This document shows, piece by piece, positions 1-64,000 of a DNA stretch of 64,000 nt; the first letter of the stretch is position 1; every line of letters starts with the position of its first letter. The stretch comes from Lachnospiraceae bacterium (lineage in GTDB: Bacteria > Bacillota > Clostridia > Lachnospirales > Lachnospiraceae), in contig JAFSYI010000084.1 of the NCBI GenBank assembly GCA_017450065.1, forward strand, positions 16,395 through 80,394, in the 5' to 3' direction. The notes under the pieces are model-generated. The model ran no database searches, was not told the DNA's origin, and saw only the letters and a program-made list of their open reading frames with translations. A program made the translations under genes and the position numbers.

Positions 1-1216
1 TATGTACACCGGCTGCGGTAAGATCCGTTGTTGAGACCATGTCATTTCCGGGACCTGACAGAAGAGTCAGTCCCTTACATTTAACAGGTTCTGCATATCC
101 AAGGACATCAACCACCTGTGCACTGCCGCCCTTCTGGACACAGCCACAGGATTTATCCTCAAGAGTTGTTATGCCTCCTGCCTTGTTACCGGGACTCGGG
201 TTCTCATAGACCACCTGACCGTGATCCGTAAAGTATTTTTTAAATCCGTTAACCATTGCAACAGCTTTATCGAAGGTCTCTCTGTCCCTGCAGCGGTTAA
301 ACAGCATTGATTCCGCGCCGAACATTTCGGGAACTTCCGTAAGCACCGTGGAACCTCCGATGGAGATAAGTCTGTCGGAAAATCTTCCGACCGTCGGATT
401 GGCTGTAATTCCTGACAGACCGTCCGAGCCTCCGCACTTCATTCCTACAATAAGCTCCGATGCATCTGTATCTTCCCGCCTGAATTTTCCGGCATATGCA
501 CTGAGTTCCTTAAGAAGCCTTCTTCCCTCCAGCATCTCGTCCTCAACCTTCTGACAGGTCAGGAATTTAACTCTCTCATCGTTCCATTCTCCGAGTTCTT
601 CCCGGAACTGCTCCTCCGTAAGGTTCTCACAGCCCAGTGACAAAACAAGAACGCCGCCTGCGTTGGGATGACGTACCAGAGCTGCGAGCAGCTTCCTCGT
701 GGTCGCATGATCATCCCCCATCTGGGAGCATCCGTAAGGATGGGTAAAGCAGTGAAGCCCGTCCACAGATCCTGTGACAAGATCCTGATTGTCCCTTACA
801 AGATTCTCTGCAATTGAATTAACGCAGCCTACCGTAGGTATTATCCAGATTTCATTACGTATTCCTGTTTTTCCGTTCTCCCTCCTGTATCCCATGAATG
901 TCCGGCCCTTTATCTCCGGAAGCTTATTAATAACGGGATCATATTCATACTCTGCCTCTTCGGAAAGAGCTGTCTTAACATTATGGGTGTGGACGAAGCA
1001 CCCGGTCTTTATCTCTTCCTTCGCTATCCCTATCCGGGTTCCGTACTTTATCACCGGACTGTCTTTCGGAATATCTCTTATGGCTATCTTATGGCCTCTT
1101 CCAACCTTCTCCCGCACTGTGACGGCTTTATCTCCCGTCTCTATACTCTGTCCCTTATCTATATCATGCAGCGCAACTACTACATTGTCCTCCGGGTGTA
1201 TCCTTATGGTATCCAT
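1..1216 (-). CDS. uxaA: Altronate dehydratase (UxaA family), 3' end beyond left edge
   Basis: Dehydrates D-altronate to 2-keto-3-deoxygluconate (KDG) in the galacturonate branch of hexuronate catabolism; cytoplasmic. I translated the minus strand from the ATG at 1216: about 405 residues stay open to the window edge, against roughly 490-500 for the family, so the C-terminus is missing. Residues 1-90 look like the SAF domain (start MDTIRIHPEDNVVVALHDID), followed by a linker and the large UxaA domain with GYRRENGKTGIRNEIWIIPT, a Cys-rich THPYGCSQMGDDHATTRKL stretch and GMKCGGSDGLSGITANP. The gene diverges from the SDR gene at 1412, and the shared intergenic region holds a palindrome. Fructuronate/mannonate dehydratases are a different family, so I am fairly sure of altronate-type activity. 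Confidence 0.9.
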   Translation of the reverse strand, partial: MDTIRIHPEDNVVVALHDIDKGQSIETGDKAVTVREKVGRGHKIAIRDIPKDSPVIKYGTRIGIAKEEIKTGCFVHTHNVKTALSEEAEYEYDPVINKLPEIKGRTFMGYRRENGKTGIRNEIWIIPTVGCVNSIAENLVRDNQDLVTGSVDGLHCFTHPYGCSQMGDDHATTRKLLAALVRHPNAGGVLVLSLGCENLTEEQFREELGEWNDERVKFLTCQKVEDEMLEGRRLLKELSAYAGKFRREDTDASELIVGMKCGGSDGLSGITANPTVGRFSDRLISIGGSTVLTEVPEMFGAESMLFNRCRDRETFDKAVAMVNGFKKYFTDHGQVVYENPSPGNKAGGITTLEDKSCGCVQKGGSAQVVDVLGYAEPVKCKGLTLLSGPGNDMVSTTDLTAAGVH

Positions 1217-1310
1217 AAACGTCCTCCGTCAATCTTAAAATACCGTTTCTTTCTATACTTGATTATATTTGTTCAAAGCATTCAACGATACTGATAAAAT
1301 TGCTTTTTAT

Positions 1311-1336
1311 ATTGCATTTCTTGTTTTAAATGCAAT
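1311..1336. promoter_or_regulatory. Palindrome in divergent uxaA/SDR intergenic region (candidate operator)
   Basis: A perfect 9-bp inverted repeat, ATTGCATTT and AAATGCAAT, separated by 8 bases. It sits 5 bases upstream of the -35 box of the plus-strand promoter and between the two divergent genes. Dimeric activators or repressors bind sites of this form. The AraC regulator (2321) and the GntR regulator (7694) are the nearest candidates; the assignment is inference. Confidence 0.4.
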
Positions 1337-1341
1337 TTTCT

Positions 1342-1369
1342 TTGAAATATGAATATTAGGTTATATAAT
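1342..1369 (+). promoter_or_regulatory. Sigma-A-like promoter for the SDR-AraC-GGDEF operon
   Basis: TTGAAA (1342-1347), 16-base spacer, consensus TATAAT (1364-1369). The start codon at 1412 follows with an AGGGAGG ribosome binding site at 1398-1404. On the other strand a TATAAT box (plus 1262-1267) could serve uxaA, but I see no good -35 for it. Confidence 0.6.
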
Positions 1370-1411
1370 AGATATAAAGTAACTGATGGCTATCAAAAGG
1401 GAGGACATATC

Positions 1412-2278
1412 ATGGCAGGAATTCTTGACAGCTTTCGTCTTGACGGAAAAGTAGCATGGGTAACGGGCGCATCTTACGGACTTGGGATGGCATACGCGAT
1501 GGCTTTTGCCGAAGCAGGTGCCACCGTAGTATTCAACAGTTCCAATCAGGAGCGTGTGGAAAAAGCCGTTAAGGAGTATAAAGAGGCCGGTTTTGACGTA
1601 TACGGAGCTGTATGCGATGTTACGGACGAAGCTCAGGTCCGGTCATTTGTTGAAGATGTTGAGGAACGGTTCGGAAGTATTGATATCCTCGTCAACAATG
1701 CCGGAATAATAAAACGTATTCCCATGACTGAAATGTCCCTTGAAGAGTGGAACCGCGTCATAAACGTGGATCTTACGGGTCCGTTCATATGCAGTAAGGC
1801 CGTGATCCCGGCTATGATCAAAAAAGGAGGCGGCAAGATAATAAACGCCTGTTCAATGATGAGTGAATTCGGGCGTGAAACAGTATCCGCATATGCTGCC
1901 GCAAAGGGTGGACTTAAGATGCTCACACGCAATATCTGCTCCGAATACGGTCAGTACAACATCCAGTGTAACGGTATTGGTCCCGGTTATATAGCCACTC
2001 CGCAGACAGCGCCTCTTCGCAAAAGGGGTGAGGATGGGTCGATCAATCCATTTGACCGTTTCATACGCTCCAAGACTCCCGCACAGAGATGGGGACATAC
2101 AGATGAGCTTAAAGGACTTGCAGTATTCCTCGCTTCTCCCGCTTCCGATTTTGTTAACGGACAGGTCATATACATAGACGGCGGAATAAGTGCCTACATA
2201 GGACAGGACCCCGGCAATCTGGACATTTCCAGATTCGAATCGGAAAAGGAGGACGACAGCATTATTGTTAACGATTAA
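1412..2278 (+). CDS. Gluconate 5-dehydrogenase-like SDR (KduD/Ga5DH type)
   Basis: NAD(P)-dependent short-chain dehydrogenase, 288 residues. In uronate operons this type reduces or oxidises keto-uronate intermediates (5-ketogluconate/gluconate, or 2,5-diketo-3-deoxygluconate to KDG). The Rossmann motif is TGASYGLG, the catalytic residues are in NACSMMSEFG and SAYAAAKGG (Ser, Tyr, Lys), and NNAG and the PGYIATPQTAPLR substrate loop are present. From memory it closely resembles the streptococcal gluconate 5-dehydrogenase. An upstream in-frame ATG at 1349 exists, but the ATG at 1412 has the AGGGAGG site seven bases before it and the family's usual start. The C-terminus carries about 20 extra acidic residues. 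The substrate cannot be fixed from sequence. Confidence 0.85.
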   Translation: MAGILDSFRLDGKVAWVTGASYGLGMAYAMAFAEAGATVVFNSSNQERVEKAVKEYKEAGFDVYGAVCDVTDEAQVRSFVEDVEERFGSIDILVNNAGIIKRIPMTEMSLEEWNRVINVDLTGPFICSKAVIPAMIKKGGGKIINACSMMSEFGRETVSAYAAAKGGLKMLTRNICSEYGQYNIQCNGIGPGYIATPQTAPLRKRGEDGSINPFDRFIRSKTPAQRWGHTDELKGLAVFLASPASDFVNGQVIYIDGGISAYIGQDPGNLDISRFESEKEDDSIIVND

Positions 2279-2320
2279 GCGGTATGATACCATACGCCGA
2301 AAGCCGGAACCCTGATTGAT

Positions 2321-3229
2321 ATGAAAAAGAATCTTACAACAAATTATGATGACAGACAATATATGATATCCGAAGATTTCGAGCTCTTCTACTACCGTGA
2401 CACCAATCCGGTAAAAAGGACGGGACTTCACTCACATCCCTATTATGAATTATATTTTTTTCTTGAGGGCAATGTGGAACTCAGTATACGGCAGAAGAAT
2501 TACAGTCTGTCTTACGGTGATATCTTTTATATACCTCCCAATACCACTCACGGGGTCTTTGTAAAGAACTTTGATGTTCCTTACCGCCGTTTTGATCTGT
2601 GGCTGAGCATACCCTTTTATAACCGTCTCGTGGAGGTCTGCCCGGATCTTAGCTACTACCCGGATCTTGTGATGAAGGAGAATTGTCATCTTATCCATAC
2701 CGAGAGAACCGCTTTCAGTCTTGTTCTTAACAGGCTCTACAGTATTATCGAAGAGCAGAAAGGCAACCGTTTCGGCCGCGACAGCCGTATACTGATACTG
2801 ATCTCAGATCTCGGGCTGACCATAAACCGCCTGGCATATGAGCAGATCAACAAACCCCTGCCCAGCCAGCAGGATTCACTTTATAAAAACATCTGCACAT
2901 ATATAGACAACAATATCGACGAGGTATTGACGCTTGACAGGATAGCCGATCACTTTTTCCTGAGTAAATATTATCTGTCGCATGTTTTTAAAGATAACAT
3001 AGGCATTTCAATCCACAAATATATTACCAAAAGACGGCTTACGATGTGCCATGATGCAATAATCGCCGGTGTACCCGCATCCTCGGTCTGTCAGCAGCAC
3101 GGCTTTGATGATTACTCAAGCTTCTACCGTGCTTTTAAAAAAGAATACGGGATTTCCCCAAAGGCTCTTGCCCAACAGGCCAAGCTGGAAATTGCAGGGA
3201 TTAGGAATGACAAAGATATTAAGGGGTAG
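2321..3229 (+). CDS. AraC family transcriptional regulator with cupin sensor
   Basis: 302 residues. The N-terminal half is an AraC-type cupin (HSHPYYELYFFLEG, then YIPPNTTHGV), a sugar-binding pocket in this family. The C-terminal 100 residues form the double helix-turn-helix (LTLDRIADHFFLSKYYLSHV and SSVCQQHGFDDYSSFYRAFK). It lies 42 bases after the SDR gene and 3 bases before the sensor-GGDEF gene, so the three are probably one transcript. Likely role: local activator of uronate genes, possibly acting at the 1311-1336 palindrome. The family call is secure; target and ligand are inferred. Confidence 0.88.
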   Translation: MKKNLTTNYDDRQYMISEDFELFYYRDTNPVKRTGLHSHPYYELYFFLEGNVELSIRQKNYSLSYGDIFYIPPNTTHGVFVKNFDVPYRRFDLWLSIPFYNRLVEVCPDLSYYPDLVMKENCHLIHTERTAFSLVLNRLYSIIEEQKGNRFGRDSRILILISDLGLTINRLAYEQINKPLPSQQDSLYKNICTYIDNNIDEVLTLDRIADHFFLSKYYLSHVFKDNIGISIHKYITKRRLTMCHDAIIAGVPASSVCQQHGFDDYSSFYRAFKKEYGISPKALAQQAKLEIAGIRNDKDIKG

Positions 3230-3232
3230 AAT

Positions 3233-5182
3233 ATGAAAAAAATAATCTATATTCTTAATGATGCCAAACGTGCCTTCACCTATGAAAGGATCGCCGGATT
3301 CTGCGAAGCTATAAACAATGCCGAAGAAGACATTAATCTATATATTTTCCGAAGTGCAGGCTATGCAGGATATGATGCAGCTCACAACTGCGGTGAATAC
3401 AGCATCTACCGCCTTCCCGATCTTAATGATTTTGACGGGATTCTTCTTGATATCAGCAATGTAGGCAATACGGGCGGAAATATTTACGGAGCCAGAGGCG
3501 CCTCATATATAATCCGTGCGGCAGCCGCATCAGGCAAGCCGGTCCTTGCTCTGGCAAACAGCATTGCGGACTTCTATTATGTGGGCATAAATAACAGCTC
3601 TGCAATGACGTCGATAATAGAATATCTCCATGGAGATCTTGGTCTTACGGATTTCTGGTTCCTTATGGGACCTTCGGACAACTATGAGAATATTATACGT
3701 ACCGAAGCTCTGAAGCTTTACTGTAAGGAGCACAGGCTCCCTGCAGAGAGTATCCGTTTCTACTCAGAGAGCTTTACCGCCGAATGCGGTGTTAACGGAT
3801 TCGAAAAAGTATATATGCAGCATTCCGGGAAGCTTCCCCAGGCGATAATCTGCGCCAACGACTGGATAGCTACGGGAGCCTGCAAGGCAGCTGCATCCCA
3901 TGGAATAAAGATCCCCGGTGATCTGTATATCACCGGCTTTGACAATGTAGATTCATCATCCTACCACTCTCCCGGAATAACAACGGTAGATCAGTACAGG
4001 TGGGAAATGGGGAAGACATGCATCGGTCTGCTTGAAAGGATCTGGAGGGGCGAGAATGTCGATCCCATCACTTATACAGATACCCGTATCATCAAAAGGG
4101 AATCAACCGGTGAAAACAGGATCTCCGAAAGCAGACTGGAAGCCAGAGTGGCCGAATCCATTGTCAAAGAGGTTTATACCGCCAAGATAAACGACCGTAT
4201 ATGTACGCTCCAGTACAGTCTTCCCGGGTGTGACACTCTCGAACAGATATGTGAATCGCTTGCCCCCTGCATAAGTGAGATAAGATGCAAGGGTTTCTGG
4301 ATAGCGATCGATAAGGAGCTTTATGATTACGGAAGCCAGATAGAACTCGATCCCGATACCGGAAATATCAAGCCCGGCACCAGCTCTCTTAAGAAGGACG
4401 GATATCCCGATACTCTCGAGATAATCTACACATGGAACAGGAAACGCGGAGGCAGCTGTACCCATGAGATCATTCATGGCCTTTTCCCGTATTTTGATAA
4501 TGAGCAGCGTGGAAATGATTATATGTTTATTCCGCTTCACTTCATGGATGCGACTGTCGGATTCGTAGCAATAAACGACTGCTCGGATATAATGCATACC
4601 GGAAATATCGCGCCCATCGTAAACACCCTTACCATGGCTATGAGAAGCTTCTTTGCCGGCAAGAAGCTTGAATATGTGAACCAGATGCTTTCGGGTATTT
4701 CAATGAGCGACAATCTGACAGGGATGTGTAATCGTCTCGGATATCATCATCTTGCCACACGGCTCTTTAAGAAAACGCACGATAACGAAAAAAAGCTTAC
4801 TGTACTGTTCATAGATATGGACAAAATGAAATGGTTTAATGATACCTTCGGTCATTCATGCGGTGATGATGCCATACGATGTGTGTCAACAGCCATCAAA
4901 AACAGCGTTACCGGCAATTCCATTCCCGTACGTTTCGGCGGCGATGAGTTCCTCGTTCTTACACCCATAGAGGATCCTGCGGAAGTCGAAGAACTGATCA
5001 ATAACATAAACTACAATCTCCCGCGGGAATCGGAAAAATTCAACCTTCCTTCCATACCGGAGCTCAGCATAGGTTATGTGATAACAGATCCCCATTCAGG
5101 CATCACGCTTAATGAGTATGTAGAGGAAGCAGACAAGCTCATGTATAATGTAAAGAAAGCCAAAAAGGCCGCGAGAGGATGA
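3233..5182 (+). CDS. LacI-type sugar-binding domain fused to GGDEF diguanylate cyclase
   Basis: 649 residues, no signal peptide or membrane segment, so cytoplasmic. Residues 1-285 match the ligand-binding half of LacI/GalR regulators (AIICANDWIATGACKAA, then GFDNVDSSSYHSPGITTVDQ) but the DNA-binding helix-turn-helix is absent. Residues about 290-470 form a linking domain, perhaps GAF-like. Residues about 480-649 are a GGDEF domain with intact VRFGGDEFLVL; the RxxD inhibitory site expected five residues earlier is replaced by TGNS. Expected activity: sugar-modulated cyclic di-GMP synthesis. It starts 3 bases after the AraC stop, so it probably reports on the same sugars. The ligand is unknown. 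Confidence 0.85.
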   Translation: MKKIIYILNDAKRAFTYERIAGFCEAINNAEEDINLYIFRSAGYAGYDAAHNCGEYSIYRLPDLNDFDGILLDISNVGNTGGNIYGARGASYIIRAAAASGKPVLALANSIADFYYVGINNSSAMTSIIEYLHGDLGLTDFWFLMGPSDNYENIIRTEALKLYCKEHRLPAESIRFYSESFTAECGVNGFEKVYMQHSGKLPQAIICANDWIATGACKAAASHGIKIPGDLYITGFDNVDSSSYHSPGITTVDQYRWEMGKTCIGLLERIWRGENVDPITYTDTRIIKRESTGENRISESRLEARVAESIVKEVYTAKINDRICTLQYSLPGCDTLEQICESLAPCISEIRCKGFWIAIDKELYDYGSQIELDPDTGNIKPGTSSLKKDGYPDTLEIIYTWNRKRGGSCTHEIIHGLFPYFDNEQRGNDYMFIPLHFMDATVGFVAINDCSDIMHTGNIAPIVNTLTMAMRSFFAGKKLEYVNQMLSGISMSDNLTGMCNRLGYHHLATRLFKKTHDNEKKLTVLFIDMDKMKWFNDTFGHSCGDDAIRCVSTAIKNSVTGNSIPVRFGGDEFLVLTPIEDPAEVEELINNINYNLPRESEKFNLPSIPELSIGYVITDPHSGITLNEYVEEADKLMYNVKKAKKAARG

Positions 5183-5196
5183 TCCCGCGGCCTTTT
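5162..5196. terminator. Bidirectional intrinsic terminator
   Basis: AAAAGGCCGCG and CGCGGCCTTTT form an 11-bp stem that overlaps the stop codon of the GGDEF gene. T-runs on either side make it usable from both directions, ending the plus-strand operon and the minus-strand uronate block that stops at 5238. Confidence 0.75.
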
Positions 5197-5237
5197 CCGT
5201 TTGCCGGTTTTAAGATTCAGGCTGTGTAAGCCGGCTT

Positions 5238-6284
5238 TTATCTGTTTATATCAAGATTCATTTTCATTATATTACGTATTGTGGCTTCATCATCGGTAAT
5301 ATTCCCGTCGCCATGTATGGTATGCTTGATAACGCTGCTTGCAGTTGCGAAATCCACCATCTCCTGAGGCTCATAACCCTTTAACATTGCATATATCAGT
5401 CCGCTCGCAAAGGCATCACCGCCTCCTACCCTGTCAAGGATATTAAATGTATATGTCCTGCTCTCATATGTATTGCCTCTGTAATACATATATGCCTTCA
5501 GGCTGTTCTCGCTTCCGGAGTGAACATAACGCACATGCCGTGCAATACATGATATACCCGGATACTTCTTCACGAACTCCTTAAAGACCATCTCCTGCTG
5601 TTCGAAATCCGGCTGCAGCGGTATATCATCCTTTATGTCACCCTTTGTATGGTCATTATCATCCTTCCACAGATGATAAGGCTCTATACCCATAAGAACA
5701 TCTACATATGGAAGGCACCCCGTACAGAAATCTCTTGCCTTCTCAAAGCTCCATAACCCGGATCTGAAATTACCGTCAAAGCTTACTGTAAGTCCTATTC
5801 GTTTTGCCGCCTTTAAGCAGTTCATTACCAGTTCAGCACAGCTGTCGGACAGCGCAGGCGTTATTCCCGACAAATGGAGCCAGTCATAATCCTTAAGCAG
5901 TTCTTCTATGTCAGTGTTATCGAAATCATATTCAGTAATGGCACTGTGCTTTCTGTCATAGGTTACCTTACTGGGTCTTATCCCGTATCCCGTTTCAAGA
6001 TAATAGGTTCCCAACCTGTGAGTCGGAGTCTCTTCCGGCGTAGAAAGGATAACCGGAGAACAATGCACATCATTGCTCCTTAACATCCTTATTGCACTCT
6101 TTCCGAGACTGTTATTGGGTACCACCGAAAAAAAAGTGGAATCAATACCAAGATTGGCAAGAGCGAGTGCAATATTTGCCTCGCTCCCTCCATAGCTTGC
6201 CTCAAATTCATTGGCAACTCTTATCTTATTATAATTCGGAGGCGTCAGCCTTAGCATTATTTCACCTGCCGTGATAAATCTCAT
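5238..6284 (-). CDS. kdgK: 2-Keto-3-deoxygluconate kinase (PfkB family), copy 1
   Basis: Phosphorylates KDG to KDPG with ATP, feeding the adjacent aldolase. 348 residues; PfkB signature 1 is in the substrate-binding N-terminus (ASYGGSEANIALALANLGID), and signature 2 is DRVGGGDAFASGLIYAML with catalytic Asp in GGGDAF. FDGNFRSGLW matches the KDG-kinase type. The gene is 23 bases downstream of the KDPG aldolase. A paralogue lies at 9923-10945; the two differ clearly in sequence, so they may have different substrates (for example KDG and another keto-deoxy or tagaturonate-type sugar acid). Last gene before the terminator. Confidence 0.85.
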   Translation of the reverse strand: MRFITAGEIMLRLTPPNYNKIRVANEFEASYGGSEANIALALANLGIDSTFFSVVPNNSLGKSAIRMLRSNDVHCSPVILSTPEETPTHRLGTYYLETGYGIRPSKVTYDRKHSAITEYDFDNTDIEELLKDYDWLHLSGITPALSDSCAELVMNCLKAAKRIGLTVSFDGNFRSGLWSFEKARDFCTGCLPYVDVLMGIEPYHLWKDDNDHTKGDIKDDIPLQPDFEQQEMVFKEFVKKYPGISCIARHVRYVHSGSENSLKAYMYYRGNTYESRTYTFNILDRVGGGDAFASGLIYAMLKGYEPQEMVDFATASSVIKHTIHGDGNITDDEATIRNIMKMNLDINR

Positions 6285-6307
6285 ATGGACTTCCCTTCCG
6301 GATTTTC

Positions 6308-7267
6308 TTATTTCCTTACAAGATGGATAGCAAAGCCCCCGAATTCGCCATCAAGGTAGATAGCCTTCGTTCCCCTGCCATCACTCTTCCTTGTGCTCTC
6401 ATCAAATTTCGCGCCTGCCCTTGAAAGATGATATACAGCCCTGTCTACATTGATCGCTGCTATTGCGATATGTCCATGCGTACCTTTACCAATGCTCTTC
6501 ATTATCTCGAATTCCTTACCCGCAAATATTGAGCTGTTCCCCGGCTTATATTCAAGATCAAACAGAGCACATAAGGTTTTTGCCGTAGCTTCCGCTTTCC
6601 TCTCATCTACACTGTTAATTCCTATATGCCTAAGCTCCAGTCCGAGCATATTCTTTACAGCAGCCTTGCAGATGGCTGTTATCTCATCCCACTTCTCACC
6701 TTCTATGAGATCCTTCTTTACCATCCATGTACCACCGCATGCAAGCACCTGGTCAAAGCTCATGTAATTAACCAGATTAGCTGTATTTACCCCGCCTGTG
6801 GGCATCCATCTGAGAGTTTTATACGGACCTGCAAGTGCCTTGAGCTTATCTACTCCTCCGTTCTGTTCAGCCGGGAAGAACTTAACCGCATCAAGGCCAA
6901 GCATCATGGCCTGCTCCATCTCACCTGCCGTTGCGGTACCGGGAAGCATACATATGCCCTTATCCAGCACATACTTTGTTATCTCAGGATTAAAGCCCGG
7001 GCTTACTATGAAGCTTACTCCGGCCTCTATTGCCCTGTCCGCCTGCTCTTTTGTAAGAACCGTACCCGCTCCCACTATCATCTCGGGGACCTCTGCAACT
7101 ATGGCCTTGATCGCACCGGCTGCCGCTTCCGTACGGAAGGTAACCTCGGCTGCGGGAAGCCCTCCCTTAACCAGAGCTTTGGCAAGCGGTACCGCCTTTT
7201 TTGCATCTTCAATAGCTATAACAGGCACTATCCCGATATCATGGATCCTGTTAAGTAAATCGTTCAA
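6308..7267 (-). CDS. kdgA: KDPG/KHG aldolase fused to a C-terminal VOC (glyoxalase-like) domain
   Basis: Splits KDPG into pyruvate and glyceraldehyde-3-phosphate. Residues 1-210 are a full class I aldolase: EVTFRTEAA (general base Glu), VGAGTVL, GLDAVKFFPAE (Schiff-base Lys) and WMPTGGVN. Residues about 212-320 are an added VOC-fold domain (LRHIGINSVDERKAEATA, ending GGFAIHLVRK). Stand-alone aldolases are about 210 residues. Start: a GTG at 7276 overlaps the AAAGGAG site, whereas the TTG at 7267 has that site 8 bases upstream, so I chose TTG. The VOC part may bind a metal or sugar acid, or be structural; unknown. Confidence 0.88.
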   Translation of the reverse strand: MNDLLNRIHDIGIVPVIAIEDAKKAVPLAKALVKGGLPAAEVTFRTEAAAGAIKAIVAEVPEMIVGAGTVLTKEQADRAIEAGVSFIVSPGFNPEITKYVLDKGICMLPGTATAGEMEQAMMLGLDAVKFFPAEQNGGVDKLKALAGPYKTLRWMPTGGVNTANLVNYMSFDQVLACGGTWMVKKDLIEGEKWDEITAICKAAVKNMLGLELRHIGINSVDERKAEATAKTLCALFDLEYKPGNSSIFAGKEFEIMKSIGKGTHGHIAIAAINVDRAVYHLSRAGAKFDESTRKSDGRGTKAIYLDGEFGGFAIHLVRK

Positions 7268-7320
7268 TTTATTCACTCCTTTCAGTTTTGTGCTTAACTG
7301 ATGTCTTCTTATCTAAACAG

Positions 7321-7644
7321 TCATACAAAGTCTTCTCTCATCGGCGTAAAGATATCAAGAAGCTTTACATTGGTAAGGCATTCTATACCATGCATCACAT
7401 TGGGGGCAACAATATATGTATCGCCCGCATTAAGTGTTACATCCTCGCTTCCTTCTTCCTTATATATAAGAGAGCCTTCAATAACATAGCCTATCTGCTC
7501 ATGGGGATGCTTATGCATTTCACCCACTGCTCCTTTTTCGAACTTAAGCTCCACATTCATTATGTTGTCGCTGTAAGCCAGGACCTTGCGCATCACTCCG
7601 CCACCGAGATCCTTATACTGTTTATCCTTGTTATAAACGTGCAT
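7321..7644 (-). CDS. kdgF: Cupin protein KdgF, unsaturated uronate linearisation
   Basis: A 107-residue single-domain cupin. KdgF proteins open 4,5-unsaturated galacturonate released from pectin or alginate to the linear keto form. Metal-binding motif EMHKHPHEQIGYVIEG gives the first His cluster; the second is VAPNVMHGIE. The start has AAGGAG before ATG. It lies between the GntR regulator and the KDPG aldolase, which fits pectin degradation. Small cupins are hard to tell apart, but length, motif and context all agree. Confidence 0.8.
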   Translation of the reverse strand: MHVYNKDKQYKDLGGGVMRKVLAYSDNIMNVELKFEKGAVGEMHKHPHEQIGYVIEGSLIYKEEGSEDVTLNAGDTYIVAPNVMHGIECLTNVKLLDIFTPMREDFV

Positions 7645-7693
7645 AGTAAAGTACTCCTTTTCTTCCCCTGACCGGGGATCCTGAAAGACTGTT

Positions 7694-8392
7694 TTACTCC
7701 CGCTCCCGAGCCGTATCTGTGTCCTGTTTGAAAAGTAACGGTCTTACCTTCTTGATCTCTTCAATATCCTTTTCAAAAAACCAGATGTGCTCATGAAGCA
7801 GCTTTCTGTATGTTTCTTTATTCCTGGCACCGATACTGCCTACCAGCTGCTCATGCGATTCGAGAGTCCTGTCATTATAGGTCTTCTCTCTGATTATCAG
7901 AAATCTTATCCTGTTATAGTGAGCCATCGTATTTGCCACAAGCTCTGCTGCCAGTTTCTGTCCGGCCACAAAATATGTGACTGCATGAAATTCATTATCG
8001 TATCTTAAATAATCATAGGTTTTGAACGGGTCATCCATCTCACCGGATATTTCTTCCATCTGCCTGCAGTATTCCCGCATTTTCCGGATGTCATCCTCAG
8101 AAACGTTTTCAAACAGTCCGTCCACCACGCCCATCTCAAGGGCTCTTCTTACAAACCACTCCTGCTTTGCCCTGTTCTCATCTATCTTTGAAACAACAGA
8201 ACCGACCTGTGGGTATATATCAACCAGTCCCTCGGTCTCAAGCTTAACCAGAGCCTCTCTTGCCGGAGTACGGCTTACATTATATCTGTCAGCTATCTTG
8301 GCAGCCGACAGCACCTCACCGGGCATCAGAGACAGAGTCATTATATCCCGCTTAAGGTTTTCGTATGTCAGAGCATTCAAAGATTCAACCAT
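7694..8392 (-). CDS. GntR family regulator, FadR/FCD subfamily (uronate repressor candidate)
   Basis: 232 residues: an N-terminal winged helix-turn-helix (SAAKIADRYNVSRTPAREAL, VKLETEGLV) and a C-terminal all-helical FCD ligand domain with conserved Asp/His positions (DNEFHAVTYF). FCD-type GntR proteins such as ExuR/UxuR control hexuronate genes and release DNA on binding uronates. Its position inside the uronate block supports that role. A likely binding site is the near-palindrome inside the dctP promoter (14834-14845). Target assignment is inference. Confidence 0.85.
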   Translation of the reverse strand: MVESLNALTYENLKRDIMTLSLMPGEVLSAAKIADRYNVSRTPAREALVKLETEGLVDIYPQVGSVVSKIDENRAKQEWFVRRALEMGVVDGLFENVSEDDIRKMREYCRQMEEISGEMDDPFKTYDYLRYDNEFHAVTYFVAGQKLAAELVANTMAHYNRIRFLIIREKTYNDRTLESHEQLVGSIGARNKETYRKLLHEHIWFFEKDIEEIKKVRPLLFKQDTDTARERE

Positions 8393-8428
8393 TTGTACCT
8401 CCCCGGAATTGTTCTGTCTTCCGGATCT

Positions 8429-9862
8429 TCAGATTCCGAAATATCTTTTCGCATTATTGTAGGATATGCCTTCAACAATCCTCTTAAGTGCCTTCTCATC
8501 GCACGGATATTCGCCGTTCTCAACCCAGCCACCTATGAGATTGCACATTATCCTTCTGAAATAATCATGTCTTGTGTAAGACAGGAAGGATCTGGAATCG
8601 GTAAGCATTCCTATGAAGTTGCCAAGGAGCCCCAGGTTGGCAAGTGATTTCATCTGCTCTTCCATACCCGACTTCGTATCATTGAACCACCACGCCGGTC
8701 CATGCTGTATCTTACCGGGAACCTCAGATGACTGGAAGCATCCGAGGATAGTTCCTATCTGCTCGTTATCAGCCGGATTAAGCGAGAAAATGATCGTCTT
8801 GGGAAGTTCGTCCGTCATATCAAGCTCGGACAGAAGGTTTGCCACGCTTCCGCCGCAGGTATTCTGAGCGATCATATCATAGCCTGTATCCGGACCAAGC
8901 TTTTTAAACATCCTTTCATTCATATTCCTTAAGCATGAATAATGCAGCTCCATTACGATATTATGCTTATGATATGCCTTACCCAATGCAACAAGAACAG
9001 CTGTCTGATAGCCCTCAGCTTCCTCAGGGCTCACGGGCTCACCGTTCATTGCTTTTTTGAAAGCAGTGTCGCATACCTCCATAGGCAGCTTCCTGAACGG
9101 AACATAATCAAGACCGTGATCCGAGGCAAGACATCCGCGGGATGCAAAGAATTCCACCCTGTTTACCAGCGCGTCTATTACATCCTGCGTTGAATCAAGG
9201 CTCTCCCTGCCCACAGCTTCGGCAAGGCTTCCAATATACTCCTTAAAGCCCGGCTTTGAAATATTGATGGCCTTATCCGGTCTGAAGGAAGGTCTCACAA
9301 GGAAGTCAACGCTTTCATCCTTTGCTATTTTTTCATGCCATTCAAGCGAATCGACCGGATCATCCGTTGTACCCACATAAGCAACATTGCTCTGTCGGAT
9401 CAGTCCTCTGGCCGACATCGAAGGATCGTTCTTCAGTCTGTCATTGCATTTGTTCCATATTGCTTCCGCATTATCTGCATTTAACGGCTCGGTAACACCG
9501 AAATACTTCTTAAGTTCAAGATGGCACCAGTGATACATGGGATTACCTATAGCCATGCTGAGCGTATCCGCAAAGCCCTTAAACCTTGCAAGCTCATCCT
9601 TTCTTCCGGTCACCTCATCGTCAGCCATGCCGTTTGATCTCATAAGACGCCACTTATAATGATCTCCGTAATAGCTTCCGTCAGCCTGCTTCCCCCCGAA
9701 CCACACATCTCCGAGACTGTCAAATCTGACATCTTCATATATTTCCCTCGGCGAAAGATGACAATGGTAATCTATTATAGGAAGGTTTTCTGCATAATCA
9801 TGAAACAGATGCTTCGCCGTATCATTTCCCAATATAAAATCATCATCCATAAATCTCTTCAT
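8429..9862 (-). CDS. uxaC: Glucuronate/galacturonate isomerase
   Basis: Interconverts D-glucuronate with D-fructuronate and D-galacturonate with D-tagaturonate, the first cytoplasmic step after uronate import. 477 residues, normal for the family. Visible motifs: IIDYHCHLSPREIY near the N-terminus (metal-binding His pair of the amidohydrolase fold), ARGLIRQSNVAYVGTTDDPV, MELHYSCLRNMN and GMLTDSRSFLSYTRHDYFRR. It lies between the second KDG kinase and the GntR regulator, all on one strand with short gaps, so probably one operon. The next enzyme, a tagaturonate reductase, is not in the window. Confidence 0.95.
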   Translation of the reverse strand: MKRFMDDDFILGNDTAKHLFHDYAENLPIIDYHCHLSPREIYEDVRFDSLGDVWFGGKQADGSYYGDHYKWRLMRSNGMADDEVTGRKDELARFKGFADTLSMAIGNPMYHWCHLELKKYFGVTEPLNADNAEAIWNKCNDRLKNDPSMSARGLIRQSNVAYVGTTDDPVDSLEWHEKIAKDESVDFLVRPSFRPDKAINISKPGFKEYIGSLAEAVGRESLDSTQDVIDALVNRVEFFASRGCLASDHGLDYVPFRKLPMEVCDTAFKKAMNGEPVSPEEAEGYQTAVLVALGKAYHKHNIVMELHYSCLRNMNERMFKKLGPDTGYDMIAQNTCGGSVANLLSELDMTDELPKTIIFSLNPADNEQIGTILGCFQSSEVPGKIQHGPAWWFNDTKSGMEEQMKSLANLGLLGNFIGMLTDSRSFLSYTRHDYFRRIMCNLIGGWVENGEYPCDEKALKRIVEGISYNNAKRYFGI

Positions 9863-9922
9863 TTAAGCTTACTCCTCTTATCCGATTGCTTCATAAATTT
9901 TTATTCCCTGTATATCTTTCCG

Positions 9923-10945
9923 TTAACGCTGAACTCTTCCCGATGCGTCGCCGCCGGCAAGCTTCTTTACTTCATCAACGCTCACTCTGTTGAAATCACC
10001 CTCAACCGAATGCTTTAATGCTGATGCTGCCACTGCGAATTCAATTGCATCCTGTGTCGAATATCCGTTAACCAGTGAGTAGATAAGTCCTCCGCCGAAG
10101 CTGTCGCCTCCGCCCACTCTGTCAACAATATGTAAATGATACTGCTTGGAGAAACAGTAATCCCTGCCGTCATAGAGCATTCCCTGCCAGTCATTGTCAT
10201 TGGCGGATATTGAAGTACGAAGCGTTATTGCCACCTTTTCAAAGCCGAACTTATCTGCAAGCTGCTTAGCTACCGACTTATATCCCTCGGTATTAAGCTT
10301 TCCACCCGTAATGTCGCTTCCCTCCGCCTCAATGCCGAACACATCCTTGGCATCTTCTTCATTGGAAATACATACATCCACATACTCGCATAACTTTGTC
10401 ATTGCCTCTCTTGCCTGTTCCCTCGTCCACAGCTTTCCTCTGTAATTAAGATCACAGCTTATCTTTACACCATGTGCATGAGCTGCCTTGCAGGCATCAA
10501 GACATATATTTACGAGGTTTTCACCAAGAGCGGGTGTAATACCGGTGAAATGGAACCAGTCCGCTCCTTCGAATATCTTATCCCAGTCAAAATCGGAAGC
10601 AGATGCCTCCTGGATAGACGAATGTGCCCTGTCATAAATACATACGCTGCCTCTCTGTGAAGCTCCCTTTTCAAGGAAGTAGATACCAACCCTGTCACCG
10701 CCTCTTGCGATATAGCTTGTATCCACGCCAAAATATCTCAAGCTGTTGACAGCAGCCTGTCCTATTGCATGCTTCGGAAGCCTGGTAACATATACGGAAT
10801 CCATGCCGTAATTGGCAAGCGATACCGATACATTAGCCTCTCCGCCGCCGAAGGTTGCCTGCATCTGGTCATCCTGAAAGAACCTGTAATAGCCGTTAGG
10901 CGCCAGCCTTAGCATTATCTCACCAAAAGTTACGATCTTTCCCAT
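9923..10945 (-). CDS. kdgK: 2-Keto-3-deoxygluconate kinase (PfkB family), copy 2
   Basis: 340 residues; same reaction class as the gene at 5238. ATFGGGEANVSVSLANYGMD is the PfkB N-terminal signature and DRVGGGDSFGGGLIYSLV the ATP/anion-hole motif with catalytic Asp. SCDLNYRGKLW is typical of bacterial KDG kinases. ATG at 10945 has AGGAGG seven bases upstream; the in-frame GTG just before it is less likely. It sits between uxaC and the YcxB-like gene. Having two KDG kinases in one locus is odd and suggests different inputs or substrate ranges. Confidence 0.85.
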   Translation of the reverse strand: MGKIVTFGEIMLRLAPNGYYRFFQDDQMQATFGGGEANVSVSLANYGMDSVYVTRLPKHAIGQAAVNSLRYFGVDTSYIARGGDRVGIYFLEKGASQRGSVCIYDRAHSSIQEASASDFDWDKIFEGADWFHFTGITPALGENLVNICLDACKAAHAHGVKISCDLNYRGKLWTREQAREAMTKLCEYVDVCISNEEDAKDVFGIEAEGSDITGGKLNTEGYKSVAKQLADKFGFEKVAITLRTSISANDNDWQGMLYDGRDYCFSKQYHLHIVDRVGGGDSFGGGLIYSLVNGYSTQDAIEFAVAASALKHSVEGDFNRVSVDEVKKLAGGDASGRVQR

Positions 10946-10970
10946 CACTTATCCTCCTGTATAAACAACT

Positions 10971-11465
10971 CTATTTTCTGTCTGCACCGCTTTCCTTCTT
11001 ATTGAGCATATCCGAAAGAAAAGCGTACAGTTCATTGCGTGTTTCCTTTAAAACGCTGTTCCTGAGTATATAGCCGTTGCCATCCTCCATATAAATAAGG
11101 AGGATGGTCGGCTTCTTTACTACTGCCCTGACACTCTTCCACTGCTTGTGCTGCTTCCGGCCGTCGGATATTATCGTAACCCCCGCCTGAGAGAAGGCCA
11201 ACTCAAGCTCGGAATACACCCCGCCAAGAGAAGCCCTGGCACGAAGCCATATGATAAGAGGCTGGAACACAGTAAATATAAGCAGGAACAAAAGCATTAC
11301 CGTCCTGAAAAGATCCGACGCATCCCGCCACCGGCTTATTATAAGCACTATGGCCGAAACGATGCAGACCAGATTAACCACTCCCATAAAGGATGAGTAT
11401 GCATAATACATTGAAGCCTGCCACAGATCTGAAGTTTTCACGCGGTATTTGTAATTAAAATTCAT
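10971..11465 (-). CDS. YcxB-like small membrane protein
   Basis: 164 residues with two predicted membrane helices (residues about 28-45 and 55-74) followed by a C-terminal cytoplasmic domain resembling YcxB-like proteins (ELELAFSQAGVTIISDGRKQ, then KKPTILLIYMEDGNGYILRN). The function of the family is unknown. It lies between the TRAP large permease and KDG kinase 2 in the same direction, so it is probably co-transcribed with the uronate genes without an obvious catalytic part. Family assignment is from memory of the topology and motif. Confidence 0.6.
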   Translation of the reverse strand: MNFNYKYRVKTSDLWQASMYYAYSSFMGVVNLVCIVSAIVLIISRWRDASDLFRTVMLLFLLIFTVFQPLIIWLRARASLGGVYSELELAFSQAGVTIISDGRKQHKQWKSVRAVVKKPTILLIYMEDGNGYILRNSVLKETRNELYAFLSDMLNKKESGADRK

Positions 11466-11529
11466 TTCCGTCTCCGGTTTGTTTCCAACAATACATTATT
11501 ATGATCATCGCAGTTCCATATTCTTCAGC

Positions 11530-12825
11530 TTATTTACTAAGCAGTTCAGGCAGGAACATTGCGATACCCGGGATAAAGGTTACCAGAAGCAGTGTGATGA
11601 TCATGCATACATAGAACGGAAGTGTTGCCTTGACAACTCTCTCCATCTTACAGTGACCAACAGCCGAACCTATGAAAAGCACAGCGCCTACAGGAGGTGT
11701 CAGAAGACCGATACCACAGTTAAGCACCATGATGATACCGAACTGTACAGGTGTGATTCCTATTGATGTTGCTATAGGGAGCAGTATGGGTGTTGCTATA
11801 AGAATGATCGGCGCCATATCCATGATACATCCGAGTATAAGGAGTATAAGATCAATAAGCAGCGCGATAACATAAGGGTTGCTCGATACACCGAGGATTG
11901 CCTTGGACGCCATATCCGGTACGTGAAGCCTGGTAAGACAGAAACCGAATATTGCCGATGTTGAAATAAGAATAAGCACTATCGAAAGCGTATCGATACA
12001 TTTATCCAGTGCCTGCCATACACCCTTCCAGTTAAGTCCCTTATAGATAAATACCGAAACAATAAGACTGTATATAACCGCTACAGCTGCTGACTCTGTA
12101 GCTGTAAACACACCGCCTACAACGCCTACGACAACAATAAGTACTGCTGCCAGTGCCCAGAACGAAGCAACGAACTGTTTTCCGAGACGCTTGATGGAGA
12201 ACTTGTCGCCCTTGGGATAATGACGTTTCTTGGAAATTATATACGAACCTACCATAAGGGATACTGCCAGCAGGGCTCCGGGAAGATATCCCGCAAGGAA
12301 CAGAGCTCCTACCGAAACTCCTCCTGCACTCATTGCGTAGATTACCATATTGTGGCTGGGCGGAACCAGAAGTCCCTCACATGATGAAGTTATCGTAACC
12401 GCTGTTGAGAAATCATCATCATAGCCCTGATCCACCATCATGGGGATCATTATTGAACCGATAGATGCTGTATCGGCTGCAGCCGAACCAGAGATGCCTC
12501 CGAAGAAATATGATGCAACAATGTTAACCATTGCCATTCCCCCGGTCATCCATCCGACTATCGAATCAGCCAGTGCAATGAGCTTATCCGATATTCCTCC
12601 GGTTCCCATAAGGACACCCATTGTTATAAAGAACGGAACAGCCATCAGCGAAAATGAACTGATTCCCTTAACCATATACTGACATATTGTTGCAAGGCTC
12701 TGTCCCTGAACCATAAGACACAATACAGACGAAATACCTACCGCATATGCGATCGGGAAGCGGAGCAAAACCATGAGCAGGAAGCTTCCCAGCAAAACAA
12801 CTATTGCCAAAGTCTGTGCACTCAT
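11530..12825 (-). CDS. dctM: TRAP transporter large permease (DctM type)
   Basis: 431 residues and about 12 membrane helices; the sodium-coupled transport subunit of a TRAP system. Typical DctM features are VVLLGSFLLMVLLRFPIAYA at the start, FGGISGSAAADTASIGSIMI (conserved scoop region) and NCGIGLLTPPVGAVLFIGSA. It overlaps the small permease by the ATGA arrangement at 12822-12825. Given the surrounding uronate genes the substrate is probably a hexuronate or an oligo-uronate breakdown product. Confidence 0.92.
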   Translation of the reverse strand: MSAQTLAIVVLLGSFLLMVLLRFPIAYAVGISSVLCLMVQGQSLATICQYMVKGISSFSLMAVPFFITMGVLMGTGGISDKLIALADSIVGWMTGGMAMVNIVASYFFGGISGSAAADTASIGSIMIPMMVDQGYDDDFSTAVTITSSCEGLLVPPSHNMVIYAMSAGGVSVGALFLAGYLPGALLAVSLMVGSYIISKKRHYPKGDKFSIKRLGKQFVASFWALAAVLIVVVGVVGGVFTATESAAVAVIYSLIVSVFIYKGLNWKGVWQALDKCIDTLSIVLILISTSAIFGFCLTRLHVPDMASKAILGVSSNPYVIALLIDLILLILGCIMDMAPIILIATPILLPIATSIGITPVQFGIIMVLNCGIGLLTPPVGAVLFIGSAVGHCKMERVVKATLPFYVCMIITLLLVTFIPGIAMFLPELLSK

Positions 12826-13433
12826 TTCTTATCACTCTCCTTTCCCTTCATTGCAGCCTCTTCTTCTGCCGCTTTCTTAAGCGCTTCAGTCACCTCATCC
12901 TTATCCTCGATCGCTCCCGACATATAATCACTCTTAAGTACGATCGACTTGATATGAGCGTAAAATGTCTCGAGCTCAAATATTATCATTGCTGCTCCCG
13001 CAACCGGAACCGGCAGATACATCCATATTCTGGATACGCTCGGCATTGAAACATAAGTACCTTTCGAACCTATCGTTGATGCGTACTGTATTCCGACTAC
13101 AAGCATGATGATCGCAAAAGCGAATACCATCAGATCTGCAAGAATATCGAGTGCCTTAAGTACACCGTCCGGAAGATACCGGTCGAATGCCGTCATCCTT
13201 ATATGGGCTCCTCTTCTTATTGCAAGCGCCGCTGACAAAACGGCCATATATGACATAAGCGTAAGTACCACTTCCTCAGTCCATGAGGGATCGGGAATAA
13301 AGCTTATATAACGCCCCATAACTGCCATTGTGGTTATCAGTATGTCAGCAATAAGCAACAGCTTACATATGACAAGAACCACTTTGTATATCGCATCATA
13401 TACGGGCTTGATCCTGTCCAGTTTCTCAAACAT
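12822..13433 (-). CDS. dctQ: TRAP transporter small permease (DctQ type)
   Basis: 203 residues with four membrane helices and a DctQ pattern (WTEEVVLTLMSYMAVLSAAL, then RRGAHIRMTAFD). The C-terminus has an extra charged tail of about 40 residues rich in Glu and Lys that extends beyond the usual family length. The start has a GAAGGAGAAGG site upstream. It overlaps dctM, and a strong stem-loop lies upstream between it and dctP, which would uncouple expression levels. Confidence 0.9.
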   Translation of the reverse strand: MFEKLDRIKPVYDAIYKVVLVICKLLLIADILITTMAVMGRYISFIPDPSWTEEVVLTLMSYMAVLSAALAIRRGAHIRMTAFDRYLPDGVLKALDILADLMVFAFAIIMLVVGIQYASTIGSKGTYVSMPSVSRIWMYLPVPVAGAAMIIFELETFYAHIKSIVLKSDYMSGAIEDKDEVTEALKKAAEEEAAMKGKESDKK

Positions 13434-13463
13434 AAGACTACCTTCTCCTTCTTTTATTTATAG

Positions 13464-13497
13464 TAAGGGCACAGCACCTGCTGATGCTGTGCCCTTA
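13464..13497 (-). promoter_or_regulatory. Intercistronic stem-loop between dctP and dctQ
   Basis: A perfect 13-bp stem (TAAGGGCACAGCA and TGCTGTGCCCTTA) with an 8-base loop, lying between the dctP stop (13541) and the dctQ start (13433). No uniform T-run follows on the minus strand (ACTATAAATAAAAG), so it is more likely a partial terminator or mRNA-stabilising hairpin that leaves dctP more abundant than the permeases. Confidence 0.65.
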
Positions 13498-13540
13498 ATC
13501 ACCACTTATAAACCTTCAAAAACTCAGTGTGATTTATTTC

Positions 13541-14698
13541 TTACTGAAGATCAAGAATCTTCTGATACAGATCCTTAAGCTCATCTGTGTTAACCTGCTC
13601 GTCTATAACCTTTGCAACTGCATCCTGCCAAGGTTTGATATCGGTTACTTCGATTACGTTACATCCTTCGTCCTTAAGCTGCTGAAGAACTTCTGCTTCC
13701 TTGTCTGCAGAGATCTCCTTGCAGTACTCACCTGCAAGCTTGCCTGCTTCCATCATTGCTTCCTGCTGAGCCGGTGTCATCTTGTCCCATGCGGAATCAG
13801 TGATGATAACCTCGATAGCGCCAAGTGTATGTCCGTCAAGGATGATGTTGTTTGCAACCTCAGGGAATGCGTTTGACTTATAGTTGGCAATGGGCTGCTC
13901 TGCTGCATCTACAACTCCTGTCTGAAGTGCCGAATAAAGCTCACCGAAAGCAACAACTGTAGGTGAAGCGCCAAGACCTTCCACAAGACCGTTCATAACA
14001 GGGTCATTGGAAACACGGATCTTCATGCCTGCCAGATCTTCGATACCCTTGATCTCATTAACCGTAAAGAAGTGGCGGAAACCTTCCTCGCCATAGAACA
14101 GGCCGCGAACTCCGGCGCCGTTCTTCTGAGGCTCCTCAAGGAAATCCTTTGCAAGATCGCTCTGTGCGAAGTTCCAGAAATGGTCTCTGCTTACGAATGT
14201 ATAAGGAAGTGAAAGAAGCAGTGACTTCGTTCCGCCGTAGCTTGTAAGTGAGAATGCAGAGATACGTGAGATATCACAGATACCGTTGTCTGCAAGCATA
14301 CCGTCAAGGATATCGTTCTCCGATCCGAGAACACCGCCTGCTTGAAGGTCGATCTCGATAGAACCGCCCGAAAGCTTCTCAACCTCTTCCTTGAACTTGG
14401 AATCGGTCATACCAACGATGGTATCAAGAGGGTTAACCTCTGCCATAACGAAGGTAACCTTGGGATCGTTCGCTGCTGCAGCTTCGGATGTTTCCTCAGC
14501 AGGCTCCTCTTTTGCCTCCTCAGCGGGCTCCTCTGCCTTCTCTTCAGCTGCAGGCTCCTCTGCCTTCTCCTCTGCTGCGGGTTCAGCAGCTGCGGGAGCT
14601 TCTGCCGGTGCGGGTGCTGCGCTCTGCAGACCACATCCTGCAAGAAGCGATGCTACCATCGTTGCAGCCAAAACAACTGATAATAATCTTCTCTTCAT
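13541..14698 (-). CDS. dctP: TRAP substrate-binding lipoprotein (DctP family)
   Basis: 385 residues from the ATG at 14698. N-terminal signal with lipobox LLAGC (Cys about residue 22), then an Ala/Glu/Pro-rich spacer of about 45 residues with repeats of AEEKAEEP, then the DctP fold (VNPLDTIVGMTDSKFKEEVE, KIRVSNDPVMNGLVEGLGAS, FGELYSALQTGVVDAAEQP). The conserved Arg in KIRVS binds the substrate carboxylate in this family. The ORF can be read 50 codons further upstream, but the downstream ATG has an AAGGAGG-like site and starts the signal peptide. It would bind a uronate outside the cell. Confidence 0.92.
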   Translation of the reverse strand: MKRRLLSVVLAATMVASLLAGCGLQSAAPAPAEAPAAAEPAAEEKAEEPAAEEKAEEPAEEAKEEPAEETSEAAAANDPKVTFVMAEVNPLDTIVGMTDSKFKEEVEKLSGGSIEIDLQAGGVLGSENDILDGMLADNGICDISRISAFSLTSYGGTKSLLLSLPYTFVSRDHFWNFAQSDLAKDFLEEPQKNGAGVRGLFYGEEGFRHFFTVNEIKGIEDLAGMKIRVSNDPVMNGLVEGLGASPTVVAFGELYSALQTGVVDAAEQPIANYKSNAFPEVANNIILDGHTLGAIEVIITDSAWDKMTPAQQEAMMEAGKLAGEYCKEISADKEAEVLQQLKDEGCNVIEVTDIKPWQDAVAKVIDEQVNTDELKDLYQKILDLQ

Positions 14699-14826
14699 AA
14701 GTATTTCCTCCTTAAGAAATATATTGTTTGTTGCCGACCGTCGGCATACCGTTCTTTTCACAAATCCTCTGTCTCTGTTATCAGAACTCCGGTTGCCTTT
14801 CGTCTGACATGTTAGATTATGGGTAT

Positions 14827-14855
14827 AGTTTAACATGCTAGTATGCAAGTGTAAA
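14827..14855 (-). promoter_or_regulatory. dctP promoter with embedded operator-like palindrome
   Basis: Minus-strand -35 TTTACA (plus 14850-14855), 17-base spacer, -10 TAAACT (14827-14832). The spacer holds CATGCTAGTATG (14834-14845), an imperfect palindrome around CTAG. A repressor bound here would block RNA polymerase; the GntR/FCD protein at 7694 is the obvious candidate. Confidence 0.5.
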
Positions 14856-14931
14856 TATGTAAAATTTCACAGAATGGATTTTTTATTTTAGTGCATTTTC
14901 ACAACAAAGCCTATTCTCAGCCATGCATTTA

Positions 14932-14960
14932 TTTACAAACTCCACTACATATGGTATCTT
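14932..14960 (+). promoter_or_regulatory. Promoter for the binding-protein/diguanylate cyclase pair
   Basis: TTTACA (14932-14937), 17-base spacer, TATCTT (14955-14960). It is followed immediately by the large inverted repeat and then the gene at 15030 with an AAGGA site. Confidence 0.5.
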
Positions 14961-15003
14961 TTAACTATTCAGGAAGCATTTTAAACCTGTCCTGAATAGT
15001 TAA
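14961..15003. promoter_or_regulatory. 14-bp inverted repeat just downstream of promoter
   Basis: TTAACTATTCAGGA (14961-14974) and TCCTGAATAGTTAA (14990-15003) are perfect inverted copies separated by 15 bases. The first arm begins right after the -10 box, so the site would cover the transcription start: an operator for a dimeric regulator, or a 5' leader hairpin. No T-run follows, which argues against a terminator. Confidence 0.6.
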
Positions 15004-15029
15004 TAACACCCAGACAATAAGGACATGAA

Positions 15030-16085
15030 ATGAACCTGTTCAAAAAAAGTTTCATATACATAATAACGTTCTTCTGTTTGCCGGTCTTATCTCTTACAAG
15101 CTGCTCCGGCTCCGGGTCTGACAGCGAAAAAGCAGATGTCTCTTCTTTTGAGTTCGAAGCCTTATCCGAAATAAAGGAAGGACGTCCCGACATCTACCTT
15201 ATACTAAAACTTATTGATTCAAGCTACTGGCAGGTAATAATAGACGGTGCAAGGGACGCTGCGGCTGATCTTGACTGCAATCTTTATATGTCGGGCACAT
15301 CCAATGAAACCGATTGGGAAGGTCAGCTTGTCATCCTTGAGCAGTGTATGGAACGCGGAGCCGACGCCATCATACTTTCTCCGGACGACTCGGTAAAGCT
15401 TTCACCCAAGATAGAGGAGATATATGAACAGGGACTTCCCATGGTCTTTATAGATACAGCAGCCAACACAGAACAGTTTGACGTCTGTTATATGACGGAT
15501 AATCTTCTGGCAGGGCAGATGGCAGCCCGGGAAATGCTTTCCGAGCTTGAGCTTATGGGAATCTCACAGAATGAAGAAGCCTATGTGGGTATTGTTGTCG
15601 GACAGGCGGCATCGCTTACCATCAACGAACGTCTGGCGGGTTTCTACCAGTACTGGACAAAGAATTCGCCCGACAAATGGCATATAATCTCAGACATAAT
15701 GAACTGCAACGGCGATATCAGCACAGCTGCAGGCATGATCACGAAATCCCTGGAGGAATATCCTGCTCTTCACGGACTGTACGGCACCAATAACGGTCCT
15801 TCAAAAGAAATCGCAAGGTTTGTTTCGGATAACGGCCGCACAGATATTGCAGTGGTGGGCTTTGATTATTCCGATGAAATAAAAAGCATCATCAACTCGG
15901 AGGATTATCACGCATCCACAATGCTTCAGCGTCAGTATGATATGAGCTTTAAGGGAGTACAGACAGCCATGAAGCTGCTTGAAGGCGGAAAAATAAATAC
16001 AAAATTCGTGGATACCGGTGTGGTAACGGTAAACAGACGTACACTTGGCAATCCGGAGGTTGTTTCTGTAATAGAACATAACTGA
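15030..16085 (+). CDS. RbsB-type sugar-binding lipoprotein
   Basis: 351 residues. Signal peptide with lipobox LTSC, then a type 1 periplasmic binding fold: ILKLIDSSYWQVIIDGARDA, GADAIILSPDDSVK, VVGFDYSDEIKSIINS. No ABC transporter genes are adjacent; instead a membrane diguanylate cyclase begins 10 bases downstream. This suggests a surface-anchored sugar sensor that passes its signal to the cyclase and not an importer component. The ligand is unknown. Confidence 0.82.
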   Translation: MNLFKKSFIYIITFFCLPVLSLTSCSGSGSDSEKADVSSFEFEALSEIKEGRPDIYLILKLIDSSYWQVIIDGARDAAADLDCNLYMSGTSNETDWEGQLVILEQCMERGADAIILSPDDSVKLSPKIEEIYEQGLPMVFIDTAANTEQFDVCYMTDNLLAGQMAAREMLSELELMGISQNEEAYVGIVVGQAASLTINERLAGFYQYWTKNSPDKWHIISDIMNCNGDISTAAGMITKSLEEYPALHGLYGTNNGPSKEIARFVSDNGRTDIAVVGFDYSDEIKSIINSEDYHASTMLQRQYDMSFKGVQTAMKLLEGGKINTKFVDTGVVTVNRRTLGNPEVVSVIEHN

Positions 16086-16095
16086 TAACATTTCG

Positions 16096-17607
16096 ATGGG
16101 AAAGAAAAAAGAGAAAGAAAAAAAACCGAATTCAATGCAGAATAACAGGTCCTTCTATATGACCATCATTCTGTGTATGATAATATTTATGGCTTCCATT
16201 GCATATCTTATTATCTCCTTTAACAGGCTTATCTCACAGCATGATGAGCATCTGTCCAGTGAGATCTGTACTCTTTTAACGGAAAAAATGAACAATTCCC
16301 TTCGTTTCATGACCGATTCCGCAAAGGACATTTCCGAGGTGCTTTCCGCTCAGGATTTCAAGGATCTTGGCGATATCTACAGAAAGCTTTCAACTGACAA
16401 GAGAGGTGACTATGTCGGTATAGGCTTTATAGATGAGGAGGGGGTATTGTATGCAACGACGGAGGAACGTTACGAATTCCGCAAATGGAACCTGTTATCC
16501 GCAGCAACATACGATCAGGATATAACCATTTCGGCACCCTACCGCTCCACTACCATAGGACAGCCCGTGATCACCCTTTTCACTTCATTCAGATACGCCG
16601 GGGGACGACATGGAACAATGTTCATAACCTACAGACTGAGTGATCTTCAGGATATCGTCAACACCGAATCTCTGACAGACGAGATAGAGATATGGCTTAT
16701 GGACGCCGAATCGGCAAACATGATACTGTGTGTGGGAACGGCCCGGTATGCCATCGGAAGCTGGTCTAACGCCTATCTTTCCATGCAGGATATAAATGAG
16801 GAGTACAAGGAAGCCTATGACGAGTGGCACAAAAGCATGGTCAAGGGCATTAAGAGTGCATCTCTTACCTACAAAATAGGCAAGATCAACTATTCGCAGT
16901 TCTGCGCTGCCATAGACAATATGCCGGGATGGTACGTTGTTGTCCGTATTCCGGGAAATGCCCTGTCGGCAACAATGAATACCTTCAGGAACTATGTGCT
17001 CATCTTCCTTGCTCTCCTGCTGACTGTGGTCATACTTCTCATAATAAATATGTATGCAAGAAACAGGAAAGAAAACCGGAAGCTCGAACAGCTGTCCATT
17101 CATGACCCTCTTACGGGGCTGCTCAACCGCAGGGCCTTCGACAATGCGGCACAGCAGCTGGTAAACAGTGGTGAGCCATCCGTCTTTATATTCTTTGATA
17201 TAGATTATTTCAAGCAGGTAAACGATCTGTTCGGACACGACTCAGGAGATAAGATACTCAAAACCTTCTCCGAAATACTGAAATCCCATTTCAGGGGGAC
17301 GGATCTTATATCAAGATACGGCGGCGATGAATATGTTGTCCTTGCAAAGACCGATTCCGTACCGGCAATAAGCCGCACTCTCGCTGCCATCCGTGATGAG
17401 TTCCACAGCGTTAAATCCTCGGATTTCTCAAGCACGATCACCGACCACACCTTTACCTTCAGTGCCGGAGCCGCAATATCACCTGCGGATTCCTCCGAAT
17501 TCGAAGATCTGAAGAAATGTGCGGACGAAGCACTCTATAAGGTAAAGGAATTCAACAGGGACGGTTATCTTTGGTATGATGAAGCTGTAAAACCAGACTA
17601 TGTATAA
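16096..17607 (+). CDS. Membrane diguanylate cyclase with extracellular sensor domain
   Basis: 503 residues: Lys-rich N-terminus, membrane helix about 20-42, extracellular Cache-like domain about 43-295, second helix about 300-322 (YVLIFLALLLTVVILLIINM), then GGDEF domain about 335-500. Active site SRYGGDEYVVLA is intact, and RGTD lies five residues before it, the classical inhibitory I-site. It should make cyclic di-GMP in response to the extracellular domain, possibly through contact with the lipoprotein encoded just upstream. Confidence 0.88.
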   Translation: MGKKKEKEKKPNSMQNNRSFYMTIILCMIIFMASIAYLIISFNRLISQHDEHLSSEICTLLTEKMNNSLRFMTDSAKDISEVLSAQDFKDLGDIYRKLSTDKRGDYVGIGFIDEEGVLYATTEERYEFRKWNLLSAATYDQDITISAPYRSTTIGQPVITLFTSFRYAGGRHGTMFITYRLSDLQDIVNTESLTDEIEIWLMDAESANMILCVGTARYAIGSWSNAYLSMQDINEEYKEAYDEWHKSMVKGIKSASLTYKIGKINYSQFCAAIDNMPGWYVVVRIPGNALSATMNTFRNYVLIFLALLLTVVILLIINMYARNRKENRKLEQLSIHDPLTGLLNRRAFDNAAQQLVNSGEPSVFIFFDIDYFKQVNDLFGHDSGDKILKTFSEILKSHFRGTDLISRYGGDEYVVLAKTDSVPAISRTLAAIRDEFHSVKSSDFSSTITDHTFTFSAGAAISPADSSEFEDLKKCADEALYKVKEFNRDGYLWYDEAVKPDYV

Positions 17608-17628
17608 GCAGGAAGGAGCCGGAAATCT

Positions 17629-19104
17629 ATGAACATCGTTGAAGAAGCAATCATTTATGCAACCATCATGCATCAGGGTAAGGTACGTAAATTCAAGAAC
17701 AGACCATTTATCCTTCATCCATTGGAGGTGGCTGAGATCCTGTCTACAATGACAGATGATGCGGAGATCATTACCGCAGGCATTCTGCATGATATTGTCG
17801 AAAGCACGGACGGTACATTGGAGGAAATTGAGAAAAGATTCGGAAAACGTGTGGCATATCTGGTCCGGTCCGAGTCGGAAAACGAATATCCGGATAAGGA
17901 CCGCAGTGAAACATGGAAGATACGTAAGGAGGAGTCTCTCTCTATCCTGAGAAACAGCAATGACCGCGGTGTCAAAATGGTCTGGCTGGCCGACAAGCTT
18001 TCCAATCTGCGTTCGATATCCGGTATGTATTCGGAAATGGGTGAGGCGATCTGGGATACTCTCGATGAGGGCGACCCTGTCATGCAGTGCTGGTACTATA
18101 AGACGGTCGCGGAGCTTATAGAGCTTTCACTTAACAGGACCGGAGCCTTCAAGGAGCTTATCAAACACATTAATTTCATCTGGCCCAACACATTTGATTC
18201 CGATAAGGCCAGATACAGGAAGTATAAAGAGATTTCCCTGGACGGCTGTACTCTTCTGGGACGCGGCGCCAAGGGCGAGGTGTACCGATATGACGATGAA
18301 CTTGTCATTAAGGTATTCAATCAGAACAATACCTACAAGGATGTGGAACAGGAAATCGCTCTGGCCAGAAAAGCCTTTATACTTGGTGTGCCTACCGCAA
18401 TCTCATTCGGAATAGTTTCCGTGGGTGACCGCTACGGCGCGATGTTTGAAATAGTTGATTCCGAAACAGTGTCAAAATCTATCTCAAGAGCTCCGGGACA
18501 GGTCAAAACATATGCAAGAATTATGGCAGAGCTTGCACGAACCATTCACGGTATTTCCGTCGATGATGAGAATGCTTTCCCGAATGTGACAGTGAGGCTC
18601 AAGGACTATGTTGAAGGCGGGATCGCACATGAGAACAGAGAGCTTGCACAAAAATGCATGGCGCTTATAGACACCATTGCCCCTTTCAATACTCTTATCC
18701 ATGGTGATTTTCACACAGGAAACGTATTTATGGTAAAGGGCGAGCCTCTTCTTATCGATATGGACAGGATCTCCACCGGACACCCTATCTCAGAGATCAG
18801 TGATCTGTACTATACTTATGTGGTCCGCGGTGAAGAGGGCGCTTCTTTTGTTGAAGACTTTATGGGCTTTTCCTATGAAACCTCCAAAAAGTTTTACCGC
18901 AGTTTCCTCAAGCACTATCTGCAGACAGAGGATGAAAACAGGCTTAAAGAGGTAACAGAAAAAGCGTCTGTCATCTGCTGCACCAGGATGATCCGCAAGC
19001 TTCGTAAGAAAGGCAGACCTTCCGAAGAGGAACAGAAGAAAATAGCCGTTTATGTCGACAGACTTACAGAACTGGTTGAGAAATATGACACTCTGGTATT
19101 TTAA
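17629..19104 (+). CDS. SpoT-like HD phosphohydrolase domain fused to APH-type kinase domain
   Basis: 491 residues. Residues 1-185 resemble the (p)ppGpp hydrolase HD domain of RelA/SpoT (HQGKVRKFKNRPFILHPLEV, then AGILHDIVESTDGTLEEIEK). Residues about 205-480 form an aminoglycoside-phosphotransferase-like kinase fold with LLGRGAKGEVYRYDDELVIK (ATP loop and Lys), IHGDFHTGNVFMV (catalytic loop) and LLIDMDRIS (metal Asp). There is no synthetase domain. The kinase half resembles a paralogous Clostridia/Fibrobacter family of unknown substrate. It starts 21 bases after the cyclase and may be co-transcribed, linking nucleotide signalling functions. Substrates of both domains are unproved. Confidence 0.75.
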   Translation: MNIVEEAIIYATIMHQGKVRKFKNRPFILHPLEVAEILSTMTDDAEIITAGILHDIVESTDGTLEEIEKRFGKRVAYLVRSESENEYPDKDRSETWKIRKEESLSILRNSNDRGVKMVWLADKLSNLRSISGMYSEMGEAIWDTLDEGDPVMQCWYYKTVAELIELSLNRTGAFKELIKHINFIWPNTFDSDKARYRKYKEISLDGCTLLGRGAKGEVYRYDDELVIKVFNQNNTYKDVEQEIALARKAFILGVPTAISFGIVSVGDRYGAMFEIVDSETVSKSISRAPGQVKTYARIMAELARTIHGISVDDENAFPNVTVRLKDYVEGGIAHENRELAQKCMALIDTIAPFNTLIHGDFHTGNVFMVKGEPLLIDMDRISTGHPISEISDLYYTYVVRGEEGASFVEDFMGFSYETSKKFYRSFLKHYLQTEDENRLKEVTEKASVICCTRMIRKLRKKGRPSEEEQKKIAVYVDRLTELVEKYDTLVF

Positions 19105-19156
19105 TCCCGGACTGTCTCTCCACCGGCATCGGTTATAAATTCTCGTATAAAACCTG

Positions 19157-21091
19157 TTACAATACGTATATTCCGGGACTCATGGGCAGCCCTTCAGAAT
19201 TATAGATAAGGGCTCCCGTGTTAGTCTGGGAATAACAGTATCTTATTTCCTTTACCGAATGCTTAAGCCCTCTCACCTTAAGGATCAGCCTGTCTTTATT
19301 CACTGTGACATCGGCTTTAAAACTGTTCCCATCTTCATCTGTAAGTATAAGATCGGTCACTCTTCCATCGCTTCCCTTACCGCCAGCCTCACATACTTTA
19401 AGACCTTCTCCAACACCGGACATATTAAGGGTTATCTCTGCCTCATCCCCGTTTCTTACACACATAAATTTCTTTATGGACGGACCGTGGCATTCTATGT
19501 CAAGACCGCAGCTGTTCCTTGCGGCAAGCAGCGCAAGACGTCTGCCCAGCTCTCTCTTTTCCTGTGGATGAAGGTCGTTATCCTCTCCAAGATCTATCGT
19601 AACTATGCTGTCACAGCCTTCAATGCTCTCTCCCAGGCGCCTTAACACCTCTCTCATTCCCTGCCAGGCTTCACTGCAGGGATCATTGTCTATCGTAAAA
19701 TTCGGCAGCTGGACTACATTCACGGGAAGCTTATCATCACTCCATTCCTTCCTGTAGCCCTCAACCATACGCCTGAAAAGCTCCGTATATTCATCCCTCT
19801 CCTCGCAGTCCGACTCCCCCTGATACCAGTTGACACCGCCTATCACATAAGATGTACACGGAGCAGTCATCGCATTGTACAGCCCGGCCGGCTTCCAGCT
19901 TACGAAATCCTGTCTCGGCGCCTCACTGTCAGCTGAGGCTCCTGTCATATATTTCCACTCGCCGCTTAAATCTATCGTATTCTCTTCATTAAACACCTTA
20001 TATTCCTTACCGGGTGTAAATCTGGCCGCGGAATGGCCCTTGGCCCCGAATTCAATAAGGTACTCAGCCTTAAGCCTTACGGTCACATTATTGATACCCT
20101 CATGAAGCAGATTTGCGGGAATCACATATTTTCTCGGCGGATACTGATAATCCGTGCTTCCGACATATTTTCCGTTAACAAAGGTCCTGTCACTGTCCAC
20201 CATTGTCCCAAGCCACAGCTTTGCTTCTTTACCTGCCATTTCAGCCGGCACGATGAAGCTCTTCCTGAAATATATGACTCCCAGGGTATCCCCTATTTCC
20301 GTATCCTTAAGAAAGGCCGGAAGAATTACTGTTCTCCATGAAGAATCATCGAAGCCTTCCGCTTCCCAATGTTCTATGCGTCCCCTGTCTTTACTGTCCA
20401 GCTCATTATGCCACCTAAGCGGAACTTCTATATTTGATTCAAGTACGGATTTCCTGAATTGCTCATCAGAATACCTGTCAGCCTCAGCCAGCTTGTCATC
20501 ATAGCCCTTCAGCATTTCCCTGCTCATCCAGCAGTGAATTTTCGAACCGCCGAGACTTGCATCAATGAATCCTACCGGTATCCCGGTAAACCTGTTAAGC
20601 TCCCTTGCAAAGAAATAAGCGGTTGCGGAGAATTCACCTATGTATTCCTTATCGGGCTTCCTCCACTTACCCGTCAGACTGTCGTCAAGCGGCTTTATAA
20701 AATCAAGCGCCTCCTGAATCTTAAACTCCCTTACCTGAGGATAGTCACAGTCTGTCATCTCTTCGGGATATCTGTCTTTGACACGCGCCATGGGAAGCTC
20801 CATATTGGACTGCCCCGAGCAGAGCCATACTTCACCTATAAGAATGTCACCGATCCTTATGCATTCACCCCGGTCATTACTTACCGTCATGGTATATGGA
20901 CCTCCGTAAGGCTGTTCCTTAAGCCACAGCTCAAACCGTCCTGCAGCACCTGCCAAAGCCTCATACTTCTCATTCATGAAATCAACCGAAATCCTGCTGC
21001 CCGGCTCATCCCAGCCCCAGATATGCTGCTTCTTATCTTTCTGCAATACCATTCCGTTACTGATAAGCCTCGGTAATCTTAATCCACTCAT
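19157..21091 (-). CDS. Sialate O-acetylesterase-type SGNH carbohydrate esterase
   Basis: 644 residues from the ATG at 21091. It removes acetyl groups from sugars; members of this family act on sialic acid or on plant-polysaccharide acetyl esters. SGNH motifs: CSGQSNMELPM (catalytic Ser), GVNWYQGESDCEERDEY and IDLGEDNDLHPQEK (catalytic Asp/His). A beta-sandwich insert (residues about 240-370) lies between the first and later blocks, as usual in the family. No signal peptide, so cytoplasmic or exported differently. It directly follows a YesN/YesM two-component pair (17 bases), so its substrate is probably sensed by them. In this setting I favour an acetylated plant glycan over sialic acid. Confidence 0.8.
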   Translation of the reverse strand: MSGLRLPRLISNGMVLQKDKKQHIWGWDEPGSRISVDFMNEKYEALAGAAGRFELWLKEQPYGGPYTMTVSNDRGECIRIGDILIGEVWLCSGQSNMELPMARVKDRYPEEMTDCDYPQVREFKIQEALDFIKPLDDSLTGKWRKPDKEYIGEFSATAYFFARELNRFTGIPVGFIDASLGGSKIHCWMSREMLKGYDDKLAEADRYSDEQFRKSVLESNIEVPLRWHNELDSKDRGRIEHWEAEGFDDSSWRTVILPAFLKDTEIGDTLGVIYFRKSFIVPAEMAGKEAKLWLGTMVDSDRTFVNGKYVGSTDYQYPPRKYVIPANLLHEGINNVTVRLKAEYLIEFGAKGHSAARFTPGKEYKVFNEENTIDLSGEWKYMTGASADSEAPRQDFVSWKPAGLYNAMTAPCTSYVIGGVNWYQGESDCEERDEYTELFRRMVEGYRKEWSDDKLPVNVVQLPNFTIDNDPCSEAWQGMREVLRRLGESIEGCDSIVTIDLGEDNDLHPQEKRELGRRLALLAARNSCGLDIECHGPSIKKFMCVRNGDEAEITLNMSGVGEGLKVCEAGGKGSDGRVTDLILTDEDGNSFKADVTVNKDRLILKVRGLKHSVKEIRYCYSQTNTGALIYNSEGLPMSPGIYVL

Positions 21092-21108
21092 TGTATTTAT
21101 ACTACCTC

Positions 21109-22230
21109 CTACTCGGTGTAAGTTCCTCTGTTCCTTCTGTATCTTGCCGGCGTACACCCCTTCAGATCAATGAACTTCTGTATAAAATAATCCATATCCT
21201 TATACCCGACCTTCTCGGCGATTATCGCTATCTTTTCATCAGTCTTAAGCAGCATGGATGCTGCCTCATTTATCCGTACGGACGACAGATAGTCCTTAAA
21301 GGACTGATCATACTTCTTCCTGAACAGCTGGCCAAGATATGATGTATTGACATAGTATTTCCTGCTCAGATCCTTAAGCGTAAGGTTCTCGGCATAATTA
21401 AGCTTGATCTCTTTCTCTATCTCAATGAGTACATCTGTCGATGCATTCTTCTTAAGCTCAGCAAGGTACTCCGCATAGCTTAGCGCAAATCTCTTAAGAT
21501 GTGTGCGTGTTCCCTTTGTATTAACCGCATCATAAACATTCTCATTTATATATCTGAGTATCTCTTCCTGATCTACCGACTCATCCAGTTCAACAGCCAG
21601 ATGTATAAGATTAAACTGCAGATAGCTTATGTTGGCGGAAACGATATTTCCCGAAAGCCCCATGGAGAACATCCTGTCATACAATCCATCAACCCCTGCG
21701 TTGATCCGGGTCATGTCATTTTGCTCTATAGCCTCCACGAGAGCATCGACCTCTTCCTTACACAGCTCTTCCCTTGTATTGCCGGCCATGGCACTTCCGG
21801 CCGGATCCGCGTTCTCAGACAGATCATCCTCTGTTTCCCCCGCGTCCTTCCTCTCTGCTGCAGACTGCGAAACCCTGGCAAGTATTCCCGTCAGCTGTTC
21901 CCTGCTTATGGGCTTCAGCAGATAATCCATACAGGCATATCTTATAGCCTTTCTGGCATATTCGAATTCATTGTATCCGCTGAGTATTATAAACCATGCA
22001 TCGGAAAGCCTTTCTTCTCTTATCCTCTCAAGCAGCTCTATTCCCGTCATGACAGGCATGCTAATATCCGCTATGATAAGATCAACCCTTTTATTCTTAA
22101 GATACTCATATGCTTCTCCGCCGTTTCCGGCCATCTTCACGATCTCAAAGCCAAGCTCATTCCAGTTAATAAGCACTGACAGACCCTGCATGATAAAAGG
22201 TTCGTCATCCACAAGCATAACCCTAAGCAA
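21109..22230 (-). CDS. YesN-type response regulator (receiver + AraC HTH)
   Basis: 373 residues. Receiver domain 1-120 with the phosphoacceptor Asp55 in LIIADISMPVMTG and the Lys in YLLKPISREQL. The middle is a variable linker domain. The C-terminal AraC helix-turn-helix (LTLKDLSRKYYVNTSYLGQL and IAIIAEKVGYKDMDYFIQKF) binds DNA. It is paired with the histidine kinase 34 bases upstream and probably activates the esterase and other polysaccharide genes. Confidence 0.92.
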   Translation of the reverse strand: MLRVMLVDDEPFIMQGLSVLINWNELGFEIVKMAGNGGEAYEYLKNKRVDLIIADISMPVMTGIELLERIREERLSDAWFIILSGYNEFEYARKAIRYACMDYLLKPISREQLTGILARVSQSAAERKDAGETEDDLSENADPAGSAMAGNTREELCKEEVDALVEAIEQNDMTRINAGVDGLYDRMFSMGLSGNIVSANISYLQFNLIHLAVELDESVDQEEILRYINENVYDAVNTKGTRTHLKRFALSYAEYLAELKKNASTDVLIEIEKEIKLNYAENLTLKDLSRKYYVNTSYLGQLFRKKYDQSFKDYLSSVRINEAASMLLKTDEKIAIIAEKVGYKDMDYFIQKFIDLKGCTPARYRRNRGTYTE

Positions 22231-22264
22231 TGTATATTCCTCCTACCGGATCTATATAGCCTCC

Positions 22265-24058
22265 CTATTGCACGCTTACCGCCAATGTATCAACAGGGAT
22301 ACTTATAAATATTGTGGTGCCTACGCCCTTCTCACTCTCCACCTGCACGGAAGCCCTGTTATTGGTATGCATCTTAAGACGCAGGCAGGCATTTATCATC
22401 CCTATATGATCCCCCTTCTTAAGTTCGTCTATGGTGCAGCTCCTCAGCCTCTCATTAAGCTCCTCCACAGCCTCATCTGCCATTCCGTCACCTGTATCCT
22501 CAACCTCCATATACAGCCTGTCATCCTGCTCGTAAACCCTGATATAGATATAGGTGGTGCCTGCCTTGTTCTCAGCGCCGTGGACACAGGCATTCTCAAC
22601 GAAGGTTTCAAGGGTCAGTCTCGGCATATAATAATTCTCACACCCGTTCCTTACGCTTATATTATAGCTCAGCTTGTCTCCGAAGCGGTATTTCTGCAGC
22701 TCCAGATACGCCTCCACGAACTTAAGCTCTTCCTTAAGCCTCACCTGATCATCGGACCAGTCCACATTCTGCCTCTGAAGGATAGCCAGACGCTCTATCA
22801 TATCGGCAGTTTCACCCTCGCCCTTGATTATACTGTGCATACGTATGCTTTCAAGCACATTAAAGAGGAAATGGGGGTTGATCTGTGAATGCAGTGCCAG
22901 AAGCTCCGCCTGCTGCCTCTCTATATCTATTTCCTGTTTGCGCAGGCGTTCCTCATAAACAGTCCTTATAAGCTCCTTTAAGCGAACCACCATCCTGTTA
23001 TAATTCCTCATCAGGCTGCCGATCTCATCCCTGCCATGTATATCGCTTATTTCCTCGAGTGAACTCATGTCGTTGTTCACGTTGTCAAATGATGAACTCA
23101 GCGTCCGCAGACGGTCTGTAAATGAAATGTTGATCATATACATCAGCACAGACGGGAGCAGGATATTTACCGATAAAAGCAGGATGAGCAGCGGAAAATG
23201 CCTCTTTATCAGGTCAAATACATCCCTCTCACTGTCAGAGACCAGTATCCGCAGCTTAAGACCATATAGTTCAAAATCATTTTCATATGCGAAATCCGCG
23301 TTCCTGCCAAGATTTGCAAAAGGGGTTATAAGATCTGTATAGCCTTCTGTCGAATACAGTATCCTGTCACCCTCGCATATGTAAACCGGCATCGAATAAT
23401 GCATATCATTAAACCGCCTGACAAGCTTGCTGTAATCAATATCAACCTTGACCAGCATCCTGTGTGTGAAATCCTTATAATGATCGAGACGTCTTACCAC
23501 TGCAAGCCTTTTCCGCACAGTCTCTGTCATATGGTCATCACCCATGTAATAGCTCTCCAGTATGACGTCCCTGTCATTCTCATTTACTGCTTTCAGCCAT
23601 TCCTCACCCTCCTGCGACATAATGGATACAAAAGTTCCGCCGCTTACTATCGTCGGGTTATCGGTATACATGGTCATGAGCATATCACTGCTTGAGAGAA
23701 GGATTTTGGCAAACGGTTCATTAAGAAGTTCATACCTCGCAGTATAATAGTCAACCGACGACTCATATTCCCTGTCCATGAACTCATATATCTCCCTGTT
23801 TATGAACAGATTCGTAGTCGGTCTTACCGCACCTTCCACCGTATTTCTGAAATCAGCCTCTATCGCGCTTGCCAGGTTCTTCATTTCGGTCTGTCTGGCT
23901 GCCTGCTCATCCGAGCTTATTATGCTTAAGATGACCCCGTCAGTAACGAACAGCGGCAGAAGCACACAGAACACAAATAAGACTATAAGCTTACTGCGTA
24001 CAGTCAGATCATCCATTATTCCTTTATAGATATTTCTTTTATGTGATTGCCGTTTCAT
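22265..24058 (-). CDS. YesM-type sensor histidine kinase
   Basis: 597 residues: first membrane helix about 25-45, large extracellular domain about 48-280, second helix about 290-312, HAMP linker, then the His-kinase region (LHSQINPHFLFNVLESIRMH, phosphoacceptor His in NPHF) and an ATPase domain (ETFVENACVHGAENKAG, DTGDGMAD). This family typically senses extracellular oligosaccharides in gut and rumen Clostridia and phosphorylates a YesN partner, here the next gene. Confidence 0.92.
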   Translation of the reverse strand: MKRQSHKRNIYKGIMDDLTVRSKLIVLFVFCVLLPLFVTDGVILSIISSDEQAARQTEMKNLASAIEADFRNTVEGAVRPTTNLFINREIYEFMDREYESSVDYYTARYELLNEPFAKILLSSSDMLMTMYTDNPTIVSGGTFVSIMSQEGEEWLKAVNENDRDVILESYYMGDDHMTETVRKRLAVVRRLDHYKDFTHRMLVKVDIDYSKLVRRFNDMHYSMPVYICEGDRILYSTEGYTDLITPFANLGRNADFAYENDFELYGLKLRILVSDSERDVFDLIKRHFPLLILLLSVNILLPSVLMYMINISFTDRLRTLSSSFDNVNNDMSSLEEISDIHGRDEIGSLMRNYNRMVVRLKELIRTVYEERLRKQEIDIERQQAELLALHSQINPHFLFNVLESIRMHSIIKGEGETADMIERLAILQRQNVDWSDDQVRLKEELKFVEAYLELQKYRFGDKLSYNISVRNGCENYYMPRLTLETFVENACVHGAENKAGTTYIYIRVYEQDDRLYMEVEDTGDGMADEAVEELNERLRSCTIDELKKGDHIGMINACLRLKMHTNNRASVQVESEKGVGTTIFISIPVDTLAVSVQ

Positions 24059-24106
24059 TCCTCAGATGCGGTATTTCATTTCATCATATCAGTATCAGCA
24101 CATTTC

Positions 24107-24340
24107 TCATAATTGCGGAAGTAACTCGAGCAGCCTGATCGTTTCAACGTCTGTTGCCGTGAGACGTATATTGGAAACATATTCATTTCCGTCAGGATCC
24201 GTTACCCGCATTTCTACTACCGTTCCATCCTTAAGAGCCTTTCCCTTAAGCATCTCCAGAAAAGGCATTACCTTCGGGTGATCGGCGTTAAACATATCCA
24301 TCCTCTTTTTTGCTTCGTTTTTGATCATTTTGTCCATCAT
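24107..24340 (-). CDS. Small protein of unknown function
   Basis: 77 residues, not recognised. The sequence is charged at the start (KNEAKKRMDMFNADHPKVMP) with a beta-rich centre (GTVVEMRVTDPDGNEYVSNI) and a Leu-rich end (DVETIRLLELLPQL). No signal peptide or membrane helix. A GGAGG site precedes the ATG, and it follows the AMP-ligase gene by 19 bases, so it belongs to that operon. It could be a small partner of the ligase/carrier-protein set; no function can be given. Confidence 0.65.
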   Translation of the reverse strand: MMDKMIKNEAKKRMDMFNADHPKVMPFLEMLKGKALKDGTVVEMRVTDPDGNEYVSNIRLTATDVETIRLLELLPQL

Positions 24341-24359
24341 GGTTTATCTTTCCTCCAAC

Positions 24360-25889
24360 TTATAACAGCCTTCCCTTTTCTCCCGTCTGTATTCTCTTTA
24401 CCTTTCTTGAAGTGGTCTTGTCAAACTCTTTATCCCTGAGTCTTAACCTCAGTATCCTCTTTGACTGCGGAACACTCTTGTTTATTTCTGCAACCTTCTT
24501 CTTAAACAGCTCTTCCGCCTTATCCCTGAACTCCGGATAAGGATAGACCTCTGCCGTGATCTGTTCCTCTTCCGAATAAACAAGTATCTCCTGCATCCAT
24601 TCAAGACCGGCGAATTTATTCTCAAGCTCCTCCGGGGAAATATTCTCGCCGTTGCTTAAGATTATAAGATTCTTCTTTCTGCCGGTAAGGTAGAGACGCC
24701 TGTCCTTAACATATCCGAGATCTCCGGTCTTAAGCCAGCCGTCCTCCGTAAACATTTCCTTTGTCGCTTCATCATTCTTATAATATCCGAGCATGACAGA
24801 GGGGCTCTTAACCTGTATCTCGTCATCCTCGATCCTCACCTCGCAGCCCTTAACGATGATACCCACCTCATCTCCTATAGTAGGATCGTTAAGGCTTGAT
24901 GATGAAATGCGCGGTGAGCATTCGGTCATTCCGTACCCCTGAAGCAGCGGTACTCCCATTTTCTTATATGCCTTTATAAGATCCGGCGCAAGATAAGCGC
25001 CTCCGCAGAATATACATTTTAAGTTCTTTCCAAATACTGACCTTCCGACCAAAAGCATGGGAACAAGAGGCCTGGCCTTGTGGGCTGCCTGTATCTTTCT
25101 GTAGATCGTCTCCACTATCATGGGCACGAGCAGTATCTTGGTCGGCTCGAACAGCTTGATGTTCTGAGCTATCCTCATTATCGAATCATTAATGCAGACA
25201 GTAACCCCGTACCTTATCGCGAGAAGGTAATCGCAGGTAAGACAGTAGGCATGATGTATTGGAAGCACCGATAGAATAACATCCGAACTGTCAGCCTCAT
25301 TCTCGCAGCACAGTGCGTTATCCGTAAGATTCCCGTGTGAAAGCATGACTCCCTTGCTCTTACCCGTTGTTCCCGAGGTATAGAGGATGCAGGCACAGCT
25401 GTCTTTCGAGGGATGCACAGGCTCAATGGGTTCATTGGCCGAAAGGATCCCCGCAAGCTCATCTTCCTCACCGTTTAAGCATACATAGGTTTTAATGCCG
25501 GGACACAGTTCCTTAAGCGTATCGATTATCCGCTTAAATCTTGAATCGTAGAAGAACAGCATTACATCGGCCCGGTTCAGATTATCGGCGACCTCTCCGG
25601 CGCTGAGCTGCGGATCTATGGGTACTGCCACTCCGCCTGAGAGCATGATCCCGAAAAGGCTCGTAAGATAGCCTATGCTGCTGGTCCCTATGAGCCCGGC
25701 TCTTATTTCGCAGCCGTCTGCTTCCTTTGTAAGATATGACGACACCCTGCGTGCTTCCTCATAAAAGGTTCCAAAGCCTTTCTCCCTGAAGCCCTCGCCG
25801 GCCTTTTCCTTAAGAAAGGTCTTATCCCCGTATTCCCCGGCAGCAAAGCCGATCAGATCCTCAATAGTCTTAATATCTTCCACTTTCAT
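24360..25889 (-). CDS. Stand-alone AMP-binding acyl/aminoacyl ligase
   Basis: 509 residues of the ANL adenylating superfamily. Core motifs: ILYTSGTTGKSKGVMLSHGN (P-loop), LQGYGMTECSPRISSSS, LKTGDLGYVKDRRLYLTGR and the C-terminal catalytic Lys region (KTTSRKVKRIQTG). It activates a carboxylate as an adenylate and, because an ACP gene lies 3 bases upstream in the same operon, probably loads it onto that carrier. Fatty acyl or amino acid substrates are both possible; the GYGMTE motif is closer to acyl-CoA ligases. It is separate in sequence from the three A domains of the NRPS. Confidence 0.85.
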   Translation of the reverse strand: MKVEDIKTIEDLIGFAAGEYGDKTFLKEKAGEGFREKGFGTFYEEARRVSSYLTKEADGCEIRAGLIGTSSIGYLTSLFGIMLSGGVAVPIDPQLSAGEVADNLNRADVMLFFYDSRFKRIIDTLKELCPGIKTYVCLNGEEDELAGILSANEPIEPVHPSKDSCACILYTSGTTGKSKGVMLSHGNLTDNALCCENEADSSDVILSVLPIHHAYCLTCDYLLAIRYGVTVCINDSIMRIAQNIKLFEPTKILLVPMIVETIYRKIQAAHKARPLVPMLLVGRSVFGKNLKCIFCGGAYLAPDLIKAYKKMGVPLLQGYGMTECSPRISSSSLNDPTIGDEVGIIVKGCEVRIEDDEIQVKSPSVMLGYYKNDEATKEMFTEDGWLKTGDLGYVKDRRLYLTGRKKNLIILSNGENISPEELENKFAGLEWMQEILVYSEEEQITAEVYPYPEFRDKAEELFKKKVAEINKSVPQSKRILRLRLRDKEFDKTTSRKVKRIQTGEKGRLL

Positions 25890-25892
25890 GCT

Positions 25893-26123
25893 TTATTTGC
25901 CGCCCTTTTTCTTAATATACTCGCAAACATCACCTATCGTCGCTATCCCGGTAAGCTCTGTTTCGTCCACAGTGATTCCGAAGGCCTCTTCGAATTCACC
26001 CATCATACTCATCATGGAGAAAGAGCTGAGTCCCAGATCCTCCGCCAGTCTTGATTCCTCCGTCACCTCATCAAGATCAACCTCTGCATACTGTGCAAGT
26101 ATTTCCTTTATTTTGTCTAACAT
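25893..26123 (-). CDS. Acyl/peptidyl carrier protein
   Basis: 76 residues from the ATG at 26123, which has AAGGAG seven bases upstream; a longer in-frame reading to 26168 lacks that site. The phosphopantetheine attachment Ser is in AEDLGLSSFSMMSMM, where the usual DSL has become SSF. The rest is acidic and helical, as in ACPs. It lies between the condensation-like protein and the AMP ligase and would shuttle the activated group between them. Confidence 0.88.
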   Translation of the reverse strand: MLDKIKEILAQYAEVDLDEVTEESRLAEDLGLSSFSMMSMMGEFEEAFGITVDETELTGIATIGDVCEYIKKKGGK

Positions 26124-26241
26124 GGCATTCTCCTTATCCCGTTTCATCTTATCTTTTAATTTGATCATATCTTCTCTGTTTTGAATTCACCCTCAGTATC
26201 CGGTCTTCATGAATACTGTACTTCATAAGGCACCCGGTATG

Positions 26242-27657
26242 TCACATCCAGTCAAGGATCTCACCGATGGTTATGGACGGATCCTCTATACCCTTAAATA
26301 TGGCCCTGCACAGATAATAGTACAGCTTCTCAAGCTCGTCCTCGGACACTTCATTCTTCTGGTATTCAAAATGCACGCTCATTCCGTGGTCTGTAGGCCT
26401 GTGCATAACCGTTACATATACATGCTGCATTGCAACGCCATTGGTATACCATCTGCTCTTATAATTGATCTCAGGAAGATTTATATGCTGTAATGAAGCA
26501 AGTGCAACAGGCTGGTAGGTAAGTGTTGTACATTCGTAGCCTGCTCCCTGCGGTGCCTTGTAATGCTCACCGACCATACCCATGTAAAGTATGGGATCGA
26601 AGTTGGCATGTCTTAACAGCTCATTTTCCTTGGCCTGTACGATACGGAGCGCATCCATGAAGGTGGTCTTTGGCTTGATATCCGTACGCAGCGGCCAGAA
26701 ATGGATACGTGTTCCGCCTGATTTCTGTTCAAGCAGCGTTCCTCTTCTGGCAACGGCATTCTTAAGGCTTATATCCGTTCTGTTATCCGAGAAATGCGAA
26801 AAAACGGTACGCAGTCCAAGAAGCAGCAGTGATGCCACAGGTACATTATTCTCCTTGCAGAAATCCAGTAACCTGTCCGTTGAATCCGCTTCCAGATCGT
26901 AGACCTTAATGGCTGCCTCAATATTTCCCGTCGGATATGCGGCTCTGAGCCTCTTCTTACCGGTCTGTTCACGCAGCTCAAGCAGTCTGTTCCTTGAACT
27001 GAACGGCGTATACATGGGTTCAGGCGCATCCAGCTGTCCTATCCAGTAATCCCTGTCCTTCTGCTGTTTCTCGCTGTTATCCTCATATTTAAGATCAAGC
27101 TCCAGCTGCTTTAAATAACTCATAGGCGGCTTGGGAGCCGGAGTATCCTCGAACATTCTGGAGCAGTAAAGCTGAAGGACATAGCCGTAGAAGGATGTGA
27201 TCCCCTGGGAATCAAGCGTAAGATGCTGAACCTTCATGTACAGACCCGTATAACCGCCCGGAAGCTTTATCATCTTTATCTCGTTCATCGGACCGTTATC
27301 GATCTTAAAAGGGATCCTGGTCCAGTCCTCCATCCTCTTATGGGCATCATCCTCGTTCCAGTCCGAAAAATCAACCACTTCGATATCTCTGTCCTCTGCA
27401 GGGATCAGATACTGCATGAGCGTTCCGTCCTCCTGTACGCTGAACCTTAACCTCATACATTCGAACTTCTCATAGCCGTCATAAATGCATTCCTTAAGAA
27501 CATCAAAATCAACGTCCGAGTATTCAAGGTAAAATCCCGTTCCAATGTTCAGAAGCTCCCATCTTTTACATGCGCTGACCGTGTAAAAATGGATACGCTG
27601 TGCTGCTGTGAGCGGATATGCCTGTACCACCGCACCGTTAATGGTTAGTTCTTTCAT
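26242..27657 (-). CDS. Free-standing condensation-domain-like acyltransferase
   Basis: 471 residues, single domain of the NRPS condensation/CoA-dependent acyltransferase superfamily. The start YPLTAAQRIHFYTVSA matches the C1 motif. The active-site motif HHxxxDG appears as QHLTLDSQG: the first His is Gln, the second His and the Asp remain, and the Gly is displaced. FWPLRTDIKPKTTFMDALRI resembles the later C-domain region. ATG at 27657 has AAAGGAG four bases before it. With the carrier protein and AMP ligase downstream it forms a compact three-gene acylation set. It could condense, acylate or release a product; the acceptor is unknown. Confidence 0.75.
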   Translation of the reverse strand: MKELTINGAVVQAYPLTAAQRIHFYTVSACKRWELLNIGTGFYLEYSDVDFDVLKECIYDGYEKFECMRLRFSVQEDGTLMQYLIPAEDRDIEVVDFSDWNEDDAHKRMEDWTRIPFKIDNGPMNEIKMIKLPGGYTGLYMKVQHLTLDSQGITSFYGYVLQLYCSRMFEDTPAPKPPMSYLKQLELDLKYEDNSEKQQKDRDYWIGQLDAPEPMYTPFSSRNRLLELREQTGKKRLRAAYPTGNIEAAIKVYDLEADSTDRLLDFCKENNVPVASLLLLGLRTVFSHFSDNRTDISLKNAVARRGTLLEQKSGGTRIHFWPLRTDIKPKTTFMDALRIVQAKENELLRHANFDPILYMGMVGEHYKAPQGAGYECTTLTYQPVALASLQHINLPEINYKSRWYTNGVAMQHVYVTVMHRPTDHGMSVHFEYQKNEVSEDELEKLYYYLCRAIFKGIEDPSITIGEILDWM

Positions 27658-27699
27658 ATAACTCCTTTCCCGACCATCATATGTAGTCAAATAGTATAT

Positions 27700-28668
27700 T
27701 TATACCGTCAGTACTTCTTCAAGGAATTCTTTTTCCGTTTTTTCATATGTTTCCGTGTCTTCAAAGACACTTGATCCGTGTCCGCCTTCATCCACTATAA
27801 GCAGCCTCTTCTTACAGGTTGCCGACTCGTAATTCTTATTGCTCATCCAGGTCGGTACAAACTTATCCTTTCCTCCGTGAATGAAAAGTACGGGAACCTT
27901 ATTGTCCTTAAGTGCCTCAATGGTCGAATAATCCCCGAACTTATATCCCGCAAGGAACTGCGAGTACACATCCCCTATCTCCATAAACGGAAATGACGGA
28001 ACATGATAATCCTTCTTCATGACATGGGCGAATATCTCCCTGGCCGAGGTGAAAGCACAGTCGGCTATCACGGCACTGACATGCTCCTGTACATACGGAA
28101 GTCCCAATGCCATCAGTACGGTTGTAGCTCCCATGGAAGTACCGTGAAGGACATACTTCATATTATTTCCGAATCTGTTAATGCACCATGTCAGCCATTC
28201 TTCGGTGTCAAACCGGTCGAGCACACCGAAGCCAACGTATTTTCCCTCGGACTGTCCGTGAGCGCGGAGATCCAGCAGCATCACCTCGTAGCCCATCTCG
28301 TGGAAAAATTTCGCATGGGTCATATTATCCATCGCCTTACTGGTAAAACCGTGATGAAGGATAATGCATTTATCTGTCGGCACTCCCGCCGGAAGATAGA
28401 ACGCATGGAGCTTAAGCCCGTCTCTGCTCTGTATATATACTTCCTCATAAGACTGCTGCTCGGCCCACTGTGCTACAGGAGCCATCTTCGTCTCGTATTC
28501 CTTCATTTTTTCCGCATCGGCGAATTCCGATATTATTGCCTCACTGGTTCCCCTGGGTCTTATAAGAGTCTTGCTTATGAGCACACCGGCTCCCACCATT
28601 CCACCGACTGCCATTCCGGCTGTCCCTACCGCAGCCAGTGTTCCCACAACTTTGGTTTTTCTATCCAT
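27700..28668 (-). CDS. Membrane-anchored alpha/beta hydrolase (S33-like)
   Basis: 322 residues. N-terminal Gly-rich hydrophobic segment (residues about 8-32) could anchor it in the membrane. Catalytic triad of the alpha/beta fold: Ser in LHGTSMGATTVLM, Asp in IHGGKDKFVP, His in DEGGHGSSVF; oxyanion motif HHGFTSKAMDNMTH. Such proteins hydrolyse small esters, amides or thioesters. It precedes the condensation-like gene by about 40 bases, so it may release or trim the product of the carrier-protein system. The substrate is unknown. Confidence 0.82.
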   Translation of the reverse strand: MDRKTKVVGTLAAVGTAGMAVGGMVGAGVLISKTLIRPRGTSEAIISEFADAEKMKEYETKMAPVAQWAEQQSYEEVYIQSRDGLKLHAFYLPAGVPTDKCIILHHGFTSKAMDNMTHAKFFHEMGYEVMLLDLRAHGQSEGKYVGFGVLDRFDTEEWLTWCINRFGNNMKYVLHGTSMGATTVLMALGLPYVQEHVSAVIADCAFTSAREIFAHVMKKDYHVPSFPFMEIGDVYSQFLAGYKFGDYSTIEALKDNKVPVLFIHGGKDKFVPTWMSNKNYESATCKKRLLIVDEGGHGSSVFEDTETYEKTEKEFLEEVLTV

Positions 28669-28892
28669 TTTCTGCCTCCTTTTTATCTTAAGGCTGCGAA
28701 GCCTCTATGACCATTTACGTTTCCCGGAATCAGCATTACACCGTTATATATCCCGGGGTATGCCATACATTTCACGTACCGGTAATGTCCTTAATTATCA
28801 AGATAATAGTAAAAGAAATAACTAAATTTGTCTACATTAAAATAACCGATTCAGCAGGTGCGGAACAGAGATCCATACAGTGTCCGATTTTT

Positions 28893-28927
28893 CAAAAAAA
28901 AAGAACCGGACATAAAATGTCCGGCTC
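28893..28927 (-). terminator. Intrinsic terminator after the 86-residue gene
   Basis: On the minus strand GAGCCGGACAT and ATGTCCGGTTC form an 11-bp stem (one G-T pair) with a short loop, followed by nine T. It lies 24 bases after the stop at 28951. Transcription of the peptide genes should end here, so the hydrolase/ligase operon below probably has its own promoter within 28669-28890, where I saw no clear boxes. Confidence 0.88.
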
Positions 28928-28950
28928 ATATACATATCCAATATTTATTT

Positions 28951-29211
28951 TCAGCTCTCGAAAGGAGTTTTATCCATAAGGCTGACCGCATTCATCATAC
29001 CCATCTGCATCTGCATCCCCAGAACATCGGCATAATTCTTCGTTTCGCCCCTCTTTAACGGATTCTCATTCTCACCACTCGTAAGTCCGGAAAAATCTGT
29101 CTTACCGGAAGTAACATCACTTCCTATGGCATCTATCTTATTAAGACTTGCCGAGCTTACTCTGTTGGTATTATAGATGTAAGGACTTGCTCCCACCGCA
29201 CCTATTCTCAT
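28951..29211 (-). CDS. Small protein of unknown function beside the leader peptides
   Basis: 86 residues from the ATG at 29211 (AGAAGGAG upstream). N-terminus RIGAVGASPYIYNTNRVSSA, then Ser/Asp/Gly-rich sequence and a Met-rich end (YADVLGMQMQMGMMNAVSLM). No double-glycine leader, signal peptide or membrane helix. It has its own promoter (29256-29284) and terminator, so it is an independent single-gene transcript in the middle of the exporter region. I do not recognise the family. Confidence 0.65.
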   Translation of the reverse strand: MRIGAVGASPYIYNTNRVSSASLNKIDAIGSDVTSGKTDFSGLTSGENENPLKRGETKNYADVLGMQMQMGMMNAVSLMDKTPFES

Positions 29212-29255
29212 AGCGTCTCCTTCTCTATACGTCACATTAGCTCTTATATGTAACT

Positions 29256-29284
29256 ATGATAGCTTATGTGGCAAAAAAAGTCAA
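29256..29284 (-). promoter_or_regulatory. Sigma-A promoter of the 86-residue gene
   Basis: Minus-strand TTGACT (plus 29279-29284), 17-base spacer, TATCAT (29256-29261). The -35 box lies just after the stop codon of the upstream peptide gene. Confidence 0.65.
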
Positions 29285-29297
29285 CCCTTTTTTGTAC

Positions 29298-29573
29298 TCA
29301 GCAGGCTCCCGATCCGAAGCTTCCACCGCTTACCAGCTTGGAGCCCGGAATATCCTCGAGATTATTGATATCCGAACCGCCAAGCAGCGTTGCCTTGGGC
29401 CTTTCTCCGTTAAGTATAGCATTTTCTGCCTTAGGCCTCTTCCCGTTCTTACTCTTGTATACCAGGTCATTTCCTATACCTGATATGGCACCTGTACCAA
29501 GAAAAACACCACCGTTTACATCATTCAGATCACTATCACTTATGGCTCTGTTCATCTTTTCATTCTCGTTCAT
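29298..29573 (-). CDS. Double-glycine leader peptide precursor with internal repeat and C-terminal Cys
   Basis: 91 residues. The leader is 22 residues ending DSDLNDVNGG, with the classical spacing for C39 peptidase substrates: hydrophobic residues at -4 (Val), -7 (Leu) and -12 (Ile) and Gly-Gly at -2/-1. The predicted mature part (about 69 residues) is Gly/Ser-rich, has an imperfect repeat NGKRPKAENAIL / NGERPKATLLGG, and ends GSFGSGAC with one Cys as the last residue. RBS AGGAGG precedes the ATG. It follows the zinc-ribbon peptide by 31 bases. Likely exported and cleaved by the C39 exporter at 32199; activity (bacteriocin, signal or structural) unknown. No modification enzyme is adjacent. 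Confidence 0.75.
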   Translation of the reverse strand: MNENEKMNRAISDSDLNDVNGGVFLGTGAISGIGNDLVYKSKNGKRPKAENAILNGERPKATLLGGSDINNLEDIPGSKLVSGGSFGSGAC

Positions 29574-29604
29574 AGTATTATCCTCCTACTGTTATGTACT
29601 ATGG

Positions 29605-29868
29605 CTATGCCATCCTTGCGCCTGTTCCAGTCGATGCCACTGTCTGCGGCACTGTATCCGCTATACCAAGCACGATATTCGTTATATCCTCATGACAGGC
29701 CGGGCATATTATCGGGCGGATTTTTTTGTTAACCATAAATATCTCCCCGCACGGACACTTTGCACGTTGCAGATCCATGTCATCCTTATTCTGATTATTC
29801 TCGGCTGTTCCGCCGTTTATTCTGCCGAGCACCTCATCATCCAATATTTTATCCTTCATGTTTTTCAT
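29605..29868 (-). CDS. Double-glycine leader peptide with four-Cys zinc-ribbon-like core
   Basis: 87 residues from the second ATG (29868), which has GGAGG five bases before it; a reading from 29880 would place that site inside the gene. The leader is 20 residues ending DDEVLGRINGG with hydrophobics at -4 (Ile), -7 (Leu) and -12 (Leu). The mature part contains CPCGEIF, 10 residues, then CPACHED: two Cys pairs as in a zinc ribbon, with a nearby His. The tail is Thr/Val/Ala-rich. A zinc ribbon behind a secretion leader is unusual; the Cys could instead form disulphides or be modified after translation. Own promoter at 29941-29969. Confidence 0.75.
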   Translation of the reverse strand: MKNMKDKILDDEVLGRINGGTAENNQNKDDMDLQRAKCPCGEIFMVNKKIRPIICPACHEDITNIVLGIADTVPQTVASTGTGARMA

Positions 29869-29940
29869 TTTATCCTCCATATGTTATCTTTTGTCATGCG
29901 GTCCGTTAAAAATACACTCTTAACTTACCTCTTCTGATAA

Positions 29941-29969
29941 TTTATACGCATGTTTAAAAAAAATGGCAA
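29941..29969 (-). promoter_or_regulatory. Promoter of the leader-peptide genes
   Basis: Minus-strand TTGCCA (plus 29964-29969), 17-base spacer, TATAAA (29941-29946). It begins 8 bases after the exporter stop codon, so the two peptides can be expressed separately from, and more strongly than, the exporter. Confidence 0.6.
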
Positions 29970-29977
29970 AAGATTAC

Positions 29978-32167
29978 CTATTTTTCCTTATTGTCCACAA
30001 GCTGCCGTTTGACAAGATTAGTGAAGAACCCGTTAAGCGCCATAAGCTCGTCATAGGTTCCATCCTCAATTATCTTACCTCCGTCAAGTACGATTATCCT
30101 GTCGCAGTGACGGATCGTAGAAAGCCTGTGAGCAATGACGATACGGGTGCATTTAAGGCTCTCAAGTGAATCCGATACTATCTTCTGGGTTATGTTGTCA
30201 AGCGCTGAGGTAGCTTCATCAAACATAAGTATCCTGGGTTTGGGCGCTATCGCCCTCGCGATCATAAGCCTCTGACGCTGTCCGCCGGAAATGCCGCCCT
30301 GCCCCTCTGATATGATCGTATTCATCCCCATGGGCATGCGCCTTATATCATCACCCATACCGGCCATATCGGCTGCTTCCCAGGCCTCATCAAGGGTAAG
30401 CAGAGGCGCAGATATTGTGATATTCGAAAAAATGTCTCCCTGGAACAGACTGCTGTTCTGCATCACAACACCGATATTGCGCCGGAGGGATTTAAGATCC
30501 ATAGCGGTTATATCCTTTCCGTCATAATAAACGGCGCCCTTCTGCGGCTTTTCAAAACCAAGCAGTATCCTCATCAGTGTGGATTTACCGCAGCCTGTCT
30601 TACCGACTATTGCCACATACTGCCCGGGACGTATTCTAAGTGAAATATCATCAAGCACGTTCGGCATATTGTCTTTATATCTGAAGGAAATGTTATTTAT
30701 CTCTATTCCACCCCTCAGCTTCCTTACGACAGGCCTGTCCGCATCCACCTCAGGCTGTGCGTCGAATACCGGTTTTATAAGCCTCAGCGTGGGACGAATC
30801 TGGGCTATGATAACAGCGATCGATGCCAAAGACATAAACGCCCCGCTGACCATGCTGTAGGCTGTATTAAAAGCCATGTAATCCGCGACCTTCACACCGC
30901 TCCGTATCGCACCGAAATAAAGAACCACGGTTCCTATAAGAGATATTCCCAGGGTCAGTGTTGAGCTAAGCTTAAGAAACATGGGCGGATCGTATAAATA
31001 CTTTGCCGCTTTTACATACTGCTCGCTCCACTTGGCGAAGGCTCTCTTCTCCGCTCCCGCATTTTTGATCTTGGCCACCCCGCAGATCAGGGAATAAACC
31101 ATACCGTCTTCCTTATTGGATTCACGCATCATGTTCTCCGATACACCCATCTGTCGCAGTGCGGTAACCGTCGATACGATAAACGTGAGAAAGGTTATGG
31201 TCATTGCCGGAGCCGTCAGTGCAGGTGCATATGTCATGACCTGACCGATATAAATAAGCGAAAATATAGCAGTAAGTCCTATAGACAGTATGGAATCAAA
31301 GATCGTCTCAACCAGCATATTAACATTGTCAAGCCTGCCCGCCAGCTCTCCTGCGCTGTAGTCCTTAAAAAAATTAACAGGCAGTGACAGGATGCGCATG
31401 ATCATGGCACTCTCAACGCTGAGGGTTATCCTTGTCGTGATGTTTTTGTTGACAAGCTCCCTGATCACGGCCAGAAGATTATTGCCGATGCTGACGCAAA
31501 GAAAGGTCAGCATAGTGCATGCAAGAAGCATTGAGTTGGAGTACTTTATTACATCACCGTAAAGGAAATGTGATATTGCCGGCGATACAAGGCCGAGAAG
31601 TGCACCGGCCAGCGCAACCCCGAGCATCAGTACATAATCCTTCATCCTCAGCTGCATAACCATAAAGGTCAGCAGATCCGAAAATTTGATCTGTCTCAGC
31701 GGAAGAGGCGCATAAAAGCATATTGCATCCTCATCTATTTCTTTCTCATTGGCATTTGTGATACGTCTGGTCTCACCTGTCAAAGGATCATTATAGCAGT
31801 ATCCGCCTGCCTTTCCCGGAAGGATAGCTATAATGCTCCCGTCCTTTTTGCTTCCGAGCATGGCGCCCACCGCATCCTTATGCCAGCCGGGTGTCAGCTT
31901 TACGGGACGCCGCATTATACCCGAAGGCCTTAGAAGGTATTCCAAAGCCTCATCCATATCATCCATATCATACGGAAGCTCCTGAGGCTTTACACGATAG
32001 TACTTTAATATATCGCTTATTGCCTCGCCCGACAGCCTGCTGCCCTGTGACAGCCCTGTCATTATCTTATCTGTGCTGACGATGTTTACCATCCTTGCCA
32101 CGGCATCGGTAAGCATTTCGTCATCACTTATCATTCTCTGTTTTATCTGTTCTTCAAACCAACCCAT
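29978..32167 (-). CDS. NHLM-type ABC exporter, ATP-binding/permease without peptidase
   Basis: 729 residues. The first ~180 residues are a non-catalytic N-terminal domain typical of the second NHLM exporter. A six-helix membrane domain follows (about 190-470) and then the ATPase: Walker A VGKTGCGKSTLMRILLG, signature ISGGQRQRLMIARAI, Walker B ILMFDEATSALD, and the switch His in IVIAHRLSTI. In NHLM systems this protein works beside a C39-peptidase exporter, here the gene 31 bases upstream, possibly as a heterodimer. The likely cargo is the two double-glycine peptides encoded immediately downstream. Confidence 0.88.
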   Translation of the reverse strand: MGWFEEQIKQRMISDDEMLTDAVARMVNIVSTDKIMTGLSQGSRLSGEAISDILKYYRVKPQELPYDMDDMDEALEYLLRPSGIMRRPVKLTPGWHKDAVGAMLGSKKDGSIIAILPGKAGGYCYNDPLTGETRRITNANEKEIDEDAICFYAPLPLRQIKFSDLLTFMVMQLRMKDYVLMLGVALAGALLGLVSPAISHFLYGDVIKYSNSMLLACTMLTFLCVSIGNNLLAVIRELVNKNITTRITLSVESAMIMRILSLPVNFFKDYSAGELAGRLDNVNMLVETIFDSILSIGLTAIFSLIYIGQVMTYAPALTAPAMTITFLTFIVSTVTALRQMGVSENMMRESNKEDGMVYSLICGVAKIKNAGAEKRAFAKWSEQYVKAAKYLYDPPMFLKLSSTLTLGISLIGTVVLYFGAIRSGVKVADYMAFNTAYSMVSGAFMSLASIAVIIAQIRPTLRLIKPVFDAQPEVDADRPVVRKLRGGIEINNISFRYKDNMPNVLDDISLRIRPGQYVAIVGKTGCGKSTLMRILLGFEKPQKGAVYYDGKDITAMDLKSLRRNIGVVMQNSSLFQGDIFSNITISAPLLTLDEAWEAADMAGMGDDIRRMPMGMNTIISEGQGGISGGQRQRLMIARAIAPKPRILMFDEATSALDNITQKIVSDSLESLKCTRIVIAHRLSTIRHCDRIIVLDGGKIIEDGTYDELMALNGFFTNLVKRQLVDNKEK

Positions 32168-32198
32168 GATCCTTACCCGGTTTTACTCCCTGTTATCT

Positions 32199-34493
32199 TT
32201 ACTCACTGCTTATCAGCTCTTCATACTTTCCGTGCCTGGCGATAAGCTCATCATGTGTTCCTCTCTCCACCACCTTACCGTTATCCATGACTATGATCTC
32301 ATTACAGTCACGTATTGTTGAGAGACGATGTGCGATGACTATACAGGTTATACCCCTGTCCTCGATAGCCTTGACCACCTCATATTCTGTGGCTGCATCC
32401 AGAGCACTGGTCGCTTCATCCATGATTATTACCGTTGGATCCTGAGACAGTACCCTCGCTATCTCTATCCGCTGCCTCTGTCCCCCGGAAAAATCCTTCC
32501 CGCCGGCAAGCATCCTGTATCTGTAACCTCCGTCACGCTGCATTATATCCTCATGGAGGCTTGCATCCCTTGATGCCAGTATCATCTCGAAATCCTCGAT
32601 CGAGCTGTCCCACATCTTTATATTGTTTGCTATTGTATCCTCAAACAGGATTATGTCCTGATCCACAACTGCAAGTGAACCGGTAAAGACATTTCTGTCT
32701 ATCTCATCGATCGATCTGCCGTCAAACATTATTTCCCCGCTCCATGGCCTGTACAGTCCTGAAATAAGCTTGGAAAGAGTTGATTTACCGCATCCGGACG
32801 GTCCGACAAAAGCAACTCTCTGTCCGGGCTCCACAGTCATTGAGAAGTTCTCTATCAGCGGTTTGGCAAGCCTTGAGTACCCAAAAGTAACATTCTTAAG
32901 CTCTACCCTTCCGCTAAGCTTTCTGTAACCGTTCCCGCCGCTCATAACCGGTTCTGTTCCTGCCGCAGGTTCTTTCCCTTTCGGAGGTTCTTTTCCTTCT
33001 TCAGATTCTGTTTGATTCCCGGGCTCCCCAGTCACTTTCCCGCTTTCAGTCTCTCCCGATACACTTTTTTCTTCACCGTACTCAACGTCTGTCGGATATT
33101 CCATGACATCCTCGATGCGCTCCATGTTCACGCGCATCTCACGTATTATCGAAGCTGCGGATGAAAGTGTGAGGACGGGAGCCATGAAGGAATTAAGCAT
33201 TGTCTGGAAGGCAAAAAGCATACCGATTGAAAAACTGCCATGAATTATAAGCCATATACCCGTGCCCATAATGAGAGTGTTTGTGACGGTATTTGCAACA
33301 GCGGGTATGATGCCGTAATAAGTAGTAAGCCTGACTGTTTCCATCTGGCTTTTATTCACTGATGCCTGAAAACCTGCCCATTTCTCAAAGAAGCCGTTCT
33401 CCGCTCCGCTGCTCTTCACGGTCTCTATCATTTCTATTCCCGAAACAGTTGCCGATGACAGCTTGGCCGCATCCCTCATCTGTACCCTGGAAATGTTCAT
33501 GGACTTTGAAGAAACATACTGACCGATAACGATATTAACAGCCATTCCGAACAGACCGATGATCGTCAGGATAACACTGTACCTGAGTATGACCACCAGG
33601 TAAACGATCATCATAATGGAATTAAGTACAGTAGGCGCCAGCGTATTGATTATCGTTGACGCAAGTGACTGGTTTATCTTCTTTCTGATGGCAATATCCT
33701 CTGCATGACGCTGCGTAAAGAATTCGACCGGCATGCGAAGTACGTGCCACATATAAACTGCGTTTGCCTTTATCGCAAGCTTTCCCTGCATCTTAAGGTT
33801 ATAGACAGCCTGCATCGCGGACAGGACTATCTGGATCAGGGCAAAGGTGCTTAGGAATATTAAAAACGGAACTGTCCACTCAAGATTTCTTCCGGCAAGA
33901 AAACGGTCCACAAACAGTTTTGAAAAAACAGGATTGATAACTCCGATAATAGCATTTATCAGCGAAACAATAACAGTAAATGCCATAACTGCGCCGGTTC
34001 CCTCAAGTTGTTTCTGAAGAAAGCCTCTCATGCTTTTCTTTTGGCCTTCGGGCTTAAACGTCTCCGAAGGCTCCATCATGATACATACTCCGGTAAATGA
34101 CTTATCGAAGCTTTCCATGGAGATTTCCACTCTTCCCCTTGCGGGATCGTTGATTATGGCATTGCCCTTCTTAAATCCGTCCAATACCACAAAGTGGTTG
34201 AATTCCCAGAATATTATGCAGGGAAATTCTCCCTCCTTCTGCAGATCCTCCGGCTCAAACCTGTATCCCTGAGCCTCCATGCCGTAATTTCTTGCCGCCA
34301 GCAATATATTCATGGCATTGGAGCCGTCTCTTGACACTCCGCAGTCCACTCTCGCCTGCTCAAGCGGTATCCATTTCCCGTAATATGCCAGAACCATGGA
34401 CAGACAGGCAGCACCGCACTCCAGAGCCTCAAGCTGGAGTATCACCGGTACCCTGGCCACTCCGCCGGTCACAGGCTTCTTATTTATCTTCAT
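32199..34493 (-). CDS. NHLM-type ABC exporter with C39 leader peptidase
   Basis: 764 residues. The N-terminal C39 peptidase has the oxyanion Gln20, catalytic Cys26 (LEALECGAACL), His100 (EFNHFVVLDG) and Asp116 (NDPARG), so it should be active and cut after Gly-Gly. The membrane domain spans about 155-460. A disordered Glu/Gly/Pro/Lys-rich insert of about 55 residues separates it from the ATPase (VGPSGCGKSTLSKLISG, FSGGQRQRIEIARVL, VIIMDEATSALD). It forms an operon with the adaptor stub upstream and the second exporter downstream. Expected role: cleave and export leader peptides. Confidence 0.93.
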   Translation of the reverse strand: MKINKKPVTGGVARVPVILQLEALECGAACLSMVLAYYGKWIPLEQARVDCGVSRDGSNAMNILLAARNYGMEAQGYRFEPEDLQKEGEFPCIIFWEFNHFVVLDGFKKGNAIINDPARGRVEISMESFDKSFTGVCIMMEPSETFKPEGQKKSMRGFLQKQLEGTGAVMAFTVIVSLINAIIGVINPVFSKLFVDRFLAGRNLEWTVPFLIFLSTFALIQIVLSAMQAVYNLKMQGKLAIKANAVYMWHVLRMPVEFFTQRHAEDIAIRKKINQSLASTIINTLAPTVLNSIMMIVYLVVILRYSVILTIIGLFGMAVNIVIGQYVSSKSMNISRVQMRDAAKLSSATVSGIEMIETVKSSGAENGFFEKWAGFQASVNKSQMETVRLTTYYGIIPAVANTVTNTLIMGTGIWLIIHGSFSIGMLFAFQTMLNSFMAPVLTLSSAASIIREMRVNMERIEDVMEYPTDVEYGEEKSVSGETESGKVTGEPGNQTESEEGKEPPKGKEPAAGTEPVMSGGNGYRKLSGRVELKNVTFGYSRLAKPLIENFSMTVEPGQRVAFVGPSGCGKSTLSKLISGLYRPWSGEIMFDGRSIDEIDRNVFTGSLAVVDQDIILFEDTIANNIKMWDSSIEDFEMILASRDASLHEDIMQRDGGYRYRMLAGGKDFSGGQRQRIEIARVLSQDPTVIIMDEATSALDAATEYEVVKAIEDRGITCIVIAHRLSTIRDCNEIIVMDNGKVVERGTHDELIARHGKYEELISSE

Positions 34494-34518
34494 ATTTCAG
34501 TATCCTCACAAAAGTATA

Positions 34519-34758
34519 TCATTCGTCCATAAGAATCGTTACCGGCGCTATCCTGACTACGCTTACATTTCCCTGCTGATCCACTATCTCATCCTCTATG
34601 CGGCCCGTAAATCCCCAGATAACAGCTCCTGTGAGAAGCATAAGGATGCATCCCAGTATCAGCCACATGCTGATCCCCGTTATCTTCATATAGTCGTCTA
34701 TCTTTTCGGGTGAGGATATCCTTTCTATACTCTTTTCTCTGAAAATCGATTTGTTCAT
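34519..34758 (-). CDS. Truncated HlyD/NHLM secretion adaptor (N-terminal stub)
   Basis: 79 residues. The start FREKSIERISSPEKIDDYMK and a single membrane helix (about 31-52, WLILGCILMLLTGAVIWGF) match the N-terminus of NHLM secretion proteins of the HlyD family, which are usually about 400 residues. Here the reading frame stops after about 25 residues of the periplasmic part (NVSVVRIAPVTILMDE). The C39 gene begins only 26 bases later, so no remnant of the rest remains. The sequence is clean and has its own start, so it may be a functional mini-subunit and not decay. It starts directly after the phosphatase stop. Confidence 0.7.
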   Translation of the reverse strand: MNKSIFREKSIERISSPEKIDDYMKITGISMWLILGCILMLLTGAVIWGFTGRIEDEIVDQQGNVSVVRIAPVTILMDE

Positions 34759-36552
34759 TTATTCCTCCACTTTACCAAAGTAATTAAACATAAGCATTGT
34801 TATGTCATCAAACTGCGGTGCCTCACCTACAAATTCATCAATATCCTTACGTACAGCCCTTAAGACTTCCTCAGGCTTTTCGTCTTTCGTACGGTTCAGC
34901 ACATTAAGCATGCGGTCTGTTCCGTAAAGCTCATTATTGGCATCGGTAGCCTCGGCAACACCATCGGTATATACATAGAGACTGTCTCCGGGATAAAGCT
35001 CGAACTCATGCTGTCTGAAAGGAATACCTTCCATCGTTGCAACAGCCGGGGAATGCTTATAGATCGACAGCTCGAAATCCCCGTCTTTTCTCCTGATCGC
35101 AGGATGTTCATGTCCTGCATTGGCAGCCCAGCCTTTCCCCGTGCTGATTTCTATGATGGCAAGCCATACGGTTACGAACAGCTCGGCGTCATTTCCCTCA
35201 CACAGTGTATCATTAACCTCGGAAAGTATATCTCCGGGAAGCCCTCCCTGCTGAGTCCTTGTCTTAATAAGAGTCTTGGCGATAACCATGAACAGTGCTG
35301 CGGGAACGCCCTTACCGGATACATCCGCCATAACAAGAGCTATGTGATCGTCGTCTACCATGAAGAAATCATAGAAGTCTCCACCAACCTCCTTGGCCGG
35401 ATTCATGGTAGCATACAGATCGAATTCGTCCCTGGTCGGAAATGCGGGGAATACTCTTGGCAGCATGTCCGCCTGGATCTGCGTTGCGACGTTAAGCTCG
35501 GCTCCGATACGCTCCTTCTCTGCCGTGACATGCTGGAGATTGACCATGTAATCCTTAAGTTCAACGATCATATCGGCGAACTGGTCGGACAGGCTCCTTA
35601 TCTCGTCATTGCCTTTTTCATTTACACGTATTTCGTCAGCAACATGTACATCCTTGCTGTCAGAATACTTTTCAACACTTCCCTCAAGACTTATTATACG
35701 ATAAAGGAATTTCCTCTTAATTATGTAAACCATTGCGAGCATTCCAAAGAACAATACTAAAAATGCGCCGATAAACTGTACATACACACCATTCAGAATA
35801 GTCTTATTTACTGCATCAATATTCAAATCCGAACATACCAAGCCTATCTTCTCCCCATTGATATATACAGGTGTATAATAGGCATATGAATATCCGTACT
35901 CATTATCAAAAACATCAAAGCCTTCCGGCGATATACCTGTATGCCAAGCCTCCCACATTCTGGTATATTTCGCGGGATCCTCTTCTACTATATCCGCAAG
36001 CCTGATATATGTCTTTCCGTCAACAACCTTTTCCTCACGCACCGCATCTATCATATAACACATATTCGGTTCTTCAGTGGGGAAGATAAAGTATGTATAC
36101 TTAATTCCGAACGAATCCCTTGCCTCTTCGAAGACAGTAAGCCAGTATTCAAAGATATATGTGGCGTAAACCAGCTTAACATCCTCGTCAAGGTCATCAA
36201 AGAAGATATCTTGTCCATATATCTTACCGGGATATCTATCCATAAATATACTCTCGAATTTTTCCTTGCTTTCATTGAACTCATCATCATAATCTATCGG
36301 AATGAGCATCTCATCGCCATGCTTTAGTATATAATCCTTAAGATGGGCAAAATCAGTACCTTCTCTTTCTATCAATGCCCCCAGATAAATATTTATGTTC
36401 TTCAGGTTTTCCTCACACTGTCGGTGATAGGATCTGTCTTGAACAACATAGGTATATATGGTATTCATAATGAGAGTGACAAATGCATAAATTGTAAACA
36501 TTATTACGAACAGTTTTATCAGGCTTTTCTTCTTGATCTTATCATTCTTCAT
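34759..36552 (-). CDS. Membrane PP2C/SpoIIE-type Ser phosphatase with extracellular sensor and HAMP
   Basis: 597 residues: membrane helix about 13-35, extracellular domain about 36-265, second helix about 270-290, HAMP about 292-345, short coiled linker (LQHVTAEKERIGAELNVATQ), then the PP2C domain about 360-595 with EVGGDFYDFFMVDDDHIALV, ADVSGKGVPAALFM and APQFDDITMLMF (metal-binding Asp residues). Such enzymes dephosphorylate STAS anti-sigma antagonists in partner-switching systems. No STAS or anti-sigma gene is in the window. It lies between the NRPS and the adaptor stub on the same strand. Confidence 0.9.
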   Translation of the reverse strand: MKNDKIKKKSLIKLFVIMFTIYAFVTLIMNTIYTYVVQDRSYHRQCEENLKNINIYLGALIEREGTDFAHLKDYILKHGDEMLIPIDYDDEFNESKEKFESIFMDRYPGKIYGQDIFFDDLDEDVKLVYATYIFEYWLTVFEEARDSFGIKYTYFIFPTEEPNMCYMIDAVREEKVVDGKTYIRLADIVEEDPAKYTRMWEAWHTGISPEGFDVFDNEYGYSYAYYTPVYINGEKIGLVCSDLNIDAVNKTILNGVYVQFIGAFLVLFFGMLAMVYIIKRKFLYRIISLEGSVEKYSDSKDVHVADEIRVNEKGNDEIRSLSDQFADMIVELKDYMVNLQHVTAEKERIGAELNVATQIQADMLPRVFPAFPTRDEFDLYATMNPAKEVGGDFYDFFMVDDDHIALVMADVSGKGVPAALFMVIAKTLIKTRTQQGGLPGDILSEVNDTLCEGNDAELFVTVWLAIIEISTGKGWAANAGHEHPAIRRKDGDFELSIYKHSPAVATMEGIPFRQHEFELYPGDSLYVYTDGVAEATDANNELYGTDRMLNVLNRTKDEKPEEVLRAVRKDIDEFVGEAPQFDDITMLMFNYFGKVEE

Positions 36553-36629
36553 AGTGTTACATCCTTTACTTAATATATAATGATTTGTAGTTTTTATTAA
36601 AGATACCGGTCAGAACTCCTTTAACCATT

Positions 36630-39600
36630 TTATTTCATAATCAATTTTTTTACAATCTCCGATATAACACTTCGGTATTTGGAAAGAAATACCAGATGTT
36701 CATCATAATCACACGATATAATGAAAGTACGTCCCATAGTATATGTATATGACGCCCATGGATTGTCTCCGGACAAGGTATATAATACAGCATCATCCCC
36801 GGAATCGCTGGCAAGCAATATACTATCGATCTTAGCCATTACCCTGCCTTCTGTGTGCAATTCATTACAGACATTTGCCGAATAAACGAGATACGTTTCG
36901 TATAACGAATGCAGCAGCGTATCGCTGCTCTCTTCACCCATAAGCGCTTTCAGTCTGTTTCTCAGATAGGTGACATCCTGAATTTCCTCCATGTGGTCTT
37001 CACTGTTATCATCTACATTGCTTCCCGTAAAAATGGCCACAGCAGTTCTTAATCTTTCAGACCTTTCCTTATCTTTATCGTAAACACCTCCTTCATCCCT
37101 GTACGGAACTGATTCGAGCATTATAATTTGACCTACGGTATAGCCCTGCTTCTCCAGTATTCCTGCTATCATATGCGCTACGTTTCCTCCCTGTGAATAT
37201 CCCACAAGGATATCTCCATCCTTAAATTCCGTGACCACGCTGTCGGTATATTTCCTAACCGTATCGACCCACAGATTCTCACTGTACGGATCGTATCCGG
37301 TCAACTCATCAAGCGACATGGTGCCAAATCTGTTATACTTATCATCCGTTAAAGCGAATATTCTTCCCTCAGTGCTTATATCCTCAACAAATGGGATATA
37401 ACATAAAGACATTCCTCCGGATGGAGGTACACAGAAAATTGATGGCCGATCGATCCTCCCATCCCTAAGCAGCATCATTCCATTATTATTTCTCTCACTT
37501 CCGTTCCAATTATTTAACATGCGCTCACCGAGCAGTGCGGGCGTCGGGTAGCCTGCAACATCGGAAACTCTTATATGATATCTGTGAAGTCCGGATACAA
37601 GCTTCATTACATCTATTGAACTGCCACCCAGTTCGAAGAAGGAATCATTCCTGCCGATTCTTTCAATTCTCAGAATTTTCCTAAACAACCCGGCAACAAG
37701 TTGTTCAAAAAAGCCAACCGGTGCTGAAAATCCGGACATCTCTTTCGGCGTCGGAAGTGCCTTTATATCCAGCTTGCCGTTTATGGTAAGAGGCAATTCG
37801 TCCACTCTTTCTATAACCGATGGAACCATGTACGCAGGAAGCCTCTTTAAAAGCCTGTTTTTAAGCTGTCTCAGATCAAGCTCCTCCTCTGATGTTATAT
37901 AAGCAACAAGGTATGGCTCCCTATCTCCATCCTTCCGGTTTATTACCGCAACCTCCTTGACCGGTTCATACTTCCTGATGCAGTTCTCTATCTCACCTGT
38001 TTCTATACGGAACCCCCTTATCTTGATCTGATCGTCTTCTCTTCCAAGGAATCGCAGTTCCTTATCAAGACCATATACTCCGATATCTCCCGAATGATAT
38101 ATCTGTCCATCCTCATAAGGATTGTCCGTAAACTTCTGCCTGTTTAACTCATCACGGTTATGATACCCCCTTGCAAGTCCGTTACCACCGATGCATATTT
38201 CTCCTTTCTGTCCGATACCGCAAAGTTCATCCCCCTGCATGACATATACACGCTTACCCCGGTAAGGAGTACCGATGGGAATATACCTGGAATCTCCCGT
38301 CTCATACGTATGGACAGTCGCATTGACACAGGCTTCCGTCGGGCCATAATCATTTACCAGTATCTGTGTATATTTCGACCATATTGCAAAGGTTTCCGCA
38401 TTAGCAGCATCTCCTCCGGCGCAAACAATCTTAAGATCACCGAATTCGGCAGGGTCTAGAGCCTGCAGCAGTGCATTGGTGGTTATCAGTATCCTTACGC
38501 CTTTGTTCCTGCAGAATTCAGCAGTGTCCTCGGCACTTCCAAGCACTGACCTTGGTATCGTGCATACTGTTCCCCCGGAACCAAGGGTAACGAATATCTC
38601 CTGTAAAGAAGCATCAAACACATAATTAGCTGCCTGCAAGACCGGCATGTCGAAAAAACCGTAATACCCGATATTGGATATTACCATACCTGCAAGCGCG
38701 GAATGCCCGACCTCTACACCCTTAGGCTCACCTGTCGTACCGGAGGTATATATCATATAAGCCAGACGGTCACCAGACAGTCCGGACGGCAGAACAAGCT
38801 CCTCATCCACTTCATCATGGCTATTTGCTCGAACATCAACATCAATAACTCTTAGTCCAAGTTCCGTAAAAAGCTCTTCCCTGCCATCAGTTTCTGCGTC
38901 AGTGTATCGTAATATGGTCTCAGCGCCGCAATCTTTAATTATATATTTTATCCGCTCATCGGGATAATCAGGATCCAGCGGAACATATGCACCTCCTGAC
39001 ATAAATGCGGCTATCATCGATATTATCATACCGACACCCCTGTCACAGAAAAGCGCTATAAACCTTTCCCCACCGTATCCTATCCGGCCTGCCAGCCTTG
39101 CAGACAGAATCCAGAGTTCTCTATAGCTTAATTCAGAGTCAAGCCCGGAAACAGCCTTAGCATCCGGATTCTTCATAACTGTTTTACGGATCATATCAAG
39201 CACAGTCTGATTGGGTGACTCACATTTAATCCCTGCCATATCTCCAAGCATCATCCGACGTTCATCGGTCGGTATCCTCGCAAGCTCACCCATCTTATGT
39301 TCCAAATCCGATGTTATCTGATCTATTATATGCATATATCTTCCTACGAGAAGATCAATATAACGCCGGTCATAACGTGTTTTGTCATACTGTATTGATA
39401 CGGTAAAGCTACTACCCTCTTCAACACTTACGGAAATAGGATAATCGACCTCTTCATGTATCATTTCATATTGATACCGGTCATTGTTATCGGTTTCGGG
39501 GAAATTCTCATACACATAGTGCGTACTTATTAGATCTGATGCCTTAATACCATCCGTACCTGCCCTGTCAAGCGGCACATCAAGCGCATCCTGCATGGTA

Positions 39601-42600
39601 TAATAATCCTCCTGTCTCTGTCTGAACACCTCATGAACCTTTGTATCTGCTGTCCATTTTATTCTGACAGGTACGGTATTGATAAACATACCCACTGCAC
39701 TTGTGATCCCTTCCGGTCCGTTCTCACGTCCGGAGACTGTCTCGCCGAATACAACATCGTCCGTATTATTCTCAAAACCAAGCAATATTCCCCAAACACA
39801 ACCAAAAAAACATCCTGTAGTGATACGGTTTTTTTCTGCGAATCTGTGTATGCGTTCCTTACTTTGTCCGTCTATAGTAAAGCTTACAAAATCAGCAACA
39901 CCGCTCCTTCCTTCATTATCTTTACCGTAGAATATCCCTGTCCCTTCGTCTATACCTTCAAGATATTTGTTCCATGTTTCAAGCTTACCATATACATGCG
40001 AACCTGCTCTGTTTCTTAAGAAATCCGCAAATGAGCAGCCCAATCTGCTCTCCCTTTCCGCTGTATCAAACAGATACTCCGGACTTACTCCACGCATAAG
40101 CATTTGATAGTAATTCATAAAAGTATCGATAAGGATTGAAAAGCTCCATCCGTCAAGAATACAGTGATGCGACGTAATCAGCACTTCCATATCCGCATCA
40201 TGTATGGCTTTTTCCGGAATAGTCACCCTGAACATAATCTCTGAAGAGGGATTCATGCCACGCTCCAGATCTTCCTGAACCATCTCATCAAAACCCACGG
40301 CTTTGGAATATATTATTTCAGGCTTTATCCTATCTTCCTTCAGGATTATCTGAACCGGCTGTTCAAGACCGCTGTAAAGCATCTGTATACGCAGTACATC
40401 AAAACGGACAAACACTGCCTGCAATGCTTTTTCAAAATGAGAGCCGTCCCACTCCCCCTTTATGGTAAGTCTGTCTTGAAGAAAATAGGCACTGCTGTCA
40501 GGTTCAATCATGTATCTGTACAGCATTCCCTGCTGAAGTGGCGTGAGCGGACTTATCATCTCTATATCCTGTGGCGAATATATATCTGTTATTATTCTCC
40601 ACTCATCCATTGTAAGTATCCGCCCCACACAAAAATCAGACGGAGTATATATACGATCATTACGGGAGCTGCTTCGGACAATGGTCGTGATCATGCTTAC
40701 ATAATTGTCAACGATGCGTTCTATCCTGCCTGCCTCAAATACCTTGTCGTACAAGCACTCTATCTTAAAACCTGCTCCTGTATCCCGTATATTTACGGAA
40801 ATAGTCTCAGGATCCACATTTACGGGACTGATCTCTACTCCGCCATACTCATCGGTCCATTCTATGACCGAATCGTGCTTTACCTTCTCACTGCCAAGAT
40901 AATTAAACACAAGCCCGCCAAGCTCCGTAAGGTCATCAAACATAAGACCATACCCTATACCTGAATTCGGAATCCCCGCCATTAACTCCTTAAGCTCTAT
41001 GATCTGCTCATCGATCAGATTGTGGACATGTAGTATTACAGGATATACTGCAGTAAACCATCCCACCGTACGCTCAGTATGCGGCAGTATTCCTGCATCC
41101 GTACGTCCGTGACTCTCCATCTGAAGCAGTAAGACTTCTACGCCATCCGAATCAAATACCGATTTACAAAGAACTGCCATCAGAACTGTCTCCGGACCGG
41201 CTCCGTAACGAAGTTGAGCAAGTGTCTTCAGCTTGTGGGCGGTCACCTTATCCACAGTTCTTGAGACAGTACCATATCCCTTTTCGGTGTCACTTCCATT
41301 TCTCTTATACGAGTCCAACCATTCTGATATATTGTATCTTGAAGATTCCAGTTCTTCATGAACCGACATCCAATACTCTTTCTCGGATCTAAACGCATTA
41401 TTGCTTCCGTATTTCCACAGGCTTTCCGACCATTCCCCAAAGGATACAGTGCTGTCGGGGAGCAGCTTTAGTGACTCTTCATAGCCTCTGCTGTATAACT
41501 TTTTCTTTACCGCCTGTTCGTATAAAGTATTAATATCTTCCGTTATAATATCCCAGGATACCTCATCTATAACATAATGATGAAATGAAAGGAATAGATA
41601 AGTCTTCTTTCCGTCTTCAAATACCGCAGCACCCATCACTTTACCAGACATAAGATCCATTGAGGAATTAATGTCATTCATCAGCTTTTCACGTTCCACG
41701 GAAGATATATTTCCATATACTTTCAGTGTGAGTACCGGAGCCTCCCTGGCATCTCTTATGCCTATGTTTCCGTCATTCTTAAGGTACATCCTCAGCATAC
41801 CATGGCAATAGATCAGTCCGTTCAGAGCCCATTCAAGCGAATGTATATCCACTTTACCCTTAACAAGAAATACTGTGCTTTGATTGTAATATGAAGGCTC
41901 AGGCATATGTGCTGCCGCAAACATCCGCATAACGGGCGTAGGTCTGACTGTATCATATTCCCGATATGATATTTGCTCATTCCTTTTCAGAGCAGCCGCC
42001 ATACCCTTTATGCTATGGCTCTTTAAAACAGATGAGGCATTTATGGCATATCCCTTTTCTCTGAGTAATGCAACAATACGTATCGCCTTGATTGAATCGC
42101 CGCCAAGAGAGAGAAAATCATCGGAAACACTTACATTCTTCAGCCCCAGAACCTTCTCAAAGGACATACAACAATCCCTCTCTTCCTGTGTTACAGGGGC
42201 GCAATAGTCATTCATTATTGTCTGTCTGTCAATAACATCTCCCGGATCCGGCAAAAGATTCCGGTTTATCTTTCCGTTTATAGTAAGCGGTAATTCTTCA
42301 AGTGGAACAAGTACCGAAGGCACCATATATTCCGGAATCCTGTTCTTAAGTTCTTTTCTTATTCTCTTAAGTCCGGGATCTTCCGGGTCTTTCGGAACAT
42401 AATATCCACACAACAGCTTCTCGCCCTTGCTGTCTTTAACAATAACTACGGCATTCCTGACCGAAGCAATGGAACGCATCGCCGATTCCACCTCTTCAAG
42501 TTCTATCCTGAACCCGCGTATTTTGACCTGATTGTCTAAACGGCTTATAAATTCAATATTTCCGTCAGGCAACATCCTTGCAAGATCGCCGCTCCTATAC

Positions 42601-45600
42601 AGCTTTCCATCTGTAAAAGGGTCATCGGTAAATCTCTCTGCTGTCAGATCAGGTCTGTTGTGATAACCTCTGGCTACCTGTTTACCTGCTATACACAATT
42701 CTCCTGGAACTCCGATACCACAGAGTTCATTTCCTTGCATTATGTATATATTCAATCCGGGCGCAGGCCGCCCTATAGGTACGTTCTCTCCTTTTAAATC
42801 CGTCTCATCACTGAGCACTCCCTCTCTTGCAAAAACATAACTCGATGCATTGACAGTTGTCTCCGTAGGTCCATAAGTGTTATAAACAGTTCTTCCCCTG
42901 CTCCATGCAAGAAGTAATGACCTGTCAGGAGCTTCACCCCCGACATCCAGCAACCGCAGGCTCTTAAAATTATCAGAAGAAAGAAGTCTTAAGTATCCGG
43001 GGGTCAGAGAAGCCACTGTGACCTTATTATCCTCGCAATAACGTGCTAAAGCATCCGGATCATTGTTAAGTCCTTTGGGAATAAGACAGAGTGTACCACC
43101 AACTGTAAGAATATGGAATATGTCCCATACTGACTGATCGAAAACAAAATTTGCAAACTGAAGTACCGTATCTTCCTTATCAAGATCGTATATCTTCCCA
43201 TAGGCATCCAACATCGCCGAAAGCTGTCTGTGCTCCACCACAACACCCTTCGGTTCTCCTGAAGTACCTGATGTATAAATCATATATGCTATCCTGTCCA
43301 TACTTACTTGCGGCAGTTCTTCAGTCCCATTGGTTTTACCAACGGTATCATCCCGAACATCCCCGTCATATGATACCGTCAGAACTGTAATACCAATCTT
43401 ATCCGCCTCTTCCTTTATAAAAGACGGCAGCTCATATCCGCATACGACCATCGCATGCGGCATACAGTCTTTAAGCAGATACACGATCCTTTCCGCTGGA
43501 TATTCCAAAGACACCGGCACATACCCGGCTCCGGAACGTAATATCCCGAGTATCGATGCTATCATTCCAGTGCATCTGTCAGACAAAAGGATAACTCTTA
43601 AGTCTGTTGTAGCTTCATCGTTCTTGCCCCGATTCATCCTGCCGACATAAGTCCTGTCGGTCACATATGATCTCACAAGAGCTTCCGCTATCCTTCCCGA
43701 TCGGATCCACAGTGTCTCGTAACTGACAACTTCATTCCGAAATATAACCGCTGTCTTGTCGGGACATCCCACAACATGATCTTCAATGCGCTTGATGACC
43801 GTATTCTGTCTGTACGGACATTCATCTCCGGCTGCCAGTCTTAACAATTCCTTTCTCTCCGCAGCATCCGTCATTGATAATGTATCAATATCCCGATCCG
43901 CCTTATTGATACACTCTCTGATCAGATTCACATAATGTCTGCTCATAATGCTGACAGAATCCGATCTAAACAATTTCATATCGTATTCAAAGAAATAATT
44001 GTAGCATCCTTCATCTTTACCGGTTTCCAGAGTGATATCGTACATAGGTCTTTCGTCTGCGGGGAACGTAACCCATGCTCTCCTGTTGTTGATATCTGAA
44101 AGAGATGTCCCGAAATCCCTCATGGTAAAGAAATAATCAAACAGAAGATGATCATGCGATGTTCTTGTATATCCGCCAAGTGCCATAAAATCAGCGGCTA
44201 TATCCTCGATTGCAATATGCTTGAATGTATGACAATCAAGAATTCTCTCCTTTACCTGTCTTAAAAGTCCGGAAAAGGTATCTCCTTCCCTGATATCTGT
44301 TAAGACAGGTACGGTGCATGCAAACATTCCCTGCATTCTTTCGGTGTATTGGTCGCTCCGTCCGTCCATGACGGTTCCAGTGATAAATCTGCGTTGACCC
44401 GAATACTTATACAGAAGCACAAAATAAACTGCAATAAAAAACATATAAGGAGTAACTCCGCTGTTCTTACATAGTACATCGATACTCCCCGAAAGCTCCT
44501 TCTCTATTATCCCATATTCATGCCCCGCCTTCCCCGGATACAACGATCTTGCAATACTATCCTGAGGAAGCTGAAGCTCCTGAATATCATCATACCCAAC
44601 AAAAAGCTTTCTCCATGCATCACGACCCTTATTGTATGCTTTTGTCTCTGTCTGCCTTCTTTCCCATGCCGCATATTCTTTCTGATGAAGCCTTGGAAGA
44701 TCGATCTCCTGACCGTTATACAAGGCAACAAATTCCGAAGCAAACATCGAAGCACCAACACCGTCATTTATTATATGGTGCCAGTAGAATATAAGCCGAT
44801 TGCCCTCATACTTCCACCAAAACAGCGGAGCTTTATCTAGCATAAATCCTATCGGTTCCGTCACGACCCTCGAACTCTCCACCGCTCTGTCTATCCATTC
44901 GTAGGACGCCTCTTGTATCTTCTGAACAAATTTTCCGTCAATGATCTGAAAGCTGCTCCTTAAGCTCTCATGTATCCTGAACAGATCTGACAGGACTTCC
45001 ATAATCCTTACAATGTCAAGCGGTTCCTCGTTATTTATCACAGCACTTATAAGATATGTCGGATCATCATCAGCAAGAAGCGCCTGTGCTGTATATATTC
45101 TCTCCTGTGCCTTACTTATCTCATAGTATTCCTGCTCCGGCAGAGTCGAATCACTCATCGGTTCATATTCCAATATGTCCGTATTCTTATGCTTTTCTTC
45201 AACCTTAAGGGCTAATGCGACCACCGTTGGATTCTCCATAACATCTCTGACACTAAGCCGCACAGACAATTCTTTCTCAATACTATAAATAAGACCGGCA
45301 ATAAGGATCGAATTACCGCCTATAAGCATGAAATCATCATTTCTGCCTACTCTTTCGGTATTAAGCAGTAAGGCATATATCCCGGAAATCTTTCTCTCGG
45401 TTTCATTTTCAGGTTCTTCATAAGCTGCCTTATAATTCTCAAAGGATGGTTTCGGAAGCCTGTCATAATCAATCTTCCCGTTTGTATTAAGCGGGAAGCT
45501 GTTAACCCTTATGAAAAACGACGGAAGCATATAAGAAGGTTTTTTCAACAGTATGAACTGCGAAAGCCTGCCTTCATCTATTATATCTTCGGAAATGTAG

Positions 45601-46940
45601 TACGCCGTAAGAATCATCTGGGAACCAAGCTTTATTGCTGTAACAACCGCATCCTCAATATCTTTAAATTCCCTTAATGCTGCCTCAACCTCGGCCGGTT
45701 CTATACGAAATCCACGTATCTTTATCTGCCTGTCAGCTCTTCCCATGAATTCAAGCAGACCGTCGCTCCTTCTAAATGCAAGATCACCTGTATGATACAG
45801 TCTTTCATATCCTGCTCTTTTTGAAAACGGATTGTCGGTAAAGGCCTTCATTGTTAGCTCCGGACTGTTTAAATAACCCGCGGCCACATGCAATCCGCTT
45901 ATACACAACTCTCCTACAGTATTATCGGGAACCTCATTACCATGCTCATCAAGGATATAAATCTCCACGTCACTGATAGGTCTGCCTAAGGGAACCTTCT
46001 CGGGATAACTCTCCTTTACCGGAAACATGGTCACAAAAAGCGTACACTCGGCAGGACCGTACCCGTTATGCAGAGTATATCCCTCCGGCGGATCTACAGA
46101 CGTAAGTGCCTCTCCACCCACTGTAAGGTGACGCAGCGAATGATTCTTAATACTTATCGCGAACTGTCTTCCAAGCTGCGTGGTCATTGTTACATGCGTT
46201 ATTACGTTGTCTTCAAAGAATGAATTTAATGCCAATAGATCTGTTCTGATATGATCCGGTATAATATATACTGCCGCTCCGGCAGTATACGGCAGAAGAA
46301 GTTCTGCAATGGCAAGATCGAAAACATAGCTCGGATGCTGCCCCATCCTGCAGTCCGCGTCCACTTCATAATAGTCCGCATACCACTTGGCAAATGAAAG
46401 TATATTTCCATGTGTGAGCATAATACCCTTGGGAACCCCGGTGGAGCCTGATGTATATAGAATAACAAAGAGATCCTGCTCCATTATATCCGGCCACCCA
46501 TACCCGTCTTCGTCCGGAAGACTTACAATATCTTCAACATACAGGAGCCTGCGGTTCTTTCCAGTTATGTCTTCGGACAGAAGATGCCCGTTTTCATGTG
46601 TGGTTATAATAAACCCGGTATCAGCGTTCTCTATCATAAAGTCGATACGCTCCACGGGATATGATGCATCAAGCGGCTGGTATGCCGCTCCCGACCTGAG
46701 TATACCGAGCGAAGCTATGGACATATACTCATTTCGCGGTACAAGAACAGAGACAACACTTCCCCTGCCTACCCCGCATTTATTAAGATATGCCGCCAAC
46801 TTACCCGTAATCCTGTCAAGTTCTCCGTAGGTATAACTTCTGCCGACATAATTAAGTGCCTCTTTATTTTCAAATCTATGTATTGACTCACGTATCAGGT
46901 CAAGTATTGAGTGTACTCCGTTTGACATCATAATACCCAT
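36630..46940 (-). CDS. Three-module nonribosomal peptide synthetase (A-T-C-A-T-E-C-A-T-TE)
   Basis: 3436 residues. Approximate layout by motif: A1 (YTSGSTGVPKG ~162; GYGPAECT ~292), T1 (IGGNSILIA ~540), C1 (HHIINDG ~720), A2 (YTSGTSGEPKG ~1222; TYGPTETT), T2 (LGGDSIKAI ~1611), E (HHYVIDEVSW ~1786; TVGWFTAVYPV), C2 (HHCILDGWS ~2257), A3 (YTSGTTGEPKG ~2729; DYGPTEAC), T3 (LGGSSIDVM ~3103), thioesterase (GYSQGG ~3246). All key motifs look intact. It begins with an adenylation domain, so no N-acylation starter; module 2 should give a D-residue; the thioesterase hydrolyses or cyclises. Predicted product: a tripeptide X1-(D)X2-X3. Specificity residues read by eye (A1 DLATLVGLF, A2 DQWSLVTVN, A3 DAQ?VADVN) match no code I know. 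No phosphopantetheinyl transferase or MbtH gene nearby. Confidence 0.95.
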   Translation of the reverse strand: MGIMMSNGVHSILDLIRESIHRFENKEALNYVGRSYTYGELDRITGKLAAYLNKCGVGRGSVVSVLVPRNEYMSIASLGILRSGAAYQPLDASYPVERIDFMIENADTGFIITTHENGHLLSEDITGKNRRLLYVEDIVSLPDEDGYGWPDIMEQDLFVILYTSGSTGVPKGIMLTHGNILSFAKWYADYYEVDADCRMGQHPSYVFDLAIAELLLPYTAGAAVYIIPDHIRTDLLALNSFFEDNVITHVTMTTQLGRQFAISIKNHSLRHLTVGGEALTSVDPPEGYTLHNGYGPAECTLFVTMFPVKESYPEKVPLGRPISDVEIYILDEHGNEVPDNTVGELCISGLHVAAGYLNSPELTMKAFTDNPFSKRAGYERLYHTGDLAFRRSDGLLEFMGRADRQIKIRGFRIEPAEVEAALREFKDIEDAVVTAIKLGSQMILTAYYISEDIIDEGRLSQFILLKKPSYMLPSFFIRVNSFPLNTNGKIDYDRLPKPSFENYKAAYEEPENETERKISGIYALLLNTERVGRNDDFMLIGGNSILIAGLIYSIEKELSVRLSVRDVMENPTVVALALKVEEKHKNTDILEYEPMSDSTLPEQEYYEISKAQERIYTAQALLADDDPTYLISAVINNEEPLDIVRIMEVLSDLFRIHESLRSSFQIIDGKFVQKIQEASYEWIDRAVESSRVVTEPIGFMLDKAPLFWWKYEGNRLIFYWHHIINDGVGASMFASEFVALYNGQEIDLPRLHQKEYAAWERRQTETKAYNKGRDAWRKLFVGYDDIQELQLPQDSIARSLYPGKAGHEYGIIEKELSGSIDVLCKNSGVTPYMFFIAVYFVLLYKYSGQRRFITGTVMDGRSDQYTERMQGMFACTVPVLTDIREGDTFSGLLRQVKERILDCHTFKHIAIEDIAADFMALGGYTRTSHDHLLFDYFFTMRDFGTSLSDINNRRAWVTFPADERPMYDITLETGKDEGCYNYFFEYDMKLFRSDSVSIMSRHYVNLIRECINKADRDIDTLSMTDAAERKELLRLAAGDECPYRQNTVIKRIEDHVVGCPDKTAVIFRNEVVSYETLWIRSGRIAEALVRSYVTDRTYVGRMNRGKNDEATTDLRVILLSDRCTGMIASILGILRSGAGYVPVSLEYPAERIVYLLKDCMPHAMVVCGYELPSFIKEEADKIGITVLTVSYDGDVRDDTVGKTNGTEELPQVSMDRIAYMIYTSGTSGEPKGVVVEHRQLSAMLDAYGKIYDLDKEDTVLQFANFVFDQSVWDIFHILTVGGTLCLIPKGLNNDPDALARYCEDNKVTVASLTPGYLRLLSSDNFKSLRLLDVGGEAPDRSLLLAWSRGRTVYNTYGPTETTVNASSYVFAREGVLSDETDLKGENVPIGRPAPGLNIYIMQGNELCGIGVPGELCIAGKQVARGYHNRPDLTAERFTDDPFTDGKLYRSGDLARMLPDGNIEFISRLDNQVKIRGFRIELEEVESAMRSIASVRNAVVIVKDSKGEKLLCGYYVPKDPEDPGLKRIRKELKNRIPEYMVPSVLVPLEELPLTINGKINRNLLPDPGDVIDRQTIMNDYCAPVTQEERDCCMSFEKVLGLKNVSVSDDFLSLGGDSIKAIRIVALLREKGYAINASSVLKSHSIKGMAAALKRNEQISYREYDTVRPTPVMRMFAAAHMPEPSYYNQSTVFLVKGKVDIHSLEWALNGLIYCHGMLRMYLKNDGNIGIRDAREAPVLTLKVYGNISSVEREKLMNDINSSMDLMSGKVMGAAVFEDGKKTYLFLSFHHYVIDEVSWDIITEDINTLYEQAVKKKLYSRGYEESLKLLPDSTVSFGEWSESLWKYGSNNAFRSEKEYWMSVHEELESSRYNISEWLDSYKRNGSDTEKGYGTVSRTVDKVTAHKLKTLAQLRYGAGPETVLMAVLCKSVFDSDGVEVLLLQMESHGRTDAGILPHTERTVGWFTAVYPVILHVHNLIDEQIIELKELMAGIPNSGIGYGLMFDDLTELGGLVFNYLGSEKVKHDSVIEWTDEYGGVEISPVNVDPETISVNIRDTGAGFKIECLYDKVFEAGRIERIVDNYVSMITTIVRSSSRNDRIYTPSDFCVGRILTMDEWRIITDIYSPQDIEMISPLTPLQQGMLYRYMIEPDSSAYFLQDRLTIKGEWDGSHFEKALQAVFVRFDVLRIQMLYSGLEQPVQIILKEDRIKPEIIYSKAVGFDEMVQEDLERGMNPSSEIMFRVTIPEKAIHDADMEVLITSHHCILDGWSFSILIDTFMNYYQMLMRGVSPEYLFDTAERESRLGCSFADFLRNRAGSHVYGKLETWNKYLEGIDEGTGIFYGKDNEGRSGVADFVSFTIDGQSKERIHRFAEKNRITTGCFFGCVWGILLGFENNTDDVVFGETVSGRENGPEGITSAVGMFINTVPVRIKWTADTKVHEVFRQRQEDYYTMQDALDVPLDRAGTDGIKASDLISTHYVYENFPETDNNDRYQYEMIHEEVDYPISVSVEEGSSFTVSIQYDKTRYDRRYIDLLVGRYMHIIDQITSDLEHKMGELARIPTDERRMMLGDMAGIKCESPNQTVLDMIRKTVMKNPDAKAVSGLDSELSYRELWILSARLAGRIGYGGERFIALFCDRGVGMIISMIAAFMSGGAYVPLDPDYPDERIKYIIKDCGAETILRYTDAETDGREELFTELGLRVIDVDVRANSHDEVDEELVLPSGLSGDRLAYMIYTSGTTGEPKGVEVGHSALAGMVISNIGYYGFFDMPVLQAANYVFDASLQEIFVTLGSGGTVCTIPRSVLGSAEDTAEFCRNKGVRILITTNALLQALDPAEFGDLKIVCAGGDAANAETFAIWSKYTQILVNDYGPTEACVNATVHTYETGDSRYIPIGTPYRGKRVYVMQGDELCGIGQKGEICIGGNGLARGYHNRDELNRQKFTDNPYEDGQIYHSGDIGVYGLDKELRFLGREDDQIKIRGFRIETGEIENCIRKYEPVKEVAVINRKDGDREPYLVAYITSEEELDLRQLKNRLLKRLPAYMVPSVIERVDELPLTINGKLDIKALPTPKEMSGFSAPVGFFEQLVAGLFRKILRIERIGRNDSFFELGGSSIDVMKLVSGLHRYHIRVSDVAGYPTPALLGERMLNNWNGSERNNNGMMLLRDGRIDRPSIFCVPPSGGMSLCYIPFVEDISTEGRIFALTDDKYNRFGTMSLDELTGYDPYSENLWVDTVRKYTDSVVTEFKDGDILVGYSQGGNVAHMIAGILEKQGYTVGQIIMLESVPYRDEGGVYDKDKERSERLRTAVAIFTGSNVDDNSEDHMEEIQDVTYLRNRLKALMGEESSDTLLHSLYETYLVYSANVCNELHTEGRVMAKIDSILLASDSGDDAVLYTLSGDNPWASYTYTMGRTFIISCDYDEHLVFLSKYRSVISEIVKKLIMK

Positions 46941-46962
46941 TCGCTGCTTAGCCTTTCTATCA

Positions 46963-48123
46963 TTACCGGTATATGTAATCTGCTATCTGAAGCTTCTCGA
47001 ACGGTATTTCGTACCCTATTCGTAGTGCAGTAGTATAATTGACACCTATTCTCGGCGTAACCTCACAAACCATATCGAGCTGATCGAAGGGGACCTCCTC
47101 CTCCGCATATCTTCTAAGCTGCTTAACAACATGATAAGCCGATTCGGCGCAGTCGGTAAGAGTAACACCAAACAATACTCCGTTCTTTACCGGAATAAGC
47201 TCGTCCTGTGCCAATGTTTTTATACCTGCAGGAATAACCGAATCATCCAGAAGTTCCTGCATTTTAGTATCATATTCAATGGAAGCCACCGTCACAAACA
47301 GACAGTCTATCCCTTCATTTACCAGTTTTCTGTATGCATTCTTCAGTACTTCATAGTATCTGTCATAATCATCATCGCTTACAGGTTCATTTACGTATTC
47401 ATAAACCACTTCAAATCCATATTCCCTTGATTTTTCTTCAACCACATCAATAGCCGAATAGATATATGCATCCTCAGAATCCTCATATACGACTCCCAGC
47501 TTTTTAAAACCAATAAATTTATATCCTGCATCAAGCTGTCTTTTGTAAGTATCTTTATCCAACAGAGCATATGAATTATCAGTATATCTTTCGGTCTCAC
47601 TTTTTACCATATGTGAAGCTATCGGATCCCCCGAAAACATGTTCATGAACTTATTTTTGTGCTCATTCTCCGAAAAATAAACGCCGGAGGCTGTTCCCAT
47701 CGAAAGCATGACATCAACGTCATCCCTGTTCACCATCTCGGGATATTCATCCTCATCCATTTCATCGAGATTGAAAAAAGCCTCTCTTACAAATCTGTAT
47801 CGGGCACCTTCCTTATTTGCATCACAAATATCATTCCAAAGTATCAGGGTATCTCCGTTTCTAAAATTTTCTTCGAAATTGGCATCTTTATATTTCTCCG
47901 CAAGGGATGCATCGATACTTCCCTCTTCTATAAGCTCAATAGCTATATCAAGCAACAGCTGTGTAAAGAAACCGTATTCCTCACTCTCCGAATATCCCAA
48001 ACGTATGACATTACCGGTTCCCGCAGTCTGTTCCAAAGCATAAGCCCTGTATCCTGATGTTGTTGACACACTAAGTATAGAAACAAATAGGATAAACACA
48101 ATAAGCGTTCTTCGTCTGTTCAT
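46963..48123 (-). CDS. Secreted type 1 periplasmic-binding-like protein
   Basis: 386 residues with an N-terminal signal segment (LIVFILFVSILSVSTTSGYR) and no lipobox. The rest resembles the TrpX-like ABC substrate-binding fold: FKKLGVVYEDSEDAYIYSAI, VNEGIDCLFVTVASIEYDTK, KNGVLFGVTLTDCAESAYHV. No matching ABC permease or ATPase is adjacent. It overlaps the sensor-MFS gene by 4 bases (ATGA) and precedes the NRPS by 22 bases, so the three are translationally linked. Likely an extracellular ligand sensor or a product-binding protein; ligand unknown. Confidence 0.75.
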   Translation of the reverse strand: MNRRRTLIVFILFVSILSVSTTSGYRAYALEQTAGTGNVIRLGYSESEEYGFFTQLLLDIAIELIEEGSIDASLAEKYKDANFEENFRNGDTLILWNDICDANKEGARYRFVREAFFNLDEMDEDEYPEMVNRDDVDVMLSMGTASGVYFSENEHKNKFMNMFSGDPIASHMVKSETERYTDNSYALLDKDTYKRQLDAGYKFIGFKKLGVVYEDSEDAYIYSAIDVVEEKSREYGFEVVYEYVNEPVSDDDYDRYYEVLKNAYRKLVNEGIDCLFVTVASIEYDTKMQELLDDSVIPAGIKTLAQDELIPVKNGVLFGVTLTDCAESAYHVVKQLRRYAEEEVPFDQLDMVCEVTPRIGVNYTTALRIGYEIPFEKLQIADYIYR

Positions 48124-50351
48124 TTTCCCACCTTCTTTCTCAGTTTCTTATACCTGCCCGAATAATACAGCACAGATATTCCGTAAACCACCGTACCTAT
48201 TGCAAGCGCCTGTACTATTACCCCGGTAGCCCGTGCGGCTCCTCCCGAAAGCCTGGAAGTAATCGCAACGGGACCGATAACCATGGCAATCTTGCCAAAT
48301 ACCATTTGTATGAGGGTACTCTGTTCTGTTACCGTACCGGGTACATGATCCAGAGCCGAATCTATGACAACCATCCCAAAGCAATCCCAGATACTTGTCA
48401 GAACAAGCGCCAGTATGGCAGCCCAGATACTTGATGTCCATACAAACAGACCGATGCTGACCGTCTGCATAACCATGTACATAAGCATTGACTGCCTTGT
48501 ACTTATATTCTTTATTACCCAGTCGGATATAGGATCGGTAAGATATGCGATTATCATGAAATTGATCATCAGGAATCCGGATACCATTGAATTGGAGAAT
48601 CTCATTTCATCTCCGAACAAGGGAAACGTATATTCAACGAACAGAGACGCCATATACAGGGGAATTACCGCAAAAAACATAAATATCCTGACCTGTGGAA
48701 ATCTCAGCTCTCTCATGGCTATCCTGAACGAAAGATTCTTCTTTTTTTCCTGTTTCTCCGGGAAACCGGCAAAATAGATCAGGAACACGCAGAGAATCCC
48801 GATGAAAGCCCCCACCATAAATACTGCAGGATATGTCGTAGCATCCGCGATCAGACCTCCTATTACCACACCACAGCTAACTCCCAGATTTATCGCAGCC
48901 ATATATTCAACAAGCAGTCTTGTATGCATTGCCTTGTCTTCCTGGGATGCCGCAAAAAGCCTGACTGCATTTATTATTATACCGTCACAGAATCCGAATA
49001 TGAACCTTGCAAAAATAAGAACGGCAAGATTGGGAGCAGTTGCACACAGTATATATCCGACAACACCGGATACTATACCAGCCGTCAGCGTTTTCTTCAT
49101 ACCGAATCTGTTTATGAGAGCCCCACATCCGAAAAGACCGATCAGCACCGAAACCGAATACATTGTATTGGGCATTCCTCCGAGAAAAGACAGGGATTCC
49201 GGCAGCTTGCTGGCATCAAACATCTTATTACTGAACACAGAGAAGAATCCGCTATCCAGGGCAAAAGCAATTCCCTCAACAAAAATGAACAGTCGAAAGC
49301 CCGGGATATACACCTTGTTATCCGCACGACTATCCTTGTATTCTATGTGGTTTGTCAGGAATTTAATTGCCTCCATACTCATAAATATGGTTATAAGTAT
49401 AAGTATCAGAACATCGAGCGCATTGTTAACACGTTTCCTGTTTATCAGATCCAGGCTGTAGAAGCAGTTTATCTCTATAGGATCACTTTCTCCGTCTACT
49501 TCCATACTCTGCGTACTCATAGCCTCTGAGCTTACATCATTACCCGTCACATACCTTATTTCCTGTATTTCGGGAATATCAGCCGCAATATCTGTCATAT
49601 ACTCTTCAATTCCCGTAATCTCATCAAATGCCACGCCTTTGGCAATGACCTCATTTATATCATTTTGAATGGAAAATGCCGTCATTACTGCAATCTTATC
49701 CATCGATTCACTGAAGGCCTCATCAACCCTCTGCATCGACAGTCCACCGAGTGCTAACTGCGAAAGTACAAGTATGATTATAGAGGATACCCGCATTCTC
49801 TTAACGCTTATTTCTTCTCCGCCTTTAATATAGCAGACAGCAAACGCCGCCAGTACCACACCCAGCATAATATATGTACTTATCCTGAATATATAGCTCA
49901 TGTAAGCTTTTGTCGCTACATCCACCACGCCCTTGTCAAGCTTTAATATTATCTCTCCGGCATCAAATCCGACAAAGGCATAAATACCGTCCTGTTCAAT
50001 TATATACTCCTCATCAGGATTGGTACGGCGCACGTTTTTGGAAATATCACCGACCATCTCAATGCTGTTCCCTTCGCTGTCTCTGATCTCTACACCATTG
50101 ATATCGTACGACAGCCTGTTTATACCCTCAAGAACTTCCTTTAGTCCATAGAATTTGTCTATAGGCTTGCCAAAGCTTAATGAGTAATTCAGTTTTTTTA
50201 CGGCACTTGTTGTATTAAGTACTCCTGCATGAACGACCGTGTCCGCCTGAAGCTTACGGTAAGACATGGTTGTAAGCGCAGCCGAAAAAGACGTCATTAT
50301 TATTCCCAAAAGTATTATTGTAAGTACTACTCGCTCTTTTTTTATCTTCAT
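48120..50351 (-). CDS. MFS transporter fused to an N-terminal extracellular sensor module
   Basis: 743 residues from the ATG at 50351 (an earlier in-frame ATG at 50390 is possible; the ribosome site is weak for both). Residues about 8-30 are a membrane helix, followed by an extracellular domain (about 31-150), two helices near 155-215, a second extracellular stretch to about 310, and then a 12-helix MFS domain (about 340-740) with GMPNTMYSVSVLIGLFGCGA and FARFIFGFCDGIIINAVRLF. Normal MFS proteins are about 400 residues, so the front half is an addition resembling the input part of chemoreceptors or sensor phosphatases. Possible role: exporter of the NRPS product with built-in sensing. Inference only. 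Confidence 0.78.
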   Translation of the reverse strand: MKIKKERVVLTIILLGIIMTSFSAALTTMSYRKLQADTVVHAGVLNTTSAVKKLNYSLSFGKPIDKFYGLKEVLEGINRLSYDINGVEIRDSEGNSIEMVGDISKNVRRTNPDEEYIIEQDGIYAFVGFDAGEIILKLDKGVVDVATKAYMSYIFRISTYIMLGVVLAAFAVCYIKGGEEISVKRMRVSSIIILVLSQLALGGLSMQRVDEAFSESMDKIAVMTAFSIQNDINEVIAKGVAFDEITGIEEYMTDIAADIPEIQEIRYVTGNDVSSEAMSTQSMEVDGESDPIEINCFYSLDLINRKRVNNALDVLILILITIFMSMEAIKFLTNHIEYKDSRADNKVYIPGFRLFIFVEGIAFALDSGFFSVFSNKMFDASKLPESLSFLGGMPNTMYSVSVLIGLFGCGALINRFGMKKTLTAGIVSGVVGYILCATAPNLAVLIFARFIFGFCDGIIINAVRLFAASQEDKAMHTRLLVEYMAAINLGVSCGVVIGGLIADATTYPAVFMVGAFIGILCVFLIYFAGFPEKQEKKKNLSFRIAMRELRFPQVRIFMFFAVIPLYMASLFVEYTFPLFGDEMRFSNSMVSGFLMINFMIIAYLTDPISDWVIKNISTRQSMLMYMVMQTVSIGLFVWTSSIWAAILALVLTSIWDCFGMVVIDSALDHVPGTVTEQSTLIQMVFGKIAMVIGPVAITSRLSGGAARATGVIVQALAIGTVVYGISVLYYSGRYKKLRKKVGK

Positions 50352-50470
50352 CGGATCAGATTCTACCCCCAAATTTATAGTCATCGTCAATTATAATATG
50401 TTTTGTGACATATGTCTTTGCGAATTTGTGAATTTGCGAAAAGAATGCGTAACATATAATAACCCTGCAT

Positions 50471-52606
50471 TCATGTCAGACTCTTTATCCTGACTGCAAG
50501 CATCGTAAGATCGTCAAACTGCGGCGCATCCTTAACAAAAGCATCCACATTCTTCCTCACATGGCCGATCAAGGACTCGGGATCATCTTTGTTATATCTC
50601 CTGAGCACTCTCTCCAGCCTGTCGGTCGTGTACAGCTGATTTGATTTATTGGTCGCCTCGGGAACCCCGTCAGTATACAGGAAGATCATATCATTAACCG
50701 TAAGCCTCACTTCGTTTACGGTATATACCGTATTCTCCATGGCTGCGAGCGGCAGCTTCTTCCTGGAAGGCATGATCATTTCAACGTTTCCATCGTCATG
50801 GATTATATACGGATTCTCATGACCTGCGTCAACATAGGTCATCCTGCCGAGCTCCAGATCGATCACACCCAGCCATGCCGTGACAAACATCTCCTGGCTG
50901 TTTCCCTCGCACAGTCTTTCATTGGCATTTCCAAACACTTCACCGGCGCTCATCCCGGTCATCGCAAGGTTTTTGATAAGAGTTTTGGCAACCACCATAA
51001 AGAGTGCGGCCGGAACACCCTTCCCCGATACATCTGCCATTACTATCGCAAGATGATTCTCATCAACAAAGAAGAAATCATAGAAATCGCCTCCAACCTC
51101 CCTGGCCGGCGTCATTTTTGCATATATTTCGAATTCCTTCCTGTCCGGGAACGGCGGGAATTCGGAAGGAAGCATTGATGCCTGGATACCGGCGGCCACT
51201 GACAGCTCAGCTCCTATCCTTTCCTTTTCAGCCGTTATTTCCGTTATATCCTTGATATACTGCTTCATCCTTTCGGTCATTGAACCAAAGGATTCAGCCA
51301 GCGTCTGTATTTCGTCATGAGTATCCGTATCCCATGTGAAGTCCAGATTGTCACCGTTTATATCCCTTACACTGTCGGTCAGCTTAATGACCGGAGCCGC
51401 AAGTCTGTCTGCAAGCCGCACCGATAATACCGCCGCTCCGATGCCGAGCACGATTATAAGAACAAGCAGAAGTCCAAGCGATGACAATATTGCCGTACCG
51501 ACCATTTTATTCTGCTGTTCCTTGCTTATGCTCACCTCAGCCAGCAGCTCCTTTGAAGGACTTGTCACTTCCTCCCTCGGAAGCACCGCAAGATATGACC
51601 AGCCTACCGAACTCATAGGTGCGCACGCAGCATAATACTCCTTCCCGTCAAGCTCGATGGTACGTACATCCGATTTACCCTCGAGCGCTTCTTTTATAAA
51701 GGCCGCCACTCCTCCGTCGGAACTCTTTCTTAAATCTCTTTTATTATCCTCATTTACAGCCAGTTCACCGTCCGGAGCTCCGGAAAACAGAACCTGTCCT
51801 TCATCATTTATAACGCAGGCAAACCCGTTCTTCCCCACGCGGAAACCGTTAACATTAGACCGTATTGTATCAAGGTGCAGGCCCGCTCCCGCAACGCCCC
51901 TCAGAACACCGTTGGCATACACCGGCACTCCGCAGGTTATGACCGGTGCCCCGGTATCACTGTCATCTATAATACCGGTGAAAGAAGGGATACCCGTCTC
52001 TACCGCTTTCCTGTACCAGGGTCTGTCGCTTGCCTCAAACGACAGCGGTTCACCGTTCTTCGGAATATTGTAGTCTGACGCTTTCTCAGCACATATGAAT
52101 ATACCGCTGGTTGATGCGAAATAATCGGCGGACATTGACAGATTAGTCTCATTTACAGCCTTAAGCACACCCTGCATATTTGCAAGAAGAGCCAGCTCCT
52201 CTACGATCTCAGGGGATTCGTGATCTGTTCCGTTCCCAAAAGCGGCATATGCCACCAGCTTACCCACTTCCGGCTCACCATAGTCATAAAACTGTGCATC
52301 ACCGTACCTTTCAGGATTCAGATATATGTCTCTTGCCGAATTGGCTATAATGGACACAGACTCAATAAAATCTGCGAATTCATCATTCGCTGTTGCCGCT
52401 CTTCCCGCAGAAGTCTTTGCAAGTATTTCCCTGGCAAGCTTATCCATGGCCTCCTTTGACATTCCGTCTATTCTCTGCCCCGTCTCTTTGTTTGCATCGA
52501 TTATCTTTCTCTGCATGAACAAGGTCTGCATAAGAGTAAGAAGGCTTATGAATATCAATATACCCATAACCAATATGATTATTACCCTGAATATCTTTTT
52601 ACGCAT
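50471..52606 (-). CDS. Membrane PP2C/SpoIIE-type Ser phosphatase with double Cache sensor and HAMP
   Basis: 711 residues: membrane helix about 8-28, extracellular dCache-type domain about 35-370 (SFEASDRPWYRKAVETGIPS, ITCGVPVYANGVLRGVAGAG), second helix about 380-402, HAMP about 405-455, linker (EKERIGAELSVAAGIQASML), PP2C domain about 470-710 with EVGGDFYDFFFVDENHLAIV, ADVSGKGVPAALFM and APQFDDLTMLAV. The linker and catalytic domain are close to those of the phosphatase at 34759. Cache domains of this type bind amino acids or small metabolites. First gene of the NRPS-side operon. Confidence 0.92.
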   Translation of the reverse strand: MRKKIFRVIIILVMGILIFISLLTLMQTLFMQRKIIDANKETGQRIDGMSKEAMDKLAREILAKTSAGRAATANDEFADFIESVSIIANSARDIYLNPERYGDAQFYDYGEPEVGKLVAYAAFGNGTDHESPEIVEELALLANMQGVLKAVNETNLSMSADYFASTSGIFICAEKASDYNIPKNGEPLSFEASDRPWYRKAVETGIPSFTGIIDDSDTGAPVITCGVPVYANGVLRGVAGAGLHLDTIRSNVNGFRVGKNGFACVINDEGQVLFSGAPDGELAVNEDNKRDLRKSSDGGVAAFIKEALEGKSDVRTIELDGKEYYAACAPMSSVGWSYLAVLPREEVTSPSKELLAEVSISKEQQNKMVGTAILSSLGLLLVLIIVLGIGAAVLSVRLADRLAAPVIKLTDSVRDINGDNLDFTWDTDTHDEIQTLAESFGSMTERMKQYIKDITEITAEKERIGAELSVAAGIQASMLPSEFPPFPDRKEFEIYAKMTPAREVGGDFYDFFFVDENHLAIVMADVSGKGVPAALFMVVAKTLIKNLAMTGMSAGEVFGNANERLCEGNSQEMFVTAWLGVIDLELGRMTYVDAGHENPYIIHDDGNVEMIMPSRKKLPLAAMENTVYTVNEVRLTVNDMIFLYTDGVPEATNKSNQLYTTDRLERVLRRYNKDDPESLIGHVRKNVDAFVKDAPQFDDLTMLAVRIKSLT

Positions 52607-52718
52607 CTGTCCCCGTCTGACTCCCTGTTTAACGCTTCTGTTTTATCAGTTCCTTTTCTGTCTGTCCCCGGTTTATCTGTCAGTGTTCTATTCCCGGTTT
52701 ATCTGCTTCCGTTCTCTT

Positions 52719-53540
52719 TCAGGTTCTGTTTTTACTGTCTGATACATACCTCTCGTAAAGATCGGGTCTTCTTTCCCTGGTCCTTTGTACCGCCTGCTCA
52801 TGCCTCCATTTGTCAACATTGGCATGATGGCCCGACAGCAGTACTTCGGGCACTTTCTTATCATGCCATATTTCGGGACGTGAATACTGGGGATATTCCA
52901 GCAGTCCGTCCTGGAAGGATTCAAATTCCGCAGAAACATCATTATTCAGCACTCCCGGTATCAGCCGTGATACAGAATCCACTACTATCATGGCCGGAAG
53001 CTCGCCTCCCGTAAGTACATAATCCCCTATCGAGATATTGTCGGTTACTATTTCTTCAAGCACACGCTCATCTATTCCTTCATAATGTCCGCAAAGTAAT
53101 ATAATATCCTCTTCCTTTGCGAGCTCCTCAGCTTTTTTCTGCGTAAACACCTCGCCCTGGGGTGTCAGATAGACAACTCTGAGTCTGTCCTTACATTTAT
53201 GTTCCGTTCCTGCACTGTCTCTGTTATCTGTACTATCCTCACTCTTCTTTTCATCTGTTGCACAGTCACCGGATACATCAGCGGACTTATCTCCTTTTGC
53301 ATATGCGATTTTTTCCTTAATGGCTTCGTAGCATAAATATACAGGTTCGGCCTGCATAAGCATGCCTGCCCCACCGCCGTATATATAATCATCAACCTTA
53401 TTATGCTTATTGTACGCATAATCCCTTATATTTACGGCTTCTATGTTAATAAGTCCCTTTTCCATCGCCCGTCCGATGATACTGGTATTCAGCCCCTGTA
53501 ATACCATTTCGGGAAACAGCGTCATTATATGAAAGTTCAT
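52719..53540 (-). CDS. trmD: tRNA (guanine37-N1)-methyltransferase TrmD with acidic insertion
   Basis: Methylates G37 of tRNAs using SAM through a trefoil-knot fold. Motifs: [20 protein letters not shown] at the start, [42 protein letters not shown], and [19 protein letters not shown]. 273 residues compared with about 240 usually; the extra part is a low-complexity Asp/Ser/Lys-rich insertion at residues about 82-118, just before the conserved RVVYLTPQG. The usual neighbours (rpsP, rimM, rplS) are not present. Confidence 0.95.
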
Positions 53541-53596
53541 TCCAATAGGTTCCTTATGTCGGTTTTCGTGGATTTATTCCGGTCAGATACATATAT

Positions 53597-53911
53597 TTAT
53601 AAAATATTCTCTATACTGACCCTTAGTGCGGTCATCGCTTTTTCCAGCTTTTCGCGGTTAATATCTACCGCTTTTCCTTTGGAAATATCCTTATTTATAT
53701 CAATTATGAGCTTCTTGACAAGCTTGGTGGTATCGCTTATCTGAACCTTCTCAACTATCGTCATCGGAGACCGCTCGCTCTTTACACCCTCCTGCGCCCG
53801 CTTTACCAGGGCATCTGCTTCAATTATAAGGCTTTTCAGTTCATCATCGGCCGTACTGCAGGCCTTTTCGCCTTTGCTTGCCTCCTCATACTGCTTTTTA
53901 AATATGATCAT
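53597..53911 (-). CDS. Small coiled-coil protein of unknown function
   Basis: 104 residues, charged and probably all helical (SLIIEADALVKRAQEGVKSE, DTTKLVKKLIIDINKDISKG). No signal or membrane helix. It lies between trmD and the PfkB kinase in the same direction, with a gap of about 55 bases before trmD. Family not recognised. Its clean start (ATG at 53911, AGGATGTT upstream) and even composition suggest a real gene. Confidence 0.55.
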   Translation of the reverse strand: MIIFKKQYEEASKGEKACSTADDELKSLIIEADALVKRAQEGVKSERSPMTIVEKVQISDTTKLVKKLIIDINKDISKGKAVDINREKLEKAMTALRVSIENIL

Positions 53912-54033
53912 TTCAGATTAACATCCTCTCTGCATTTGTCATAAGGCTACGGTGTGCATTCGTTATCACGAATGTCATAAGGGTCTCTTCAGCTTTGTAT
54001 CCGCTCCTTTAATATCCCTGTTCATACTGCCTG

Positions 54034-55152
54034 TTAATTCTTCTGCCAGCCCGCTTCTATCTTCTTATCCAGCTCCTCAAAGCTCTTAAGACCTCCAAGT
54101 GCATCGTAAGCCTCCACGCAGCAGGCTCCCGTGGCCGTTGCATACTTAACGCACTCTTCCGGCTTATGACCGTTTAGTATGGATGTCAGAAAGGCTGCCA
54201 CACTGGTATCGCCGGCTCCGGTACCGGACAGGATCTTATCAGGCCGGTAGCTTCTTTCATAGCCCCTTCTGTCTGCCCAGGCCTCAGTATCAAGCGATAA
54301 TCTCCTGCTTATCTTTTCAATCTCTTCCGCTCCCTGTGTACAGTAATACATCCCCGGCGCTCCGCATTTTATCAGCACTATCCTCGCTCCCATATCAAGA
54401 CACAGCTGTCCGAGAGGTTCAATATCCTTCTTAATATCCAGTATTTCCGTAAGGTCGCGGCCCGGATTCTCATTTCTCAGTCTGTCATATTTCTTCCTGT
54501 CAAGCATAAAGATCAGTTCTTCTATGCTCGGTACGAAAATATCCACATACGGCAGAGCCCTTTTTAATATCCCTGTCCAGTCCGCCCTTCCTGCTTCGGT
54601 ATCCGGATCCATCGCCGCAAGGTCCAGACTCGTGGCTGCTCCCGCCTCTCTTACTTTGCGCATTATGTCAACCAATTGTTTTCCGTCATTTTCATATATA
54701 CTCTTCATAATCGGCGGATACCCGAAATGAAACAGGGCAGCCTCTTTTATTGCTTCCATCGGGAGATCATCGATGCAGAAGGTATCATTGGCTCCGGGAT
54801 TGTGCAGGAATATCCTGTCTACACCGGGGATCGCAAGAACTACCGAATATGAGGTAGAGTCACCGCTGCTACGTATAAGACCATCGGCCGCATCATACTT
54901 ATCGATTATGGAGAACACGATATCTCCGAATGCGTCATTACCTATCTTGCCCGCCAGTGTTACATCTGCTCCAAGAAGCTTCATGGCAAGGCCTGTGTTT
55001 GCCACCGCCCCTCCTGTATGCACATCGGCATCTCCGACATTTATAAGGCACCCGGGAGCAAGTATATCCTGTATGCTTTTTTTAGTCTGTTCCGGTATGC
55101 CGGGTGTTATGTCTATACATATATGTCCGGCCACTACAGCCTTTTTGCTCAT
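54034..55152 (-). CDS. PfkB family carbohydrate kinase
   Basis: 372 residues, sugar or nucleoside kinase. N-terminal signature VHTGGAVANTGLAMKLLGAD; ATP/catalytic signature ILSGTGAGDTSVAAFLTSIL with catalytic Asp. An insert near residues 220-245 (RKKYDRLRNENPGRDLTEIL) is longer than in typical family members. Substrate unknown: fructose-, adenosine- or sugar-acid-like are all possible. The gene has a striking 15-bp inverted repeat 55 bases upstream, so it is probably regulated by its own sugar-responsive repressor, not found in the window. Confidence 0.85.
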   Translation of the reverse strand: MSKKAVVAGHICIDITPGIPEQTKKSIQDILAPGCLINVGDADVHTGGAVANTGLAMKLLGADVTLAGKIGNDAFGDIVFSIIDKYDAADGLIRSSGDSTSYSVVLAIPGVDRIFLHNPGANDTFCIDDLPMEAIKEAALFHFGYPPIMKSIYENDGKQLVDIMRKVREAGAATSLDLAAMDPDTEAGRADWTGILKRALPYVDIFVPSIEELIFMLDRKKYDRLRNENPGRDLTEILDIKKDIEPLGQLCLDMGARIVLIKCGAPGMYYCTQGAEEIEKISRRLSLDTEAWADRRGYERSYRPDKILSGTGAGDTSVAAFLTSILNGHKPEECVKYATATGACCVEAYDALGGLKSFEELDKKIEAGWQKN

Positions 55153-55206
55153 AAAGTTCCTCCCGAATCTTATCTGTTCTTCAATAATTCACGGTTATAA
55201 ACATAC

Positions 55207-55241
55207 TATAGTAAACGAAATAAATAATTTCGTTTACTATA
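55207..55241. promoter_or_regulatory. 15-bp perfect inverted repeat upstream of the PfkB kinase
   Basis: TATAGTAAACGAAAT (55207-55221) and ATTTCGTTTACTATA (55227-55241) with a 5-base centre. The half-sites hold GTAAACG/CGTTTAC, which recalls LacI-family operators. AT-rich stem without a T-run, so an operator is more likely than a terminator. It ends 55 bases upstream of the kinase start. Confidence 0.65.
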
Positions 55242-55333
55242 CCAAATTGATGCAACTATTTATATAGTACCACAAATCCGACTGTTCTTCTACTGCGGCA
55301 TTTACCGTGTTGTATAAAAGTCTCATAAATTAC

Positions 55334-55366
55334 ATAAGCTGCAAACCCTGAAGGTCTGCAGCTTAT
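55334..55366 (-). terminator. Stem-loop downstream of the tRNA-Leu repeat region
   Basis: ATAAGCTGCA (55334-55343) and TGCAGCTTAT (55357-55366) form a 10-bp stem that can extend inward by three more pairs after one mismatch. Only a weak T-rich stretch follows on the minus strand. It may end the tRNA/repeat transcript. Confidence 0.45.
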
Positions 55367-55385
55367 ATAATTGGCTTTAATTTGC

Positions 55386-55554
55386 CTGTGCCGTCATAAG
55401 GAATCCACCGCTTCGCTACGCTCGATTCCAACTGTACTCGTTCTCTTTCCATCCTAAGGAATCCTCCCATCATGCGATGGAATGCATCTTTCCATCCTAA
55501 GGAATCCTCCCTAGGTAGACGATACTATGCGTCTTGCCGTCACAAGGAATCCAC
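55386..55554 (-). repeat. Four-copy intergenic repeat array with palindromic spacers
   Basis: On the minus strand a 23-base unit resembling GAGGATTCCTTAGGATGGAAAGA occurs at 55532-55554, 55487-55509, 55444-55466 and 55386-55408; the middle two are identical and the outer two share GTGGATTCCTT and differ at a few positions. Start-to-start distances are 45, 43 and 58 bases. The spacers carry small palindromes (for example CCATCATGCGATGG). Too short and irregular for CRISPR. It lies directly downstream of tRNA-Leu. Function unknown; perhaps a decayed repeat element or RNA structures. Confidence 0.75.
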
Positions 55555-55586
55555 CACATGCTTCGCATGTGATACCCCCTTGTGAC
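55539..55586. repeat. Nested hairpin immediately downstream of tRNA-Leu
   Basis: Outer arms GTCACAAGG (55539-55547) and CCTTGTGAC (55578-55586); inner arms CACATGC (55555-55561) and GCATGTG (55565-55571) with loop TTC. It begins 3 bases after the tRNA 3' end on the minus strand and includes most of the first repeat unit. It could serve tRNA 3' processing or termination. Confidence 0.6.
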
Positions 55587-55589
55587 AAG

Positions 55590-55672
55590 TGCCGGCAGCG
55601 GGACTTGAACCCGCACGTGGTTGCCCACAACAGATTTTGAGTCTGCCTCGTCTGCCATTCCGACACGCCGGC
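55590..55672 (-). tRNA. tRNA-Leu (anticodon CAA)
   Basis: An 83-base class II tRNA. Acceptor arm GCCGGCG pairs with TGCCGGC, discriminator A, 7-base anticodon loop CTCAAAA reading CAA (codon UUG), long variable arm, T arm CGGGTTCAAGTCCCG. The 3' CCA is not encoded. A promoter lies just upstream. Confidence 0.95.
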
Positions 55673-55704
55673 CTGCCGGGATCACCCGGACAAATAACTA
55701 TTTG

Positions 55705-55733
55705 ATAATACCATATCACAGGGATATAATCAA
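55705..55733 (-). promoter_or_regulatory. tRNA-Leu promoter
   Basis: Minus-strand TTGATT (plus 55728-55733), 17-base spacer, TATTAT (55705-55710), ending 32 bases before the mature tRNA 5' end. Confidence 0.7.
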
Positions 55734-55768
55734 GCATTTTCAGCCTTCCGTAATACCTGCCTGCAACA

Positions 55769-57016
55769 TCAGTAAAACGCAAACATATCCTCAAAGGTCT
55801 CGCGGCGTCTTATCAGCTTAACGCTTCCGTCCGAGCAGATCATCACCTCTGCCGGGCGAAGCCTGGTATTATAGGATGAGCACATTGAATATCCGTAAGC
55901 ACCGGCATCCAGCACACATACAAGATCGTTATCCCTAACCTCCGGAAGTGGTCTGTCCTTGCACAGTACATCTCCCGATTCGCAGATATTGCCGCATACC
56001 GTGGCTTTCTCCATCTTTTTCTTATCCCTGTCAACCACCTTACCATCAGAGATTATTTCTATATCATGCCATGAATCATACATGGAAGGACGAACCAGTA
56101 CATTCATTCCGATGTCCGTTCCAATGTACTTAACTCCGTAATTGTCCTTGATGGAATGCACCCTTCCAAGTATTACGCCGCCCTCTGCCACACAGTATCT
56201 TCCGGGCTCGCTCTTAAACATCGGAGCGCTTCCGTATTCCCTGACGAACTTGTCAAGCTTTGCGGTGAATTCCCCGGAGAAGCTCTTCATGTCGAATTCC
56301 TTCTCATCATCAAGCTTATGATAAGGGATACCGTAACCACCACCGAAATCTATGAATTCAAGCTTTTCAAACCTCATAGCTATCCTGAGCAGATTGTCTA
56401 CAGCCTCCAGAAAAGGCGTCGGATCCATATACTGTGAACCAACATGCTGATTTAGACCTATGATCTTAAGACCATATTTGTCCGCTATCTCAAACACCTT
56501 GTCAATATCTCCTTCGGGAATGGCGAATTTGGTCTTCTTTCCGGCTGTTACAACCTTCTCATGAACGCCTGCACCGACGCCGGGATTGATCCTGACCGCA
56601 CATTTTCCGCCCGGATTTATCTCTCCGAAAAGCCTGAGCTGGTCAAGGCTGTCGAGACTCACCGTAATACCGTTGTCTATTGCAAATCTCATTTCGTCGG
56701 CAGATACATTATTGCAGACATAGAATATCTTTTCAGCCGGGAATCCGGCGTGAAGCAGCATCCTCATCTCCCCCTCACTCATCGCATCTGCATTCACTCC
56801 GACCGACAGGGCAATCTTAAGTATCTCCAGATTGGTATTCGTTTTACAGGAATAATTGGCTCTGTAAGGATATCTGGTGATAACCCCGGCCACCTTCATC
56901 ATTCTGTCCCTGATGATATCCTCATTGTAAACATAGAGCGGCGTACCGTACTCCCTTGCAATATCCTCAGGATTATTTCCCTTGAAAAAATCGACCTCGT
57001 TAATAAATGAATTCAT
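55769..57016 (-). CDS. lysA: Diaminopimelate decarboxylase
   Basis: Last step of lysine synthesis: decarboxylates meso-diaminopimelate with pyridoxal phosphate. 415 residues, usual length. Fold III PLP motifs: RANYSCKTNTNLEILK (PLP Lys, with Cys-Lys in place of the common Ala-Lys), NQHVGSQYMDPTPF, FIDFGGGYGIPYHK (phosphate loop), MFKSEPGRYCVAEGG, and GNICESGDVLCKDR with the catalytic Cys-Glu-Ser from the partner subunit. Single gene by spacing; neighbours are unrelated. Confidence 0.95.
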   Translation of the reverse strand: MNSFINEVDFFKGNNPEDIAREYGTPLYVYNEDIIRDRMMKVAGVITRYPYRANYSCKTNTNLEILKIALSVGVNADAMSEGEMRMLLHAGFPAEKIFYVCNNVSADEMRFAIDNGITVSLDSLDQLRLFGEINPGGKCAVRINPGVGAGVHEKVVTAGKKTKFAIPEGDIDKVFEIADKYGLKIIGLNQHVGSQYMDPTPFLEAVDNLLRIAMRFEKLEFIDFGGGYGIPYHKLDDEKEFDMKSFSGEFTAKLDKFVREYGSAPMFKSEPGRYCVAEGGVILGRVHSIKDNYGVKYIGTDIGMNVLVRPSMYDSWHDIEIISDGKVVDRDKKKMEKATVCGNICESGDVLCKDRPLPEVRDNDLVCVLDAGAYGYSMCSSYNTRLRPAEVMICSDGSVKLIRRRETFEDMFAFY

Positions 57017-57064
57017 AATATTCTCTCCTTTGCCTGCTTATAAGCCAAAACCTTTATTTATCTG

Positions 57065-58231
57065 TTAATCGGTAAAACCCTCCACGCCTCTCTTTGAGCC
57101 GTCCGAGGTCAGATTACTCTTTCCGTCCTTGGATTTTGCTATTATATACTGCCCTTTTACTCCCGAATCTTCATCGCTGATCTTCTTTGCAATTCCATTT
57201 TCCGAAGTATATGTATAGCTCACGTTGCCGCTCCCCCTGGCTGTACCCTGAAGAGTCATCGACCCGTTTTCGAGGCCATCTGTATACGTACCTGTGATCA
57301 CCTGCTTTGTAAGGCCTGAAGCCCCTACCTTGTCGGCATAATAATTGGATGTGCATGTACCGGTTCCGTTAGGCTTGTCATTACTCCATTCACCCTTGTA
57401 AATGAAGGAACCGATCGCTGAAGAATCAGCATATACGGCTCTCATCAAAATACCGGTTCCGCTTCTTTGATCTCCGGAAAAATCACCGTAATAGAAGTAC
57501 CCGTCCCTGTAAACCGCGATCCCTTTGCCTTCTTTGAGTCCCGCATCGGTTCTTGTGCCATAATAGAAGGTATTATCACCGACAACCTCATCTGCCAGAT
57601 CCATATATTCTTCGGTTCTGAGCATATCCTTGACGGCATCCATATCCTCACTTGCAAAGCAGTCATACAGGGCCTTGAGCGCTTCCGAATGTGCTTCCTC
57701 AATAGCAGCCCTTTCAGCTTCTTCTGCAGCCGCAGCCTCTTCTTCGGCCTGAATCCTTGCTCTCTCAGCCTGCACGGCTTCAATCTTCTGCATCATCGCT
57801 TCGTCACCCGTATTATCGTAACCGGTCTGAAGAGAGATCATCATATTGTCTTCATCGCCCAGACTCTCATATATATTGGCCACACCCCAGTATGGAGTTT
57901 TATTGGTCTTATTGTAAAGCAGTGATTTCTGGTACTGTTCTACCGCTTCTGCATTATTTGTGTTATTTTCAGCAAGCTTTATATAAGCATAGGATATTGC
58001 ATTCCTTATTTCCTGGCTTTCCGGCTCATAATTAAGCGCGTCGTCATAATATTTGATCGCGGTCTCATACTCACCGGCATCCATATAGGAACTGCCCGTC
58101 TTAAGTATATCGGCCAGTTTATTGGCTTCGGAGAAATAACTCACTCCGTAGTATACTCCCAACAATATCGCCGCTACTATAACAATGGCAGTGGCCACTG
58201 CCATAGCTATCTTTGCCTTCCGTACATTCAT
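57065..58231 (-). CDS. Membrane-anchored TPR and MORN repeat protein
   Basis: 388 residues. One membrane helix at about 9-30 (AMAVATAIVIVAAILLGVYY), TPR repeats at about 38-150 (SSYMDAGEYETAIKYYDDAL), an Ala/Glu coiled segment (about 155-190), then MORN-like repeats from about 225 (LKEGKGIAVYRDGYFYYGDF, YKGEWSNDKPNGTGTCTSNY, GTYTDGLENGSMTLQGTARG). MORN repeats usually bind lipids, partner proteins or act as scaffolds. Probably an extracellular or membrane-linked scaffold; no enzymatic motif. Confidence 0.85.
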   Translation of the reverse strand: MNVRKAKIAMAVATAIVIVAAILLGVYYGVSYFSEANKLADILKTGSSYMDAGEYETAIKYYDDALNYEPESQEIRNAISYAYIKLAENNTNNAEAVEQYQKSLLYNKTNKTPYWGVANIYESLGDEDNMMISLQTGYDNTGDEAMMQKIEAVQAERARIQAEEEAAAAEEAERAAIEEAHSEALKALYDCFASEDMDAVKDMLRTEEYMDLADEVVGDNTFYYGTRTDAGLKEGKGIAVYRDGYFYYGDFSGDQRSGTGILMRAVYADSSAIGSFIYKGEWSNDKPNGTGTCTSNYYADKVGASGLTKQVITGTYTDGLENGSMTLQGTARGSGNVSYTYTSENGIAKKISDEDSGVKGQYIIAKSKDGKSNLTSDGSKRGVEGFTD

Positions 58232-58313
58232 AATATTATGCTCCCCTTAAGTCATACGGCTGTTTTATCTTTATGACCGTTAATTGTTCCTTAAATAAAA
58301 TCTGAAGAGTTAC

Positions 58314-58988
58314 CTAAATATTCTCTATCTGCCAGTCTATCTGTGCAAGTCCGTTATTCTTCAGGTACTCATTCGCTTTACTGAAATGCCGGCAGCCGAA
58401 AAAACCTTTATACGCGGAAAGAGGACTGGGATGCGGCGCCGTAAGCACCAGCTGCTTCCTGTTGTCAAGCATATCCGTCTTAGTCTGCGCCGGTCTTCCC
58501 CACAGCATATACACTATTGGTCTGTCCTGGTTATTAAGCACTCTTATCGCAGCATCGGTGAATTCCTCCCATCCGATACCCTTATGGGAATTAGCCTGAT
58601 GATTTCTGACAGTAAGAACTGTGTTCAGAAGCATCACTCCCTGTCTTGCCCATTTTTCAAGAAAACCGTTATTGGGTATATAACACCCCAGGTCATCATG
58701 AAGTTCCTTGTAGATATTTACAAGCGATGGGGGAATCTCTATCCCCGGCTTTACCGAAAAGCTGAGTCCGTGAGCCTGACCCGGCTCATGATAGGGATCC
58801 TGGCCCAATATCAGCACCTTCACTTCGCTTAACGGTGTAAGTGCAAAAGCATTAAATATGTCCTGAGACGGTGGGAAAACCGTATGAGTAGTATATTCCT
58901 GCTTAACCGTCTCGTACAGCTTCCTGTAATAAGGTTTCTTAAATTCCTCACTAAGCGGCTTCTGCCAATCGTTACTTATTGCTGCCAT
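58314..58988 (-). CDS. ung: Uracil-DNA glycosylase
   Basis: Removes uracil from DNA in base-excision repair. 224 residues, normal length. Active-site motif LILGQDPYHEPGQAHGLSFS with the water-activating Asp, and TAPHPSPLSAYKGFFGCRHF with the catalytic His. Its ATG overlaps the hisF stop by one base, so it is translationally coupled to the histidine genes, an unrelated function. Confidence 0.97.
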   Translation of the reverse strand: MAAISNDWQKPLSEEFKKPYYRKLYETVKQEYTTHTVFPPSQDIFNAFALTPLSEVKVLILGQDPYHEPGQAHGLSFSVKPGIEIPPSLVNIYKELHDDLGCYIPNNGFLEKWARQGVMLLNTVLTVRNHQANSHKGIGWEEFTDAAIRVLNNQDRPIVYMLWGRPAQTKTDMLDNRKQLVLTAPHPSPLSAYKGFFGCRHFSKANEYLKNNGLAQIDWQIENI

Positions 58989-59749
58989 TACAGTCTGACC
59001 GATACTCCTCTTTCCCTTAAATATTTCTTTACATCAGATATTTCAAGCTCCTTGTAATGGAAAAGAGAAGCAGCCAGTGCCGCATCGGCCTTTCCTTCAG
59101 TAAGAGCTTCATAGAAATGTTCCAATGTCCCGGCTCCGCCTGAAGCTATTACCGGAACGCTGACATTCTCCGAAATTGTTCGTGTAAGCTCAATATCATA
59201 TCCCGCCTTGGTCCCGTCGCAGTCCATGCTTGTTACCAGAAGCTCGCCAGCTCCCAGTTCGCAGGCTTTTATCGCCCATTCAATGGCGTCAATACCCATA
59301 TCCACACGACCGCCGTTCTTGAATATACTGAAGCCTTTGCCGTCCTCACGTCTCTTGGCGTCAATAGCAACAACAACACACTGGCTTCCGAACTTATCTG
59401 CCGCCCTTGATATAAGCTCAGGCTCCATTATGGCTGCCGAATTAACCGCGACCTTATCTGCGCCCTCTCTTAAGATCATTCTGAAATCGTCCACCGAACG
59501 TATCCCTCCGCCTACTGTGAACGGGATAAATATGGTCTCGGCTATTCTTCTTACCAGCTCTGCCTTGATATTTCTGGCGTCCGACGAAGCTGTTATATCC
59601 AGAAAAACGAGTTCATCCGCTCCTGCTTTGTCATACAGCTTACTGACCTCTATCGGATCTCCGGCATCTCTTAAGTTAACAAAATTGGTTCCCTTAACCA
59701 CCCTTCCGTTATTAACATCGAGGCAGGGTATTATCCTTTTGGTATACAT
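58988..59749 (-). CDS. hisF: Imidazole glycerol phosphate synthase cyclase subunit
   Basis: 253 residues from the ATG at 59749 (AGGAGATTCAA upstream). Uses ammonia from HisH to turn PRFAR into imidazole glycerol phosphate and AICAR. Beta/alpha barrel with [14 protein letters not shown] (catalytic Asp11), [38 protein letters not shown] (second catalytic Asp) and [13 protein letters not shown]. HisH follows its usual partner order immediately upstream. Confidence 0.97.
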
Positions 59750-59774
59750 TTGAATCTCCTGTTCTTTATAACCT

Positions 59775-60392
59775 TTATAAAGCCACAAAGTTCTCAAGGA
59801 TCTTTAAACCGACCGCTGAGCTCTTCTCGGGATGAAACTGGCATGCAAATACATTATCCTTTTCTACAGACGCATGTATGCATACATTATATTCCGTAGA
59901 AGCCTTAACAGACTCCTCATCGGCAGCTCTTAAGTAATATGAATGCACAAAATATACGTAAGCACCGTCGTCTATTCCTCTGAACAGCCTGCCGTCATTC
60001 GTAAGCTTAAGTGAATTCCAACCCATGTGCGGGATTTTTACATACTCTCCCTGCGGAATCTTTACTATATCACCCTTAAGCAGGGACAATCCTTTAACTC
60101 CGGGAGATTCCTCACTGCTTTCATACAGAAGCTGCAGACCCAGGCATATTCCAAGAAAAGGTGTGCCCTTGTCAACCACTTCATTTATTACTGTTTCAAG
60201 ATCATATCCTCTGAGTCTCTCCATTGCGTCACCGAAAGCTCCGACGCCCGGAAGAATGACTTTATCCGCATTAAGGATCACATCCCTCTCCCGCGTCAGG
60301 ACTGCATTCACGCCAAGGTGCTGCAAAGCCTTCTCCACGCTTTTTATGTTACCTGCATCATAATCTATGATAGCTACAGTTGATCCAGCCAC
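59775..60392 (-). CDS. hisH: Imidazole glycerol phosphate synthase glutaminase subunit
   Basis: 205 residues, class I glutamine amidotransferase that supplies ammonia to HisF. Catalytic triad: Cys in [13 protein letters not shown], His and Glu in [10 protein letters not shown]-terminal [18 protein letters not shown] is typical. It is 25 bases from hisF. Other his genes are not in the window. Confidence 0.97.
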
Positions 60393-60448
60393 TGCTTTCC
60401 TCCCTTATCTGCCGTCCATGTAACACAGCGGCACCTTCACACATCCGT

Positions 60449-63400
60449 TCACATATCCTCTTCCATACCGTCAAGTAATCCGGGAATATCGGTATCCGAG
60501 CTGTTTCCCGGACCTTCTGATTCATTCCCGGAGTTCTCCGGTTCATTTCCGGGGTTCTCCGATTCATTTCCGGGGTTCCCCGATTCATTTCCGGGATTCT
60601 CCGATTCATTTCCGGGTACCGTTTCTGTCCCGCCTGCCGGCACACTTCCCTCCGGCGAAGGCAGTGGTGCCGTAAGAGTATTCTTGAATTCCGACTCCTC
60701 ACCGTCTATCACGGGATTAGAGTAATTTGCGTTATTTTGCTTATTTATGTCATATGCTCCCGGGCGTCCCGAAACACTGTTCTCATCAACATAATCATAC
60801 AGTGCCCTTGTATATTCCTGCCCATCACGAATAGCAAGCCATTCTCTCGCCTGGTCCCTGGATACACCGAACTTATCATCAAGTTCTGATGTTATCTGGT
60901 TATCCAGTTCGTCAAACTGTTCTGTTATCCCGTATCTTTGCGCATTTTCTCTTTGCTCGTCCACATCTCCCGTAGCCTGTACAAGTGCGTTCAGCGCATC
61001 GGCAGTCATGCCAAGTTCATAATAATTGCTGTATGAACGAAGCTTTTGCTGCAGTCTGTAAAGGATCAGGTTCTTGTCATACAACTGTTGCTGCTCTTCA
61101 TTCAGTGTATGGCCCAACAGTGACATATATGTTTTCTTATAATCCTTTTCCTCGAAAGAAACATAAGCGTCATTCATATCATTATAATATGGGATCACCA
61201 TCGCAGCCATTCCAATAAGAACGCCGAAAGATAGCGTGCATATCATAATAAGTGCCACTTTCTTCTTGGGCAGCTTAGGCATCTGGAACAGTTCGCTGTC
61301 TCGAGGTTTCCTTTCTTTCTTGGGTTTCTTCTCTTTCTTTGGCTTTGGCTTTTTCTCTTTCTTGGGTTTTTCCTTCTTGGGCTTGGCAGGCTTTGGCTTC
61401 TTTTCCTTCTTCTTTTTCTGCTTGGCCTTGGAACCATCATCGTCGCCCATTTCCTTAAGGATTTTCTCGTTGTCGGCAGCACCGTCCTTGGCTATATCCT
61501 TAGCTGTCTCTTCCGCAAATACGCCGCTTCCGCCTTCTTCATCCTCATCTTCTTCACCCGGCACGGCAAGAAGACTCTTTATGAGCCTCTTAAAGAAGCC
61601 CATCTTTTCAGTGCTTTCCTTCTTCTTATCGGTTCCGTCAAGAGTTGCGTTTGAGTATTCTTCAGCATCACTTAATTCCATACCGGAAAGCGCCTGCTCC
61701 ATTTTTTCATTATACTCAATCTCCTCAGGCGTCAGTTCCGGAGCTTCTTCTTTCTTTTCCGCCTCACCTTCCGCTTCTCCTGCGCCTTCTCCGTCATCTT
61801 CATCCGGCATGGGAAGGCCTTTCTTTTTTGCCTCCTTTGCTTTGCGCTTCTCTTCCTTCTCCTTTTCTTTTTGAGCCTTCTTTTCTTCTTTTTCTTTCTC
61901 TTTCTGAGCTTTTTTCTTTTCCTTTTCTTTCTTCTTTTTCTCTCTGGGGCTTAATTCTTCCTCATCTTCCCCGTCGCCATCCACTTCCTTTAGTATATCT
62001 GCAACCGGGTCGTGTTCGCCCGGATCTGTGACTGAAGGATCCACAGCTTCAAAATTATCATTTTTATCCAGAAGATCGCCTATCTGAGCTATATCCGCAT
62101 CATCCTCTATGCCTGCTATAATATCACTCAGCTCTGCATCGGCATCAACAACACTGCCGGTAGGCTCACCCATTTCCTCTATGGATTTAAGAAGCTGATC
62201 AACCTCATCCTCTGACATCATCTGATCTGCCGGAGGATTATAATCATCTTCTGTTCCCATTTCGGACAGATCGATATCAGGCATATCTGTTCCGGACGGC
62301 TGCTCCTGTCCGCCATCTGCAACGGTATTTGTATCCATGACAGTATTTGTTTCCGCAACGGTATCTGATTCCGCGAAGGTATCTGGTTCCGCGAAGGTAT
62401 CTGATTCCGCAACAATATCTGCAATGGTATTTGTATCCGCATCCGCAGATACCGGTATTTCCGAACTGTTATACAGATCCATACCCGGTTCCATGTCGAC
62501 GGCAGATGATCCGGTCAGGCCAAGTTCCTCTGACAATGCCTTCATATCAGCATTCGAACCCATGTCTGACATATCCAAGCTATCGGATGAATCCATTGAC
62601 GTATCTATATCCGCAAGAAGGCTGTTTAACTCATCATCAAGGCTGTTCGAAGGCTCTTCCGACACACTGTCGCCGCCTGTCATATCTGTTCCTTCCATTC
62701 CGCCTATTTCGTCCAGTCCTGAAATCAGGGAATCTTCAGACGGATTATCCATCCCCATATCGATACCGGACATAATATCTTCTCCGATTTCTTCAATCGA
62801 TGGCATTTCCGGTTTCTGCTCAACGCCCTCTATTGCCTTGTTGAGTTCATCAAATGATATCCCGTCCAGCACATCGGAATTAAAGCTTTCATCTCCCAAC
62901 ATGCTGCCTGTATTTTCTCCCGGAATATCACCTTGGAAAGCATTAAGATCGGTATCTTCCTTAAGCTTCTCAAGCATCGCATCCAGCTCTGCTTCTTCAC
63001 TTCTTTCTTTTTTCTTCTTTTCCTTTTCATCAAATGCTGCCAGGAGCGCATCCATCTCTGCTTCGGACATCATGTCATCTTCCAGTTCCTCTGTCGGAGC
63101 CGGTTCCGGTGTGGGTTCCGGTTCAGACACAGGTTTAGGTTCGGGTGCAGGCTCAGGTACAGGCTCCGGTTCCGGTTCGGGTAAAGGTCCAGGTGCAGGC
63201 TCCGGTTCGGGTAAAGATCCAGGTACAGGCTCCGGTTCCGGCATAGGTTCTGAATTGGGCTCCGGTTCTTCCTTAACCACCGGTGGTTCCTCAATTATCG
63301 GTATGTCTCCAATTGCAATATCTCCAACAGGCTGATCTCCTATGGACATATCACTGATCGGCATATCTCCCATAGGTATGTCGCTGATCGGCATGTCATC

Positions 63401-64000
63401 TGATATCGGTATATCCCCTATAGGCATGTCGCTGATCGGCATGTTATCTAATATCGGTATATCCCCTATGGGCATATCCTCCATGGACATATCACCGATC
63501 GGCAGATCCCCCATAGGTATGTCGCTGATCGGCATATCGTCGGATATCGGCACGTTCCCCATAGGCATATCGCTGATCGGCGTATCGCTGATTGGTATGT
63601 CGCCTACCACAGATAAGTCAGGCATTTTAGGCTCTGCCGGTACTTCTTCCGTAACACTATCTTCCACGTTACTTATTTTGGTTTCCGTTAAATCTGATAC
63701 CTCTGTATTCAGCGCTGACAAATCCGACATCTCAGGCATCTCAGGTACCTCAGATATCTCAGATATTTCTGATGCCTCATTCATTATCGGCATATCTCCA
63801 ATAGGCTGATCTCCTATGGACATATCACTGATCGGCAGATCCCCCATAGGCATGTCGCTGATCGGCATATCATCAGATATCGGCACGTTCCCCACAGGCA
63901 TGTCGCTGATCGGCGTATCGCTGATTGGTATGTCGCCTACCACAGATAAGTCAGGCATTTTAGGCTCTGCCGGTACTTCTTCCGTAACACTATCTTCCAC
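60449..64000 (-). CDS. Very long acidic repetitive membrane protein, 5' end beyond right edge
   Basis: At least 1183 codons, open at the right edge, so the true start is outside. Layout from the visible start: D-[MLI]-P-[IM]-[SG] pentapeptide-like repeats (about 10-245), Pro/Glu-rich repeats (EPEPVPEP; about 246-300), acidic Asp/Glu/Ser/Met-rich region (about 300-690), Lys/Glu-rich blocks (about 690-740 and 875-915), one membrane helix (about 925-950, [20 protein letters not shown]), a helical domain (about 950-1090), and 7-residue repeats GNESENP at the end (about 1120-1170). Strong charge segregation and only one membrane helix suggest a large scaffold that extends from the membrane. Family not recognised; no enzyme motif seen. 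Confidence 0.75.
60519..60619 (-). repeat. 21-bp tandem repeats encoding NPGNESE
   Basis: About five near-perfect copies of a 21-base unit near the 3' end of the large repetitive gene, each encoding one Asn-Pro-Gly-Asn-Glu-Ser-Glu heptapeptide. Copy number could vary by slipped-strand events without breaking the frame. Confidence 0.8.
63300..64000 (-). repeat. 15-bp tandem repeats and a 333-bp-offset duplicated block
   Basis: The DNA alternates units such as ATCGGCATGTCGCTG that encode D-M-P-I-S/G pentapeptides. A block of about 200 bases at 63470-63667 reappears almost unchanged at 63803-64000 (offset 333 bases, 111 codons) and runs beyond the edge; the 135 bases between encode a different Glu/Ser-rich linker. 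Confidence 0.8.

Follow-up and report, generated by a model that had tools for sequence, protein, structure and literature searches.

A recombining NRPS-SpoIIE phosphatase core in Lachnospiraceae suggests a chemical communication system of undescribed type

Polymorphic quorum-sensing systems of Gram-positive bacteria, agr among them, link a signal gene to a receptor; the sensing half of the receptor co-varies with the synthase, the output half is conserved, and alleles are exchanged between lineages. SiaABCD and RsbU-RsbW are partner-switching systems with membrane sensor-SpoIIE phosphatases. ComQXPA and the CSP pherotypes also belong to polymorphic Gram-positive quorum sensing, according to the available portions of the sources (PMC4408185, PMC5629823). 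In the valdiazen/ham cluster of Burkholderia, a signal from part of a natural-product cluster controls the cluster and many other genes (available part of PMC5878181). The words phosphatase and sigma are absent from the main text of the paper on NHLM/NHLP clusters (PMC2887384). The products of fatty-acid-amide (FAA) cassettes act on host receptors, and the condensation domains of the OaaC clade frequently, but not universally, carry a noncanonical DHxxxDS motif, as stated in the accessible part of a preprint (PMC13142362). Here, differing versions of one gene package in related species suggest a chemical communication system of undescribed type. Its core is read as a putative make-export-sense signalling cassette, to which we assign a probability of about 0.5.

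The package lies on the minus strand, as do all features below, of a window that comprises the whole 64-kb stretch of DNA analysed. The gene order of the first-pass annotation, from a Cache phosphatase to a condensation set, was recovered gene for gene and position for position; the matches are intact, at family level and far beyond chance. The run consists of three units of differing history, namely the core (MFSf, u386, a three-module NRPS and SpoIIEb), an NHLM exporter with peptides, and an FAA cassette, and is divided in two by a strong terminator-like hairpin (11-bp stem and T run, 28903..28927) that ends the upstream unit. Just before it lies a 94-aa protein of no assigned family (28951..29235), with 71-97% identity in G305, G302, G306, G309 and G316, which flanks the locus in relatives. 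The run ends with a histidine kinase (PF06580, 22265..24058), whose end at 22265 coincides with the first coordinate of the region annotated earlier, and an AraC-type response regulator (PF00072, PF12833, 21109..22230). Both were absent from the earlier gene list, as were the 94-aa gene, an alpha/beta hydrolase, a 77-aa ORF and the epimerisation motif of the NRPS.

MFSf (48120..50390, 756 aa) is a membrane N-terminus fused to an MFS exporter (PF07690, residues 404-707); upstream of residue 404 there is no Pfam match, and in G306, G309 and G331 the homologue is two separate genes. The adjoining u386 (46963..48123) is a predicted secreted binding protein of ABC_sub_bind type. It has no Pfam or NCBIfam match itself; a relative matches PF04392, the family profile matches the solved binding protein 6hni, and 39 relatives were found in a search of genome contigs. 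The NRPS (36630..46940, 3436 aa) has the domain order A-T-C-A-T-E-C-A-T-TE, assigned from Pfam domains, the GWFT epimerisation motif and the A-domain codes. The code of the middle module, DQWALVTVN, recurs in 10 of 12 loci; those of modules 1 and 3 vary, and the NRPS of the sister species G316 is without the first A-T module. SpoIIEb (34759..36552, 597 aa) is a membrane sensor-SpoIIE phosphatase with no fold recognisable by sequence search in its sensor. SpoIIEa (50471..52606, 711 aa) combines dCache, HAMP and SpoIIE domains, and PF07228 exceeds its cut-off in both phosphatases. Amino-acid dCache_1 sensors carry the ligand motif RPWY...D. The Cache domain of SpoIIEa (PF02743) has as nearest solved sequences PctC and PctA, which we take to be amino-acid chemoreceptors, and its predicted sensor resembles this class. 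The SiaA model gives the membrane sensor-SpoIIE phosphatases 69 and 64 bits against a cut-off of 700. No RsbW-like gene was found by tblastn in the window; elsewhere in the genome there are three matches above 77 bits, one fused to a SpoIIE. RsbW-like kinases are present in 8 of 22 listed runs of relatives, and another adjoins SpoIIEb in G299.

The NRPS core is present in 6 of 37 genomes of the genus and elsewhere in Lachnospiraceae, and the cultured Butyrivibrio sp. MC2021 has it. In relatives of the core, the NRPS slot holds other amino-acid enzymes in tight same-strand runs: a GNAT, an aminomutase with an ATP-grasp ligase, a racemase, an aminotransferase with a 2-hydroxyacid dehydrogenase, a formyltransferase, or a GH3 ligase. 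These variants bear on the reading of the NRPS product as an antibiotic or other weapon, whereby MFSf would serve self-export, u386 and the SpoIIE proteins would be stress or immunity sensors, and the alleles would stem from an arms race. Drug-efflux MFS models match MFSf weakly, below their cut-offs, the terminal A-domain codes vary, a peptide exporter stands alongside, and allelic exchange, such as that described below, is commonplace at weapon and immunity loci. However, the same set of exporter, binding protein and phosphatase occurs with GNAT, racemase, aminotransferase, formyltransferase or GH3 ligase, which would give small, simple amino-acid derivatives, and none of the genes typed is immunity-like, leaving the weapon an unlikely explanation that keeps some weight.

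The small condensation set is identified by its genes as the known FAA cassette, a separate neighbour of the core. It comprises the alpha/beta hydrolase (27700..28668; Pfam), a stand-alone OaaC-like condensation domain (26242..27690), an acyl carrier protein (PF00550, 25893..26168) and an AMP-forming acyl ligase (PF00501, 24360..25889), hydrolase and ligase being found in 20/20 relatives. Matched by PDB 12kh (E=2.7e-112), the condensation domain contains QHLTLDS, an HxxxDS motif with Q instead of D in front. The ligase, carrier and condensation proteins are free-standing and occur together here as in all 20 relatives read, none of which links them to NHLM or NRPS genes; at the G302 and G305 loci, the stretches that were read lack the cassette, and here it lies behind the terminator. 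The earlier suggestion that the set acylates the peptides is thus not borne out.

The second unit adjoins the core. The stop of SpoIIEb abuts (34759/34758) the start of a 79-aa stub (34519..34758) that resembles the N-terminus of the NHLM HlyD protein, matching only positions 1-46 of 421 of TIGR03794 (28.1 bits, cut-off 156.2); the 88% complete genome contains no match above that cut-off. Two NHLM exporters follow, one with a C39 peptidase (32199..34493; TIGR03796, 912 bits, cut-off 853.3) and one without (29978..32167; TIGR03797, 718.7 bits, cut-off 709.4). The peptides pep1 (29605..29880) and pep2 (29298..29573), both conserved in G316 and G302, have short GG leaders and match no NCBIfam family, those of NHLP and Nif11-type precursors included. 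With its CxC and CxxC pairs, the pep1 core looks by eye like a zinc ribbon, and pep2 ends in SGGSFGSGAC. Of 28 loci of the core family whose flanks could be read, 9 have an NHLM exporter beside the core, versus 0 of 20 control loci. This supports an association of the NHLM exporter with NRPS and phosphatase beyond chance expectation; of the joint system proposed in the first-pass annotation, this linkage stands and the condensation set falls away.

Alternatively, the region from trmD to the kinase and regulator could be a mosaic hotspot that gathers unrelated cassettes (NRPS core, NHLM, FAA) with no joint function. The independence of the FAA cassette is clear, G306 and G309 have GNAT-type cores at this position, and the parts do to some extent occur separately, the outcome named in the first-pass annotation as refuting a joint system: an exporter over cut-off is found in 30 of 37 genus genomes, against 6 for the NRPS, and the NRPS cores of G305 and MC2021 have no neighbouring exporter on their readable sides. 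However, the linkage recurs in three separate groups and in different gene orders. In L218 and L219, two other Lachnospiraceae, the exporter lies on the opposite side of the core; in L221, L222, L224 and L245, a GNAT replaces the NRPS; and the gaps are below 80 bp in L218, L219 and L245. Together with the abutting SpoIIEb and stub genes and the empty control loci, this makes a functionless hotspot improbable, if still worth weighing.

The signalling reading draws on the comparison with G316, in which the flanks match and a block of ~14 kb (35610..49778, edges approximate) has diverged down to synonymous sites. Its edges fall inside the MFSf gene, where identity drops at residue ~205, and, in the SpoIIEb gene, where sensor and phosphatase meet, with identity returning at residue ~315. 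Outside the block, SpoIIEa is 96% identical in amino acids (99% in nucleotides over residues 301-711). Nucleotide identity in MFSf is 95-99% over residues 1-200 and 66-79% afterwards; in SpoIIEb it is 55-69% in the sensor half and 96-98% in the phosphatase half. Identity at 4-fold sites is 32-34% in u386 and the N-terminal part of the NRPS and 35-47%, by segment, in its C-terminal part, versus 46-88% in the flanking genes. Read from these profiles, the new result is allelic exchange of a specificity block between species.

The SpoIIEb sensor (~residues 30-285, 35698..36465) also tracks the NRPS across genomes, with an identity correlation of r=0.89 (7 taxa, 2/5040 permutations), 0.95 without G327 (1/720), 0.90 without G316 (2/720) and 0.98 without both (1/120). 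The two halves of SpoIIEb correlate at r=0.35 (6 taxa, 110/720); much of this contrast comes from G316 alone, because without it the value is a moderate 0.49 (8/120). The histidine kinase, used as a control for species background, follows the phosphatase (0.80, 3/24) and not the NRPS (-0.27) in 4 taxa. Correlation with the NRPS is 0.83 for u386, weak (0.36) in the 4-taxon set, and 0.84 for the MFS domain; the sensor regions of MFSf itself do not follow it (0.46 and 0.17). All these values come from 4-7 genomes. As in polymorphic quorum sensing, synthase and sensor domain co-vary and the output domain is conserved, with one exception: the NRPSs of G305 and G327 are ~99% alike and their SpoIIEb sensors 82%, diverging after residue 60. 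Here the NRPS appears to have moved without most of the sensor, which speaks against strict co-transfer. The earlier proposal that the NRPS product is sensed is supported by the co-variation, with the G305-G327 pair as its exception.

The genome of the window (G000) and G316 are both metagenome assemblies, in which near-identical tracts could hide chimaeric contigs, and the block is flanked on both sides by such tracts (~95-99% nt), typical assembler crossover sites. That chimaeras and not recombination produced the sharp identity steps is nevertheless quite improbable: the edges are internal to 28-80 kb contigs in two genomes, with two separate contigs in G316, a like step occurs between G305 and G327 in SpoIIEb, and the sensor-NRPS correlation persists without G316, with a cultured strain, MC2021, among the taxa. 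Metallophore or nutrient scavenging, with MFSf exporting the tripeptide and u386, a member of a solute-binding family, retrieving it, is very improbable, as no uptake permease and ATPase accompany u386 among the typed ORFs of the window and the listed same-strand runs of relatives, and we know of no chelator pathway among the enzyme variants.

The proposed signalling cassette builds on observed gene content, order, recombination footprint, co-variation and recurrent linkage. The product of the NRPS would be a tripeptide whose middle residue has the D configuration; the TE domain would release it in linear or cyclic form, and the MFS protein would export it. Recognition by u386, the extracellular half of SpoIIEb or both may then lead the phosphatase half to act, by RsbW/STAS-type partner switching, on a phospho-protein partner that is conserved, altering gene expression. 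The specificity block would recombine between species while the phosphatase half stays fixed, and the same control probably extends to the NHLM exporter and two peptides of this run, as an effector arm. Since the allelic block indicates the protein part that should bind the product, the hypothesis is testable. More tentatively, and at less than even odds, Lachnospiraceae may have a modular family of small-molecule signalling cassettes, as yet undescribed, of which the window holds one. An MFS exporter, an ABC_sub_bind-like binding protein and a SpoIIE receptor phosphatase, often with an RsbW-like kinase, would form its constant core and combine with interchangeable amino-acid-chemistry enzymes, each enzyme making its own signal, and some members of the family would drive NHLM export of ribosomal peptides. 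If true, a major bacterial family of the rumen and gut uses chemically diverse, amino-acid-derived signals read by phosphatases, a signalling channel for which a literature search found no description.

Among known systems, OaaA-OaaACP-OaaC (available part of PMC13142362) shares with the FAA cassette the free-standing ligase, carrier and condensation proteins and the HxxxDS motif, but an alpha/beta hydrolase is added here and the first motif position is Q, where the paper has D; this already known cassette is now set apart from the remainder of the locus. NHLM/NHLP clusters, in the accessible part of PMC2887384, likewise pair a TIGR03796 with a TIGR03797 exporter next to leader peptides, whereas here HlyD is only a 79-aa stub, the precursors match none of the NCBIfam leader families, and an NRPS-phosphatase core stands alongside. 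With SiaABCD and RsbU-RsbW the locus shares membrane sensor-SpoIIE phosphatases, and several relatives' runs hold RsbW-like kinases; it differs in its linkage to a biosynthetic enzyme and exporter and in having no RsbW-like gene in the window. To our knowledge, no SpoIIE receptor belongs to the valdiazen/ham system. There too the signal comes from part of a natural-product cluster, as is proposed here, but valdiazen is a diazeniumdiolate of a Proteobacterium, and no allelic block is reported in the available part of the source (PMC5878181). Polymorphic quorum sensing shares the linked maker and receptor, the co-varying sensing half, the conserved output half and the exchange between lineages; here, however, the signal would be nonribosomal, a SpoIIE phosphatase would take the place of the histidine kinase as receptor, and the block also includes MFS exporter and solute-binding protein.

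The window belongs to contig C53; the draft genome spans 3.2 Mb in 100 contigs and is 88% complete. From 52606, a single strand encodes a dCache-HAMP-SpoIIE phosphatase (SpoIIEa), a membrane N-terminus fused to an MFS exporter (MFSf), an ABC_sub_bind-like binding protein (u386), a three-module NRPS, a sensor-SpoIIE phosphatase (SpoIIEb), a stub of the NHLM HlyD protein, two NHLM exporters and two GG-leader peptides (pep1 and pep2). The strand continues with a 94-aa protein, an alpha/beta hydrolase, a stand-alone condensation domain, a carrier protein and a ligase and then, down to 21109, a 77-aa ORF, a histidine kinase and a response regulator. The 94-aa protein (28951-29235), which begins MRIGAVGASPYIYNTN, has no Pfam match and weak NCBIfam hits; it is 71-97% conserved within the genus, adjoining a kinase/regulator pair. 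A genome-wide search of the 88% complete draft found no full-length HlyD over the cut-off elsewhere. The same genome carries a second NHLM system with a SpoIIE-HATPase fusion (contig C90, L034, 2763-9807), whose 162-aa HlyD-like protein is likewise without a full HlyD match.

MFSf, u386, the NRPS and SpoIIEb form a core, most of which differs sharply from that of the sister species G316. Genes flanking the core share 76-98% protein identity with G316 and agree at 46-88% of 4-fold sites, whereas u386 and the N-terminal part of the NRPS agree at 32-34% of such sites and the C-terminal NRPS segments at 35-47%. Identity changes within genes at both ends of this exchange block (MFSf, NRPS and SpoIIEb being compared in genomes where the gene is readable): in MFSf, DNA identity is 95-99% over residues 1-200 and 66-79% beyond, while in SpoIIEb it is 55-69% in the sensor half and 96-98% in the phosphatase half. 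Outside the block, pep1 and pep2 show 73% and 76% protein identity to G316. SpoIIEa reaches 99% identity over residues 301-711, with 189 of 191 4-fold sites shared; this clearly exceeds the background and is a near-identity such as recent gene conversion might leave. The G316 NRPS (L189 with L111) lacks the first A-T module and begins with the first condensation domain, immediately after u386.

Identity in the SpoIIEb sensor follows identity in the NRPS (r=0.89, 2/5040 permutations, seven genomes) more than in the attached phosphatase (r=0.35, 110/720, six genomes). The sensor-NRPS correlation holds without G327 (r=0.95, 1/720), without G316 (r=0.90, 2/720) and without both (r=0.98, 1/120). 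However, removing G316 raises the sensor-phosphatase value to r=0.49 (8/120), so the contrast between the two halves of SpoIIEb leans on that genome. Where the neighbouring kinase is readable (four genomes), it correlates with the phosphatase (r=0.80, 3/24), its values against the NRPS and the sensor being -0.27 and -0.35. Both u386 (r=0.83) and the MFS domain (r=0.84) follow the NRPS in sets of 5-6 taxa, the former weakly in a four-taxon set (r=0.36). The two sensor regions of MFSf do not (r=0.46 and 0.17), and their candidacy as a specific receptor was dropped, as was that of SpoIIEa as a specific product receptor, since SpoIIEa is 96% identical in G316 despite the different NRPS alleles. 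Profile comparison of the SpoIIEb sensor with the SpoIIEa Cache domain gave a probability of 5.5, and comparison with solved structures gave one chance-level hit (E=0.39). The NRPSs of G305 and G327 share 94-100% DNA identity per 300-base window, mostly 97-100%, and their SpoIIEb proteins share residues 1-60 at NRPS-like identity before falling to ~80%; this is a recent NRPS transfer that took along just the start of the sensor. Co-transfer of sensor and NRPS is therefore a tendency and no rule. The G327 NRPS (L190), otherwise ~99% identical to that of G305, is broken by a stop into two ORFs, which could reflect sequencing error or decay.

Of 37 genus genomes, 14 have relatives of u386 and six match the C-terminal NRPS half (E<=1e-100). 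G302 has the entire run from the peptides through SpoIIEa, and in G316 the run, FAA (fatty-acid-amide) cassette included, is divided between two contigs. G299 carries MFSf, u386, NRPS and SpoIIEb, then an RsbW-like kinase close to the contig end; the G327 sequence stops inside SpoIIEb. G305 has the kinase, the 94-aa gene, SpoIIEb, NRPS and u386 without an intervening exporter; a further, very large NRPS frame (5648 aa) lies on its contig C153 (L285). In the cultured strain Butyrivibrio sp. MC2021, MFSf, u386, NRPS and SpoIIEb are present, and the TIGR03796 match (the C39-peptidase NHLM exporter) is on a different contig. The NRPS of the window reads A-T-C-A-T-E-C-A-T-TE by Pfam, with the E domain placed from its GWFT motif, which is present in 7/7 NRPSs tested. 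Among 12 loci readable beyond the first A domain, three A domains are the rule (11 loci), G316 having two; the middle-module code is DQWALVTVN in 10, and the codes of modules 1 and 3 differ among loci. Code positions were set by anchor motifs in gramicidin synthetase numbering; with these positions no code gave a confident match, and hence no amino acid is assigned.

Other enzymes take the place of the NRPS in relatives of the core, again in tight same-strand runs; these loci are descriptive examples from a sample not built to show enrichment beyond chance. The slot holds a GNAT protein in GNAT-type cores, a lysine-2,3-aminomutase-like protein with a D-Ala-D-Ala-ligase-like ATP-grasp in L247 and L290, an alanine-racemase-like protein with a 482-aa protein of no known family in L291, an aminotransferase with a 2-hydroxyacid dehydrogenase in L295 (untyped ORFs match this pair in size and place in L296), a formyltransferase in L292 and a GH3 ligase in L293. 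In L289 no slot-type enzyme adjoins u386. A conserved family of 477-487 aa is coupled to SpoIIE and u386 at L291:1926-3374, L295:7784-9229, L296:11026-12489 and L297:8568-10001, and is the sole typed member in L297. Neither Pfam (two members scanned) nor NCBIfam (three members) gave a match, no solved structure matched significantly, and the family is possibly an uncharacterised enzyme.

The first-pass annotation had suggested that NRPS, exporters and phosphatases could form one system, and gene order bears this out in part. A u386-alignment scan of genome contigs gave 39 loci. By our tally, the NHLM pair is linked to 9 of 28 cores with readable flanks, namely 5/7 of NRPS type, 4/11 of GNAT type and 0/10 others, but it is missing from the parts read of G305 and MC2021. 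Cores whose contig or flank ends (G327, G299, L212-L216, L220, L230, L294) and 15 deeper clostridial loci (L231-L244, L246) lie outside the 28. The tally includes limited views: the 3' side only in G305, 2.9 kb (G301) or 5.0 kb (L222) on one side, 7.2 kb in L245, and 4.5 and 7.2 kb in L291; G316 is scored linked despite its divided core, and the atypical L289 (u386 and a sensor gene, no MFS or SpoIIE nearby) not linked. In L218 and L219, Lachnospiraceae from samples named Lapin (rabbit, as we read it), a single run takes in HlyD, both exporters, MFSf, u386 and NRPS, and the exporters lie on the opposite side of the core from those in the window; a Peripla_BP_6 binding protein precedes the run in L218. 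Four further Lapin genomes (L221, L222, L224, L245) have a GNAT-type core followed by stub and exporters, unbroken in L245 with gaps of <=54 bp. Cys-rich GG-leader ORFs adjoin the exporters at L221:19351-19689 and L224:19334-19630, with a Cys content comparable to that of pep1. Type, order and identity sort the nine linked cores into three groups, which puts the number of independent cases at about three. TIGR03796 has 47 matches over the cut-off across the 37 genus genomes, from which we estimate that a random 20-kb stretch holds one ~1% of the time; 20 stretches of 9.9-20 kb served as the single kind of control, and 0/20 have the exporter. Exporter and u386 are 12.5 kb apart in the window and G302 because the NRPS lies between them. 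Linkage is thus beyond chance, yet far from universal. Among the deeper loci, with distant u386 relatives, 7/15 (L231, L233, L234, L235, L238, L241, L246) have NHLM-like exporter genes no more than 10 kb away. Only the second of these exporters falls within the stretch in L233 and L234. The u386 gene of L231 overlaps that of a radical SAM/SPASM protein, and the L231 exporters are followed by a sigma-70-type factor.

The FAA cassette stands apart. Its condensation domain matches the solved structure 12kh (E=2.7e-112) and has relatives in 44/299 family genomes including this one (E<=1e-10), a few of the weakest within large NRPS frames. Ligase, carrier, condensation gene and hydrolase occur together in all 20 wider neighbourhoods read out of 29 relatives' loci returned, tblastn recovering genes that the ORF caller had masked. 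No NHLM-like exporter scores above 240 bits in any of the 20, and the two best matches per locus to an NRPS query are the ligase itself. A hairpin with a T run (28927-28903) separates the 94-aa gene from the hydrolase. Since the cassette is unlinked to NHLM and NRPS genes in relatives and lies behind this terminator, the suggestion that the condensation set acylates the peptides finds no support, and a joint operon with that function was dropped. By homology the cassette would be a known system: the preprint on structure 12kh describes fatty-acid amides made by OaaA, OaaACP and OaaC, with a frequent DHxxxDS motif (PMC13142362), whereas the condensation protein of the window has QHLTLDS.

Beside the observed gene order, exchange block, co-variation and recurrent linkage, a circuit may be proposed in which MFSf would export a tripeptide and SpoIIEb would sense it, u386 perhaps presenting it, and SpoIIEb would then dephosphorylate a partner-switching protein. 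SpoIIEa would supply nutrient input: it is nearest to the chemoreceptors PctC/PctA and is conserved between the alleles of the window and G316, though just 62% identical in G302, the same as that genome's background. PctC and PctA are amino-acid receptors. Seven SpoIIE domains of the genome clearly exceed the cut-off, an eighth doing so only when its pieces are summed. There are three HATPase_c_2 matches above 77 bits, one of them the fusion on contig C90, and a weak fourth over the cut-off; partners are therefore available in trans. That the second NHLM system brings its own phosphatase speaks for SpoIIE control over NHLM export; it carries no information on the NRPS. Among the matches listed, a literature search with most subscription journals outside its reach gave no paper on the gene combination. 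Every part of the locus is of a known kind, and we place the whole with polymorphic signalling loci; a family-wide set of such cassettes would be the novel case.
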